From assembly GCF_000204055.1 (NCBI RefSeq), contig NW_006768816.1:320739-384738 (forward strand): DNA of 64,000 bases. The letters are read 5' to 3'. Positions 1-64,000 of the stretch are shown here, piece after piece. Every line of letters starts with the position of its first letter. Position 1 is the stretch's first letter. The DNA comes from Melampsora larici-populina 98AG31. Its lineage: Eukaryota > Basidiomycota > Pucciniomycetes > Pucciniales > Melampsoraceae. The position numbers and the translations under genes are program-made. A model generated the notes under the pieces. The model saw nothing but the letters and a program-made list of their open reading frames with translations. It was not told the DNA's origin and did no database searches.

Positions 1-39
1 TTGTAAGCTGCCTTTTTGCCTTCCCTCGGGACATCGCAG

Positions 40-435
40 AATTTGACGACTTTGTTTTCCGCAGTCAACGATTTCTGGACACGCATCTCAAGTGAATTAT
101 CGGACAACGACGCCAGAGTGACTTATCACTATGCGAGCGGCACTTTGATGGAGATAACGCCCCCCGATGTTCACAAAGGAACCGCGGTGGAGCATCTGAG
201 GGATCAAATTGAACATCCGTATCATCTTGCACTTGCGGTGGGAGATGATGAGCGAGATTCGGACATGTTTCGAGCAATCAAAACGTCCGGGATTACCTCA
301 GATCCATACACGGTCATGATCACCGAACAAGCGGGACCAGACACAGAGGCTCAGTATAGGTTGGGGCATTACTACGAGCTTTTGAAGATGCTACAACAAT
401 TGGTACCTGACTTTACCGACCCATTCCCTGTGTAA
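40..435 (+). CDS. Trehalose-6-phosphate phosphatase-like protein, last exon (partial)
   Basis: This is the 3' exon of a gene entering from the left edge. A taa at 4-6 is in frame, so the bases before about 40 are probably an intron ending in the pyrimidine-rich tract and cag at 37-39. The exon encodes a segment like the C-terminal HAD phosphatase region of trehalose phosphatases: a 'GTLMEITPPDVHKGTAVEHL' stretch (family: gvnKG) and then 'GDDERDSDMF', matching the HAD motif IV pattern GDDxxDxxMF. The family removes phosphate from trehalose-6-phosphate to give trehalose in the cytosol. The N-terminal domains lie outside the window, so it could be a TPS2-like enzyme or a TSL1/TPS3-like regulatory subunit. 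The stop is at 433-435. Confidence 0.66.
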   Translation, partial: NLTTLFSAVNDFWTRISSELSDNDARVTYHYASGTLMEITPPDVHKGTAVEHLRDQIEHPYHLALAVGDDERDSDMFRAIKTSGITSDPYTVMITEQAGPDTEAQYRLGHYYELLKMLQQLVPDFTDPFPV

Positions 436-1987
436 ATCATCGGAATGTGCAAAACCTATGAAAGCTGAATAGCAAATTTGTCAATGTCCTCAGTGTTATC
501 TAAGTATTCAATCGAAATTTCCTTTACATCAGGGATTTTGTTATGTCAGGAGGTGTCGAAGAAGTGATGATCCCATGTTTTTTGAATCATTTATCCACTA
601 TGTGTTGGTTGCGTATAAGTCAGGCTTGGAAAATGAAATAATCAGACCAATTCCACGTCTTGGGAGTCTTACATGCAATTCTCCTGCATCAAGCTTTATA
701 AGAGTCATCCTCGGCCTTCTATAGCCTGATAAGTCAAAGATAAAGAGAGCAAGTTGTTCAAACTTGGACTTTTATTTGATATGTTCTGACATCAACTTGC
801 CATGAGGTTTGCTTGTGATCATTAGCTGCCATCACTCTTGGCAAGATAAGTGCGCGGAAAGACAAAAAAGTAATAGCTGATATTCTTAGTTATCAGACTA
901 AGAATTTTAAAATCAATTTCATTCCAGATACAAGAAAGCGAATTCTTGAAAACGTGCCAAGGACGCTCTGCAAAAGCTCAAGAGCGATTAATGATCAAAG
1001 GGTCTACTGACAATCCATAAGTCGATGGGACTGGTGATGAGATAAATTCAGGTTTCCCCTGATACATAAAACATGACGGCTTGTAAAGGACTTATATGAG
1101 TCAAGAGTGGCGGTCATTTCTCTTCCCAATGCCCTATGAACTCAGAGTCATAGATCTTGCTTCCTTCGTAGCTAATTCCAGTGTGTTTGGTAAACTCTTT
1201 GCACAAAAAACTGATGACAGATTTTTCAAGGTCATAAATATAGTCGTAATTGGAGTCAATGTAGATTTGAGACTTCTTGAGTACGGCGTTTATAGAGGTT
1301 TATAGATCTTGAGTTTGGCAAGAACCAGACTTTCTTTCGGAATGAAAGTTTAATTAGAGCACCTTGAGTGAAAATGGACAATTGAAAACGCAAGGACGTA
1401 TAATATATACACTAGATCATATTCAAGAGCTCCAGGCATCAAGTTTACAGGTAAGTAGTATGGGGGATTACCTAGCTATGCTATTACTATGCTTGAGGTC
1501 GTCACAGCAACCCTAACTTAACCAAGTCTGAATTGTTCTTTGCGGGACGTTATCAACCTCAAGTCAGAGATCTGCAAATAAATCCGAGCAAAGTGATCTG
1601 TGGGCCGCTCAAGTAAAGAGAGAAAAGCAATTGAGGAAATATTATAATAAGACATGTGATATGTCAAAAGACTATTGACACGATTTTCTGGAGTGAACAG
1701 GATTGCAAGTATGAGTCCCAAGTTGTGGAGCTCTTAAGGAAACACAGGATTCCAACAAGCACATCATGACTGATGGATATGAATTTGTATAATCTGGTAT
1801 TTTGTGGGTTTTCAATTTTATTTTTGGGTGTCTCAATAGACTCAAATTTCGAATTGTCAATGGGCTTGCTTTGTAACACTATGTATAATTAAAAAGCACT
1901 ATGCAAAAATTAAACAAAAAAGGGATACTTCCTTACAACAAGCTGGTACAAATTGAAAGAATGTTTAAAGGATACTTCACGAGTACC
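436..1987. other. Intergenic, nothing recognised
   Basis: AT-rich DNA without a supported gene. The short open frames here have no recognisable motif and are not continued by plausible splice sites. It lies between the end of the trehalose-phosphatase-like gene and the 3' end of the oppositely oriented Apd1/AIM32-like gene, so the two genes converge on it. Confidence 0.5.
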
Positions 1988-3320
1988 TTACCACGCAAGC
2001 AGGCTATTGGAGTTTAAGGTACCAAGCCCAAATCCACCTTTCAATAATTCTGGAATCACTCTGTGGTTCAAAACTGTTTCCTTAATTATTCGCTCACAAT
2101 CTGATGGCATCACCCGACCATACCTTTAGAAGAAAATGTTGGGAAGATGAGCCAATGATAATCACAGTCAACCATCTGAAGATAGAAATTCTGTGCTCAC
2201 CAAACTGAAGCTCCATTGGGAAAGTTGATAATCATATTTCCGGCAAATTTATGACCACCCGAATGTGAAATATTGAAAATGCCAACTAAGGGTTCTTCAG
2301 AAGGGTGCACAGCTCCATCACATCTTGTATCAACTTGCCACGTTGTTTCTAGGCTCTCAAAGACATCAACCAGTGCATCTTTCAAGATAGGTGCGGCGAT
2401 TGCGCAACGTTTGTCCCGGGTCTTGTGAGAGCAAAGTAAGATGATAAGCTGATGTGGCAATCGCGGGAAGAGATCAATAGGCAACGGCAACTTCGGCAGA
2501 TGGGAAGGAGTAACCTAGAATTCAAGCGAAGGAAGACAATGATAAACAGTTTGTATGTCGTGAGTTTTCACGACTCCTCGACGTACGTCCGGCATCAAAA
2601 CCCAGTTGGGGAGGATAATCAAGCTATGCGTGTCATCATCGTCGGACGAACTGAAGTGCGAGGAGCTGAAAATGGCAACTGTCAATTGACCTTCACGGCC
2701 ACTAATCCCTGGAGCAGCATGTGCCGTACAGGGGCGTGGCAATGGAAGAACACCTGCAATGCTGGGTTTACGCTGAGGATCGATCGGTGTTGATGGTTTT
2801 GGATAGGCTTGTCGAAGTGCACCAGGTAGGCTATGAACGTCAGCGCAGACATCATGCGGCCAATCTGTTTTACCGCTACCTGAGGTTGACAAAATCAGCC
2901 GATGGCCGAATGTGACATGACCAGAGGCATGACCAGAATATTCAGTGTCTCCTCTTCCGATGAGTAGTTCACAGGGGGGATGTTTCAAGTAGAGAAAGAA
3001 GCGCAACTGCAGAGAATCAAATAATCGTAATCCTTGATTGCACCTAGCAAAGGAGTAGTTGTATCGATGGCAAATGAGGAAGGATAACCTTCCATATTCA
3101 TAGGTCCCGAGCAGGCCTCAGCACATGTTGCGCAATCAGAATCGGATACGGTCGAGATTGGAACCCCGACTTCTTTGAGTGAAGTGATGATCTCTGATGA
3201 AGGAAAATGACGAGATACTCTTGATTCTTTTGATGAAGGCGATTCGGTGCTGGTAGTAGATGAAGACGAGCTCGAAGGGTTCGCACGTGTCCCAAATACG
3301 ACATTGAGGAAGGATGACAT
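1988..3320 (-). CDS. Apd1/AIM32-type sucrase/ferredoxin-like protein
   Basis: Four exons. Exon 1 runs from ATG 3320 to about 3030. Exon 2 ends at 2587 (donor gtacgt), exon 3 is 2514-2201 and exon 4 is 2123-1988; the last two junctions keep frame exactly, the second splitting a Trp codon. Exon 1 has a Ser-rich N-terminus and then CATCAEAC. Exon 2 has 'STSGSGKTDWPHDV', exon 3 'CSHKTRDKRC' and 'SHSGGHKFAGNMI', and exon 4 opens with YGRV. These are hallmarks of the thioredoxin-like Apd1/AIM32 family. The Cys-x8-Cys and His-x3-His pairs correspond to the [2Fe-2S] ligands known for yeast Apd1. The exon 1-2 junction between 'GAIKDYD' and 'HRLILS' is unresolved, because no clean GT-AG pair restores frame. 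Confidence 0.8.
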
Positions 3321-3928
3321 CTAGAACACCCCAGATAATAGATTTGATGTGAGGCCGAATGCAAATAAAATGAATTGATGGGATGGAAGGATGAATTGTG
3401 AAGCCCAGTCTGAGCAATCGTTCACCCCAACGCTCTGGATCTTCAGCATTTATCGACTCCCCTGACGTCACTATGTATCATGTATGTAGCTGGCTCCTAG
3501 TGGCACGTGACCGCCTTGAGGGGTGCGCTTTGATGCGCAGCTAGATACCTTCATGAAAGCTTATTTCATCGTCACAGTCATGATCTTCATCAGTGCATTT
3601 CGGTTCGATGATAGTGACACGGTTTAGAAAGCTTCCTGAATGACCTAATCTCAGCCGCCCACGCATTTATCGGGCGCCATCAAGGTAACTTTCTTATACT
3701 TCTTATCTGGGTTGCTTGGGGCCAATTTGATGATTTGACGAGTTGCTTGAGATGAACGAAGCTATAAAGTAGAACATACGACAGTATCATAAACCGGTTT
3801 AATCATAAACAACTTTTTCAGAGATTTGTGTCAAATTCTGGACTTCACTCAGTGTCATTCGTATATAGACAGAGAAAATAAATGTGGCTATGGGGATTGC
3901 TACATATGTGATGGGTCTGAAATACTTG
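3321..3928. other. Upstream region of the Apd1-like gene
   Basis: No gene seen. Short open frames at 3098-3471 on the minus strand are frame shadows of exon 1. The stretch should contain the promoter of the minus-strand Apd1-like gene, but I cannot point to a convincing TATA box. Confidence 0.4.
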
Positions 3929-4729
3929 TCAATGTGTGAAGCCCCAGAATTGGCGGAAAAAATGAACCCTTTTTTAAGGCATTTGGATTGAATTGAAAAT
4001 GTTATTAACAATTGTGTCTCTGCAAATCATGATGCAGAATAGTACGGACAGGGAGTATAAATGCAGCGATGAGAATAACTACATATATGGTGAGTGTGAT
4101 GTATTAGTGTAGTCATATAGCGCTAACACGTGCAGAAAAAATGAGCCATTTTTCAAGGCTTTTGGATCACAATTGAAAAAGGTATTGACAAATGTGTCCT
4201 TGCAAGTCATAACAGGGAAATAATGCTGAATGTTGAAGATAAATTTGGCCATGAGAATTACTACATATGTGGTGAGTGTGACATGATAGTAAATTCATGA
4301 AGCCCTAGCTTGAGCGGAAAAAATGACCCACTTTTCACGCATCTTTCCCAGAAACTGAGAAAGTTATGGAAAATCTTGTTATTTTGACCCAGAAGTGTGG
4401 CATGAAGTGTCATGTGCAAGCACCACACAACTCCTTGTTTTGAGTACAAATGATGAGATTTCCCATAACTTTCTCAGTTTATGGTCAAGATGCTTGGAAA
4501 GTGGATCATTTTTTCCACCCATAATAGCACTTTATGAATTTACTATCATATCACACTCACCACATATGTAGTAATTTCCATACCCACATTTATCTTCACT
4601 ATTTAGCATTACTTTGCCATTATGATTTGCAAGGACACAATTGTTAATAACATTTTCAGTTGTAATCCAAATGCCTTAAAAAAGGGTTCATTTTTTCCGC
4701 CAATGCTGGGGCTTCATGAATTGACAAGT
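3929..4729. repeat. Imperfect fold-back repeat built from about 175-bp units
   Basis: The left arm holds three diverged direct units starting near 3885, 4050 and 4245. Each carries ctacatat(g/a)tg-tg, then gcggaaaaaatga, then a polypurine tract. From 4453 to 4729 the same units appear as reverse complement: gaaagttatgg at about 4360 is mirrored by ccataactttc at about 4460, and 3929-4035 is mirrored by 4640-4725. The whole block could fold into a long hairpin about 0.8 kb across. It looks like a MITE or fold-back transposon remnant. The right arm stops exactly where the next element begins. Confidence 0.65.
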
Positions 4730-4891
4730 CACAGGGGCCAAACCAAGAGCTCACATAGAGGTGAGCATGAAAAGCCTTCCATATTTGTTAAAAAAACAAT
4801 CATTTCAGCCTACCCTTTTATGTCACAATTTTTTGTTGTGTTCAGGTGATCAGCATGCAAAACTTCCATCTTGCTCAAGTTTGCTCAAGCA

Positions 4892-5370
4892 TGCTCATCT
4901 TCAGCATGATTGAGCATTTCAAATGAGGATTCCTTGAGCATAGATGAGTACTCAGGAATCAGCTGGCACACCTCCACACACTCAGAATTAAGCCCATTAT
5001 AATCAAGCCCTTGAAATTGTCTGTGCAGACTGAGCGTTCAGTCAGGGCCTGAGATGATCTGAGAGGATCAGTTAGCCCTCCCTCAGGCTCCTTGGCTGGG
5101 CAATAAAGGCAAGGAAGCCTGGCTAATCTTCTCAGCTCTCAGCTCATGTTGATCATGTCTGATTACATGATCAACATGCTCATCTTCATCTTGAATGAGC
5201 ATTCCTTGAGCATAGATGAGTACTCAGGAATCAGCTGGCACACCTCCACATAATCAGAATTGTGCCCATTGTAATCAAGCATTTGAAATTGTCTGTACAG
5301 ACTGAGCATTCAGTCAGGGTCTGAGGTGACCTGAGCGGATCAGGTAGCCCTCCCTCAGGCTCTTTGGCTG
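4892..5370. repeat. Tandem repeat, unit about 272 bp, two copies
   Basis: The segment from gctcatcttc through 'attccttgagcatagatgag' to 'ccctccctcaggctc' occurs at about 4892-5100 and again at about 5179-5370. The shared word attccttgagcatag starts at 4929 and 5201, giving a 272-bp period. The end of the second copy resumes at 9648 after the insertion described next. Confidence 0.75.
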
Positions 5371-8300
5371 AACCAAATCTGGCTTGCAGCGTAGCCAGAA
5401 GCGCGGAGCGCAGCACCAGGTGTAGCCGTTTTGTTGCCCGGGAAGCTCAGACCCGGGGCGTTGCGCCTCCCGCTGACATTTGGGGCCCACAATATTGGGG
5501 CGCTGCGCTTTCAGCTGTCATCTCATCCTCCCTTGATTCTTTGCTGACCTACAGATTCTGGCGCAATTGGCACATACCTACTATAATCTAGCCTTTTGAT
5601 CAACAAGTCACGACTTTTCAATCACAACCATGGACAAAACATTGGCAAGATAACATAAAGGTAAGTAATCTCCTCTTCAAATCCTAGCTCTCAGTCTTAT
5701 TGACTTGTATCAGTTTGTGATCTTAGACTTATATATGTCTTCTTGTTAAAAAACCTTTGATTACTCAACAAACTCTCAACGCTCTCACTCATATTAATAG
5801 TTTTCTAATCACCAACATCATCTGTATCTACCTCTCTCGCCGAGTTGCTTTCAATATAACACCACCGAGTCAATCAGCTTGGCTTGTTTGTTTTTTCTTC
5901 TCACCATCATCAACGTTCACAATTCAGGATTTGCTTGATTTCGTTTCATTGCTCTAACTTTGTTAAATCACATAGTAATACTATCAAAGACAAAGAAATA
6001 ATTAACTGTTGACTATCTTATGCTAGATTGTATACCATCTCACCTCTCACTTAACTCTATGGATAGAAGCAAAGATGATTAGAGATGACGCTGAGAATAA
6101 AAATGTATCAAGACGAATGGAATTAAGTGAAGTATCTTCCAACTCGAGAATTGGAATAAAGCTCAAATCATTTTATCAAAGACCAAGAGCTCAATCAGTC
6201 AATTTAAATTCTCAGAGATCAATTTGTTTAAATCCACATAACTGCCATCATTATTGGTCTGAATCTCAAAATGCTTTACAATCTCATAAGGATAATAGTT
6301 ACCTTCACCTGCCCCTTTCTCAAATCTAACATCTGATGTTGTGGATCATGGTAGTCTATTATAAAGATCACCTACTTATGATTGGCTTATCACCATCAAC
6401 ACGTAGTGGTAGCTGTTGTCCTGTCATTTATATCTTGTTACCTTGGCAGCTATTGATCAACCAACGTTGTAGTATTTAAAGCTCAACAAGAGCTTTAAAA
6501 CACCTAAGAAGGGATAATCTACTACGTGTAATATAGTAGAAGTTGCCTAAAGACTTCCTTCTTCAAAGAAACCAGCACAAGGGCACTTGCTGACCACTTT
6601 GTGATAACAGAGAAAAAGATAAAAGGCACCAGAGAAATAAAGCAATACTGTTTTGTAGTATTATTCCCAATTTTAAGCACAAAAAGTTCACACACTATGT
6701 TATTACTAGCAATACTGTTGTTAAGTATTATTCCCAATTTGACTTATAGTCTTTAACACACGTAAATAAATTTCTCCTTGCTTTGAAGCGGCGGATTTAA
6801 GTGATCTTAGTACAAATATAGTAAATAAATGATGATTTATAACACTACAACAAAGGTATAAGATGCAGAAAAGGGAAAAACAATCCCAAAATCATCAAAG
6901 AGTACTTATATCCATATGTAACAACCTCTACAACAGTCAACAGCCTCAAAAACCAGTCAAATCCGCCTAAAGAACCCTAAAAGCCATGTAATGACGCAAT
7001 GTAATGATCTTGTTACTAATGTATGATGTAATTTTCACAGCCAAAAGTGATCAATGACGCAATGATTTAATGTGCAGCACTTCTTAAGATGAATACAGGT
7101 GTTTTTTTCCTTGTAAACTAGCTGCAAACCAATTTTTGAGATTACGAATTTTTTCAGATGTGGTCCACTTTTGATCTACTATAGTGCATCTTGTAGCCCT
7201 CGTGATACTGATCATTTATGACACCCATATGACCTATCTCTGATGAGTGATGAGTAAGATATTGAGTTGTGAAGTTAAGGTTTTTGGTGTTACATGTTGA
7301 CTTGTGACTGTAAATTTGAGGTTCACACCAATTTCTTATTTGCCTTATAACGTTTTACATAAACCTCCGTTACCAATGATTTAAAGTTTGTACATTATGT
7401 AATCCACTCTTCTGCGTTGAATGAGCTATCTACCAACTTAATCTGACGTCATTTGACATATGTAATTAGCTGAAAACCTTCATTTTCGACGAAATTCACC
7501 CATTTTCTTCACTTTTCACAGCTGTTACTCTCTTTTTCTTGCTCATGTAATATGACATCATCTTCTATAACCTTAAAAATCCCGGAAAATCCTCTTGGCA
7601 ACCTTAATTTCCACTACTGCCACCATTACATATGTAAACTACACGCATAACCCTTGTTTACCAACTTCGAAAAAGTACCTTTCTGCTAATAACTTCTGTT
7701 TTCCCTTATCAACCTTGAAGATTAAAATTGTTACTGTATAATAAAGTGTTGTTCTGTCATATTCTGACCTTATAAAACCCATAACTTAATTATAAATAAC
7801 CTAAAAACCATTTTCCAACTTTTACACCTATATTTTTGAATTTTTCCTATCTTGTCTTTTTCTGTCTTTTTGTAATAACTTTGTAAGTAAACTATATTTA
7901 TCTTAAGAATATTTTTGAAATGAGATGACATAATATTGAGCTAATAAGTATACATAAGCCTCTAAGAGCTTCAATTGATCTGAGAACCTGAATTTCGAAT
8001 TTCCTGCTATACTGAAGGTTTCTAATAACTTGGTAAAGTAATGATGATTAATTTTCTTGCTTGATATCATAAATAGATCACCACAACGTGTAAGAATAAA
8101 AGAATCTCAAATTACTTTTCAACAAGAATCCGTTTTAGAAATTTCATTACCCCTTTGTTTAAGTGAAATACATCCAATCTGATGTCCAATCTTCAGATAT
8201 AAGAATGAAACTGAAGTATCCATGAGTTCTTAAGAAACCAATCCAAACAATTTACTACCCTCTTATACATTGTTTCCTCCTTACACTCTTCTACATCCTT

Positions 8301-9641
8301 TTACAATACTAGTTGTTTTCATGTTTCTCTACAGCCTTTTATACACCATACATCAATGAAAAAATCACTTCTTTTTTGTCTGCAGCGCTGTGAAGTGCTG
8401 CTGGACAAAAGTTCCGCTGTCAGCTGCCGAATTTCCTCATGGTTTTTATCTTGCTACCCTTAAAGTTATGTCAGGGTGGCTATACTTAAAGCAAGTGAGT
8501 ATAGTTAATTGCTCACTTTTTAGGTCCCGACAAGTATCTTACTGGGTCCGTAAGATAGAATGCTAACGTATATTATCCTACAGAAAGGAATACGATATAG
8601 GTAAATAGCTTAATAATATAATTACTGGAGTAATTAGGAATGGGTAACGGCTCACTGTCAAGATACAGTATAGAGGTGGTCAAGCTCTGAACCGGAAGGT
8701 TATTTTAAAGGAAAGATTCCAATAAATGCCTGTGTTACTAGACACGGGGATCCTGTCAACTATGCATTGCAGAACCAGTGGTGCGTGACCAAGATGTTGC
8801 TATCCTAAGAATAGGGTAGCTAGATAACTTTTATCACAAACTTGTATCCAAGTAAGGAATGGTTCGAGAGGGAGGGTTTATAATAGAAAAGATGAAGTTT
8901 TAAAGTAGATTGCTTACTTTAGGTCTTTTGATATAAACAGTTTGAATACTCGCTTAGTCAGGTTTGTAAGTAGTGCGTAAAAGGTTTTGAATCTTCTCTT
9001 AATCTTGTCAAGATTAGTTTGTGGGAAGAAGGTGCCTAAACCTCTCTGGATCTGAAAGTCTTGGCTATTTATATTCTTCAACTTGGATAGGCTGACTCGT
9101 GGTTCCTGCTGGTAGCGTTGATACCTAGAAGGACGAGTCGTGGTTCTGTTAGCTCTGTTGTCAGTTTGACCACGTGAGTGAGTCTCAAGGAATGTTGGTG
9201 TCCGTATTTGGAAACTGATGTTTGGAATACTTACGCTTTCGGAAAGAATATGTTTCCAATACTTCTAATTTAGGTCTTGTTACCAATCTTCTAAGGCGAA
9301 CTTGCTTATTCTTTAGATAAGGAGTTTGTTATTTTCTGTTAGTCAATTTGTCTTCCGTCTTTGAGACTAGACAGCAAGGTGTGGGTTTTTATCTTCATTA
9401 TTCAAATATGAGATGTACAATTTATAATGGTTGTAAAAATCAAGTAAAGTTTTTCAGTCTTTGAAACTAGACTGTCAAGGTGTAATTATTATTTTTTATT
9501 TCTTTTATTTTTAATCTTTCTGTTGAAGCGTTTTTGGCTTTTGCTTTGCAAAAGCTCGGGGCTGACAAGTTACCTGTCCCGAGCGAGCTAGATTTGAGCT
9601 GCGCTGCTCAGAATGCGGTTGGCAGCGCTGCGAGCCAGAGC
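5371..9641. mobile_element. 4.27-kb non-coding insertion with TGGCTG target duplication
   Basis: TGGCTG occurs at 5365-5370 and again at 9642-9647. Joining the flanks recreates the sequence seen uninterrupted in the neighbouring tandem copy near 5092-5105 (ttggctg then gcaataaag), which acts as an empty site. The insert has short imperfect inverted ends (TCTGGCTYGCAGCG near both termini), GC-rich edges and an AT-rich interior. No long terminal repeats or transposase frame were found. Internal short direct repeats lie at 6643-6676/6708-6740 and at 9356-9383/9458-9484. Its class is undetermined. Confidence 0.6.
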
Positions 9642-9834
9642 TGGCTGAGCAATAAAGCCTGAGGAACCCTGGATCATCTGCTCAGCTCTCAGCTGATGTA
9701 GCTCATGTCTGATTCCATGATCAACATGAGCTGAACACAGTCAGTTTTGGAAGGAAAAAAGTAGAAAACTTGGAGAAAACCTGGAGCTTTTCATGCTCAC
9801 CTCTATGTGAGCTCTTGTTTTGGCCCCTGTGACT

Positions 9835-10986
9835 AGACTGATTCAACTGTAGTCTCAAATGCATCTTCCACAGAAACCGTTAGGAGGTCAGGGTTTGGGC
9901 TTAGGGTCAGGATATCATCAACCTTCCGTCAGGGTAAGTGACATCACCTATGTTCATGATAACCACTGTTCCTCCCAATGATTGTTCTCACCACATCAGA
10001 AACCTTCTGAAACTCGTAGGCAGCAAGGTCTCTATACCACACCCCTTCCCATCCCCTCCTGTTGCTGGATGCCAGCGGCAGCAATGTACAGTCCTCCCTA
10101 TCATTGTGTTTTCCCTGATGACCTTGAAGTAGAACTCATTCAATTGTAGCTCTTTTAGAAATAATATCAAAGAGGATGGGTTACATTCCAAGTCAACCTT
10201 TTTCGCCTTTGCAAGAATATTAGAGTAAATTCAGTTGCCAACCAAACCATTACAAAATGCCAGATCAAGTCAAAAAATTGAGCATAAAATCATACACCTT
10301 GGGTTTAAGATTTCAGACCTTTATGGAAGATCTTGATGGAAAAGCCTTGTATGATGGTTCTTTAGGCTTCCCTTGTGGTGCAACTGTATTGACACAGTCT
10401 AAAATAAAAATTGTTTGGATCCATCTTACACCAAAGCCATCCAAATCATGTGTTTATTCAAAATAAAACTGAAAAACATCCACCTTTTAGTATTGTTGGT
10501 CATTGATATCATCAGAAACACTCTCAATTTAATCCTCAGTGTACTTCTCACCTTTAACTATCCTGTGCTTTGAGGCACGAAATTGAATGACACATATACA
10601 TTTGCCTCAAGTTCAACTACTAAATCTTCCATAATGTGAAGGTAGTGACCCATCTGATTTGATCTGCAAATCCAAGTGAGTTCAAACACTTTCTTGTCTT
10701 TTCACCATGATGATTTGACAAGGACAATAGGATGCCTACTCAAGTGACACAGTCATAAAGCATAATGATCTTGAGTTGATCTTAGAGCATAGAAATTGAA
10801 TTTTGTGTTAAACGGATCAAAAAAGGAGGTAGCATGAGATACAACAATCTACTTTCTTGAATGAAATTTGGTTCAAGAAGGTATCTGATTCAAATGAATG
10901 GATCTCATCACATATAATATATATTCTGAATTCTGCTTTTTTCAGTTTAGTGTATGACATGTTACACAATCTACTGATTGTAAGCT
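9835..10986. other. Intergenic, nothing recognised
   Basis: AT-rich DNA between two mobile elements. Small open frames at 9938-10132 and 10257-10466 have no recognisable domain or splice context. Confidence 0.4.
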
Positions 10987-10990
10987 ATAA

Positions 10991-12046
10991 TCACCGTGCC
11001 CGTTGGTAGGGCCCCTGGCGTTGGGGGCCTTCAAGTGATTGTAGGTTATTAAGATTTTTATTCATTTTTGCAAAGAATAAGCGCAACAAAACACTCAGTA
11101 GAACTCCATTATGGGTAGCTGCTGAATGTGTTGAACTATCTTGACACTTCTCAAACAATACTGAACTGTCTCAACACCTCAGGAAATTACTGAACAATCT
11201 CAATACCAAGATCATTCTCCCCAGCCTGACAATTGAGCTCGTAGATTTTGTCCTACTGATGATATCAATTGATATCTGACATTGACTGTAGCCTGCTCAT
11301 CTGACAGTCTACAAGTGGATTTTGTGATCATATTGAAAGATTTTATATGTATTCAAACCCTTTATACTCTATTTGGAGCCTTTGAGTGTGTTTTTAAAGA
11401 CATCAGTAGATAAAATCAGCCACAGTGTGCTCATCTGACAGCACTCGCACTGACAAGAGGGTAACATACAATTTATGATTGAATTGAGAAGTGAGATTGA
11501 GTAAAAGGCAACCGGGAGATCAATCAATGGGGTGTTTGGGGAGCAGTAATAGTGGTCAAGAGGAAACATCCAGTCGGTTTCTCAGTAGAACTTGATAAAA
11601 CATGATAAGGTCATGATGCACTCATGACACTCTGACCGTTTGCTCTTACCCTGTGACAAGATGTTTGCAGGTAAGCAAATGAGACAGATAGTCAAGTAGA
11701 GATGTATACATACGCTATCATTGTCCCTCTCACTATGCTCACGATGTCGGTGACTACACTCTCTATCACGGTCTTGAGATTTGTCGTCCAATCTGCCAAA
11801 ACACTCTTTTTCTCAACAAAGAAAGGGGGTCATGTGGATGTTGAGGTACATAAGTAACTGAGGAATCCCGACCACTGATGAAGCTAAATAGTGACACAGT
11901 CTTTAGGAAGCTCAAGATGCTAAGGTTCAGAATTGTTGGTGCCTACACCGTTGTGAGCAGTTTGAAACAAAGTCAAAACAAAGACAAAACAAATTGGCAA
12001 ATCAGAAGGCCCCCGCCGCTGGGGGCCCTACCAGCGGGCACGGTGA
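10991..12046. mobile_element. 1.06-kb TIR element with ATAA target duplication
   Basis: A GC-rich 41-bp terminus beginning TCACCGTGCCCG at 10991 recurs as reverse complement ending CGGGCACGGTGA at 12046, with only a few mismatches. ATAA flanks both sides (10987-10990 and 12047-12050). The interior is AT-rich and non-coding. This is a non-autonomous DNA transposon or MITE. Termini beginning CAC could suggest a CACTA relative, but the 4-bp duplication does not fit that group cleanly, so I leave the superfamily open. Confidence 0.75.
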
Positions 12047-12050
12047 ATAA

Positions 12051-12995
12051 GACATCATCTTGGAATGATACCTAACTTCTCTGATAAAGCTCCCAACACC
12101 AAAGCAGGATAGATAGGGCTGGACACAAAAAAGATTCAAACACAAACACAAACACAATAAAACCAGCCTGTTGTATCACAAATTCCTTCTTCACCAATCA
12201 TTATGTTACACTGGTTTCCTGAATCCTTCAAAACCCATTGAAATGCCTCATCATCAAAGCTTCTGTAGGTTTGTGTATCTATTAAATCATGAAGATATCA
12301 ACATCTTCAAAAAATCCAACTATATGTTAGTTGAATTCACTGCAGGCTGGGCCAGAACTAACATACCTTTAATTTATCCATATGCATCAAATCTCCATGT
12401 ATCATACATCCATAGTGAGCCATGACCCCCTGCATAGAAGCAAATTCTTTAATATCAATTTGGATGTAATACATGTCAGTATCAGAACACAGACCATGAC
12501 CAATGCCATTAGACTGTAAGAACATTACCTTTCTGTCTCCAATTCTGATTTCACCACAAGAGCTCTATCTATAATGGGAACCATCACCAGGCAAGAAGCC
12601 ACAGACCAGTTGATTTGTAATTACAACAAACAATCTGATTTTCATCTGTTGCACCCTTGACCGTCAAAAATCAAAAAAAGAACTTTGAAAGGTGGTCTTC
12701 TAGGATATTTTTGAATAGCCTTGACCAAGAGGACCCCAAAAATATCTTGATTTTTGAATTGAGTGATATTTGTAACTTTGGCATTTTTTTTGAAAAACTA
12801 TCTGATCAAGTGGCTCTTGATGGTTCCCACTATATCTCACAATCTTCTTATCAGCTAAAAGGAGTGTAGGATGCTTTGAACCATAGGCACAGATTAGTCG
12901 ACAAAGATTCAGTGCTAGCAAGAAATGGATATAGAAAAGATACCTAAAAAGACCTAAACAAAGTAGGAAGAATACATACCAAATTCATGAACCCT
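12051..12995. other. Intergenic, no supported gene
   Basis: Contains a short (cacaaa)-like run near 12140. Its small open frames lack homology cues. It lies downstream of the aminopeptidase pseudogene. Confidence 0.4.
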
Positions 12996-14768
12996 TCACT
13001 CACCAGTTGAAAGTGTCACATCAACTTTTTCAAAGTTTTTGGAAAAAGTCTTAAAGAGTTCCACAAGATAAATCATATCAAGGCAACTAGCTTGTTCTCT
13101 GATAGAGTGCATAGATACTTACCCATCCAAACAAATTCAACGCCAGCTAAATATAAACCAATCTTTTGTTCTGACTATCCGCCTTCATGAGGTCAAAATA
13201 ACTTACACTGTGGACAACCAATATCTACGGTACGTAAACCAATCTTAGATACCAGTGGACCTGGGATGAAACGTCGACATTGGATCCGTGTCGGAAGACA
13301 GCTTCATGATCCAAAATTCGATCACCAATCGTAGAACCTGTTGACAATGAGATAATAAGATATTGAATAACCTTTTAGATCATTAAAAAGGAGTTGAAAT
13401 CGACTTGCCACACGCCATGTCGTTTCTAACTTCGTACTCTTGTAATGGAACCTGAAACAAACTCCCGTTTCACTCAGATTCTCAATCTTCAGTCTCAAAT
13501 GATTATTGTATGCGCTTACTTCGGCAAGTGTAGCAATTTGACGTAAGACAAGTGGTCACTACTGCGCTAAAGATCGAAAAAGATGGTTTTAATGAAGGCT
13601 TCAACTTTCTTAGAATAACAAATGTGAAAAAGATGGCTTGCACGCTGACCTGGCATATTTCTGTTTAGCATTTTGTTTTAATGGCGGGACCTTTATTAAT
13701 AGACGGGCGGTGATTCTCTTCATGTTTCTCAGGAAAATATGGATGAATAGTATGTCTAGAGGATCAAAGAGATAAATTAGCAAATAAAATCAACCAAACC
13801 ACCCGGAATTGCACCAGTGAAGTTCAAAAGGAAGAATCTATCAAAATCGGGACGAACCCCTGTCCTTTCAGTCAATGCCGGAGAAGGGGTTTCAGCAAAT
13901 GCACTAGAGATGCGAGTCAAGATTGCTTCCAATAAATCCGACTCGGCACCATGATTGGAGACTGATCCGATTTCTTCATTGGCCATACGATGCAGAGTCA
14001 TCAGTGATTTTTCTAAAATAAGATCCAAAGCAGAGTTTATGGGGTTTATTCATAAAACCACTGCTTACGTCTCTACACCTACTTGAATATCCTAATTTAG
14101 TCCTTCTGGATGCGGGTCGGATTGTAAAACAAGGCCTGAAGACAGAGAAGATCTGACAGTTTAAAATCCCACTCCAAACAAGGTATGATAAGAAAACTTG
14201 CATTACTCCGAGGAATATCTACTGACGAATCAGTGTGACATCCTACTACATAGCTAACCCATTTCCAACCTACGCTCCATCTATGGCAAAAGCAACTGAA
14301 ATATCCGAAAGAGTGGACAAATCGAGTACACAGAATTAGGATCAAATGACCTATTTCAATCAAGCCGATAACGTTTGCTTTCTTCAAATTCCGGTACTCA
14401 AATGATAGAGCTTTGATTCCTGGACCATCGAAAGAATCAAACACGATCAGTACAAACTACCCAATTGAGATGAACAATAGATTCGATCACCATGTTACAT
14501 AATATTTTCCACCTTTTCTCAATCGTGAAGTCCAATCGTCCTTTTCTTTTGACCATTCAAATCCAGCTGATTCTATTCACTTTATAGCGTTTGATACCGC
14601 ATGAAAAGGGGTAGGAGAATGATTTATGAAATTCAAAAAGCTCTCAATGATAAGTGGTGCCGTTGGATGGATCAAACTACATAGTTGGACTAGAATGATT
14701 ATTGTCAAAGCAGATGAATGAACGTTAGTTTGTTGTGGTACATGCATATTAGATTGGCTTACCATCAT
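12996..14768 (-). pseudogene. Decayed M18 aspartyl aminopeptidase
   Basis: Remnants in correct M18 order on the minus strand are: 'FINHSPTPFHAVSNAI' near 14600; 'KGGKYYVT' near 14490; 'VGCHTDSS' near 14240; 'RPASRRTKLGY' near 14120; 'ANEEIGSVSNHGAESDLLEA' near 13960; 'VPLQEYEVRNDMACG' near 13430; 'GLRTVDIGCPQ' near 13220; and 'SMHSIREQA' near 13110, with a stop at 12996-12998. The family removes N-terminal Asp/Glu from peptides in the cytosol or vacuole. The copy is dead. An in-frame TGA follows NAIK, TAG codons interrupt the VGNG segment, a base is lost before VGCHTDSS, a frameshift hits the VGVET segment, and roughly 200 residues are missing from the middle. One intron would need a GC donor (gcaagt near 13420). 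Confidence 0.82.
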
Positions 14769-15627
14769 TGAATAGCGGTGACTTCAAAAAGTGTTTGAGG
14801 GTGGAATCCAAAATCCAATGTAGCTGGAATGATACCCCTTATTTATAAACCCATACAGACCTCGCCAAAATCAAAGATCAGAAACCCATGAATGATCAAA
14901 GTCACGCACTTAACAATCCAGCCGGCGACCGCGCTGATCCCAAGTTTTCTTCATGATTTGTAGGGGGGTCAAGGGGGAGTTATTCAAAAGATGTTAAACT
15001 ATGTAACATCTCTGGTGACATCGCTCCTCATCGCGCATTTCAAGAAGCAGGCACTCAACCCCGCCTGCATGGGGAACGATCTCCGAAAGTTGGATGACAC
15101 GGCTGGCGCGCATGACGGCTCACGTTAACTCTAGGTTGATGGGCTCCACTTCATCAAGATTGCTTGCTATGTTACGTATGTTTTAAACTCTTACCAAACA
15201 CAAAGCTGACTCAGTATGACTGGATTTGATGAGTGGTACTTATGAAGCTCAACTCCGTAGGATGATGATAAGCTCTTCTCCAAATGATCAACTTGGATGC
15301 ATGATCAAATGCATTCTTGATCATAGCGCTGATAGGTGGACTGATTGTCCCCGAGATCTGAATCTCTGGCTTGGCCTTTATCCTCACCAAAGCCCTTTAG
15401 CAATAATTAATTATTGAGTTCAAATCAGTAGTGAATTGGGAATTACATGTGAAGACTGCACGTAAGGTAAGAAAAGTGATGGTTCAACTTGATTTGATTG
15501 ATATAAAAGTTTATGAATTTAAATAATAGATATCTTGTAAAATCTTCATTTCTGTTTCAAACGATTGGCTGGATGACCGAAGAGTTGTAGATATATATGT
15601 AGTACGGACTCATTATGATGTTTCTGG
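14769..15627. other. Intergenic
   Basis: No supported gene. The small frame at 15226-15417 has no motif. The stretch holds the former 5' side of the aminopeptidase pseudogene and the 3' side of the secreted-protein gene. Confidence 0.4.
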
Positions 15628-16027
15628 TTAGTCATATTCCACTTGTGCATCATCGTGAACCCATTTCGCTAACTTAATAGGAGTTATCGTTATGCCACGG
15701 ACTCTAGGATCGTTTTTATAGGCTTTTATTACAGCCTCCCAATCTGTGATCGAACGCAATAGAGTACAAGAATTTGTATTAGACGGGTGTTGACTCGTTG
15801 ATGAGTTGGTCACACATACCCTCTCCCGAACCTTTACAACCGAGATTTATCCAACCGATAACTGCGGATGGTTTTCCATGGAAACGACGCGTGTCCTGGA
15901 ATCTGGTGGGGTACGTCGTCAGCTCAACAATGAGCCTCTCAGCTGATGGTGTTGCGTCCCCTAGATAACCCATCACGAGGATAGGTGAAAGTGATAAAAA
16001 GCAAGCTAAGAGGAATCTCATTTTCAT
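15628..16027 (-). CDS. Small secreted protein, 107 residues, candidate effector
   Basis: Two exons, 16027-15820 and 15743-15628. The intron has a gtatgt donor and a gatcacag acceptor, and the phase is exact (Glu, then a split Asp codon). Residues 1-20 form a classic signal peptide: Met-Lys-Met-Arg, a hydrophobic core 'FLLACFLSLSPILVMG', then cleavage near Tyr21. The mature part is about 87 residues with one Cys (Cys64) and ends VEYD. No known domain is recognised. A second ATG lies two codons downstream of the chosen start. In a plant-pathogenic fungus this architecture suggests a secreted virulence candidate, but nothing in the sequence proves it. Confidence 0.7.
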
Positions 16028-16609
16028 CTTGAAGAGGTTTGTTTGGGGAGATTATGAGGTTTACGTTGAAGTAGTTTGATGACTCAAGCAAAATTGATTG
16101 ATGGTTTGGTTTTCAAAAGAGTGTCTGTTTAGAGAGTGTTATTGATTGAGAATGATGAAGTAAGCAAAAGAAGCTGAGTGGTGTGAATGGAGTATACATA
16201 GTCATCCCTCTGTCAGCAGTATTTATACCTGTTCCTGGCGTGTGGTCATTGATGATGAGACGCGTCAAGCTGTGGGCACTACCGCGGTGTTCGCACTACC
16301 CCTAAGGTGAGACTATATCCCTCAAATTGTAAGGGAGAGAGTCGGCAGTCTAATTCACTATTATAATTATCACCAATGTCGGACGCTAGCTGATATGCTT
16401 CGAGTAAATCCAAGTTGTAACACCCTCATGCCGTTTCGACAATAACAATCCATAATGCTAGGTTTTTTTGATAGGCGACTATACCATCATCCTAAAGTTG
16501 GGCTCAAGTTTCATGTGATGGTCTGACTCAGGAGATTTTCACCTCAAAAACGGTATTAGAGGAGGGAGAATCTGTTACGGCCTGGCCTGGCTCAAACTTA
16601 ACTAAGTCC
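16028..16609. other. Upstream region of the secreted-protein gene
   Basis: No gene. A TATA-like agtatacata near 16190 would lie about 165 bp upstream of the minus-strand ATG. It is a weak promoter candidate only. Confidence 0.35.
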
Positions 16610-16653
16610 CTCGCCAACGGCCCGAGGCGCTCGAGCCTCGGGCCGTTGGCGAG
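16610..16653. repeat. Perfect GC-rich hairpin, 19-bp arms
   Basis: The arm at 16610-16628 (ctcgccaacggcccgaggc) is the exact reverse complement of 16635-16653, with a 6-nt loop. Pairing continues outward with one mismatch to about 25 bp (aagtcc/agactt). It lies at the start of a 0.8-kb block of short repeats and may be a transposon terminus. Confidence 0.85.
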
Positions 16654-16692
16654 AGACTTGAGAACGAGAGGCCATCGGGAGAACCCTGACAG

Positions 16693-16728
16693 TACGATGG
16701 ACGAGAGAGGTACGATGGACGAGAGAGG
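16693..16728. repeat. 18-bp tandem duplication
   Basis: tacgatggacgagagagg occurs twice in direct succession (16693-16710 and 16711-16728). Confidence 0.9.
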
Positions 16729-16811
16729 AGGGTGGAGGACAAACCTCAAACCCCGCACCACCAACATACAGCTGTTCCAACAAAGATTGATTTTTTTGGA
16801 AATCTCGCCAA

Positions 16812-17055
16812 TTATGGTTCTCAAACCTGTGCAAGAAATGTGCAAGACCGACGTGCAAGATCCGTGCAAGATTTCTTGCACCAATCTTGCGCATTAAATT
16901 TTTTGACAACCCCAGCTATCTTGTTCCAACTGGTACGAAAACCGTGCGAGACCGACGTGCAAGTTCCGTGCAAGTTCCGTGCAAGTTCTATTCATGTCTT
17001 GCACAGAAGTTGCTCAAAACTTGCACAAATTTTTGCATAGGTTTGAGAACCATAA
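16812..17055. repeat. Fold-back segment packed with GTGCAAG/CTTGCAC words
   Basis: The outer arms ttatggttctcaaacctgtg (16812) and the reverse complement at 17035-17055 bracket about ten copies of (g)tgcaag or its complement, often followed by a(t/c)ccg or ttccg. The open frames crossing it reflect the repeat, not a gene. Confidence 0.7.
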
Positions 17056-17219
17056 ATGTGCAAAACCCGGGTTTTGTCCCTCACTTGATTTTGTCTCTCC
17101 GCTAATTGGAAGAATACAGGAAATAATAAACCTGTAATCAAGTTTTGTCTTTGGTTTTAGCCGCTGCGGAGACAACTTTCTCCAAAAAAAAGTTGTCAAC
17201 CTTTCTTGGAACGGCTGTA

Positions 17220-17402
17220 TTTACCTCGGATTTTGTAATCCGAGGTATCCTCGGATGCAAAACCTCGGACAGAAGCTTCCCGAGGTTTTGATCCGAGGTA
17301 ATTCTCAGGGCAAAAAAATACCTCGGGCAAAAACCTCGGACAAGGTTTGTCCAAGGATTTGCCTCCGATGATGCCTCGGATTTCTCAACCCGAGGCATCT
17401 AT
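17220..17402. repeat. Cluster of CCTCGG/CCGAGG palindromic words
   Basis: More than ten copies of cctcgg(a/g) and its complement ccgagg lie within about 180 bp, arranged in inverted pairs such as acctcggattttgtaatccgaggt. Outside this cluster the word is rare nearby. Confidence 0.75.
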
Positions 17403-18432
17403 GCTGGCAGTGCCGTGAGCATAAGCAAAGTTGTGATTCCCAATTCCCGCCCGCCGCCCGGACAGATTATCATTTGTAAATATACTGCGCAGTCACCGCA
17501 GCATGCCTCTTCCGGTCACAAGCATCCATTTACCAATTCCCAAAAAGATCGTGAGATAATCAGTCATTGGTAATGCCCTTACTCCATGTACGGAAGCGGC
17601 AAAATCTAATTATGGCTTTCGTAGGTATCAATCAATCATATGATAAAGATTCCAAAAGTAACCTTGATAGATAATGGATATTGATCGATCGTAGATATCA
17701 ATCGTCTATCTAACAGGCCAAAGCATTGTCATTTGACCTGCGCTATACGGTCATGGTGTACATACGCCCCAGACCCAGAAATCTGCACCAGAATGGGAGG
17801 ATCAAAACCTCGCACAAACACTGATGACAAACCAAAGAAAGAGAAGGATAAAATGATGATCAGCGCACTGTGACCGCTGATCAATAAAAGCTAAACACTC
17901 GGGATTACCGTTGTGAGTATTAGATTGCATTTAAGAGAAGGACTCATTGGTTTGATCAATCATTCGTATCAATACTATCAACACCATCTTTCTTAGAGAC
18001 AACTTACCATGACACATTCAAACATCTGTAATAAAGCACGTAAAAGCATCAGTTTCACACCACTTAACCCACATCAACTGCTTCCTTACCCCCCCCATTG
18101 GGGGCATAAGCACAGGTGTTCGCTGTACCTCAATGCTATGCCGGAGATACGGACCGCACACCACAATATATTGGGAACCAAAGGCCCAACACCTCAAACA
18201 CCTAATTGGAACAAGGGTGAGTATCATTTCCGCGGAGTTCATTAAGCGCTACAGCAATCACAGCTGAACCAATTGAAAATATAATTAGTGCAACTTTGAC
18301 CAAAAGTATTATCGGTACTATAACAAGGCCAGCTATAATCACGACCTGCTTGCCCACAACAGACGACATCAAGATTTTGAACTTCCAAACCACCTTATTA
18401 ACAACTATCAATTACCAACTTATCTACCTACA
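17403..18432. other. Upstream region of the four-exon Cys-motif gene
   Basis: No supported gene. A short hairpin, ccccccattggggg, lies near 18092. The small frames at 18009-18245 and 18202-18411 overlap on opposite strands and have no motif. Confidence 0.4.
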
Positions 18433-20030
18433 ATGGTGGTGGATCCACAACTTACGCTTGACGCCTTTCTACCTAATCCTCATCCAACGCAACCAACACC
18501 ACTCATAAGTAAAGAAGTGTGCCAAGGTGTGAATGCGGTGTTTGCTACTGCTCATAATACCCGGATGAACCGAGGTTGCCCACACAAGGCCTGCTTTGAC
18601 GTATGTGATTTACATTTACATCAAATCCCATACGCTGAAGTGCTGACACTTTTCTTTATCTCCAAATCCAGTGTTGCAACAAACTTGGTACTCTAGCATG
18701 TTTGCCGCATGAGGCTCAGGCCAGGAAGAAGACAAGGGAAGCTGTCACCGATGGAATTGAAGGACAACAATCCGAACAACCTACACCTTTGATCACTGCC
18801 GCTATTCCAACGCCACATTCCAGGGTTTCATCAAACACTGCAGTGAATGATGAAAACCAATCGACTCATCCAACAACCAAACCATCAGAGGACTTGGCAC
18901 CTAGCACCCAAGCAGGACGTACCTTCACCCGCCGTCTCAGCCCAACTGAATTAAGTAAGTTTCGAAGCGTGTCGATCAACAAACAAGCCGAAGAGAGAAT
19001 CCAAAACGATGCACTTGCGTTAGCTAAGAAGCTAGTTACTATGGTGGTATGGCCCGGCAACGAGGTAAATTATCTTACATATACATTGACCAAACAACAT
19101 TCTCTGATCACATACCATTTGTATATTATAGCAAGACCCGTTTGGTTCCGAAACGTGGCATGTACAGGCTAACAAATGGCCTTTATTTTCGCTGGACGAG
19201 TCAGAAGAGTTGTTATCTCTTGTGGAGTCACGACTTGGGGCAAATTGGAAGGGAGGTCTTAGGGTTTGGAATCATGAAGAACACGGCTGGGTATGTTGTT
19301 TTTGGGTTAATTCACTTATAATCATGATATACCTGACAATCAAATGATTTAGGTCCACATCAAAATGTCTACGCAAGAATTGTATCCAAAAGATTGTAAG
19401 AAGATTCTAGTTCTACTTCCCAACGTCAAACCTTCGAACTGTGAAGGTATCGATCATCATCTGGCCTCCGTTGCACCCATATCGGAGAAGGCTGCTATGG
19501 ACATACGTCCTATGATCACACCCACCCAACAATCACGTACATCCCTCTCAGTCACCCCAACACCATCGCGTACACCCATCTCGATCACCCCAATCCATTC
19601 ACAACTAAACACCACCTCTTCTTCATCTCCAACACATATCTCAGATTCAGAAGACGAACGTGATGTGGCTACGATGAACCTTATCAATGACGCTGTTGTC
19701 AAAGCAACCACCGGTAATGAAGGCAGCTCTTCACCAATTAAATCCCGTCGTGCTCAGTGGCCTCGAGGTGTCACCATGCACTCCATGGTTACTTTTTTTG
19801 AAAGATCTATGCGCAAACAGACTTTGATGAAAGTTGCGTGGGAAGAGCAATTTCAATCTTCTTACACATACGCCTCATCAACTGTATCAACTTATCGGGC
19901 TTTGCTGAAGGGAATTGGACTCACTCGTTTGACTGAGTATGTTGAAAAACATGGTGACCACACGGTCCAACAAGCAAAGGATTATTTTGATGATGTCGAC
20001 AACAGAACTTCCAAGCGTGCTCGACAATGA
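18433..20030 (+). CDS. 465-residue Cys-motif protein, probable expanded transposon-associated family
   Basis: Exons 18433-18600, 18672-19064, 19132-19290 and 19353-20030 join in phase 0 at every junction (gtatgt, gtaaat and gtatgt donors, ag acceptors) into one uninterrupted frame. Near residues 48-67 a Cys/His cluster spans the first junction (GCPHKACFD then CCNKLGTLACLPH), resembling a metal-binding knuckle. A Ser/Thr/Pro-rich linker follows. The conserved-looking block 'PFGSETWHVQANKWPLFS' is encoded by exon 3, and a basic C-terminus ends SKRARQ. I recognise no named domain. From memory this architecture recurs in rust genomes beside transposases, so a transposon-accessory or DNA-binding role is my guess. 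The frame is intact, unlike many neighbours. Confidence 0.75.
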
Positions 20031-21249
20031 TTTTCTTTTCATTCATGTTATTTACGTTTCAATATCTCCATTCTAACTTTCCTAACCTTTAAGTATCCAA
20101 ATCTTGACATGCCCTTTCAATAATTTTTATAAATTATGGACCAATCATATTATTTTGTATGAAGTGTGTTGTAGCACGTGGATATAGTTATTTTTCTTGT
20201 TTTATTTGGCCACGTCTTAGTTTCAATTCTTACCTTGTCTTATTGGTTGTTGGTGCGGTCTAAGTAGTTGTCTTACTTCACATTACTATTATCATTTCAG
20301 CTCTGTACTGTAGATACTTTGTACATATATTGATACGTTCTATAAATGATACATTCTTTTAGTTGATTATAAATGACTCATTTGTTAAAGTTCAATGGAG
20401 AACATTAATAAATAATTGTTCATACAAAAAATGCGCTTCAATTCAAGTTCGTAGATATAGAACAACGTCATCATAAAATGTCAACACATCCAACTGTGGT
20501 TTGTAAGCGCTTAATTCACAGCTGGACCACCAAATATAGATCAAAAAAAACAGACCACAACTAAAAAGTGAGACGGTGAAGAAATTAAATATTAAAAAAT
20601 TATAATCATGATGTACAGAGTAATATACCAATAACGTTACAACATTCATTGTTATTGAATAATCAATGTTGCCATACGGAAAGAAGCTCAGTGTGTAATA
20701 CAAACAACGTTTATACATAACAGAATACTCAAAAAAATACGGGAAGAATATAAAGTACAATCTAAATGAGATTTGATGATGATGTATAATGGATCATCTA
20801 ACGTCATATTGATCTTGAATGACGCAAAAATTGTTTCATAAAATACCAACTACACAACATGAATCAATATTGAATGTGGTGATGCGACTGATAATTGACA
20901 TCAGCTATTCCAAGTGCAACATTCTGCAAATCTCATTGCATTCGTGTTGATCCTCAAAATGAATGAAAGCTCTTTTTACTATGCTTTGCTTGTCCTCTCT
21001 TGGGTTTGAAGCGTGGATAACTCTGTAAATATATTAAACAATATATAATGAGACAAAATTAATCACTTGGCTATTTGTGATAGGAAATAACTTACCCTCT
21101 GGAAAAACACACTAAGTTTGACAAAAGTCCTTTGGCGTCACAATCTGCCTGAGCAATCAATGATCAACCCTTGGTGCTATGGAGTGTAAAATGTATGAGT
21201 GCCATTATCAAGTCTTGCCATGGGTCCTCTGGTCCGTGGCTTTCGGGGG
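20031..21249. other. Intergenic, AT-rich
   Basis: No supported gene. A minus-strand hydrophobic frame at 20443-20760 is low-complexity Phe/Tyr/Leu from AT-rich DNA and has no splice partners. Confidence 0.4.
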
Positions 21250-23055
21250 TTAACTTGTATTCATGTACATATCGGTTGTTTGGGGAATGAGCTGTCTCAC
21301 ATAGAAGCCATCCACAGCTCGCACTTCCAATAGTCTGGAGTAGGCATACGTACGGAACCTGATTGGAACAGGGTTTTCAGTTTTTGCTTTCGTATCTGAG
21401 CTGAGCAAAAGATCAAAAGAAATGTTCAATACCTTGAGACCTAGACTTTGTTGATGCAAGATACGTTTCTTATGCATACACTACACGAAAGATAATATTT
21501 TCTGGGCAGAAAATTAAATTATTGATACACAAAAATATTGAGAGGCCAGGAGAAGGGCAAAAAATAAATAAAAATATGCATCTTGTTCCCGGCGGTGAGA
21601 GCTTCACTCTCCATATTTTTCCATATTTTTACAGTCCGTATTGATAAGTGTACTAACAATAAACCTTCATAATCATCCAATTACAACCTGTAACAAGCAC
21701 TGAAATTTGGCTCGTTAGTGTTTAGAGAAACTTTTGATTTCTGAAAACACCTATAACTTTGTCAAATCTGCCTCAAAACACTCGATTTTAAGTACATTAG
21801 AAAGCTGAACTCTTCCTCTCGAACTTTCATAAGATCAAAAACTATGTAGCTAGTATGACAATCATTCTATGGATCTGTATGTACAAATGTATAAAAAAGA
21901 TGATATCTTTTTTAGCAGACCAGCATGCTGTGTGGTCCTATTATGAACTATTTGGAGGACAATTCCAGCTTACCAATGCACCCAAAATTGAGCGTTTTGG
22001 ACCGGAATTGAAAAAGTTATGAGTATTTTCAGAAATCAAAAGTTTCTCTAAACACTAATGAGCCAAATTTCAGTGCTTGTTACAGGTTGTAATTGGATGA
22101 TTGTGAAGGTTTATTGTTAGTACACTTATCAATATGGACTGTAAAAATACGGAAAAATATGCAGAGTGAAGTTCTCAACGCAGGGAACAAGATGCATATT
22201 TTTATTCATTTTTTGCTCTCCTCCTGGCCTCTCAATATTTTTGTGTATCAATAATTTAATTTTCTGCCCAGAAAATGTTATCTTTCTTGTAGTGATATCT
22301 TCAACGGTGTGGACCTTTTTGGACATCCAAAGAGCTTGGAGAGCAAATTGAAATCGAGATAACATCATATTGACATACAGGTTGGACTGAGCTCGCTCAA
22401 GGGCTACTTTTCGTCCAAGAGTTAAAGAGTGTTTCCAGTTTTGATGAAACTTGGCCACCATTGCGTCAGGAATTTCTTTACTCTCGATATCGACATTTTG
22501 AACAGTCCAATTGTATGTATCTCGATTATAGACTGATTGATTGTAGGTAGTACACATATACATAACAAAGGATTGTTTCATGTTGTTGAGGCCAATTGGA
22601 TCGTAAGGTGAGAATGGTAAGTGGTCTCCATCATCCAGAGGAGTGAAGCGGTAAAGAAAAGCCGCACTGCGCTTCTTCAGGTCATATCGTAGCATAGTCA
22701 AAGGGAATTCAGGCCCACTATTGGTAGAGTATGATGTGTTGTGTGGTCCAGTAACGTCGGAGGCAGAGTCACCAGAGTTTTCAGATTCAGCAGTTTTGGA
22801 AGAGTCGGTGTCGTGACGTGGTTCAACATTGACTAAACCTGAAGATATGACTTCAGGTTCACTATCGCCCAAGATGGTAACATCGTCATGAGTGATAACC
22901 CCTCTTTCCGAGGTTGATTCATAGTCTTCGCTGGAGATTTTGGGTTTGGAGGATTCATACACATCCACAGGTTCAGGAGTGTTCGGAGTTGAGGTTGCAT
23001 CGGTAGAAGGCTCCAACAAGTCAGATTCAGAAGTATAGTTGCAGTTACTAGGCAT
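21250..23055 (-). pseudogene. Unknown protein gene interrupted by a CACTA-type MITE
   Basis: The frame opens at ATG 23055 with a Ser/Thr/Glu-rich N-terminal half (about residues 1-115). A globular part follows ('TMLRYDLKKRSAAFLYRF', 'SLTLGRKVALERAQSNLY'), running to 'KKVHTVED'. There the 816-bp MITE at 21479-22294 begins. Beyond the MITE the original frame resumes as 'MHKKRILHQQSLGLK' and continues to a stop at 21250. Removing the MITE and one ATA duplication joins the two parts in frame. As it stands the reading frame runs into the MITE and ends at 22129 with a MITE-encoded tail. No domain is recognised. Confidence 0.6.
21479..22294. mobile_element. CACTA-type MITE, copy 1 (816 bp, ATA target duplication)
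   Basis: It starts CACTACACGAAAGATAA and ends in the reverse complement (ttatctttcttgtagtg). These are CACTA/EnSpm-like termini, matching the CACTACAAGAAA pattern. The inverted similarity extends some 300 bp inward from each end, so nearly the whole element folds back. The 3-bp duplication ATA (21476-21478 and 22295-22297) is what this superfamily produces. A second copy is at 30750. Confidence 0.9.
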
Positions 23056-23735
23056 CTTGGAGGTGGTTAGATCAATGGAGCTATTGGATTAGAAATATGA
23101 AAATAAGATGTTGCAGAGATAGATAGATAGTATTTCAAGGAGCAAGTGTGTAATACTATGATGTAAATGATTTATGAGGATTATAAGAAAAAGAGGTGAT
23201 GGAAATGGGCGAGAAAATATGGATCAGATATGTTAATACAAGCAGGAAAATGAACAGGTAACTTAGTCGTGTGGTACAAGGTATGAAGCCTTTCCCTCGA
23301 GATTACGGAAGATGAACGGCATTTAGTTACACAAGTGATAACCAACCACACAAATTATAGAAATATTTGGAAAATCCAAGCAAATATTACTTACTACTGA
23401 TTGGTGATCACAACAGTGGAATTACGTTAAATAATACCATGGTGACACTTCAAAAGTGTCACCAGAGTTATAACGAAATGCAGAACCTTTGTTTTGATTG
23501 ATTGAGCACAAGATGTTGTATAAGAGTGATCGGAAAGTAAATTTGATCTTTATATTGACTTAAAAGATGGAATAATAGGAAACGTTAAGCACCAAACAAA
23601 AAAAAGATTTGAGTGAGAAGGAGAACAATTACAATAATAAACAAACATAGTATGGCTAATAAAGATAAAAAAAATAGTACGATTAATAACAATTTAGACA
23701 GTAGGTAGTCTAACTCATAATAGTACCACTACATG
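23056..23735. other. Intergenic
   Basis: Upstream of the MITE-interrupted gene. No gene seen. AT-rich, with a short gataga run near 23118. Confidence 0.4.
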
Positions 23736-24173
23736 CTACAGTGGCTTACTCTTATACTCAACGCTACCTATGAATTCCACATTGGGACGATGTTGTAACT
23801 TCTCACAAAGTCGTAAATTATGTAACCGTATCATCTCATCTAGGAAAAAATTGTACTTGACTGGGTGCATTCCACGGCACATTGAGTCAAAACAACCAAA
23901 CCATACATTAACAATCTCTGCCATTGATGCATTGAATTTCCAAGCGCCTCCAGGTCGCTTCAGCTCCGGGAAAATGTTTGGATCATTGTTCTTACGGCAC
24001 GTTTTGTGGGATTCTTTGTGTGTCTTCATGTGGAACGCGTCAACTGGCAAGAGTGTATTCCGAAAAGTCTCCCGATCTTCAGCATTTGTACGAATGTGAG
24101 CATAGAGATTGCAAGCATTGTCGTAGTAAATTACTTGAGGCATCTCCTCGGGAAACGGTTCTGTGATGAATTC
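23736..24173 (-). pseudogene. KDZ-type transposase fragment
   Basis: A minus-strand exon-like frame runs from a possible acceptor (acaag, exon from 24173) to a stop at 23736. It has 'MPQVIYYDNACNLYAHI', then 'PVDAFHMKTHKESHKTC', then 'GAWKFNASMAEIVNVWFGCF'. The YDNACNL block with an Asp, followed by a DxFHxxxH stretch and an Asn/Glu-rich segment, fits the Kyakuja-Dileera-Zisupton DDE transposases common in basidiomycetes. Only the C-terminal catalytic portion is present. Upstream the frame runs into an unrelated motif-rich block, so this is a 5'-truncated remnant or one exon of a broken gene. Confidence 0.6.
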
Positions 24174-24180
24174 CTTGTAG

Positions 24181-24660
24181 ATGCACCGCCAAGAAATTCA
24201 CGTCGGAATGCCCTTTCCGATGTCACATCGGGGACGGTGTTCCGAAGCAGAGTCGGGGCCAAGGCGTCCGATAGAATTGATGTGCGATGTCTAATCAGAT
24301 CCAGGTTGTTCGATGGGATCCTCAGTCCGACTGAGGAATGGTTTGCCAGATCCGATGAAACTAAGTTCCGATCCCAAACTGCATTGGTGACGAGCGACTG
24401 AACCTCAGCCTGATGAGGTCCGATAGCTACTCGTATAGCGCTCATCCGACTCAAACAAATGTGCGATAAAATCATCGCATCGCATCCCCTCTGAGCAACT
24501 GAACATCGGGCCTTTTGTCCCGATTCAATCATTCTTGCGAGTTCATGTCGGTGTTTAACTCGTGATTCAATCCCCTAAATGCCCGATTCAATCTCACTTG
24601 CGAGGCAACTTCGGTGCCATCTTCGCGACACAATCCAAACGCAGCCGATGCAATTTGCGT
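24181..24660. repeat. TCCGAT/ATCGGA motif-rich block
   Basis: A run of about a dozen tccga(t) and (a)tcgga words, including the palindrome ccgatgtcacatcgg near 24217, occupies this stretch directly against the KDZ fragment. Overlapping frames on both strands here are shadows of the motif bias. It is probably a transposon subterminal repeat region. Confidence 0.5.
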
Positions 24661-25203
24661 AGGACCTATTTGGTCTCGAATCCACCCCAAAAATTGCCGA
24701 AAAATAATCCATAATCTTGATATTGCAATTCATTTTGTGTTGTCTAGTTTTTTTTTCTGTCTTGCTTATTTCTTCGACTCAAAAAAACAGCAAGGGCTTT
24801 TCTGTACATGCACCAAGTTTTGAGCTCTTCGAACGTCGAATCTCAAGTTCGAATATGAGAGGTCTGGCCTTCGAGCCTCAAACTTTTACCTGCTGAGTCT
24901 CATTGAGGTTCAAGTCACTGGCAATTGAGCCTAACGCAGTGACATCATTGTACACGACGCATAGTGCTATATGCACAGGTTTCTTTTCGAACGTGTTACA
25001 ATACTACTGTGTATGCATTGAGTCACTTATATAGATCAACTTTGTTACTTCTTCCCATCCAAGACAACGAAAATTTTCGTCTTCAACGGGGGAAGATAGA
25101 ATGATGCCCAACCAATAACTAGCACAACATACATCAGTAGAATAGAATGATATATGATCTTTATCTTATATAATCAATAGTAGCTTATTCTCTGTAGGGA
25201 TGC
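24661..25203. other. Intergenic
   Basis: No gene. Near 24830-24900 there are several ttcgaa/tcgaa words, related in composition to the heptamer array that follows. Confidence 0.4.
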
Positions 25204-25280
25204 GCTCGAAGCTCGAAGCTCGAAGCTCGAAGCTTGAAGTTCAAAGCTCGAAGCTCGATGCTCGATGCTCGAAGTTCGAA
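25204..25280. repeat. Heptamer array (GCTCGAA), 11 units
   Basis: Eleven consecutive 7-bp units are variants of gctcgaa (also gcttgaa, gttcaaa, gctcgat, gttcgaa). The array is 77 bp with no spacer. Confidence 0.92.
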
Positions 25281-25932
25281 GCGGAAGTTGATGTTTTAAG
25301 TTCTTCTCAAAGCGGCACAAACCGGATCTTACGCTTAAACCTGGATATGGCTGCGTGAACGATACATATTATCGGTATCATTTTCTTCTCGGTGGTAATT
25401 CTTTGTCTGTACAGCATAGACTTAAGGTGGTACATCTTCCAGAAAAATCCCTATCCAGCCTCAGATAACCACATGATACAATGGAAAGGGCAACTCCCAG
25501 CGTCACCCAGAGATACACAAGGAATAACAGGCATAGATACATACAATCAATTGGAAAGTTTTACATCATAGTGTCTCCGGAAACCCATCAATAAAGAAAC
25601 CTTTTCATATCTTGACATAAAAAAGGAATAAAAGAATAGGTACGAGTGTTTCAAAATTTCGTGAAGGATAGGTGAGACGGCGTCAAAACCTCAAAGAAAG
25701 CATAGGCATGACCACTTCGAACCTTCCACTACATAGTATCGATCTGCACAAGATATGCACAAGGAAAAAAAGAACCGTTTCGAACCTTTACGCATCAACT
25801 CGGACAATCGGCATACTTTCTAAACCGATGGAGCCCAGGGAATTATAAACATGAGGTATTTGGTTAGCTTTATGGACATTTCGTTTTTACAAGCTGGTCT
25901 GAATTACTGACATTGAATATCTTCTGATGCTC

Positions 25933-26316
25933 TCAAAGACCATGAAATGGGCCGTATTTACGTAGCACTTGTGTTCTGAATACACGGATCAACTTGGCTT
26001 TGAGAATATTGCGGGGTACGCGGTGACTCGGTACAAAGTGGTGGATAAGTTCTCGAAGGGCACCCTTCGTCACTGATCGAGCTTGAAGTTTAACGTTCGG
26101 TGAGAGGATTTCGATCAATTCCGTCGGTATGCTAAAGATTTTCTTCCAAAATAGAGGGTCTTTGTGAGGCGTGGATGCACGGACTGCTCGGCGATTTGGA
26201 TGGATATGAGATGGTGCAGGCATTCTACATGCTCGGATAGGAGCTGAGCGTCTACGTATAGGTCTTGAAGGTGAAGTAAGATTCCCTGTGATCGATATGT
26301 TTCCAGAAATGATCAT
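25933..26316 (-). CDS. Basic hypothetical protein, 127 residues
   Basis: An ATG at 26316 opens a frame with an Arg/Pro-rich N-terminal third and a more globular C-terminus containing 'FSIPTELIEILSPNVKLQA'. It ends GPFHGL at 25933. No domain is recognised. A second minus-strand frame (26733-26413, opening with a hydrophobic segment) lies just upstream and might be a 5' exon, but I found no splice pair to connect them. The frame is longer than expected by chance for this composition, but the support is weak. Confidence 0.35.
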   Translation of the reverse strand: MIISGNISITGNLTSPSRPIRRRSAPIRACRMPAPSHIHPNRRAVRASTPHKDPLFWKKIFSIPTELIEILSPNVKLQARSVTKGALRELIHHFVPSHRVPRNILKAKLIRVFRTQVLRKYGPFHGL

Positions 26317-27221
26317 GGCTAATAAGATGAAGATACGATAGTTAGATTGAGGATGAATGTGGCTATTTAGAGATATTCTTCAAAGCGATGACTAGGAGTG
26401 AATATGGATGAGTTACCTGTTAAAGATAACCAGTATATATTTGAGGTGAGTAAATAATTTGGATAATTTGTTTTGATAAGTGAGATCGACTGTCGTGAAT
26501 GAATGAGTGCCAGCTCCTAAGTTGAGATCATAGCAGTTTATAACCCTTCGTTGTATCACCCATCTGTTTTTTGAAGCTCTTTGTTTTGCGAAGTTAGCAA
26601 AAGAAGACTGACCATGAGCCCTTTGTCCCATAAGATATTCGTAAGATGCTCTCTGCTTAACGCCGCATGCTAGTATCGCCATTGATAACGTACCAAGCGG
26701 GACCAAAACATGCGTAGTATGCCATTCATTCAAGCTACGTGCTGAATCCGGCCTGCTAACACCTCAGAGTAAGCCCCATTGACAACTACACCCCGCTCAG
26801 CACTCAGTCACAGAACACAGGAGTCCCGATAAGTATGGATGGAAGCTCATTACGTTTGTGTTCAGGTCAGCTTCCTTTGAATACTCAACAATCACTTCCT
26901 AGAAGCCTCGCGTCCTGGGTTTTGAATCAAACGCTTCCGACTGAGGAAGTGATCAGATTGACATTACGATCTCCATACTCGTAAAACAGATATCTATATA
27001 ACCCTGACCTCTAAGACACTTCCATTTCCACTCCATACGATCTTCGTATTCGTAAAACAGACCCTGACCTTTAAGACACTTCCATTTCCAACCCATCTCT
27101 TCACGAATATCTTGGTAAAATATATTCACTTGCATCTGGTATTTCACTTTGTTCCTTTTTCTACGCACCCTCACTTCTGAAGCATAGGCCTTTCTTCTTG
27201 GTTTAGAGGAAGCTATACGGT
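26317..27221. other. Weakly supported region with short tandem duplication
   Basis: An open frame at 26413-26733 (minus) is unassigned. At 26967-27096 a unit of about 70 bp is repeated: 'tactcgtaaaacag' and then 'accctgacctctaagacac' recur as 'tattcgtaaaacag' and 'accctgacctttaagacac'. Confidence 0.5.
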
Positions 27222-27835
27222 ATGCCAAGGCTTGTTCACGGAATCAGAAAGTTTGGTGACAAGTTGTTTCAGAGACTTCGTCGACTTGATTGTAAGCTCA
27301 TCTACACCTCAAATAGATATGTCTCGATCACTCACGTTTGGGTTTACTCCTCTAGTTATCAAAGATTCCAGCAGAACATCAAGACCAGATTTTCCAATGG
27401 CAAGCGACTTGCCAATCTCAATGGACAATCACAACGATCATGATGGCATCCCTGAAGCAAATTCTGGAAGTAACGAAGAAATCAGAGCCCATATCGAGAG
27501 TAAGTCAAATGATTCTTCTCTATCACCACTCTCTGAAGGCATGGCCTACACTTATTCATTGAATTTATACTAACAAACAACTAAATACTCCAGATTTGAT
27601 CATTACAAAGGGAGCTGGGATTCACAGGGATTCGTATAGATTCAACACGGTATTGGTCAAAGATCTACATAGGCTTGTGGGACACATGTTGAATGGTCAG
27701 TCATTCATTACTATTGATGATATTGAACGTGATGATTGCTGACTGGAAAATACCTGGCAAAGTGCCTGGAGTCCGTAAAGGTATACCAATGGGGATTAAA
27801 CGCTTGTGTGTGCGTAATGTGAAGCGACACCGTAC
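27222..27835 (+). pseudogene. Decayed first copy of a tandem gene duplication
   Basis: This stretch aligns along its whole length with 27836-28570. It opens ATGCCAAGGCTTG ('MPRLVHGIRKFGDKLFQRL'). Compared with copy 2 it has lost 2 nt after 'tcgatcactca' (frame change), and its first donor reads gcatgg instead of gtaagg. The second acceptor reads cctg instead of atcag. Those three lesions make it a non-functional paralogue. Its tail ('MGIKRLCVRNVKR') runs directly into copy 2 without a gap. Confidence 0.7.
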
Positions 27836-28671
27836 GCCAAGACTTGTTCATCGGATCCGAAAAATTGGCGACAAATTGTTCAAGAGACTTCGTCGACCTG
27901 ATTGTGGGTTCATCTATACCTCAAATAGTTATGTCTCGATCACTCATGCGTTTGGGTTTACTTCTGTAGTTATCAAAGATTCAAGAAGAACATCAGGACC
28001 AGGTGTTCCAATGGCAAGCGACTTGCCAATCTCGATGGACAATCAGCCTTTCATCAACGATCATGATGGCACTCTTCAAGCAAATTCTGAAAGTGACGAA
28101 GAACACTTGTTTATGGAGCATAACTTACTTGACAATCATACGTCGACTTCTAGCAATTGTAGCACTTCGAACACAGTTCCCGCTTCACTATCCACTGGGA
28201 CCCATATCGAGAGAGAGTCAAATGATTCTCCTTTATCACCACTCAGACCACGCAAGCGCTCTCGTGACAGGATGGATGACTCTGAAGGTAAGGCTCACAC
28301 TTATTCATCGAATTTCTGCTAACGAAAAACTATCAATACTCCAGATTTGACCATTACCAAGCGAGCAAGGATTCACACCGATTCGTATAGATTCAAGACG
28401 GTCTTGGAGCTCAAAGATCTACATAGGCATGTGAGAGACATGCTGTATGGTTAGTCATTCACTCCTATAAATGATATCGAATATGACGATTGCTGACTGG
28501 AAAACATCAGGCAAAGTGCCTGGAATCGATGAAGATATATCAATGGGGATCAAACGTTTGTATGTGTGTAATGCGATGCAGAGAACGTTTGAACACATCG
28601 ATAATATCTTTCGAGAGCTGTTGTTAGATGAGGATGTTATCATGGATGATGTACATGATGTTTCATCATAA
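27836..28671 (+). CDS. Hypothetical protein, second copy of the tandem duplication
   Basis: Three exon segments, about 27836-28287, 28345-28449 and 28511-28671, join in frame with gtaagg and gttagt donors and an upstream tgctgac branch-like site. The product has a basic N-terminus 'TPRLVHRIRKIGDKLFKRL', an acidic Ser/Asn-rich middle, a nuclear-localisation-like PRKRSRDR, then 'SYRFKTVLELKDLHRHVRDM'. An acidic C-terminus ends DVHDVSS. No domain is recognised. The true start is unclear, because the frame is open upstream through the tail of copy 1 to an ATG at 27693. Nuclear localisation is an inference from the basic cluster. Confidence 0.5.
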
Positions 28672-30019
28672 GTATGAGGTATATATCGATTTGAGGCTTT
28701 TTCCACTTTCAATCTTATGTTCCCTGCCTGTGGGTTCGAACGGCTCTTTCGTATATATGAGTAATTATTTCAGAATTGGATATCATGGAAAATTTTATAT
28801 CGAAGCTCCTGGTTGTAAAATCAAGGCTGAAGTTTGGACAATGAGCTTTCAAAAGTTCACATATTCATCATGCCACGCTGCCATAGGGCTGAACTTGATT
28901 TCCCAGTCCGATAATTCAAAGATGAAAGAATTCCAATCAGTGAAGCTCTTTGAATATAGCTAGAACAACGGTGACAAAGACGCTTCCATCTGTGTTTGCA
29001 GATGATCGTGGAATGGGGATGAACTACTGTCCATCTTCCTCTTCTTGCTGCATCGACACTAGCAAACGAAATTGGGATTTTGAGGATTTTGAGGATTTTG
29101 GGGTCTACAACCACCGCACCTCCATCAACTTGACTGACTATTGCATGTGTTGACTACTGTGGATCATAGAACATCAAGACAGGTGCTATATCTCAGATTG
29201 AATGGGTAAACTTTTGGCTAGAGATAACCAAAAGTTTACAAATCAGTCATATTGAGTATAAAAGGGATCACCATTTTTTAAGCTCAACGTCTTACGAGCT
29301 GTCATGCTCGTCAAAGTTGGTCTTTGACTGATTGTGATGTGTACACTTCACTCTTGCTTACCACCCATCACTTACATACATCTGGTCAGCCTTCTGACTA
29401 CAGTGTTCGAAGCAATATTGATTTGTCGAAGTGATGAGGTTTTGTTTACAGATTGATACTTTTTCGTGGTCTCCATGACTGGCCCGATTGCCACTTCCAA
29501 TGTTGCGAAAGCTTGTCATCGTCATGTATTGCATGGTTGGGACCTTTTTAATTATCTTGTTAAGAACAACGTACACTTCAAGTTCGAATCATATACGACA
29601 ATTCGAAGGCTTGCCATTTGTAGTTCCATGGTCATCCTTTTGATCTTGAACCAATCACGCGTTTGTTAACTCTGACGTGTAGCTTGACGTAGACATCAAA
29701 TTACCTTGTAGAACACTGAGCGTGATTACGTACTGAGTGATTTGAAAGCTTACTATTGCATATTTTGCATTACTCAGGGAGGATGCGCAAAGTCGACTTT
29801 GGAAAATCGTAGAATACATACCTGAGTTTAAGATTTACATATCAGCAAGATTCAAACCGCTTGGGTGTTAAAGCTTACTTTTGACACCTTTGCCTGACGA
29901 ATAAACCAGCCGAGTCCCGGACTTTGTTCCCCTCATCAATCGCTCAATCCAAACTTCATAATCCCCTCTCCCTATCTTCCTTTCAAAATTCCACATACAC
30001 ATCAAACAGTCCTCACATC
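28672..30019. other. Intergenic
   Basis: No supported gene. Frames at 28628-28963, 28950-29153 and 29466-29669 are short and lack motifs. A tandem 9-mer (gaggatttt) lies near 29080. Confidence 0.4.
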
Positions 30020-30435
30020 CTTCGCCTTTCTAAATTCCTTGTTCGAACTTCGAACTCCTAACTTTATCACCCTTTTTTCGTTTCTAAATCCCTAGTCCAA
30101 TCATCTGTCTCAGTCCTTCATTTCAGATGGAACACTCAAAAGGCCTTACTCCAGACGAGGAATCCCGCCTCCCGGGTACTCTCATAGAAAAATCTGGATC
30201 CCCTCGACCGGTTCGTTCAAACAGTCTTCACATTTCTTTCCTTTCCAAATTCCTCGTTCGAACTTCGAATTTCGGAATTCATCACACTTTTTATGTTTCT
30301 AAACCCCTTGTCCGACCATTTCTCTCACTTTTCACTTAGAAACATTCGCAAGTCCGTACTCCCGATGAGGAATCTCTCATACCGGGTACTATTATAGAAA
30401 TCAAATTTAAATTCCCTCGATCGATTCGTTGTGAG
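30020..30435. repeat. Tandem duplication of an intron-exon unit, about 205 bp
   Basis: The stretch with 'ttgttcgaacttcgaactcc', a pyrimidine-rich intron end and an exon coding TPDEESRLPGTLIE (30020-30218) is repeated with divergence at 30225-30435. There the exon codes TPDEESLIPGTIIE. The duplication preserved splice signals and phase, so both exon copies can be used. Confidence 0.75.
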
Positions 30436-32730
30436 ACCGAGCCGGACGAGGCTTTGATCGGGAAACAAAAGTACTCCAAGGTGTACGAGTTTGCCAATCC
30501 GTGTTCAAGATGCACCAACACTGGTCGTATCTGTGTGACTAGTGGCACGAAATCCGTCAAGTGCGAGTGGTGCAGGGTTTCGAAGATACCTTGTGACGTC
30601 AATGCAGTGGAAACTGTGCACTTCAAGTGGCTGCAAAACGGAAGCCTCTCCCCTGACTCGAAATTCGACACCAAGACCAAAGCATTGAGCACTGATCTCC
30701 CTGACGAAATCTCCCTGTTGGATCCAGAAGACAAAGCTAGGGTTGTTGACACTACACAAAATATAATATTTTCTGGGCAGAAAATTAAATTATTGATACA
30801 CAAAAATATTGAGAGGCCAGGAGAAGGGCAAAAAATGAATAAAAATATGCATCTTGTTCCCTGCGTTGAGAACTTCACTCTGCATATTTTTCCGTATTTT
30901 TACAGTCCATATTGATAAGTGTACTAACAATAAACCTTCATAATCATCCAATTACAACCTGTAACAAGCACTGAAATTTGGCTCATTAGTGTTTAAAGAA
31001 ACTTTTGATTTCTGAAAACACCTATAACTTTGTCAAATCTGCCTCAAAACACTCGATTTTAAGTGCATTAGAAAGCTGAACTCCACCTCTCGAACTATGT
31101 AGCTAGTATGACAATCATTCTATGGATCTGTATGTACAAATGTATAAAAAAGATGATATCTTTTTTAGCAAACCAGCATGCTGTGTGGTCCTATTATGAA
31201 CTATTTGGAGGACAACTCCAGCTTACCAATGCACCCAAAATCGAGCGTTTTGGACCGGAATTGAAAAAGTTATGAGTATTTTGAGAAATCAAAAGTTTCT
31301 CTAAACACTAATGAGCCAAATTTCAGTGCTTGTTACAGGTTGTAATTGGATGATTGTGAAGGTTTATTGTTAGTACACTTATCAATATGGACTGTAAAAA
31401 TACGCAAAAATATGCAGAGTGAAGTTCTCAACGCAGGGAACAAGATGCATATTTTTATTCATTTTTTGCTCTCCTCCTGGCCTCTCAATATTTTTGTGTA
31501 TCAATAATTTAATTTTCTGCCCAGAAAATATTATCTTTCTTGTAGTGTGATTGGTCATCAAGGACACAAGGTAGGTGATGCTTGCTGCATTGCGTCTGCT
31601 TGGAGATGCGTGTTCGAACTGACAAGTGTTTCTTCATAGATGTCAATCCTCTCGATCCCAGTCCACTGCAAAATTTCAGTGTGGAGATACCTTTGGCTAG
31701 GAAATCGGGGTCAAGAATCATACAGGATGATATAAGGGCCGACCGATATCTTCAACGTGTAATGGGATGGCGACGAAGCTCTGAGGCACCACCCTTCCGC
31801 CCCTTGGGCTTCAATACGATGCCTGTTGAGGAGAGACCCAGTCGATTGAACAAGAGAACTACCCCGGATCCCGCTAGATCTGAAGAAGAAGAGGATCGAC
31901 CCAAACGAAAAATCAGAGTCAAGATTCGAAAGCCCCCAGGTTTGGAGGTCGACCACTCTTCCTCCCCTACTGTTCATTTGATGCCTCGAACTTCCCATCC
32001 ACAACCCTCTCAACTCTCCTCCTTGGCTCCTGCTCGATCCCTACCCCCACCTTCCATCGGACGTGCTATTTCACCAGTCGCTGCGCCCCCTCTTTCGAAC
32101 CTGGCAGCTCCTTGCTCTTCACATGCTACTCCTAAACCCCCGAACCTGCCATCGAATAAGCCTCCGCACTCCCGTCAAAGCCCTGTGATTCTTGAAAGTT
32201 CTCCACCCCCGGTTTTGGAAGACACTTCGAAAGTTCCTTTATTTCGACTTTCTTCACCATTGGAAAGCGAGGAACGAACCAACGAACAAGTCCAATATCC
32301 CGATGACGAAGACAGAGCCACTGGAAAACATGGACAAGTGGTAGATGATCCTACGAGATTGAACAAGGCAGTAGGAGCTGCTGGAACTGAATTAGAGCAC
32401 CAGTTTTCTCTTGCACAACATGGTGGAAACCAGCGGTCCGAAAACACTCAGAAAGATTGGGGCGATGATATTGATTCAGATGATAGCTCTGTAGACTGGG
32501 GTGTAGTCGAGCCCAACAATTTTGATGGTAACGTGGTGGCGGAGCAGATGAAGAAGGCAGCAAAAGATATGGAGAGATTCATGGCAAGCAAAATGTTGGA
32601 AATTGCTGCTTTGATCCCAGCCGGTCATAACTTTAATAATTTCATTGCTATGCGTAAAGCGATACAAGATCAGTGGAAAGGATATAAGGAAAAAGTGAAT
32701 GAGGCTGTCAAGCCTTTACAAAAATTATAA
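30127..32730 (+). CDS. Zinc-cluster-like protein gene carrying a MITE in its coding exon
   Basis: Exons: 30127-30210; 30340 onward through the MITE site, resuming at 31551 and ending at 31570; then 31640-32730. Donors are gttcgt and gtaggt. The duplicated first exons encode PDEES..PGT repeats. A Cys cluster follows, spaced C-x2-C-x6-C-x9-C-x2-C-x6-C ('CSRCTNTGRIC', then 'CEWCRVSKIPC'), like a fungal DNA-binding zinc cluster. Next come an Arg/Lys-rich patch (DRPKRKIRVK), a Pro/Ser-rich linker and an acidic, helical C-terminus. The 798-bp MITE at 30750-31547 splits the exon after ARVVD; without it and one TGA copy the frame is continuous. With it, translation ends at 30915. The role may be DNA binding, possibly transposon-derived. 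Confidence 0.62.
30750..31547. mobile_element. CACTA-type MITE, copy 2 (798 bp, TGA target duplication)
   Basis: It starts CACTACACAAAATATAA and ends ttatctttcttgtagtg, with TGA at 30747-30749 and 31548-31550. It is nearly identical to copy 1 over its whole length, differing mainly by a small internal deletion near 31098 and scattered substitutions. The same near-complete fold-back structure is present. No transposase is encoded, so it must be mobilised in trans. Confidence 0.92.
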
Positions 32731-33721
32731 ATTAATGTTGTTATTTCTGTTTACTTGCTTTGATAAAAAATGGTGGCCCGTATATTTCTATCTTTGTTCC
32801 TTTCGAAGTCTCAAAATCAAGTTCCTGAATGTAAAGTGTCCCAATTTTAATGATGGACGTAAGATATAAAAATTTGATAATTTCAACGTGTCTGTACAGT
32901 CTGCCCTTCTTTGAGAATTCAAACTTTGAACGCCAACATCGATTTCCAGTTCCAGTTCCAGTTCGACTTCAACGAGCTTTGAGCTTCAAGCTTCAAGTTC
33001 AGATGTTTCGACATTCGAAAGTTCGATTTACAAGATCACTTCGATTTTTTGCTTGTCGGAAGATTGAAACTCAAGTCATTTGGAGAGGATCCAAAATAGC
33101 TTTTGAGACTCACACCTCCATCACCGCACCGGGAAAGGAATCTGAATGATACCCTGCGTTTGACCGTAGTTGTACAGCGCTAAATCCAATCTTTTCAAGG
33201 ATGGGCGTTCGAAGTGACTACCATAAAGCATGAAGGCTCATTTAGAGCCCAAATTAAGTATGCCTATCTCCTCGACTCACAGTCTTCACAATTCCCTCTG
33301 ATATCCATATCTGAATGACAATGATGAGAAAATCTTGAGATACTTACATAAATGTATAATTATATAATGACTTTCTCAGCATGTAAAATTGATAGCATAC
33401 ATGTATTACCCAATTGAGAGGATGTGTTTAGTGGACCAAGAGAAAAGCTAAGCAAATCAGTTTAGAAAACTATAGGATTAACTTGAGTAGCACTATATCT
33501 GAGTTGATCAACTTGTGAATGATGGGAGTGGGAACTTGTGACTAAGATAGGCAGAAATAGACCAAGTGAAACTCGTCTGGTACGAGTGGACCTTTTAATT
33601 ATCATACAAAAATATACGTGTTCTAGAATTCTCAGCCAACATCAACATTCAGAAAGGAGTACGAGAGAAATAAAACATAAATGTGAAAATCAATCAAGTT
33701 TGTACAAGGAAGACTTATATC
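32731..33721. other. Intergenic
   Basis: No supported gene. A short (ccagtt)n run lies near 32945-32962. Frames at 32850-33149 and 33538-33807 have no recognisable content. Confidence 0.4.
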
Positions 33722-34852
33722 TTATATATCCTTTCCAGCAATTGGCTTCCCGTGTATCCTCACCCGATAAATGCACGTATATCCAGAGTGTCCATAGTTT
33801 GAGGTGATTTTGAAAAGTACTTTACTGTACACCAAAGGATGTGTTCTTGGTATTTCGAAATTCTGTAAGGGTGAGCTGGGGCTAGAGATGCTGTATACTC
33901 CTTTGAACAAAAGAGTCCCGTTCGCTGATTGATTGTGATTGTCATCGAGGCCCCAAAGTTCGAATTCTCTAGGTGCCGCGGTGATGTCATTTTGCGCTAA
34001 TTGCGCTCCAATGTGTTCAATTGACAAGGAGGTGATGTCAATGGTTCGACTGAGGCCTATCCCTAGCTGTCCAACTGGTCCTTCCAAAGGCCAACAGTTT
34101 CCGGCTGAACCATCACCTTTCAGTGCAATTTCTGGTAAACTCGCCTGTAAGTTGGATCCACGTAATGCTCTCCACCAAGAGAGACACTGTCTCCAAGTTG
34201 TAGAGGGAACAAAGGAGGGTGAAGTCAAGGATTGAATCACATATCCTCCAGTTTTTAGAAAAGCAAAGTCTCTTTGGCCATCTCAATCCTTGATGCATTG
34301 CTTGAAAGCTTCGTGTGCCATGTAGCTCGTTTCCATTTCCAGATCGCCCGACGAAGAGCAATCCTCTGTAATTCTACCCAGCTGATTGTTGTCCCCGGTT
34401 CGTAATTTATTTTCCTGCGTGATGGTATGTATCTGATTTCAATGTCATCTATTTCTGTGTACACACGAACATGACCTGTTGCTACTGGCACCGCTCCTTG
34501 CACGTCGGGGTTAGGGGTTTGAAGTTCCACCATGGAAGCTGTGTCGCCACTTGAAGTTTGGGAGTTCAGGTGTACTCGCATGTACTGGAGGTCACCTTCG
34601 GCTTTTTTCAAACGTCGATCAAGAAGGTGAATCCGACCGCATGTAGCTATATGAGAGGTTGAATCAGCCTTCAAGACATAGACCGAGTTTAAACATGCAC
34701 GAACTCATCGCAAGGAATATCAATAACCAAATATGCATTGCAGGGGCATGTCGTGAAAGTTCAGTGATAGCTTTCCTAGCTCGTAGTCCAGCGCTACGAC
34801 CGAAGCTGAGTGGTACTCCCTCGCTTGACTGGCATACCTCAAGACTTGGCAT
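33722..34852 (-). CDS. SUN-domain protein of the inner nuclear envelope
   Basis: From ATG 34852, exon 1 (34852-34684) encodes a short N-terminus and one membrane segment at about residues 40-56 ('HIWLLIFLAMSSCMFKL'). After a 37-nt intron (34683-34647, donor gtctat), exon 2 encodes a coiled-coil-like stretch ('LLDRRLKKAEGDLQYMRVHL'). The last part, down to the stop at 33722, is a complete SUN domain: 'DFAFLKTGGYVIQSLTSPSF', 'GNCWPLEGPVGQLGIGL', 'ISIEHI-like LSIEHIG', 'FELWGLDD' and 'SGYTCIYRVRIHG'. SUN proteins bind KASH partners to link nucleus and cytoskeleton. Near 34262-34275 the reading frame changes by one base; I cannot tell whether this is a cryptic intron or a real frameshift. More N-terminal exons may lie upstream. 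Confidence 0.78.
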
Positions 34853-35668
34853 TATGGGTTGGGTAATGTCTTGTATCGAATTTAATTATGGGCTTTGGAT
34901 AAGGTCAAAGGCTTATAGCTTGCGAAGATTAACCACTGCTTCAATGAGGAGAGAAAATAGATATCAGAATGAATCGAGTGCAAGCCGCGAGTTGAGAGTA
35001 ATTCATGTAACCATCGAGTTCATAGATATATATACTGACAACTGACATCACAGATGCACTATGTTCATGAGTTCCATGCGCCGGACTGAGCCCGGATGGC
35101 TGAGATGAAACGTCTTGGACAGAACGCAAAAACGTGGAATACGCAAGCAAACATTGGCGCCTTTGTGTGCACGTATCCCAGCCAAAAGTACTGTTACATA
35201 CATAGCGCAACTTGGGAGATGAGATTGATTCTCTGAGGAATCTTTTTCCGAAGTTCCTGCGGACCCAAGTACCTGAGCTAAGCTGCGTAGTGGAGTGTTG
35301 GACTCCAGAATTCAAGGATGAACATTCACATATCTGAACGGCGTCTGGCTCGTTGTTGAGCTGATGGACTCGATCATAGCTCAAGAAAGGAGGCCTGGGT
35401 TAAACTCAATTAAACTTACATAGAGCAAGGAAGTTCAAACTCAAATCTGAACCGAGTCTGAATTGTTGAGTCTGACTTGTTGTTGAGCTGATAGACTCGA
35501 TACCTCCATAAAGGTGGCGTGGGCTGAACTCAATCAAGCGCACTTAGAGCAACGAAGTTCGAACTATCCCCATCCGTCGTAAGATTAGCCAGCCATCAAC
35601 CTCGCAGACACTGACACTTGGACTGTTTTGGTTGTTAACAATTTGTACCGCACCCAATTCCTTTCGAA
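34853..35668. other. Upstream region of the SUN gene, with a tandem repeat
   Basis: A unit of about 128 bp (ttgttgagctgat-gactcgat ... agagcaa-gaagttc-aact) occurs at about 35352-35442 and again at 35480-35566. A minus-strand frame at 34941-35384 could hold a further 5' exon of the SUN gene, but no splice pair was resolved. Confidence 0.5.
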
Positions 35669-36107
35669 ATGAGTGTTTCTTCCGGTGGCGGGACATCCTA
35701 CAATCATGTACTACGAATTGAATCAAGTGAGGCACCAGCTTCATCCCGCCACAAGAGATCATATGGGGGTGTACTAGAAGCCGAATCAAGTGACGCGTCA
35801 GCGCAGGATTTTCACTCAATCAAATGCCGCAAAGTGGGGAGTATGGTGGGTTCATCATATACTTGAAATCTGGACTTCCTTGAGATGACTAAGTCTCCTA
35901 TCTCTTCAACACTTCTACTAACAAGTCTCATCGAACACCGCCTGATTCAAGGTTGGATGATCAACAATTCATCAATCACCTCATGAATAACGCTGGATTT
36001 GCCGACTCAACAGGAAGATACACAGACGCTGTAGCAATATATCTGCAACTCCTGGATTTGTATACCGCCAACATGTTAAAATGTGAAAGCAAAAACGGTG
36101 TGACCAA
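35669..36107 (+). CDS. Hypothetical protein fragment next to the giant element
   Basis: ATG 35669 opens a Ser-rich frame with two similar motifs (RIESSEAPASS and EAESSDASAQ) to about 35848. A candidate intron (donor gtgggt, end ctaacaag) leads to a second open stretch 'RLDDQQFINHLMNNAGFADS', which runs straight into the left terminus of the giant element at 36108. It may be a gene truncated by that insertion. No domain is recognised, and the splice model is tentative. Confidence 0.35.
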
Positions 36108-36174
36108 CACTGCCAGCATTAAATAGGTTCCCTGGCGGGAAAATGGGTACCCCAGGGGACATCATTTTCCAAAT
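36108..36174 (+). repeat. Left 67-bp terminal inverted repeat
   Basis: Perfect partner of 58283-58349 in inverted orientation. It contains cctggcggg and ccccaggggacatc words, and similarity stops abruptly after 36174. Confidence 0.92.
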
Positions 36175-37490
36175 TTCTTTAGCAGACATGTCTTGGAGAC
36201 ATGGACTAGGCCAGATGTTAAATGCAATGAGAAGCGTGAAACCTTAACAAAGGGAGTACTTCATTAAAAGGAGAGTAAACTACTTTGAAAACAGCGTAAT
36301 TTGAACTACAATATATGCAGCCAAAGTGAAGGTATCTCAGTGAAGGTATCTCAACACCTCCTCAATCTGACTGAGTTCAAAACCTTAACAGAAAGCCTCA
36401 AGCCAATACCCCATACAATTTCCCCTTGTCTACAGTTTGGGGTTACAGAGTGGAGCAGCCTGCGCCACACATTTATAGACATAAGGCAGATATGCACATA
36501 TAGCAAGTCTAAGTGAGTGGTATACCACATTGGGCTGATGCAATGTGATGTGCCCAACGCGGCCACACATCACATTGGCACTGCGAAATCTGTCATTGTC
36601 AGCCAGTATTGCAGTGTGTACTGGCTCACACCAATGTCTTGCACCACAGTGGTACAATGCACACTACATTTCCCTGTGATGACATGGGTTCCATTAGCCC
36701 GTGTTGCGCATAAAGGATGTTGCACACAATACAATCCAACACAATTCCACAACAGGGACACGTGGATCACAATGGATAAATCAATCTGACATTGGCCCAA
36801 GTCTTTTATCAGGGTCACAAAGCAAGCCTCAGATACTCATCTTGAACATGCAGTTCAAAGAATACACGCTCAAGTATCTCTGGACTCTGTGGGGAGCAGG
36901 TTTTTTGAGATCCTTCCCAGCCAGACAAATGCATCATGACTGACATATGATATTATACTTCATTAGCTCAAGCCCTAATAGTGTTCCTGCAAGGTCATTT
37001 TTTAACCAGTCAATAAATACAAGTAGTGGCAAACCAACCAATATCCTCACACCAAAAATAGTACAGATACAGTATATCTTGCTTGGTATCAAAAAATGAA
37101 CATCAACTTGATAGTATCTTCATACTTCAAGTACAGGTTGACCTGTGCCTCCAGATGTGACAAGATAACATGGATTATGGATTCATGAAAATTGTATTCG
37201 TTTAAGCCCATATCACCAGAGCACATAGCAAGGAATCATTTGCTTTCCAGTTGTGATCTATATAAATTCTCAAGCTTGTTGAGAAAACTACTTTACATTT
37301 GCATTTATGACCTCTTTAAGCGTCCTCATCATTTCCAAAACATGATATCTTCTTCAGCACCTCAAACAAGTAGATATAGATGTAGTTTGATTTTCAAAGA
37401 CAAAAGAGACTTTAAAAGAGACCATAAAAAAGTTGTATCAATGACTATCACACTCGAGTACAATTGTAATCAGACTTACCTACGCTACAG
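36175..37490. other. Left subterminal region of the giant element
   Basis: No gene. Between about 36500 and 36780 there are many gttgc, ttgcac, tgtgatg and cacatt words on both strands, resembling the subterminal binding-site arrays of CACTA transposons. Overlapping small frames on both strands here are shadows. Confidence 0.45.
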
Positions 37491-40400
37491 CTAATGGTCA
37501 AGGGAAACCATTGCAATGGTTTTGAGATTCAAGAGGAAATGTATCTTGTTTGGTTCGTAGACAATCCACGCACACTGAGCCTTTATCTCGCTAATATGGG
37601 TCAGTCGAGCTGTGCTGGAAATCTCTAGGCGTAAATTTACCTGCATGTCAGGTAAGTTTATCTTGGCGAAAGGGTCGGGCTTCTCCGATGGCACTGGTGC
37701 AAAGTATCTAACCATGAGCCACGTATCAGACACTGGTGGTCGATTTCCAGTCGGACACCGTTCATGTTTGAATATAGACATGATTTTTCCAAACAAAGTG
37801 GCACCATTTGACCGTGAAACCACGTGAACTACGCTGTTCTTCGGATCACGTTCAAAGGTGGTGTAATGTACTCCTTCGTGGCAAATTCCAGTCTCAAACA
37901 TTGCATGTGACGTAACCGGCGCGAACTCGGCAGCAAGTGTATCAGGTAGATCAGACCATTCATGGGATGCTAGCCAGGTACAGTTTTCTGCATGAAAAGC
38001 ATTCAGGCGCTTCACGAGTTGATGTGAGATCGTATCGTCAAGAGGCTGGGATTTTGATTGATTGGAAGAATCTGGCTCAAAAGGGACTGGATCAAAAATG
38101 TCCTTGAGCTGTTGGACAAGCGGTTTCAAGCTGATCGGGATCTTAGACTCGTCCTCGAGCAAGGCAGCTATATTGCCTGCACGACAAAAGCTCGACAGGA
38201 AAGTAATCTCGAGCTCACCTGTCACACAAAAAAGGTCAGCCATTCTGAGAAGGGGAAGTTCAAGGTACAGCAATTACTTACCTAAGTGATTGTTATGACA
38301 TGCTTTCAAGATTCGACCCATCAATCTTTCAAATGGAAATGACCACCAAGCTCGGACGGGTCCGAACTTGGCAAGGATGTCGGGAAGATGCAGGGCGATA
38401 TGGTGGTTGGGAGCGAAAGAAGAGTCTTTGAAGAGCTCGAGAGAGCTGTGTAGATATGTTTGGAGGTGTTCTCGAAGTCTCGAGATCCGCTCGGAGGTCA
38501 TGCTCCGCTTGAGCGCTAGGTTAGTCAAGCATACCAGGTGACCAAAGTCGTGCAGGAGAGCTGCGTTTGACTGGTCCTCACCAGTCCACTGAGGAATCAA
38601 AATGAGAGGCAACTGTACCGTAAATAGAATCCGCAATTCGTCGGCCTTGAGCGTGGCCGAGCCTTTTCAGCCAAGAGTTGGTAATATACGTTGAAGTGAA
38701 GATGGGCTCTGGATTCGTCGTATGCGTGAGTTGACAATGTCTAGTACATTTGAATCAAATACTACTGGGTTTCTCAGCGGGTGTTTATAGCTACCGTCCC
38801 AGCCGTAGAACATCTGGGCAAGAGGGTCGAAAGAATCATCGCCGGAAGACGTGTCTGATGCTAGAATGGCATCTGCGAGTGGAACCCCGACCTCTTGAGA
38901 CTTATGTTGATATCTGTCACGATTTAGTATCCTAGTTGTTGATGCAGCTACTAGGTTTCTAAGTTGATTGGTCGTCATTGGTGATGGAGGAGGGTCGTTG
39001 TCCACCTCTTCTGACATTGCCCAGAATCTTGTGCAATGCCAAGAGAGGAGGCCGAGTAAGATGTTATGCATCGAGTCGATTACATGATAGTCCGTGACCT
39101 TCCAGTAATCCAGCTCGACCATGACTGAGTATCGAACACCCGAATCTTCAAATATCTTCTGGCGCTCTTTTGCAGTTTCAGCATCTCGAGCAGCAAGTGC
39201 ATGAGCTCGGTGCTCAGCTGAAGTTCTGAGTTTCCATGAGTTAGGATCGATGTTGTCAATCTCGTGTATGGTGATGTGACAAAGGGAACAGAAGCAAGTT
39301 GCACTGTGGTGAGCCATTCCGAGGGCACCCCGTAACGCTGGCAGATCTGCTATAAATGGCAAGACAGCCGCGCGTATCAGACGCCCTTCGGGATGGAGGG
39401 GAGTGCGAGAGAGCCAAATCCCTTCATGCCACAGGGAATTAAGTTGGGTGATAAGAGGACGCATGACCCAGTTGGTCTGCTCGAGAGACGGTGCTTTGGG
39501 ACCAGGTGCAATACCAAAGAGATATATGTTCTCGGGTCGGAATCGGACGTTGAATGGTAAAGTCAAGCACACAAGAACAATAAAGGTAATAGTGGCAGAT
39601 CGTCCACCGGGTTTCTTGCCTAAGGGTTGAATCCCATCCATAAACATTGCAAAGGTAAGATTGCCCGTCTCAGCAGTGTATTGTGTACCATCAGGCCCGC
39701 AAAACTCCTTCCAGATGAGTGACTGATGGATGTCCTGAACAGATGAATCGACGTCGAAAGGCTTTCGGGATTCTGCGAGGGATTTATCGAGAGCTTCTTC
39801 GATGGATGGTCGGCAGATGAAGCGGGCAATCCAGTTGTTCAAGTCTTGAAATGCGAATTTGCGGACGTGTTTCCCATTGGGCAGAAGTAAAGGTTGAGAG
39901 CACATTTGGAAAGCACAATCTTCAGGTGAGTCGTCTGGCGTAAAGACAGGGATTGATGACTCGTCGTAGCTTTCTACACCACCCGGAACACGATCCAACA
40001 TGTGAACACATCTTGGAGGGGTGCTATCGACAGGATATAAAGCGAAGCAAGCCGAACAGCAATTGAAATATACCAGGTTCGGGTCGATTTCCAACCACCT
40101 GTGTACCGTTCTGATATCACGTGGGACTTGGCCAAGCGTGAGAGCTGTCGTGTTGGACATAGGTATCCCAGATGGTTCCCCCGTGATCCCGTGTGATAAA
40201 GTCAACTGAATAACATCCCGTTGGGCCCTTAGTAGCCAAGAAGCTGTGACAAGCGAAGAATGATCGAATACCGCCATGAGACTAGCCACCAAGGACATGT
40301 GAATTACAACCGGAATGTCACCGCGCAAACTGTGTGCTAGGATCCTAGCTTTGTGTGTAAAGAATGATTACATCAGTTCTGCTCTCCAAGTAAAGAACAG

Positions 40401-40846
40401 GACATACCCGATAACGTAGATTACAGAGATGTGAGTGGAAGTGAAAGTATTTTGAAAATATCCTCACTAGTGTCAAATGTGTTGTTGAATGCATTGGGGG
40501 GTTCTCCTTGAGAGGCTGCTCGAAAATTGGAACGCCCAGTTGGCTCCAAATCCATCGGCTCATCCAAAGCCGGAACTTGAATATCTTCTTGATCAAGTCG
40601 AAGATTGGGGCCACGATCAGGGTTTTCGACTGGATCACCCTGAAGATCGACATCCATGAGATCCGGATGACGACTATCCGTTTCGAGACGAGCAAGGACC
40701 TCGGCTCGCTGATCTGCCGATCGATGAATTCCACGAGTGATGCGAGGAATAAGCAGACCAGCCTGCTCGACGCCGTTGACAGGGTGAGTTTCCTTGATAC
40801 ACTTGGAGCATAGACATAGGACGACTGGCTGTTTTCCGTGACTCAT
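37491..40846 (-). pseudogene. Tnp2-type transposase (CACTA/Plavaka-like), interrupted by one TGA
   Basis: Starts at ATG 40846 with a Cys pair (LCLCSKC) and an acidic linker. An intron ends in agctag near 40339. A long exon (to 38667) carries the Tnp2 region: 'TFAMFMDGIQPLGKKPGGRS', 'FRPENIYLFGIAPGPKAPS', 'ALGMAHHSATCFCSLCHI' and 'VIDSMHNILLGLLSW'. The conserved segment LKADELRIL follows in the same frame, but a TGA at 38669-38667 separates them. The frame then continues to 38280, a gtaagt intron follows, and the last exon ends at 37491. The family cuts and pastes DNA at CACT(A/G)-type termini. One point mutation therefore seems to have disabled this copy, unless the stop is bypassed. Confidence 0.85.
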
Positions 40847-41729
40847 GATTTTGGATATGTATATTTGAAGTTGGCGTTGAATTATATATATCAGTGGGAT
40901 GAAGTTGTGAGTAGTAGACGTTAGTCGGAGTACTCACAACTGATAGTAGTAGACGCTAGTCGGAGGAAACAAAGGATATATAGCCCGGTGGAATTAGAAC
41001 TGGCGGGTACTTCGACGTCTTGCTCTTCGGGGCCGGGGAAAAGGACCTATTCAATCTTCCAAGTCTTCGAAGTTTTGGATGATTGTGAGATGTGGAAAAA
41101 TATGTAAGGATTGAATTAGGTGTTTTTTAGATCCAAGACAGAAACTGATGATTTTCTTACCATTGGAATTCCTATTCTAAGATTGGATAAAGCTTTGGTT
41201 GTCCTTTTTGTTTCTGGTGTTGGTTTCGAATAGGATCCCGTGGATTGAATGCTACCAAAGATTCTGAAAAGAACACGTTCAAGAATTAGTTTTAACCTTC
41301 AAGTTTTTAGAAGATGGAGTTGTGTGATAACTCACTAAATAGTTTATGAATCAAAACATTCGATTAAGAAAACAATCCATCAAGACCATGATTATGGTGC
41401 CATTGCATAACGTGGATGATGTATATAGAAAAACATTTGGCGCTTATGTATCATCTTGGCTTAATGTTGCTCAATCCCAGACCCCGCAAAAGGATTGTAG
41501 TGTAATAGTATGGAAATGAGGCGTTGAAAACGCTTCAAGTGTTTTGCATTGCTATAATTCTGGTTGAACAAGTATCTGTCTCATAGTTTGATATTTGGGT
41601 TAAGGCATGGGATACGAAGTTGAACGATGAATCTGGGTATATTGTGATTGATTATCATGTTGATTCAGGCAGCTTACAATCATCATATATAAAATAGACG
41701 TAATGATACGAGAGAGGAACTAAGTACAA
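40847..41729. other. Spacer between transposase and accessory gene
   Basis: Head-to-tail spacer holding the transposase promoter side. A ggag-tagtagacg-tagtcgga word is repeated near 40915 and 40950. No gene seen. Confidence 0.4.
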
Positions 41730-44700
41730 TCAGCGCTCAAGTGAGATGTGCGCCGCTAGATTCTTTTTGACCGTGCCCAGGATACGTTGCTCAACAACTT
41801 CCAGTGCTTCACGCCGACCAGGAACTGCATCCAGCCATGTTGGACAATAGCAATCAATACAGAGCCGCTTCGGTGCCTGCTTTTTGCTGATTGGATTATT
41901 GGAATCGCGCTGCCGAATTCTGGGCTGGTTACCGGGGGAACCCTTGACTGGATTCTTCCTTTCTCGGGCGGCATCTATATCGTCAAATATTTTATCAAGC
42001 TGAGGGTTTCGCCAAGGTAATCTTCGAATCTTGCAAAGCTTCCTTTCCGCATCCTCGTCGGCCTCCGGATCTGTTTCATCATCACTGCAGCAGACCTGGA
42101 CAACTGCAGTGAGGGTCCAGAGATTTTCACGGGCCATAACGTAGTTGCTTCGTCCTTCTCGGACCTGGTAGATTTTCGAAATAAGATATGTTTAGACGTC
42201 TTCTTGTTTTGCGAAGATACATCAAACAACCTCAACTCACGTTGCTGATTCGGTTATATTGCATTTTTGCTCTATATGTTTCTTGCTGTCGATTTTGAGA
42301 CCAAGTTCGGTGTTTGCGATATCTGAAAATGATAATGAAGTTTAATGTCAGTATTCAATCACTATGGCCAAAGGTTAGAAGCTTACTTTCGACGCCAGGT
42401 ATCATTCATATGGTTCACGATCATGGGGTATATTGTATTGGCTTCGGCGACGGACTTCGATACACCAGAATACTCGCCTGATCGAACTAGTTTGAGAAAG
42501 ATGGCAGTTGCAACTTTGCAGAGATGTGCATTGTCATCTGAATTCATAGGCTGCTCCCATTCCGGTCGAAATCTCTTGACACCGGCTTGTGACAAAGTGT
42601 TTTGGATGATTTTGACGGAATTGGGACTCTCATCTGTCACTACCAGTCCACTCCCATAGACTCCCTCATCGGCATCTTCCTCATCGGCGGGTCCTGCCTC
42701 AAGTAAGCCGTAAATTGTGGTTTCTGTCCTCCACAAACGCCTTTCAGCGGGTGTAGCACCATTTAGAGGTATTTTGTTTTCTGGTTTCAAGCCGAGGAGA
42801 AATCGAATAAGCTTGCGGATATACATCTGGAAAGGATATACGTTGCACAGTGGTTAGTGAGGTCACGAGATGATAATGAACGAAATGAAGCTTACTCTCT
42901 GTGGAGAAGATCTGGGTGATGGAGTTCCACCGGTACTTTCTTCGCCATCGCTATTTTGTCTGGAGCTTGACAAATTCCTGGGAGTTGATCTGGATGTGCC
43001 ACTTTGACGGCCCACATAGTGTTTCAAGAGATCATTCATGGAACTGAATTCGGAGGTCAAACGACGTATATCTTGCGTGTTGGAAGAGGAGATGTTGTTC
43101 AAAGAAAACACGTGTTTTTTCATACTTCGCAACTCATTTCTGATTGCGGAAAGTGCCACATCATCGGAAGATCCTGAGGGGCCTGGTGCAGTTGTTGTTG
43201 CTCGCTGAGTTCGGGAGGAATCATCACCCAGGAGATCTCTCTCATTCCAAGCACCAAGAATTTCAGCTTCACCTTCTTCAAGTTCTTGCTCCATGTCGGA
43301 AATAGAATCCTGGTTAACCGCCCGTGCTTTCCCTTTGGACTTTGATGAAGTTCGAGGGTTCGACACTTCCTCCATCTCCTCATCATCATCATCATTTTCG
43401 TCTCTACCAGGCGCCCAGTCATCGTCCTGTAAGTCATCAACACCATTTCCGTCATCTGAGTCTAAATTCTCGTTCTGTCGTCGGCGGAGATTTGGGTGAC
43501 TCGAATTCACGGAAGTCTTTTGGGGTTTGGTGGCAGGAACTCGAAGTTGCAAGGGATTCCCTGACTTTGGTGTGATCTTCACGCGTAGGCTCTTGGAAGG
43601 TCCTCCACGCCCTTGTACGAGTGAACCTCCGCGAGAGCCCCTTCGAACGATGTCGGAACCCCGGCGATGGCTGCCACGTCGATTGGATTTCTTTGGGAGA
43701 ACTGGCCTGTCGGAATCGCTATCATCCTCAGAAGACTTGTGGGTGAGTGCAGATTTTTTTTTTCGAGGACTAATTCGAAGTTTCATGATTGGAATGTCGT
43801 CATCATCATCATCGGACCCGGAACTCCTGGTGTGTTTGTGCGGAGGTAATATCGAGCTTGCTTTCTGCTTCTGAGATGGACCTGCCGTCCCGGAGGTGGA
43901 ATTCTGATCTGAATTCGATGCACGACGAGTAACTCGTGGCCGGAGGCGGCGATCTAAGATGGGTCCAAGACTGTCCCTTTCTTCTTCAGAGCTTGCCTCA
44001 GACGCAGGGTGAAGAAATCCAGCGCGTTCGGTTCGAGTCGGACCTGCCTGACGCGAATTAGTCTTCCTCGTGACGCCAGCGCCAGTGGGAAGATGAGTCG
44101 AAGTGATTTGAGAGTCCTGATTGGTGATTTGTGGCTGAAAATCGCATTCGATAGAAGGACCAGCCCCGGAACCTCGCAATATATGCCCGTGATTCTCTTC
44201 AACTTCGTCGCCAAAGGGATCATTGGAAGTCCACTGCTTCAAAATGCGGAGCGCTTCTTCCTCTTCCTGAGTGGGCGGATTCCCGTCTATCATGTCAGTT
44301 TCTTCATCGACGTTTTGAAGTGTCTGGCGGTTTGTAGCTGTACCCCGACATTTAGACCTCGTAAGCTTGTCTGAGCTCCAAGTAAAAACATCAAGATTGG
44401 TAAAATGAGAAAGACTTACAGTTTGATATTTGCACTTGGTCTGTAGATCTTGAGGGTTGATGTGAAAGGTTTGGCTGCTTTCGGGGTCTTCTTGATCATG
44501 AACCGTTTCGTATGTCAATTTCTTCCACTTCATCCTCAAGTGGTTGATTGTTTTTTTTTCGGGCCTTCACAGGGTTACAGTTCTTGTGGTAGAGTCTGGA
44601 GATTTGGTCGTTACTGAGGGTGCATCCAGTAACGTCCACTCCTACGGCAGTTAACGCGTCCACCATCACGTTCCTGTTGAGTTCGGTAGCGCCTGCACCT

Positions 44701-44968
44701 TCAAACCAGCAACATAGAGGTTGAGCACAACATGCCTGAAAGGGGAAAGAGACTCCGTCTACGTACCATTTGAATCTCCTGAAAAGCCTGTACCAGACAG
44801 TCTTCGTTTCCCACCAGCAACAACACTCGTCCCTTGAAAAAAGGATCTCGTTAGCACCTTATTGCTACGGGGCTATGAGAGGGCTCGACGGACGCACCAT
44901 TGCGAGTAGGATGTTCGTTGGCTTCGGCAGTGGAGGCCCTTCTTCTGGATTCACCTCGTGTCTCAGGC
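41730..44968 (-). CDS. Multi-exon accessory protein candidate (second transposon gene)
   Basis: Clear 3' exons are 44400-ish to 42896, 42826-42387, 42322-42241 and 42164-41730, all joining in frame (gtaagc, gtaagc, gtgagt donors). Further short exons lead back to an ATG at 44968 and encode 'ATELNRNVMVDALTAVGVDV' and 'LSNDQISRLYHKN'. The long middle is acidic and Ser/Arg-rich, with runs of Asp and Glu, several basic clusters and a helical segment near its end. The C-terminal exons contain 'MYIRKLIRFLLGLK', 'VREGRSNYVMARENLWTL' and a Cys-x2-Cys-x-Cys (LCIDCYC). I know no named domain. The position beside the transposase on the same strand suggests the TnpA-like DNA-binding partner, which is inference. 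Exons between 44540 and 44400 are tentative. Confidence 0.6.
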
Positions 44969-46290
44969 ATGAAATCTGGAAAGTCGAAGTAATCACAAAG
45001 TAGATCAGTATATGGTTGAACTTGAAGGACACTCTGACGACTGCGTTGGAGACACACCAAGAGAACCTCTGAAAAATGTTGAGAAAGCTTTGAAAGTTTT
45101 AATTGAGCGAAAAGGATGCCGATTTCTACGGGATCTTATGAAGGTATCAGGGAGGTAAAATAATTAATTTTTGGAAAAAGAATCTGAAGCAATGAATGAA
45201 GTTATCCAAAAGGTTGGATGATGAAAGCGAGACGGATATGGATTCAAGACTTTCGAAAAAGTAGGAAATTAAGTGTATATATATTAATGGAATAGAAAAT
45301 AGGTGGAAAGATATAGAATTAAGGGAAGATATAAAATCAAGTGTAAAGACAATTAGTGGATAGGAGTAAGTGAAATAAAGATAAAAATGCAAAAAAAGAA
45401 GAGAGTCTAACAAAACAGACTGTGAGCGTGGAGCGTGCAGAAAGGAAGGGAATTTAGCAGGGTATAATAAGGAAGACTTCTTACCCAGTCGATGATTTAT
45501 TTGGAACCTTTTTACTTACAGAAACGTTGCCTTTGAGTATATAGTATGGTACCGCGCCTTTCAACATCGCGCCTGCTCGGCTGCGCTTGTCTTCTCTGAA
45601 GTGGGTGGATGCGCAGGAAATGTCCACGGCTGAGGGATGAGGGTCAGTAGGTGAGCGTTATCTTGGGGTTGAATGCTGAGAGCTTACCGGTTTGCTAGAG
45701 CTCAGCCTCTGAGCTCAGAGGAAAAAGGGAGAAATAAAGCCTCTCAGTTCGATCAAACAACTCAGGTGGAGGGCGAACGGAAAGACCGGATTGCATGTAT
45801 CTTCATGTAAGTATGCAGAAACGTTTGGCGATCATATAATTAAGAGGTTCAAAGAACCAGTAAAAGAAAGAGAAAATAAATTCTCAAAGTCGACATTGGA
45901 GTAAGTGGCAGTAGTGCAGAGGTAACTATAACAGAGTCTTGTGTTCTAAGTGCTTTGATTGTGGTGAGGAATGGGAGCGGACCAAAAAACATTCGTACCA
46001 TCAGGCTGAAGGTTCCAAAAAAAACCGGAGGAATAAAGAAAATTGCAATTCTACACACCTTGAGACGGTACCTCAGAGGACAGATTGATTACATGACATG
46101 TTTGTACAAGTCAAGTGAAAAAACATGATTTAAGAAGGATACGACTTGTCCAAAGAGGAGTTTTAAATCTTGGGCAAAACAAAATAACCGTAGTGGGAGC
46201 AAGTAGTACAATTACGGAATAAGAAAAAAAATTCAACAATAAAAAAAGGCTAAGCTGAAAACGAGATATTAACGGTACACATGAACAAAT
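44969..46290. other. Spacer, AT-rich, no supported gene
   Basis: Upstream of the accessory gene. Frames at 45147-45413 and 45849-46058 (minus) are low-complexity Phe/Leu/Ser stretches without motifs. A cagcctctgagctcagagg inverted word lies near 45704. Confidence 0.4.
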
Positions 46291-47205
46291 TCATTTGGCT
46301 GATCTCTTCCTTAGACTCTTGGCTTTATGAGATGAATTTGGGTTGTTTAACTTGCTCATCTTAATGTCGAACTCTTGGCCATAACACTTCACCACCTCCT
46401 TCTTGTATAATTTCCACTCCTCGTCCGTTTTGCCTTCTTTCATTTTCAGGAGACCGTCGATTCGCTTGACCAATGCTGCACTGATCTGTAAAGAACAGCC
46501 GAATCGAGTGATCGGAGATGATTTTGGATGAATGGGTGCCCATCCTTCGTCATAAGTCGTAGATGTCTAGCATTCGAGCCTGATCGGCGAGAAGTGCGCT
46601 CCGGGTTTTCCCAGTCTGTTGACTGACAGCCGTTACACCTGATTTGATAGGACGGAAAAGCGTGAGCATGAGGCCATTGAGGTGACAAAAAGACCGCATT
46701 CAAAATTGAAAGCGTACCAATCTTTCGTCCTTTATCTGAGCCAGGGCGAAAACCCGCTGCCCTCATTTCACCGCAGTCTTTCAACCCTTGCATTGAACTA
46801 TTAACCTTTACGGTTGAACGAGCCAAAGTATGCTGATAAATACTTTTGATGACGAAATTCATTTCCGTTTTCTTCTCTCGTGACACATGAAGAATGAATG
46901 CAGAATTCCACCTTTTTCAATTTTGTTTGTCCTTCAGGTCAATCATTTTTCACTTGGGAAAAGATCCGCATCCGGGGCAGTTTAGGGAGAGCATCCTCTG
47001 CATGCTTTTTCAGAAAGTAAATTCGACAATCCGGAGGTACTCCAAATCGGCGACTCAGCTCCTTTCTCAGGGATGCGTATGCAATGGTCCTAAGTTCGTC
47101 TCGACCGGAATGATTGGGTGCCTTTCGTTTGGGTCGGTCACGGACTTGGGCGCTACTTCTCTTTTGGCTGTAGTTACGACTGCTAGAGGAGCGTTTTTTT
47201 GGCAT
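46291..47205 (-). CDS. Small Lys/Arg-rich protein of unknown function
   Basis: ATG 47205 opens a very basic N-terminus (PKKRSSSSRNYSQKRSSAQ) with a nuclear-signal character, followed by 'AYASLRKELSRRFGVPP'. After a short intron (donor gtgaaa) the frame continues with 'MNFVIKSIYQHTLARSTVKV', then less certain exons. The last exon ends 'LKMKEGKTDEEWKLYKKEVV', then a basic tail, with the stop at 46291. Middle exon limits (46700-46480) are tentative. No domain is recognised. It lies inside the candidate giant element on the same strand as the transposase. Confidence 0.45.
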
Positions 47206-47833
47206 GGCCTAAAAGCAAAGATGACACGTCAGCTTCGAACAAGAGAGTAGGACAATGGCACGAAAGAATTTAGCGTACAATATGTATTCCGTGAACGACT
47301 GAGTTGGAGTGAAACCAGCACTGGGACGTAGAGAAACAACTGGGGAGTGTCAGTTTAGGAGATAAAACAGAGCAAGAACGAAATCAAGACGTTGGGTGAC
47401 GTCCCACATGAGGAATCTCAACCCAGATATCTCGGATTACACTCTTGATCCGTTACACCCGGGGCAACATGAGAAGCACTTACGAACCTTGAGGTAGCAA
47501 AAGCCTGGCTGCCAGTTAGCCAAAAGGATGGAGTGAGATAGTGACGTGGGAAATAGAATAGCACAGGAGTTGTCAATCTCGAAAACTGACGCGGAGGGAA
47601 TCTTTTTTGAGTAGAGGGAAAGGGAACACGAACTATGTGAAAACGAGTGGATAATGAATTGCGGTGTTGATGGGTGTTGATGGATGTTGATGTTGCAGTG
47701 GGCGAAACGAGGCGATTTTGGATGCGAAACACTCAAACAAGCCGATATTTGAATGTGGTGAGGTTTGAGCTCAGATGCGCAAAAGCTTTTGGAAATCGAG
47801 GAAACCGCGGATTGCTTTGGACCTTGACCTAAA

Positions 47834-47942
47834 AACCTGCTTGCTTTCGAGTCTCGTGTACAGCGGATCGGATGTTTAGGCCGGGTTTAGTAACCAAGCA
47901 ACATCCGATCCGCTGTACACCAGACTGGAAAGCAAGCAGGTT
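47834..47942. repeat. Long hairpin, 43-bp arms with two mismatches
   Basis: The arm at 47834-47876 and the reverse complement of 47900-47942 agree except at two positions; the loop is 23 nt. The core word gtacagcggatcggatgtt is exact on both arms. It lies between the minus-strand and plus-strand gene blocks of the giant element. Confidence 0.9.
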
Positions 47943-48280
47943 ACTAGAACGAGAAAAACGGAGGTCTCGGAATCATTGAACCTTTGTTTTTCAAGTGTAG
48001 TACATACTTTCAACACTTGAGCTTTCAAAACTTGAAAGCAGGGGATGGAAAGCAGAGAACCCGACTCAAGCACTTTTTAAGTAGTAAGGAGTACAGTACA
48101 GGCAATTGAGCAATACAATACGGTTTTTCACATGTCAATTCATTGGAAACGGGACACTGGTACCACCTAGTATTACATATGTAGTAGTAAGGCTAAGACT
48201 CACTCTACTACTCTATGCCCACTATCCCCACCTCCGATTCAATTTTTTTTTGGAACACCTCATACATAATCTCATTTGGA

Positions 48281-48597
48281 TGACTGACTCGTGGTGTCAC
48301 TGGACCCGAACGCTTGGAATCACCAAACAAGCGGCCTTTACGTATTTCGGCACACCCAAAACTTTGGAGGACCTCTCCATAAGCGGGCTTAAGGCCTCTT
48401 AATCCCAGCCACCATGAATGTTTTTCGAAAAAAAACTTTTCTTCTTTTGGTAGACTGACTCAAGGTGTCACAGCACCCGAACGCTTTCAACCACCCAACA
48501 AGCAGCCATTACGTACCACATTTCGGCATACCCAAAAAATTTGGATGACCTCTGATAAAGCCGGGTTAAGGCCCTTAATCCCAGCCACCATGGAGTG
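48281..48597. repeat. Tandem duplication, period about 172 bp
   Basis: 'gactgactcgtggtgtcac' ... 'cccgaacgctt' ... 'acgtatttcggcacaccc' ... 'cccagccaccatg' at 48281-48416 is repeated with divergence at 48453-48597. Confidence 0.85.
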
Positions 48598-48801
48598 ACT
48601 TTACACGATCAGCCTTCGAAGCTGCCCCCAAAATGGCACAGTCATGACATCTATGCCTGTGCCGTCGTACGAGGTTTCAGATTACACGCTCATGAGCTTT
48701 GGACTCAATTGAAATGAATCTCAAAAAGGAAACATTTCGAGTCAGCAGTCTCCGCCGCATATTGAGCGTTAATGAGCAATTTTTGGTTACCTATGCTGTT
48801 C

Positions 48802-48858
48802 CTCGTTGTACGAGGGCTTGGGGGCTCAGCCTGAGAGTCAAAGCCCTCGTACAACGAG
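48802..48858. repeat. Perfect hairpin, 18-bp arms
   Basis: ctcgttgtacgagggctt (48802-48819) pairs exactly with aagccctcgtacaacgag (48841-48858) across a 21-nt loop. A direct repeat of gtcagca(g/a)tctccgccg flanks it (near 48741 and 48874). Confidence 0.9.
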
Positions 48859-48986
48859 CTACGAACCGTTTGAGTCAGCAATCTCCGCCGATGATTGGCT
48901 GTTATGACATGTATGTAGCTCATCGTACGAGGTCTCGGGTGACGAGTGATAGCATATGAGGCCCTTCGCTCATAAGCCACACATTC

Positions 48987-49391
48987 TTGTCATGTTCTCA
49001 CCCCAATCAGCACCAAGTTGACCTTCAAGCCGCCCAACCTCGCTCAAATCAGAACTCTTCCATCAAACCTGATATCAAAGGTTTCCACAACCGTCTCAGC
49101 GCCTCTCCAGAAAACTTTATCATGGCCATGGCTCTTCGCGCTTTAGTGTTAGAAGATGATTTACATGTATTCTTACAAGTGGCTGGAGGAAATGTACGCC
49201 TACCCTTGGTGACCACGACTCAACTTGTAGAAATCCTCGCTGTGTTTCATCCTGGTCTTCGTCTGGGCAGGCGGCTCTCTAGAACAACGGCCGTGCGCCT
49301 CTTCGACTTATTAGTTCGACCTTTCATTGAACACATGGAAAGTTTCGACGAAGAGACCAACATAATGTCTTATTGGGAGGTACCTCTTTGA
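48987..49391 (+). CDS. Hypothetical protein or exon within the giant element
   Basis: An open frame with 'FIMAMALRALVLEDDLHVFL' and 'LPLVTTTQLVEILAVFHPGL', helical and amphipathic. Its end coincides with a possible donor (gag then gtacct near 49380), so it may be an exon. The first in-frame ATG is near 49123, because the open start at 48987 is not ATG. No domain is recognised. Confidence 0.4.
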   Translation: MSCSHPNQHQVDLQAAQPRSNQNSSIKPDIKGFHNRLSASPENFIMAMALRALVLEDDLHVFLQVAGGNVRLPLVTTTQLVEILAVFHPGLRLGRRLSRTTAVRLFDLLVRPFIEHMESFDEETNIMSYWEVPL

Positions 49392-50164
49392 GCCGAGATA
49401 TGATGCACAAGGTAGGCGGCGTCTATCCCACTCATATTCGCGTGCACCTTCACCACAAGATTGAAGATGTTGATCATTCTTATAAATTCTCAGATTCAAA
49501 ACTCTCAAGAGAAGCCGGATCTAAATATTTTGGCCTTTGTGATTTGTTTTAGTGGTATTGAATTATGTAAATCCAACCTCACGGGCTATGACTTCAACCG
49601 AATAAATTGAATATCATTGGGCTTTTTATGTTGTCTTTGCACTGACCTTTAATTGAGATTCATTATGAGTACTGGTCCGAGAATTCATATGTAAGCCTGA
49701 ACTCCCATGGGTATCAACAGAAAACTAGCTTTCGTCAATTTCGTTCAGCTTCTTCCCCCCAAACATAGTGGTGTTTTCGATGAAAAAGGGGTGAGAATAT
49801 GATTCTCACCTATTCGAAATTGTAGTGAATCTAGTTGGAAAGCGTAATATGCCTTTAAAAGACACTTTCCAATAGACAGATGAAGCCCTGTGGCCTGATT
49901 ATTCCCCTTACCCGCTCCGAAGGATATTTGAAATCTGCCCTTCATTTGGGATCCTTTCATGAACACGTCCTCAATTTCAGATACTTTCACTTCCATTAGC
50001 CCGGTCTCTTTTGGCACGACGATCATATAAAGTCCATTAGCATGGACTACCGATTGGTTTTCCCTTACTTCATTATCCTTACGCTTATCACCCTCCAGTT
50101 TTTTCTTCTCATAAATCCCCATTGCTTGAGAATCAATCCATACCAAGTCTTTCTGAAAACGAAT
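49392..50164. other. Spacer upstream of the coiled-coil gene
   Basis: No confident gene on the plus strand. A 188-codon minus-strand frame (50311-49745) overlaps the first exon of the coiled-coil gene and is discussed among the rejected items. Confidence 0.35.
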
Positions 50165-51212
50165 ATGTCGACCTCGGCCAATCCCATTCCTACATCTACC
50201 GTACTTGACCCCGAAACCCCTTTTGGCGAGCACGAGATAGCACCCCAGACCTGCCCTTTGGTTTTGGACACGAAGACAAATGCAGATATCTTTGGAGACC
50301 AAAATAACCAAGTTGAAATAGTCAAAGGTAGAAGTCTAGATTACTAACGTATCACGCTTATAGCACTTTCTGACCTCTCTATATCTGAATCGCATCAATT
50401 AGCTGTGACTATGGCTTCTGATTTCAACACAGACATCAGCGTGAAAGAGGTTGAAGAGCACGCGAAGCAAGTTCAAGATCTTGAAACCCGAGGTGAGCTA
50501 ATCCTTGATACCCTCACTCTCTGACAGTTGATCCTGACCCATTGATCGATGGATTTCACTGTGTAGTTGCGAAATTGGAAAGCGGTTTCAATCGCCCCTC
50601 CCTTGAAGCTGTAACTTCCGGCACAAACAAGAAGATTCAAGTTCAAGACCTTGAAGCTCGAAGTGAGTCCCTCCTTGATTATATCACTCTGGTAGTGGAT
50701 TTTGACTCATTGATCAATGCATATTGTGAAATAGTTGCGAACATGGAAATACGTTTCAACCTCCTCAGCACTCGAGCGGGAATTTGTAACGAAAAAATTA
50801 TAACCAATGAACTGGCTTTAAATGCACAACTCGCCCAAATCAGACGTCAGTATATCCTCTCTTGGTGGCAGTTTCATTTTGTCTGAAGGACTAATGTCCT
50901 GCACTTTTTTCAGCATCCCAATTTGAGCGCAATGAATTCATGGCCACCGAAGCATTAAAGGAGAGCTGTGTGCTTGCGAATAAGGTCATGAATTTAGAAG
51001 CCGAGACGAGTGATCTACAGACACAATTAGATTTGAACTATATAACACTTCGGGGACACGGGAGAGTCCTCCAAAGAATTATAGATACATTGCACTTAGA
51101 TATCGATATTGCAGCAGAGATCGATTTTGACCCAGCGGTTGAAAACAATCCACCACTTCCAAATACTCCTTCCACCGGAAATGATTGGACTGCTGTTGAC
51201 CAACCAGTCTAA
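50165..51212 (+). CDS. Coiled-coil protein, 265 residues, five exons
   Basis: Exons 50165-50327, 50364-50492, 50567-50662, 50735-50845 and 50914-51212 join in exact phase. The first intron is only 36 nt, with a textbook tactaac branch site. The product has a Pro/Thr-rich head. Heptad-like segments follow ('VKEVEEHAKQVQDLETR', 'KKIQVQDLEAR', then 'VMNLEAETSDLQTQLDL'), and the tail is acidic. Exons 2 and 3 end in near-identical VQDLE(T/A)R, and the introns that follow are also alike, so an exon-intron pair was duplicated. No named domain. It is the first intact cargo gene on the plus strand of the giant element. A role in oligomerisation is inference. Confidence 0.65.
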
Positions 51213-51563
51213 ATGTAATGTCACATAAATAGTTTCATATTTTTTCCTCTTTAACATATGTATTTAGCACATCCTTAGTTTACTGTGCCGCCTCAAATAC
51301 TTAACTCAATCAAATTTGTTCTTTGAAACGTTGTTACGTTGAGCCCACGATAAGAGCGAAAGGTGATCATTAAAAAAGCGCCGCCACATGTCTTCATACA
51401 TGACATATACTCTTGGCAGATTCCTCCCTGACACCCGATCCAGAATCAATGACTTTCTTGATGCCCTTTGTAATGGATGCATAGGTACGAAGTGTGAGCC
51501 TTTAAGTTTGATTATTCAAGAACCCACTAACCCCACTGACTTATGTACATAACTTAGTGGTTG
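51213..51563. other. Spacer between cargo genes
   Basis: No gene seen. It holds the 3' end of the coiled-coil gene and the presumed promoter of the next gene. Confidence 0.4.
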
Positions 51564-52729
51564 ATGAGCGCGTTTACCTCCCTTTATGATGAGTGTTCCC
51601 TTCTTTCTCACTCTGCTGGAATTTTCACCAGCTCCTTCATCTTACTATTTTCTTTTCCACCAGTCTTCATGTGTTCGCACTCGGTTCATTTTAATCATAC
51701 ACACAGTTTGACGACTTTTGCTCTACATCTGGGCCCCAAAATCAAACAGCCTCCCCTACGTCTACAGCATATCTCTACAGACGTCGACCTCAGTCTCTAC
51801 GATTACTTTACTCCTTCCGGAATCTTGAAGGTCACCATTGCCGATTCAGACTCCGCCGCTCAATCACTTATGATCCTGATTCAGGAAGGCTCGCAAACCC
51901 TTTTTGATGCCATCAACAACGCACACCGTTCTGAAACTGCCGTTGTGCTAGGCACTCATGAAAGCAACCTCCTGCCCCACACGCCTCACACACTTATCAC
52001 TATTCTAGAACCTCAGAACACCTTGGCAAGTCCGACCAACACCAAGCTGAAACAAGTTGTAGATGCTAGACACCACGAGCTCTATGAATTCAGGAACACC
52101 AAGATCTATTGTACACTCATGTTGTTTCAAAGCGAAGGAGATCAGTGCTCCGGATCAGAGTTGCGCCGTCTGGATCTGAGATTCGTCTCTTCTCATATGG
52201 ACCATACGTTGTCGATCGTTGGTGTCGTCATATTTGATACAGGGTAACCATCATTCCTTATCATGAAACAAATCACACCCGCCTTCGCTGATGTGCAGTT
52301 GTCTCTTGTTCAGCCATCGACTGCTGCCAAAACTACTGGCTCTGAGAGAGACTCCCGATACACACAAGATGTTTCGCGACAGGGGCCAGGATCAAAAGGC
52401 TTCACAAGACTGTGAACAGCTGAGTTCGAACAAACCTTCCGACCCTGTGCTTCAACGGGATCTGATCACTGGTTAGTCGTCTTACTTGCGTCCTATTCCC
52501 CCTTTTACCAACCCTCATTTTCTAATTTTCGGCTGTACAATATGTATCAACAGCTGGCCTCACTTTGGTCGCTGAAACTCCAACGCCGAAGGAGCGTAAT
52601 GATAACCCGACTGATCCCAATCAGCCAGACTTGGAAGACGAAGCATTTGAGATTCCCCCGGAGATCTGGGACTTTTTGCTTGACGAACAACAGCGGTATC
52701 CGGATTATTGGCTTTCACTTAACTCATGA
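51564..52729 (+). CDS. Hypothetical protein, about 342 residues, three exons
   Basis: Exons 51564-52243, 52299-52471 and 52554-52729 join in phase (donors gtaacc and gttagt, acceptors tgcag and caacag). The start is the first in-frame ATG. Residues about 20-40 are hydrophobic (IFTSSFILLFSFPPVF), possibly a membrane anchor or an unrecognised intron. The C-terminus is acidic, with 'FEIPPEIWDFLLDEQQRY'. No domain is recognised. It lies between two other plus-strand cargo genes of similar organisation, with several hundred bases of spacer on each side. Confidence 0.55.
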
Positions 52730-53442
52730 CGCTGTCAATTGATGTCCAGCTTTCTCAGAGGACGATCATGACTGTCCACGAGTGTGTCCTAACCGTGTAG
52801 CATTAACAGTCTGGACTCTGAACTACGAAGTTCACTGGTATATGTGTGACAGTATGACCCGCATCATGCCTGGCTTGTATCTCTTTATTTATTAAATTTT
52901 TGAGCTCTATTCTTATGTTGTTATGCGCTGCGGTAGAGCTTTGTTGGAATTGTGAGCCTCAGACTTAGATTTTCGATCTTTGTAGCGATAATTGTACATA
53001 AGAGACTTGGACATGTCAAAATTCTCTCATTTCAAATGACTGACAATCCAATCATATCTGTCTTCGCCACAAACAAAATCCCTCGTGTCCATGTCTCTCA
53101 TTTGAGCTCAGATGTGACTTGGCGACGTTGCAAGCAAGCAACCTGCTTTATTTTGTGTTCAGTCTCAAAGGCACTGGCTTGAACCATGTTGTTCTTTTGA
53201 GCTGTGGAGTCCACCGCTGCTGAGCTGTGCTCGGTCGTTCAATTGGTGACGTTTAGTCGAACTTCAGCCATGCTTGGACTCAGCTTGTCGCTGAGTCGGA
53301 AGCGGGGCTGTCATGGAATGACTTTGAAGTTGAACCATACCTGCCAGCCGCCTCATCATTCCATCACTCAGTCCCTAAGCAGGCTGAGCTTTCAGTCTTG
53401 CTCGACGAGTCACGAAGGCCAACTCCAACGTGAATCAGCCTC
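52730..53442. other. Spacer upstream of the SAP-like cargo gene
   Basis: No supported gene. Small frames at 52952-53182 and 53204-53449 have no motif or splice partner. Confidence 0.4.
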
Positions 53443-53449
53443 TATATAA
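53443..53449 (+). promoter_or_regulatory. TATA-like box for the SAP-like cargo gene
   Basis: tatataa lies about 230 bp upstream of ATG 53675 and is followed by pyrimidine-rich leader sequence. It is a plausible core promoter; position and sequence are the only evidence. Confidence 0.35.
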
Positions 53450-53509
53450 GACAGCGCAACCAAGACCCATTTGAGAGGCCCGTAGACCAAAGTCATACAT
53501 CACAACTCT

Positions 53510-53605
53510 CATACTTCCTCATAGTCAATTATTATATAAATTAATCATACTTCATCCTAATCAATTGTGATAAGTTATATCTATCATACTTCATCCTAGA
53601 CAATT
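53510..53605. repeat. Short tandem leader repeat
   Basis: Three imperfect copies of catacttc(a/c)tc-ta-tcaatt(a/g)t in the presumed 5' leader of the next gene. Confidence 0.6.
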
Positions 53606-53674
53606 ATTCACCGTAATCAAACCATTACTTTTCACTCGCACTACCCCTCTCAACGTCACGATCTCAATCTCACG

Positions 53675-54472
53675 ATGGACACGCCAACTGTACCTGTGGA
53701 TCTTCGACAGCACAAATACTGGGATAAAGTTCAGACGGTCCCCGATCACATCAAGTATTTGCTCAAACCTGATTTAGATTATAGCGCAAAAAGGACTAAA
53801 AAAGAAGACCTTCGAGATATGATGAAGCATTTCGCAATTGACCGATCAAAATACCCTACTAGCCATAAGAAAGACAAGCTCCTCGAAACTTACAAGGACC
53901 TGCTACTTCCTGACCTTGAGCCTTTCATTCCTAAGGTTGATACTGAAGCCCAGGCGAGAAACGAGGAACGAAGCAAACAGGCCCCTTATATGACGCCGAG
54001 TTCTTCATCAATCGAATCCCTCCGCAACGCTATCCTCACTAAGATCAAAGCGGTCTTTGTTCTCCGGGCCTTCACTAAACCTGCGCTTACCAGACTCTGG
54101 CGGCACGCGTTCTATCCTCCATCCGACGGCCGATACGACTATGTTGAATTCTACATGCGCCCACATTGGTTCACCGAGGCGGAACTAGCTTCTAAGAGTC
54201 GCGACGTCATCCGGCATGCTTTGCAATGCGAGCATCCTGACTTATTCATACCTCTTGTGGCGTGTACTGAACCTATTTTACGTGCGCTCTATGCAAAATT
54301 TATGCTCGACAAACATGACCTGGATAGCCAGCTTTGTTACGGGGTACACTACTTTATCATTGAGCCACCTCTTCTTAAGGTCAACATCGATAACACCATG
54401 GACGAGGGGTCTGAGGCTGGGCCAAGCAAGGGTTTACATCATCTCCTCAATAAAAGAAGTCCTCAATTTTGA
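53675..54472 (+). CDS. Intronless 265-residue protein with a SAP-like segment
   Basis: One uninterrupted frame from ATG 53675 to the stop at 54470-54472. Residues about 40-76 ('KKEDLRDMMKHFAI' ... 'KKDKLLETYKDLLLPD') resemble a SAP-type helix-extended-helix DNA-binding motif. This is a pattern judgement, not a database match. The C-terminal half is rich in aromatic residues ('LWRHAFYPPSDGRYDYVEFY', 'LLKVNIDNTMDEG'). If the SAP reading is right, it may bind AT-rich or element DNA. It lies inside the giant element, and the frame is intact. Confidence 0.6.
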   Translation: MDTPTVPVDLRQHKYWDKVQTVPDHIKYLLKPDLDYSAKRTKKEDLRDMMKHFAIDRSKYPTSHKKDKLLETYKDLLLPDLEPFIPKVDTEAQARNEERSKQAPYMTPSSSSIESLRNAILTKIKAVFVLRAFTKPALTRLWRHAFYPPSDGRYDYVEFYMRPHWFTEAELASKSRDVIRHALQCEHPDLFIPLVACTEPILRALYAKFMLDKHDLDSQLCYGVHYFIIEPPLLKVNIDNTMDEGSEAGPSKGLHHLLNKRSPQF

Positions 54473-55178
54473 TCTCGCTTTTTGACGTGTTTTCGCCCAG
54501 ACTGTCTTATGTTTAGATAGTAGAATTAGTTTTTTGTAACACTTGATGAAACTATAGACGCCCTTTCCTTGTTCTACTTGGCGATCCCATTAGCTTCTCA
54601 CAATTGCCAAACTTCTTATACGAGAAATTACAGACATAAAATAACTTGATAATCTACTAAAGCTCAATTCGGTTTGAATCAATTGAGCCTGAGCTATCAT
54701 TCATGAATCATAAGTATATCCCCTTTTCGTGATACCTGAAATCGTCAACGATTCTTTGACTTTTGAGCCTTTGGGTGACTAGCTGCCCTCAGCAGGACCA
54801 TTTGACTGATTTCAAATCACCCGCTCTCTTTGCGCCCGTAGCAGATTTTTTTTGTAATCAATCTGAGTCATTTGGATAGGCAAGATCACTGACCTACTAT
54901 GGCGTTTGTGACTATCTGACCTGTTATCCCTTTTTCAGATTCAAACCAGCTTAAAGTGTTATAAATCCTTTCACCTACCAAACATCTCCAACCGATGCCT
55001 TTCTCCCAATTTCTTTTGGTAACTCTCCTTTGACGGTGGCAAATTGTCCCCTGGGCAAGTTGCTTCATAAGCTGACTTCGCTGCCTGCTTCACTTTCCTC
55101 CTCTTCATATTGATCCCCAACTCGATCGTAGATACATACCGACAATTCGACGAGAATTTCAAAGCACAAGCAAAGACT
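54473..55178. other. Spacer between cargo genes
   Basis: No supported gene. Minus-strand frames at 54886-55234 are short and overlap the start of the next gene. Confidence 0.4.
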
Positions 55179-56410
55179 ATGCCCGTACACGATTTAGGAT
55201 GCGCGCCCGCTCTCGGCGAGCCCGAGCAAATCAAAGTTCACCACTACAATAGCCAGGGTCACATCGTGTTTAGCCCCGATGGACATGGACCTGGATACAT
55301 GCAGGGTGTCTGTATACTCCGGAAATTGTCGTGAGCCCGATCTTACCCATCAAGACCACCAGTTTTCTTTCGCGAGCTGTAAGTGTTCACAATACTGACT
55401 CAATTAAACCGTTTGGTGTCCTATCTAGCGACAATCAAGCTGCCCCTCGAATCCAGGACGACGTCCCCTTACCTCTAGATTTCAGAACTAATGCCTTGGA
55501 AGGCCTGAACACCATGCTGAAAGAAGTCGATGCCCTGACAAGCGTGATCATTATGACTCCCGATGGTTCTGGCTACCTCGGTGGGGTACATATACCCCGA
55601 AATCAACTGTGAGATTTTGTCCTTTGTATTTTGCTTCGATGCACTTTTATGCTAGCTCCAAACTCATGCCTTAACCTCTTACCTTGCCCAGCACGATGGT
55701 TGACGGTAAACCGAACCTCTTGTTCGATCAAATGATTTACACCCAGAAACCCAACTTTCAAAATATGTCGATGCGGGAACTCGCGGAGTGGCGCCTCGGG
55801 GTCACGATTCAAGCTCCCAAGACTGCTGTTCAGTTCAACCGGGTGTTCAACTTGAAACGCGACGACGAGGGTTACAGTAATAGCACGTATCCGGTTCCTT
55901 TCGCGGGCGATATGTCCAATGACCTGGAGGAGAAGATTATTAGCTTAGAATACAACAACATCTTCATACAACATTGCCTTCGACTCGCAGAACAAGCCGC
56001 CGACCACGGTCACGTAGCCCTTGCTCCAACCTTATCGGAGTTGCACGGTATTCACTTGAGGGAACCCACTCTTTCACTGGCCTCTTCCCACGCTCACGCG
56101 AAAGTCGGATCTCATGACACAATCCAAAGTCCCTGCCTGAAATCCAAGGGTTTGAAAAGCATACGTAGGTAGCCTTCTAAATTTCTTCACCGCCACCTTA
56201 CAGCTAATACTTCCCCTCTTATCTTGCATGATAGACTCGGCTGAGGGTTCACCCGTCAACACAAACCTAACCGGCTCTGCACAAACTCCGAAGGACTGTA
56301 GAAAACGTCAAGCTCATCCCGCTCCAGCCCGCGAATCAACAAAGCGTCAACGTACTGCTTCAGAACCAAAGCTACCAGGTGATTCCCAAAAGAGTCATCC
56401 ATTCTTATAG
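55179..56410 (+). CDS. Four-exon hypothetical protein, 326 residues
   Basis: Exons 55179-55330, 55429-55608, 55692-56164 and 56235-56410 join in exact phase (gtgagc, gtgaga, gtaggt donors). Exons 1 and 2 each end in a similar motif (SPDGHGPGYMQGV and TPDGSGYLGGV), which suggests an ancient exon duplication. Exon 3 carries 'MSMRELAEWRLGVTIQAPK'. The last exon is basic and Pro/Thr-rich, with KRQRT, a possible nuclear signal. No named domain. The true start could be in an upstream exon, because the frame is open 5' of the ATG to about 55110. It is the last gene before the right subterminal region of the giant element. Confidence 0.65.
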
Positions 56411-58282
56411 CTTCTAATAGCGCTACGCCAGTTACATCAATCTAGCTTGTTGTTTCCATTGGTATTCTCATTATCAGGGTCTCTCTGATTTAGTATGGGC
56501 TCATGCTAGGTTCTATTTGTCAGATCTATCTCTTTTGTCTGGGCCTCAGCCAGGAATCATGTCTTTTTATTCTTGTAATTACATCAAAAGCTCTAGTATT
56601 GGATTCATTGAATATGTATTTGATATTTCGTGGGTTTTGACGAAGGCCAAAGGTGTTTCTCTTTATTCTTGTAATTACATCAAACTAGTATTGGATTCAT
56701 TCAATCTGAATTTGAGTTCTCAAAGGTTTTGACAAAGGCCTTGGCTGGGGAGCAAGTAGAGAACTGTGATAGACTATTCAGCTTTTGAAAATACCTATCA
56801 ATGTAACATGAAGATACAAGGATCATAGCTTGATTAACATGGCACAGAAAGCAAAACCAGGTGTGCCCATACATGTGCTACAGACCTCAATTCAGGGTAG
56901 ATGTGTGAAAGAGGATTGTGGCACATTTTAAGTGATTCTTAGGCAGTTTTTTTGGTAGAGAAGAGGTGTTCTGGTGCACACTTACCCTGAAACATCATAG
57001 ATTGCCTGAACAAGCTTGGCTGGAAGACTGACAAAAATCAATGGTGGCCAGTATCTGTCCACTTAATGAGGGGAATATAAGTCTGGCCAGTGTGTATATA
57101 TCATGTGTGCTTTATGTGAACTCATATGTAGCACTCATCATACACAAACATCTATATTTTCACATAGGCTGGGGTGATACACGTTGGTGGAGCTGCAGGC
57201 CAACCCAAATTGCATGGGAGTGACATTTCCTTTGGCCCATAATTCTGGTGATGTACATCAGCCCTGTTGGGTGGATGAACTTATTTTTCAGCCTGCCTTG
57301 CCGCATGACAAGTTTTGTTGTTGGACCACGAAAAGATCTTGTGTATATTTCTTTGCACCTGTTGCACATGTTGTGTGGTGCAACGGGGGGCACACAACTA
57401 TGCTTTCTCAATTGGTGTTGTGGTGCGCTCTGGGAGATATCAACAATGTTTGGCTGCTTGTTATGTGTTGAGGTGAAACATGGCTGCAAAACCCCTTTGG
57501 GAGAGTTTTGTGCAAAAACTATTTGATAAACTTCACAGGACACGCTATGGATATCACTTCAGGTTTTGCTAGTCCCACATGCACTGCCTGTCATATTTAC
57601 CAACCCAGATGCAACACCGGGCCAGCAGCACTGCAGAGACATTGTGGTTTTTTGATCCATGCCACTTGGTGAATCCCTTAGATTTGTTGCGGCCTCTGCC
57701 ACGTAATGAAATCCTTGAGATCAGTGTTTCTTTCAACCACAACAATATCTGTTGCAAAATGATGGGGTTTTATTTTTGTGGTGCTATTGCACATGCTCCG
57801 TTGCACAACAGGTGGGGGTACAGCCCAACCAGACCTGGCTATTTGATGTGGTGGTACTTGACACAGAACATTGCAAGTCTCGGGAATTTTTCACATGTTG
57901 AAGCACAGCACAACTGAAACTGTCCCTTGTGTGGAGTGTTGTGTCACTGGCACAGGGTTGCCAGATGCCTCAATTTCTATGTTGTTGAAATCTGAGAAGT
58001 ATCTGAGACGTATGGGTTGTCTACCTTTAGGTGGGGTTTCTAGGAGGTGTTGCGTTGAGGCAAGGTAGGCCTAGACAAGTTCTCAAACAGTCTCCAACCA
58101 TGCACACCTCCAATCTTGATAGCTCTGTCCTTGTGGTATGTTGTAATTTACCCAGTTTTTCCACTCACAGAAGTCTTTATTCCTATCAATTTCTCTACTC
58201 CTCCCTTTGTTTGATATTGTCTACTCGTAAATGTGGCCAAAAGTTGCTTCAGCCATTTACCCTTCATATCTCTATTCCAGAG
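56411..58282. other. Right subterminal region of the giant element
   Basis: A direct repeat of ttattcttgtaattacatca ... attggattcatt ... ggttttgac-aaggcc occurs at about 56565-56655 and again at 56660-56745. From 57150 to 58070 the DNA is crowded with gttgc, ttgcac, tgttgt and gcaac words on both strands. The many frames here (57160-57543, 57579-57917 and others) are overlapping shadows without splice or domain support. A related word-rich block recurs at 61810-62180. Confidence 0.5.
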
Positions 58283-58349
58283 ATTTGGAAAATGATGTCC
58301 CCTGGGGTACCCATTTTCCCGCCAGGGAACCTATTTAATGCTGGCAGTG
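58283..58349 (-). repeat. Right 67-bp terminal inverted repeat
   Basis: Exact reverse complement of 36108-36174. It ends ctggcagtg at 58349, and the hAT-derived coding sequence begins at the next base. Confidence 0.92.
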
Positions 58350-58793
58350 ACTGAGACTTCGGCCAAGTCTGAATTGGATGAATACTTGGCCGGACGCTTC
58401 TCAATTAACAGGGATCAAACTCCTCTTGGTTGGTGGAAGGTTTGTCCTTTTTTTACATTTGTTTAATATAAAACATTAACATTAACTTTTTGATTTCCCA
58501 TTCTTTTTTTACAGGAACACGCACACCACTTCCCCACTCTTGCCAAACTAGCTCGCGATTACCTGGCCATCTCGGCCACCTCATGCGCTTGCGAGCGTAC
58601 ATTTTCAGCGGCCGCCGATGTTTGTACGCCTTCTAGAGGAAGTATGCTCCCGAAGAGCATGGAGCGTCTTGTGGGATCACAGGCTTGGATAAAAGAAGGC
58701 ATCGTACCTGAAGGAATCTTTGGGGATGCTGCCAAGGCCCTTAAATGTTATTTAGCGGGACTAAGCAAAAAAAAGAAAGAATCGAAAGGCTAG
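58350..58793 (+). pseudogene. hAT transposase C-terminal dimerisation region (truncated)
   Basis: Two exons, 58350-58439 and 58515-58793 (donor gtttgt, acceptor ttttacag), encode 'SELDEYLAGRF', 'TPLGWWKEHAHHFPTLAKLA', 'ATSCACERTFSAAAD' and a Lys-rich tail. This is the classic hAT C-terminal domain (LxxWW, then S..CERxFS). The N-terminal and catalytic parts are missing. The reading frame starts exactly at the right terminus of the giant element, as if that element truncated it. Confidence 0.85.
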
Positions 58794-58914
58794 AATCTCC
58801 TTCTACAAATCTAACAAATCAATAACCAAATGAATACTATACAAGTTTTAAATATTAAAATCATTTCTATACATGTTTTTCTCTGAAATGAATGATATCT
58901 TTCTGCTTTGTGGC

Positions 58915-59125
58915 CTTTAGCGCTTTATGGCGCGCTTTATAGCGGCAATGTCGCTATATAGCGCGCTCCGCATTGTTGCCGCTATATAGCGCATCCGGAG
59001 CGGTTTAACCGTCCCACTCTGCCTACTGCCAAAAAAAATATAAAAATAGCGATCTAGGTGCGGAGCGGTTGAGAGTGCTTCCTCCTCTCCGCTCTCAAAA
59101 GGGGTCAAAATTGAGAGCGGAGCGG
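58915..59125. repeat. CGCTATATAGCG/GAGCGG palindromic block
   Basis: Repeated palindromes (gcgctttat.gcgcgc, cgctatatagcgc, ccgctatatagcgc) are followed by ccgctctcaaaaggggtcaaaattgagagcgg, an inverted pair, and by gcggagcggagcgg. It directly precedes the truncated LINE and may be a separate small element. Confidence 0.65.
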
Positions 59126-59138
59126 AGCGGTTCCTGCG

Positions 59139-61250
59139 TTGGTCTCATGGATCAAAAAAGAATGGGCTAAAGGTAACAAAGTGGGCACCTTATTTGCTGA
59201 TGTGAAATCAGCTTTTCCCTCTGTTCACCACCCTAGGCTATTATCAATACTCAAGAAGAATGGTTTTCACAGTCAAACTGTCAACATCCTCCATAACTTT
59301 CTCACAAACCGTAGCACCACGCTTTCATTCAACGGTTTTGAATCAGAACCCTGTGGGTTGACTCATGGTTTACCGCAAGGTTCACCGCTGTCACCTCTCC
59401 TCTACCTCCTTTACAACAACGGATTGCTGAACACCACAAACGACAAAGACAACTCTACAGAATTAGGTTTTATAGACGATGTTGTGCTATTGACCACGGC
59501 CTCCGACCAACATCAACTTAGATCCCAAATGCAAACACTTGCATACCAACAAAACGTGTGGGCACAAAACCATGGTGCAATCTTTGACACAAAGAAAACA
59601 TTCTGGGTAATCTTTAGTCCCAAAGAGATTGATGATCCTCCGACTATAAGTTTTGTAGATCACAAGAACATCTTACCCGAGAAGAAAGCAAAATGGTTAG
59701 GAATAACCATCGACAGCAAGCTATCATTCTCCCAACACCGAACGGACATTTTGGCAAAAGGGAAACAGCGAGCAGGATTCTTAGCCACCCTCTCAAAATT
59801 GGAATGGGGAATTTCACCTAAGCAGATGAACATCCTCATTACGGCAACAATCCACACCGTGCTAGACTATGGAGTAGCAGCTTGGCTACCGTTTGAACCC
59901 CCACAATACTTCACTAAACAGCTAGCAACTATCGACTATACGTGTGGACGCGCCGCGCTAGGCGCGCTGTCGACGACTCCAACAATATTTCTACGACACG
60001 ACGCAAACCTCTTACCACCAAAAATCAGGCTCCAAAGTAAAATGATGAATTTTATGGCCACATCACTAACCAAACCTGCACATGCACCTATTTACAGTTT
60101 TGTCAAGCAAGCACAACATTCAAAACAGAAGCATCATCACAACCCTTTCCATTGGTTCTTCCAACACTTGATTAGGGAAGAGCTGGCCGAATTCATCCAA
60201 CAAATCCCTTTGGACCCCACAGACATCCTAACTCGACCATCAAATTATTCAACAGTCATTCAGGAAAACGAAACAATGGCAAAAGCCAATGCCAACAAAC
60301 TCACAGCAACACTTGATCATGTAGTGATATTCACCGATGGATCAAGAATACCAACGAGCACCACAGCAGCTGCTGCTTGGTGCAAAAACACCAAAAATTC
60401 GATAGCTGAACACTTAGGAACAGCACACACCCATGGAATCTATCAGGCAGAGTATCGAGGAGTTCAATTGGGACTCTCAATGGCACTTCACACCGCCTCG
60501 ATACACACACGCCAAACTACAATCCTACTGGACAACCAGAGTGTCATCAAGGATTTGAGATCAAACAAGCTTCCTATAACCACTCTAGACGATAGGAAAG
60601 AAACTTACAAATTGTTGACTTATTTGCATAGGACATTTCCAGATATGTGTATCACGATCAGGTGGTGCCCAGGACACTCGGGTGTCAGCGGCAACAAGAT
60701 CGTGGACGAAATAGCAAACAAGAAGGCCAAGTCTAAACTCCCCAGCACATTTCAAGCTAAACCGACAGCAGCAAGCTTCCTAACAGCCATAAAAGAATGG
60801 CCAACAACAAACTCTCAAATCACCGATCCGCAAGACTTGAAACGTTTGGGTCACAAACCAAACCAAAAATCTCACCTCAAACACCTTTCTGAAATCAAAA
60901 AACATTCCATTGGTTTTATCTCACAACTAAGATCAGGACACGTACCACTAAACCTCTACTTATCCAAATTTGAACAGATCCAAGATCCTAGCTGCGACTG
61001 CCAAGAAGGAGTCAAATCAGTAGAACACCACCTATGCACATGCAAAAACTACATCACCGAAAGAAAACAATTCAAAAAGAGTCTTAAAAAACTTGATCTA
61101 CCACTCGACTCTTCAATTCTCAACAAACCAACAGCATACAAAGCAATTGCGCATTATTGTGACACCACCTGGCGGCTGAAAAGTCGCTGGATCTGGGCCT
61201 CCATCGCAGAGGAAGAACTACCAACAAACAGACACCCACCGAGTGATTAA
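59139..61250 (+). pseudogene. 5'-truncated LINE retrotransposon ORF2 (RT plus RNase H)
   Basis: The 703-codon frame starts inside the reverse transcriptase domain: 'TLFADVKSAFPSVHHPRLLS', 'HGLPQGSPLSPLLYLLYNNG', then the catalytic FIDDVV box. An RNase H domain follows ('VVIFTDGSRI', 'YQAEYRGVQLGL', 'LLDNQSVIKDL', 'WCPGHSGVSGNKIVDE'). A C-terminal Cys/His knuckle reads CDCQEG...HHLCTC. The endonuclease and N-terminal RT are absent, so this copy is truncated at its 5' end, typical of LINE insertions. RT plus RNase H fits the Tad/I-type lineages of fungi. The remaining frame has no stop, suggesting a recent insertion. An A-rich tract follows near 61430. Confidence 0.92.
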
Positions 61251-61809
61251 GTATATCTCTCATTCTCCATCCTTTAGCGCCACACAATGTCCTATTTAAA
61301 ATTGTACAGTAGATGAAACAGCCAACAGCAACCCTTTCCCCTGACACAGCCAGAGGGGTTTTACCGGTGCTGGAAAACATATGCAGTGTCTAATAGCCAA
61401 AAGGCTCTAATGACACTTAAAGCAATGAATTAAAAAAAAAGAGACAAACAAAAGAAGTATTCTTCTCAAAAAATCAAATACTGTACATACACCACCAAAA
61501 AGAAGAAGAAAAACAAGAAGTTATATCACCTGGTTACATTCTTCTATACAGATTTTGAAGACTGTTTTGTTAAAAAAAAGAAATCAAAGGAAAGTCTCAA
61601 TTCACATTTAAAAATATTTAATACACCATTGGGCAACTCAGGGTTGTTAAATGATCCAGAGTGGTCTCAGAAAGGTTGGGTGTTGTCCATGGCCCATGGT
61701 GAGCCCTCGGGTGGCCATCAAATAGCCTAGATTTTGCCTTGAGTAGCTGGCCTGTGGCCAGGTTGCAGCCATACTCACAGGTGGTCTGTTAAATTGCTTT
61801 AGGGAAGCT
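61251..61809. other. 3' tail of the LINE and A-rich DNA
   Basis: Runs of A at about 61430-61440 and 61575 and a purine-rich stretch follow the stop. No gene. The exact 3' end of the LINE is unclear. Confidence 0.4.
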
Positions 61810-62180
61810 ATTGACAGTCTTTGCGTAAAACACCAATATTTGTCCTGCCACAGTCAAAGCAACCCTGGGCCAACAACGCAGGTGTTGTGTGCTGCGCAGT
61901 GCCTGTGTTGCGTTTTTTCTGACCGCACCACAGCATAGAATCAATTTCTAGGTTGCGGCCTGATCCACCGCGCAACAATATCGGTTGAATCAATGTTTTT
62001 TTTGGGCTGCAACCACATTTGTTGCGTTTCTGCCCAAAAAATACAATTCAGTGTGTTTTTGGCACTATTGCGCCTGCTGCTTTGCGCAAAGGTCAAGACA
62101 CCACACAACCTGACCTCACCTTTTATCGTTGTGGTACTTACCACAATGCAGTGTCTGATGCTGGTTTTTGTTGCATGTTG
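61810..62180. repeat. TTGCG/GCAAC word-rich block resembling 57150-58070
   Basis: Dense gttgcg, ttgcgc, gcaacc and gttgtg words in both orientations are arranged much like the right subterminal region of the giant element (shared words: ttgttgcggcct/ggttgcggcct, acaatat-ggttg). It is probably a subterminal piece of a related element. Confidence 0.5.
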
Positions 62181-63138
62181 CAGAGAAATGCACCAAAAAA
62201 TTTATATTGGATTCTTGGTCTCTTGACAACACTTCATCATTTCTCAACCTGAATCAATTCAAGGTCCCTCAGGCTCTTCCTTCCTTCCAAATTTCATCAC
62301 TTTCCACAGTTTCCCTCTACCACATATCTCCTCAGGCAATTGTCAAGAGATCTTTGATGCAAGAATCTCAACATCTTGTCAGTGTCAGTTTGTAAGCTTA
62401 ACACCTTTTCAATCCAGCCATCTTTTTTTTGTCCGCTTCAACCCAATTGCTCCTCCTCTGCTTTACTTCTTTAAGATTTATCACAACTCACATAGCTATA
62501 ACACTGAAGGAAATCTCTTTCCATCTTTATAGAGCATCACACAGACCAATCAAAATCTCCTAAATCACCTCTTACTCAGTTTTGAAAATTTTGAGTAGGT
62601 TTTTAAGTCAATTTCACATTATCTCTTGTTATGAGGAACTGGTTCTCATCAAAATCTTCAAACTAATCAGATTTGCAGCTTTTACTGTTATACAATCACA
62701 AGGAAGTGGTGTTCATATACCCACTTGAACACTGAAATTGTCAGATTACCTTTTATTGCTTCAGCCCCTGTCAGCCCCAAGCTTTGACAGAGCCAAAGCC
62801 AAGAGAGCTTCAACAGAAGTACCATCTTCAAAATTAATAATAATAATAATAATAAACACATATATTTCATTTATATACACCATGTGTCTAGTATCAAAGA
62901 CAGCCCTATAAATCCAATCACCTTGCGTCTAGTGTCAAAGACAAACATTACATTAAAAGTAAAAACTAATATTATCTTTGAATAAGAACAACAAAGAGAC
63001 AGAATAAAAGATATTCTCCTTGTTGACAGTACTAACAAACCAGCCTGAAATAAATCAGAACCAAACAGACAGAGAAAGAAGAAACTTCCTAAAAGGAAAA
63101 CTTGTACCAAGACCAGAGTACCCTAACACCAAAACGTG
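62181..63138. other. Intergenic with a microsatellite
   Basis: No supported gene. An (aat)n tract lies at about 62833-62857, and a direct repeat gtctagt(a/g)tcaaagaca near 62887 and 62929. Confidence 0.5.
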
Positions 63139-63140
63139 TA

Positions 63141-63534
63141 CAGTCAAACCCGCGCAAATGCATAAATTGGGGGAACAATTTTTTCTATGCATTTTGACTG
63201 TTTGTTCATTTTAACAGGCTTTGTGATAATGCATAATACATAGAGTTATGCATTACAAGAACAAAAATGTCATAATACATAGAGTTATGCATTATGAAGA
63301 AGACAAAAATGTAAATGTACAACTGCTCCAATGAAAATTTGTGCTTCCAGAACCCTGCAAGTGCAGGGCTGGCCCTGGATCTCTATGCATTATGGCCACC
63401 AACATCCGGATTTTTTTGGCAACACACTAGGCATTACTAAATTATGCAATAGTTTGAAGTTTGGCCCATACAAGCTTGTTTCAACTCAAGCCCTATGCAA
63501 ATTGGCTGATGAGGAATTTGCGCGGGTTTGACTG
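63141..63534. mobile_element. 394-bp Tc1/mariner-like MITE with TA duplication
   Basis: CAGTCAAACCCGCGCAAAT at 63141-63159 recurs as exact reverse complement at 63516-63534. TA flanks both ends (63139-63140 and 63535-63536). CAGT-type termini with a TA duplication are typical of Tc1/mariner. Inside, cataatacatagagttatgcatta-like words are repeated near 63228 and 63272. No coding capacity. Confidence 0.9.
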
Positions 63535-64000
63535 TATAGGACAGTCATCAAGAAAAAGGGAACTATTCCCAAAGCTTCACAACCACAATTTGGCCACGTA
63601 CAAACAATACACTCCCGGAATGACTATTGTCAATACCACGACTTGGCCCTACCAAACAAAAGGATATAAGAAGCGCCCTCCTCCAAACCTAAGAAGGAAG
63701 GACACACTCACACAAAAAACCAATTCACCAGTACCTATCTGTTATTGTAGTCCAGCTATCTATCCTTTGCGGATAATAGTTCCACTCGACCACCAAGATA
63801 TTAATTGGATCTTGAAAGCAGTGTGAACAACACTCAAATCGTGCTCCTAGTGTAAGTAGTACTTGAGATTCACTATTCCCTTATTTCTATTGTCCCTGTT
63901 TTGAGACAGTCAAACTCCATTTGGGCATGTACCACTGTTCTTGCAAACCAAAGTTGTCCAGATCCCTGAGGCTCTTTACACAGGCATCTCATAGATATCT
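63535..64000. other. Right edge, no supported gene
   Basis: An open frame at 63461-63826 (plus) crosses the MITE boundary and has no motif. Nothing else is recognised before the window ends. Confidence 0.4.

What the first reader, a model, noticed from the sequence alone, without database searches (positions are those of the whole stretch)
36108..58349. Possible giant 22-kb cargo-carrying CACTA/Plavaka-like transposon
Two perfect 67-bp inverted repeats beginning CACTGCC lie 22,242 bp end to end. They enclose a Tnp2-type transposase, an accessory-protein candidate, a basic protein and several intact multi-exon genes of unknown function on the opposite strand. CACTA elements normally carry two genes; a TIR element bearing five or more additional intron-containing genes would be a notable cargo transposon. 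The lack of matching 3-bp flanks (CAA/ACT) is the main weakness.
Basis: partly seen in the sequence, partly recalled or inferred. Interest (0 to 1): 0.88.

Follow-up and report, generated by a model that had tools for sequence, protein, structure and literature searches.

The report
Large multi-gene CACTA-type rust fungus transposon
A roughly 20-kilobase cut-and-paste transposon, almost surely from the poplar rust fungus, carries a transposase plus several extra genes that related copies also carry, and the copy in this window turns out to join the ends of two separate insertions.

Summary
Confirmed in substance, with one correction. The 67-bp inverted repeats (22,242 bp end to end) are real transposon ends. 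A diverged element in the same genome (C4, 19,267 bp, TSD TGA/TGA) carries five of the window's seven genes, and 22 of 22 short relatives examined have 3-bp target duplications. The genome is almost surely Melampsora larici-populina 98AG31. Inside lie a tnp2-type transposase and G3, G4, Gw, G5, G6, G7; transposase, G3, G6 and G7 are under purifying selection (dN/dS 0.07-0.33). Of 77 transposase places, 68 have G3 and 51 have G6 within 25 kb, so these look like element genes rather than captured host cargo. The CAA/ACT mismatch is explained: each window end has its own empty site (CAA: a paralogue on C23; ACT: a hAT-like gene whose other half is on contig C118). The window element therefore joins two insertions, by misassembly or recombination. 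Termini and TSD fit EnSpm/CACTA, not Plavaka. The window transposase has one premature stop. Functions of the accessory genes remain unknown. A new variant of a known kind: a multi-gene CACTA lineage.

The parts
36105..36107 (.). CAA, target triplet of insertion A (left flank)
   Evidence: Paralogous locus on C23 reads ...GTGTGACCAA then CAGAGG... without insert
36108..36174 (+). left terminal inverted repeat, 67 bp, begins CACTGCC
   Evidence: matches other ends in the genome
37491..40846 (-). tnp2/CACTA-type transposase gene; intron 38219-38281 shared by 3 elements; one premature stop at 38667-38669
41730..44970 (-). G3: large, charged, mostly low-complexity protein with conserved C-terminal part (MELLADRAFT_67324); my model starts at 44666, the published protein at 44970
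49122..49391 (+). G4: 89-aa protein; 18 match rows in the genome
50509..51212 (+). Gw: two adjacent open frames; weak relative (32%) in the C28 copy
51669..52729 (+). G5: low-scoring predicted gene; its C-terminal part is shared with the C4 and C28 elements
53675..54472 (+). G6: 265-aa single-exon protein
55179..56410 (+). G7: predicted 4-exon gene; 3 match rows in the genome, each beside a transposase
58283..58349 (-). right terminal inverted repeat, 67 bp
58350..58352 (.). ACT, target triplet of insertion B (right flank, in a hAT-like gene whose other half is on C118)

Best explanation
The stretch joins the ends of two near-identical insertions of a large EnSpm/CACTA-type transposon. The element moves by cut and paste: a tnp2-type DDE transposase acts on the CACTGCC... 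ends and makes 3-bp target duplications (ends, TSDs and empty sites shown; catalysis inferred from conserved D, D, E and CxxC). G3 and G6, which accompany most listed transposases, are most likely helper proteins of transposition, or of expression or silencing control, as TnpA is in plant CACTA elements (inferred; TnpA recalled). G4, Gw, G5, G7 and, in other copies, Gx form a variable accessory set (presence shown, function unknown). Short 374-383-bp elements with the same ends are mobilised in trans (TSDs shown, trans-mobilisation inferred).
For: Paired ends. Second element with paired ends, TSD TGA/TGA and colinear genes. 20 of 20 fetched short elements with an exact 3-bp TSD, on average 98.9% and 99.5% alike within two groups, and 2 of 2 others. 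dN/dS: transposase 0.07 and 0.12, G3 0.09-0.19, G6 0.21, G7 0.33. Of 77 transposase places 68 have G3, 51 have G6 and 48 have both within 25 kb, where about 4% of random positions lie that close to a transposase. Gene-content table with one 22-kb control stretch that has none. C118 flank plus window right flank read as one open frame and align end to end with other genomic copies that have no insert. The window left flank goes on without insert, CAA single, in a 97.7%-identical paralogue over 1,852 bp whose similarity ends at the boundary.
Against: No assembled copy of exactly the window's form has matching TSDs. The window transposase is interrupted. Transposase_21 was over its cut-off for the window exon but was not listed for the C4 protein, which matched DUF4218 at its cut-off. 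9 of 77 transposase places have no G3 and 26 of 77 no G6 within 25 kb. No enrichment of subterminal 9-mers was found. No function was found for any accessory protein; a precomputed label PF26792.1 on P0006 was not reproduced by hmmscan; the G3 model was unusable (pLDDT 37.5).
Confidence: 0.85

Rival explanations
1. One real chromosomal element produced by ectopic recombination between copies A and B, rather than an assembly misjoin.
For: Both flanks have independent empty sites, which fits either cause; the copies are 99.3% identical over 4.1 kb, long enough to recombine.
Against: C118 stops 4,105 bases inside its copy, and no further high-identity right end was listed (40 of 87 candidates scored), as expected if an assembler used the shared interior once. 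That the source is a draft of a dikaryon is recalled.
Confidence: 0.3
2. Nested or clustered short elements: the paired ends belong to short elements and the genes between them are unrelated host genes.
For: Short elements with these ends are common: 40 scored of 647 first-look candidates.
Against: The C4 element has five of the same seven genes between the same ends with a TSD; 3 of 3 listed G7 places, 52 of 65 G6 places and 67 of 87 G3 places lie near a transposase.
Confidence: 0.03
3. The extra genes are captured host cargo of adaptive value (Starship-like logic).
For: Gene content varies among elements. 13 of 65 G6 and 20 of 87 G3 places have no listed transposase within 25 kb and were not examined.
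Against: The protein searches, whose sensitivity is limited, listed only Melampsora proteins and four unnamed proteins of source 'lgn'; no Pfam match over cut-off for G3, G4, G5, G6, G7.
Confidence: 0.1

Closest known systems
EnSpm/CACTA transposons of rust fungi (Kojima 2025, PMC12730594; abstract, section 3.2, figure legends and passages read)
   Same: CAC..GTG ends, 3-bp TSD, CACTA-type transposase with a CxxC motif; some rust EnSpm transposases resemble Plavaka proteins
   Different: That paper deals with TET/JBP-carrying families; here no Tet_JBP match reached the cut-off in the genome (the 14 control genomes gave none either) and a different set of genes is present
Plavaka (PlavakaA and PlavakaB in PMC12730594)
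   Same: Transposase of the same broad CMCT group
   Different: TGT..ACA with 2-bp TSD, or CATCA..TGATG with 2-3-bp TSD; ours is CACTGCC..GGCAGTG with 3-bp TSD
CNIRT6 of Cryptococcus neoformans (PMC12810828; passages read)
   Same: Fungal CACTA-group element with CACTG ends
   Different: The passages seen mention one ~6.9-kb annotated gene (the transposase); no multi-gene set was seen in them
Tgmt* of soybean, 20.5 kb (PMC2613891; abstract read)
   Same: CACTA element of similar length
   Different: One large gene with TNP2 and TNP1 functions; subterminal repeats present
Starship elements of Ascomycota (PMC12134995; search listing only)
   Same: Large gene-carrying fungal elements
   Different: Tyrosine recombinase instead of a tnp2 transposase with TIRs

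Membership tests
EnSpm/CACTA | CAC..GTG terminal inverted repeats | tested here: met
EnSpm/CACTA | 3-bp target site duplication | tested here: met
   C4 element TGA/TGA, 22 of 22 short elements; ACT across C118 and window. The window's own two flanks differ, explained
EnSpm/CACTA | tnp2 (Transposase_21) transposase with D, D, E and CxxC | tested here: met
   Transposase_21 38.8 bits over 28.6 for the window exon, not listed for the C4 protein; D, D, CxxC and E positions kept in C4, C28, C41, C7 and the C4:2.51-Mb locus (roles assigned by eye after PMC12730594)
EnSpm/CACTA | subterminal short repeats (known for plant CACTA) | tested here: inconclusive
   9-mers in the subterminal parts are no more frequent than in shuffles; degenerate or longer motifs were not tested
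EnSpm/CACTA | second, TnpA-like DNA-binding protein (recalled) | tested here: inconclusive
   G3 and G6 are candidates by association only
Plavaka | TGT..ACA or CATCA..TGATG termini | tested here: not met
   definition
Plavaka | match to a Pfam Plavaka profile (existence of the profile recalled) | tested here: inconclusive
   none listed at E up to 10 or up to 1; that the library holds such a profile was not checked
KDZ | target duplications of 4-8 bp as reported for KDZ elements | tested here: not met
   3-bp TSDs; KDZ figures (7 bp, Kyakuja; 8 bp, Zisupton; 4-8 bp)
Starship | tyrosine-recombinase captain | tested here: inconclusive
   no such Pfam match among the ORFs scanned; not every ORF was scanned

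The most novel reading that the evidence does not exclude
Rust fungi host an old, diverse lineage of CACTA transposons that became multi-gene mobile units: a shared core (transposase, G3, G6) and private gene families (G4, Gw, Gx, G5, G7) that come and go among elements in a mosaic, with short elements parasitising the same ends. One genome holds at least 77 diverged transposase places; 53 of the 78 match rows have no stop in the aligned part.
Probability: 0.5. Interest if true: 0.75.

Novelty: new variant of a known kind. Interest (0 to 1): 0.62.

Why it matters
CACTA elements are usually thought of as units of one or two genes (recalled; the soybean Tgmt* abstract describes one large gene). 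A lineage in which several genes ride together between the ends under purifying selection, belonging to families seen here only in Melampsora and a few unnamed sequences, would widen what DNA transposons can be, would set a basidiomycete, DDE-type counterpart beside the tyrosine-recombinase Starships, and gives testable helper-protein candidates. The flank result also shows how a draft assembly, or recombination, can make two insertions look like one element.

Full report
What was checked. The two inverted repeats are as described: 67 of 67 bases identical, 22,242 bp end to end, flanked by CAA and ACT. The window lies at G000:C52:320739-384738 in a 98.3-Mb genome. Two public proteins come from contigs of 717,909 and 1,156,490 bp, the lengths of C52 and C28 here, and are named Melampsora larici-populina 98AG31: P0006, 100% identical to the G3 part used as query, and P0001. 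The window is therefore almost surely from that poplar rust. One mismatch: P0009, whose sequence equals most of the G3 model of the C4 element, is listed on a contig of 2,725,587 bp, while C4 has 2,715,381 here.

The ends are real transposon ends. The first 38-100 bases match 40 places (40 of 87 candidates scored). A pair on C4 faces each other 19,267 bp apart; its first 50 bases match the window's ends at 94%, its own ends agree over the first 79 bases, and the flanking triplets are TGA and TGA. Short elements with the same ends are common: 40 of 647 first-look candidates were scored. I fetched 20 of those 40; 20 of 20 have an exact 3-bp duplication, and the two subgroups (8 and 12 copies) are on average 98.9% and 99.5% identical. 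Two others, on C66 and C3, also have one (ATA, TTG). Such likeness suggests recent mobility.

The same genes travel together. Stop-to-stop ORFs, my own simple gene finder and tblastn with mostly window proteins give: window: transposase, G3, G4, Gw, G5, G6, G7. C4 element: transposase, G3, Gx, G5, G6, G7, so five of the window's seven. C28 copy: transposase, G3, G4, Gw, Gx, G5, and by public proteins of the same scaffold a G6 (P0001) and a G7 (P0011); that part of C28 cannot be read here. C41 locus: transposase, G3, G4, Gx, G6. C7 stretch: transposase, G6. C4:2.51-2.54 Mb: a distant transposase, Gx, G7. A 22-kb control stretch of C66: none. The gene finder and the published G3 model agree on much of the protein but differ at its 5' part. 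G4 lies in opposite orientations relative to the transposase in the window and the C28 copy.

Genome-wide, tblastn rows (lower bounds) number 78 for the transposase (77 of 267 candidates scored), 67 for G6, 88 for G3, 18 for G4 and 3 for G7. Before counting I dropped one transposase fragment (C13) and merged two pairs of split G6 rows (C31, C2) and one pair of G3 rows (C12), leaving 77, 65 and 87 places. Of 77 transposases, 68 have G3, 51 have G6 and 48 have both within 25 kb; 52 of 65 G6 and 67 of 87 G3 places lie within 25 kb of a transposase; about 4% of random positions would. The commonest order is G6 upstream on the same strand (32 under 5 kb) and G3 downstream on the opposite strand (39 under 5 kb). 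Six loci (C52, C4, C28, C91, C18, C65) have G3 upstream on the same strand within 5 kb: the window's type. Against a strict rule: 9 of 77 transposases have no G3 and 26 no G6 nearby; C118, cut by the contig end, lacks both, and C28, partly unreadable, lacks G6 in this count. The 13 G6 and 20 G3 places without a listed transposase were not examined.

Selection. Nei-Gojobori counts on well-aligned columns (at least 7 identities in 21 columns) give dN/dS 0.07 and 0.12 for the transposase, 0.09-0.19 for G3 exons, 0.21 for G6 and 0.33 for G7. dS is high (0.7-2.0), so the ratios are rough. G4, Gw, G5 and Gx were not tested.

State of the transposase. An intron at 38219-38281 is shared by the window, C4 and C28 copies and explains one in-frame stop. 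A further stop at 38667-38669 is absent from the C118 copy. The C4 transposase core is an open frame of 964 codons. D, D, CxxC and E positions are kept in C4, C28, C41, C7 and the 2.51-Mb locus (assigned by eye following the motif description in PMC12730594). The C28, C41 and C7 transposases show one or two stops each.

Why the flanks differ. C118 begins inside a near-identical copy (99.3% over 4.1 kb) whose left flank ends in ACT. Joined to the window's right flank it reads as one open frame that looks like the C-terminal part of a hAT transposase (recalled label; no profile run). That 69-residue join aligns over its whole length with many other genomic copies that have no insert, for example on C3, C50 and C12 at 64-71% (150 of 261 candidates scored), while C118 matches residues 1-42 and C52 residues 40-69. 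So C118's end and the window's right end are best read as the two ends of one insertion, TSD ACT. The window's left flank has a paralogue on C23, 97.7% identical over 1,852 bp, whose similarity stops two bases past the element boundary and which goes on CAA-CAGAGG without insert, within an open frame. So the left end is a second insertion. The 22,242-bp unit therefore joins copy A to copy B. I favour misassembly over recombination because C118 breaks off inside the element and no further high-identity right end was listed, but cannot prove it. The family-level claim does not depend on this, since the C4 element is a complete unit with a TSD.

What it is and how it works. Ends, TSD and tnp2 domain place it in EnSpm/CACTA; Plavaka termini as given by Kojima (section 3.2 read) do not fit. 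Shown: ends, TSDs, empty sites, shared gene set, purifying selection on four genes. Inferred: cut and paste by the DDE transposase, helper roles of G3 and G6, mobilisation of short elements in trans. The N-terminal part of G6 is modelled confidently as helices (pLDDT 82-91 by blocks over residues 11-80) and looks SAP/HeH-like to me by eye; no profile supports this. G3 is mostly low-complexity and charged. Neither has a function from the databases searched.

Relation to known work. A 20.5-kb CACTA element is known in soybean (abstract of PMC2613891), fungal CACTA relatives since 2006 (passages of PMC1636069), CACTG ends in Cryptococcus (passages of PMC12810828) and CACTA in Pucciniales (passages of PMC12210899). 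Size or superfamily alone is therefore not new. A conserved set of additional, element-borne gene families was not seen in the papers listed, most of which I did not open.

Noticed in passing
G000:C4:2517204-2537133 (L033-L035): Another probable multi-gene element: distant transposase, G7 (71% by tblastn, up to 73% by tblastx) and Gx within 20 kb; its ends were not found.
   Followed up: partly
G000:C4:2506454-2506693 and C6:742570-742803: Tet_JBP matches under the cut-off (25 bits, cut-off 34.9); the first lies about 11 kb from the locus above.
   Followed up: no
window 21478-22294 and 30749-31548: Two copies of an ~820-bp repeat, both about 97% identical to C118:18175-18992, which they also match in the other orientation at 84%.
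   Followed up: no
window 59115-61247: 711-aa open frame that looks like a non-LTR reverse transcriptase with RNase H (by eye only), downstream of the interrupted hAT-like gene.
   Followed up: no
G000:C14:1021449-1033017: Facing 38-bp ends 11.6 kb apart; could be another large element or two short ones.
   Followed up: no
window left flank 34280-36107: Similar to C23 (97.7% over 1,852 bp) and, for its last 350 bp, to C11 (95%): a recent duplication or a multicopy gene family.
   Followed up: partly
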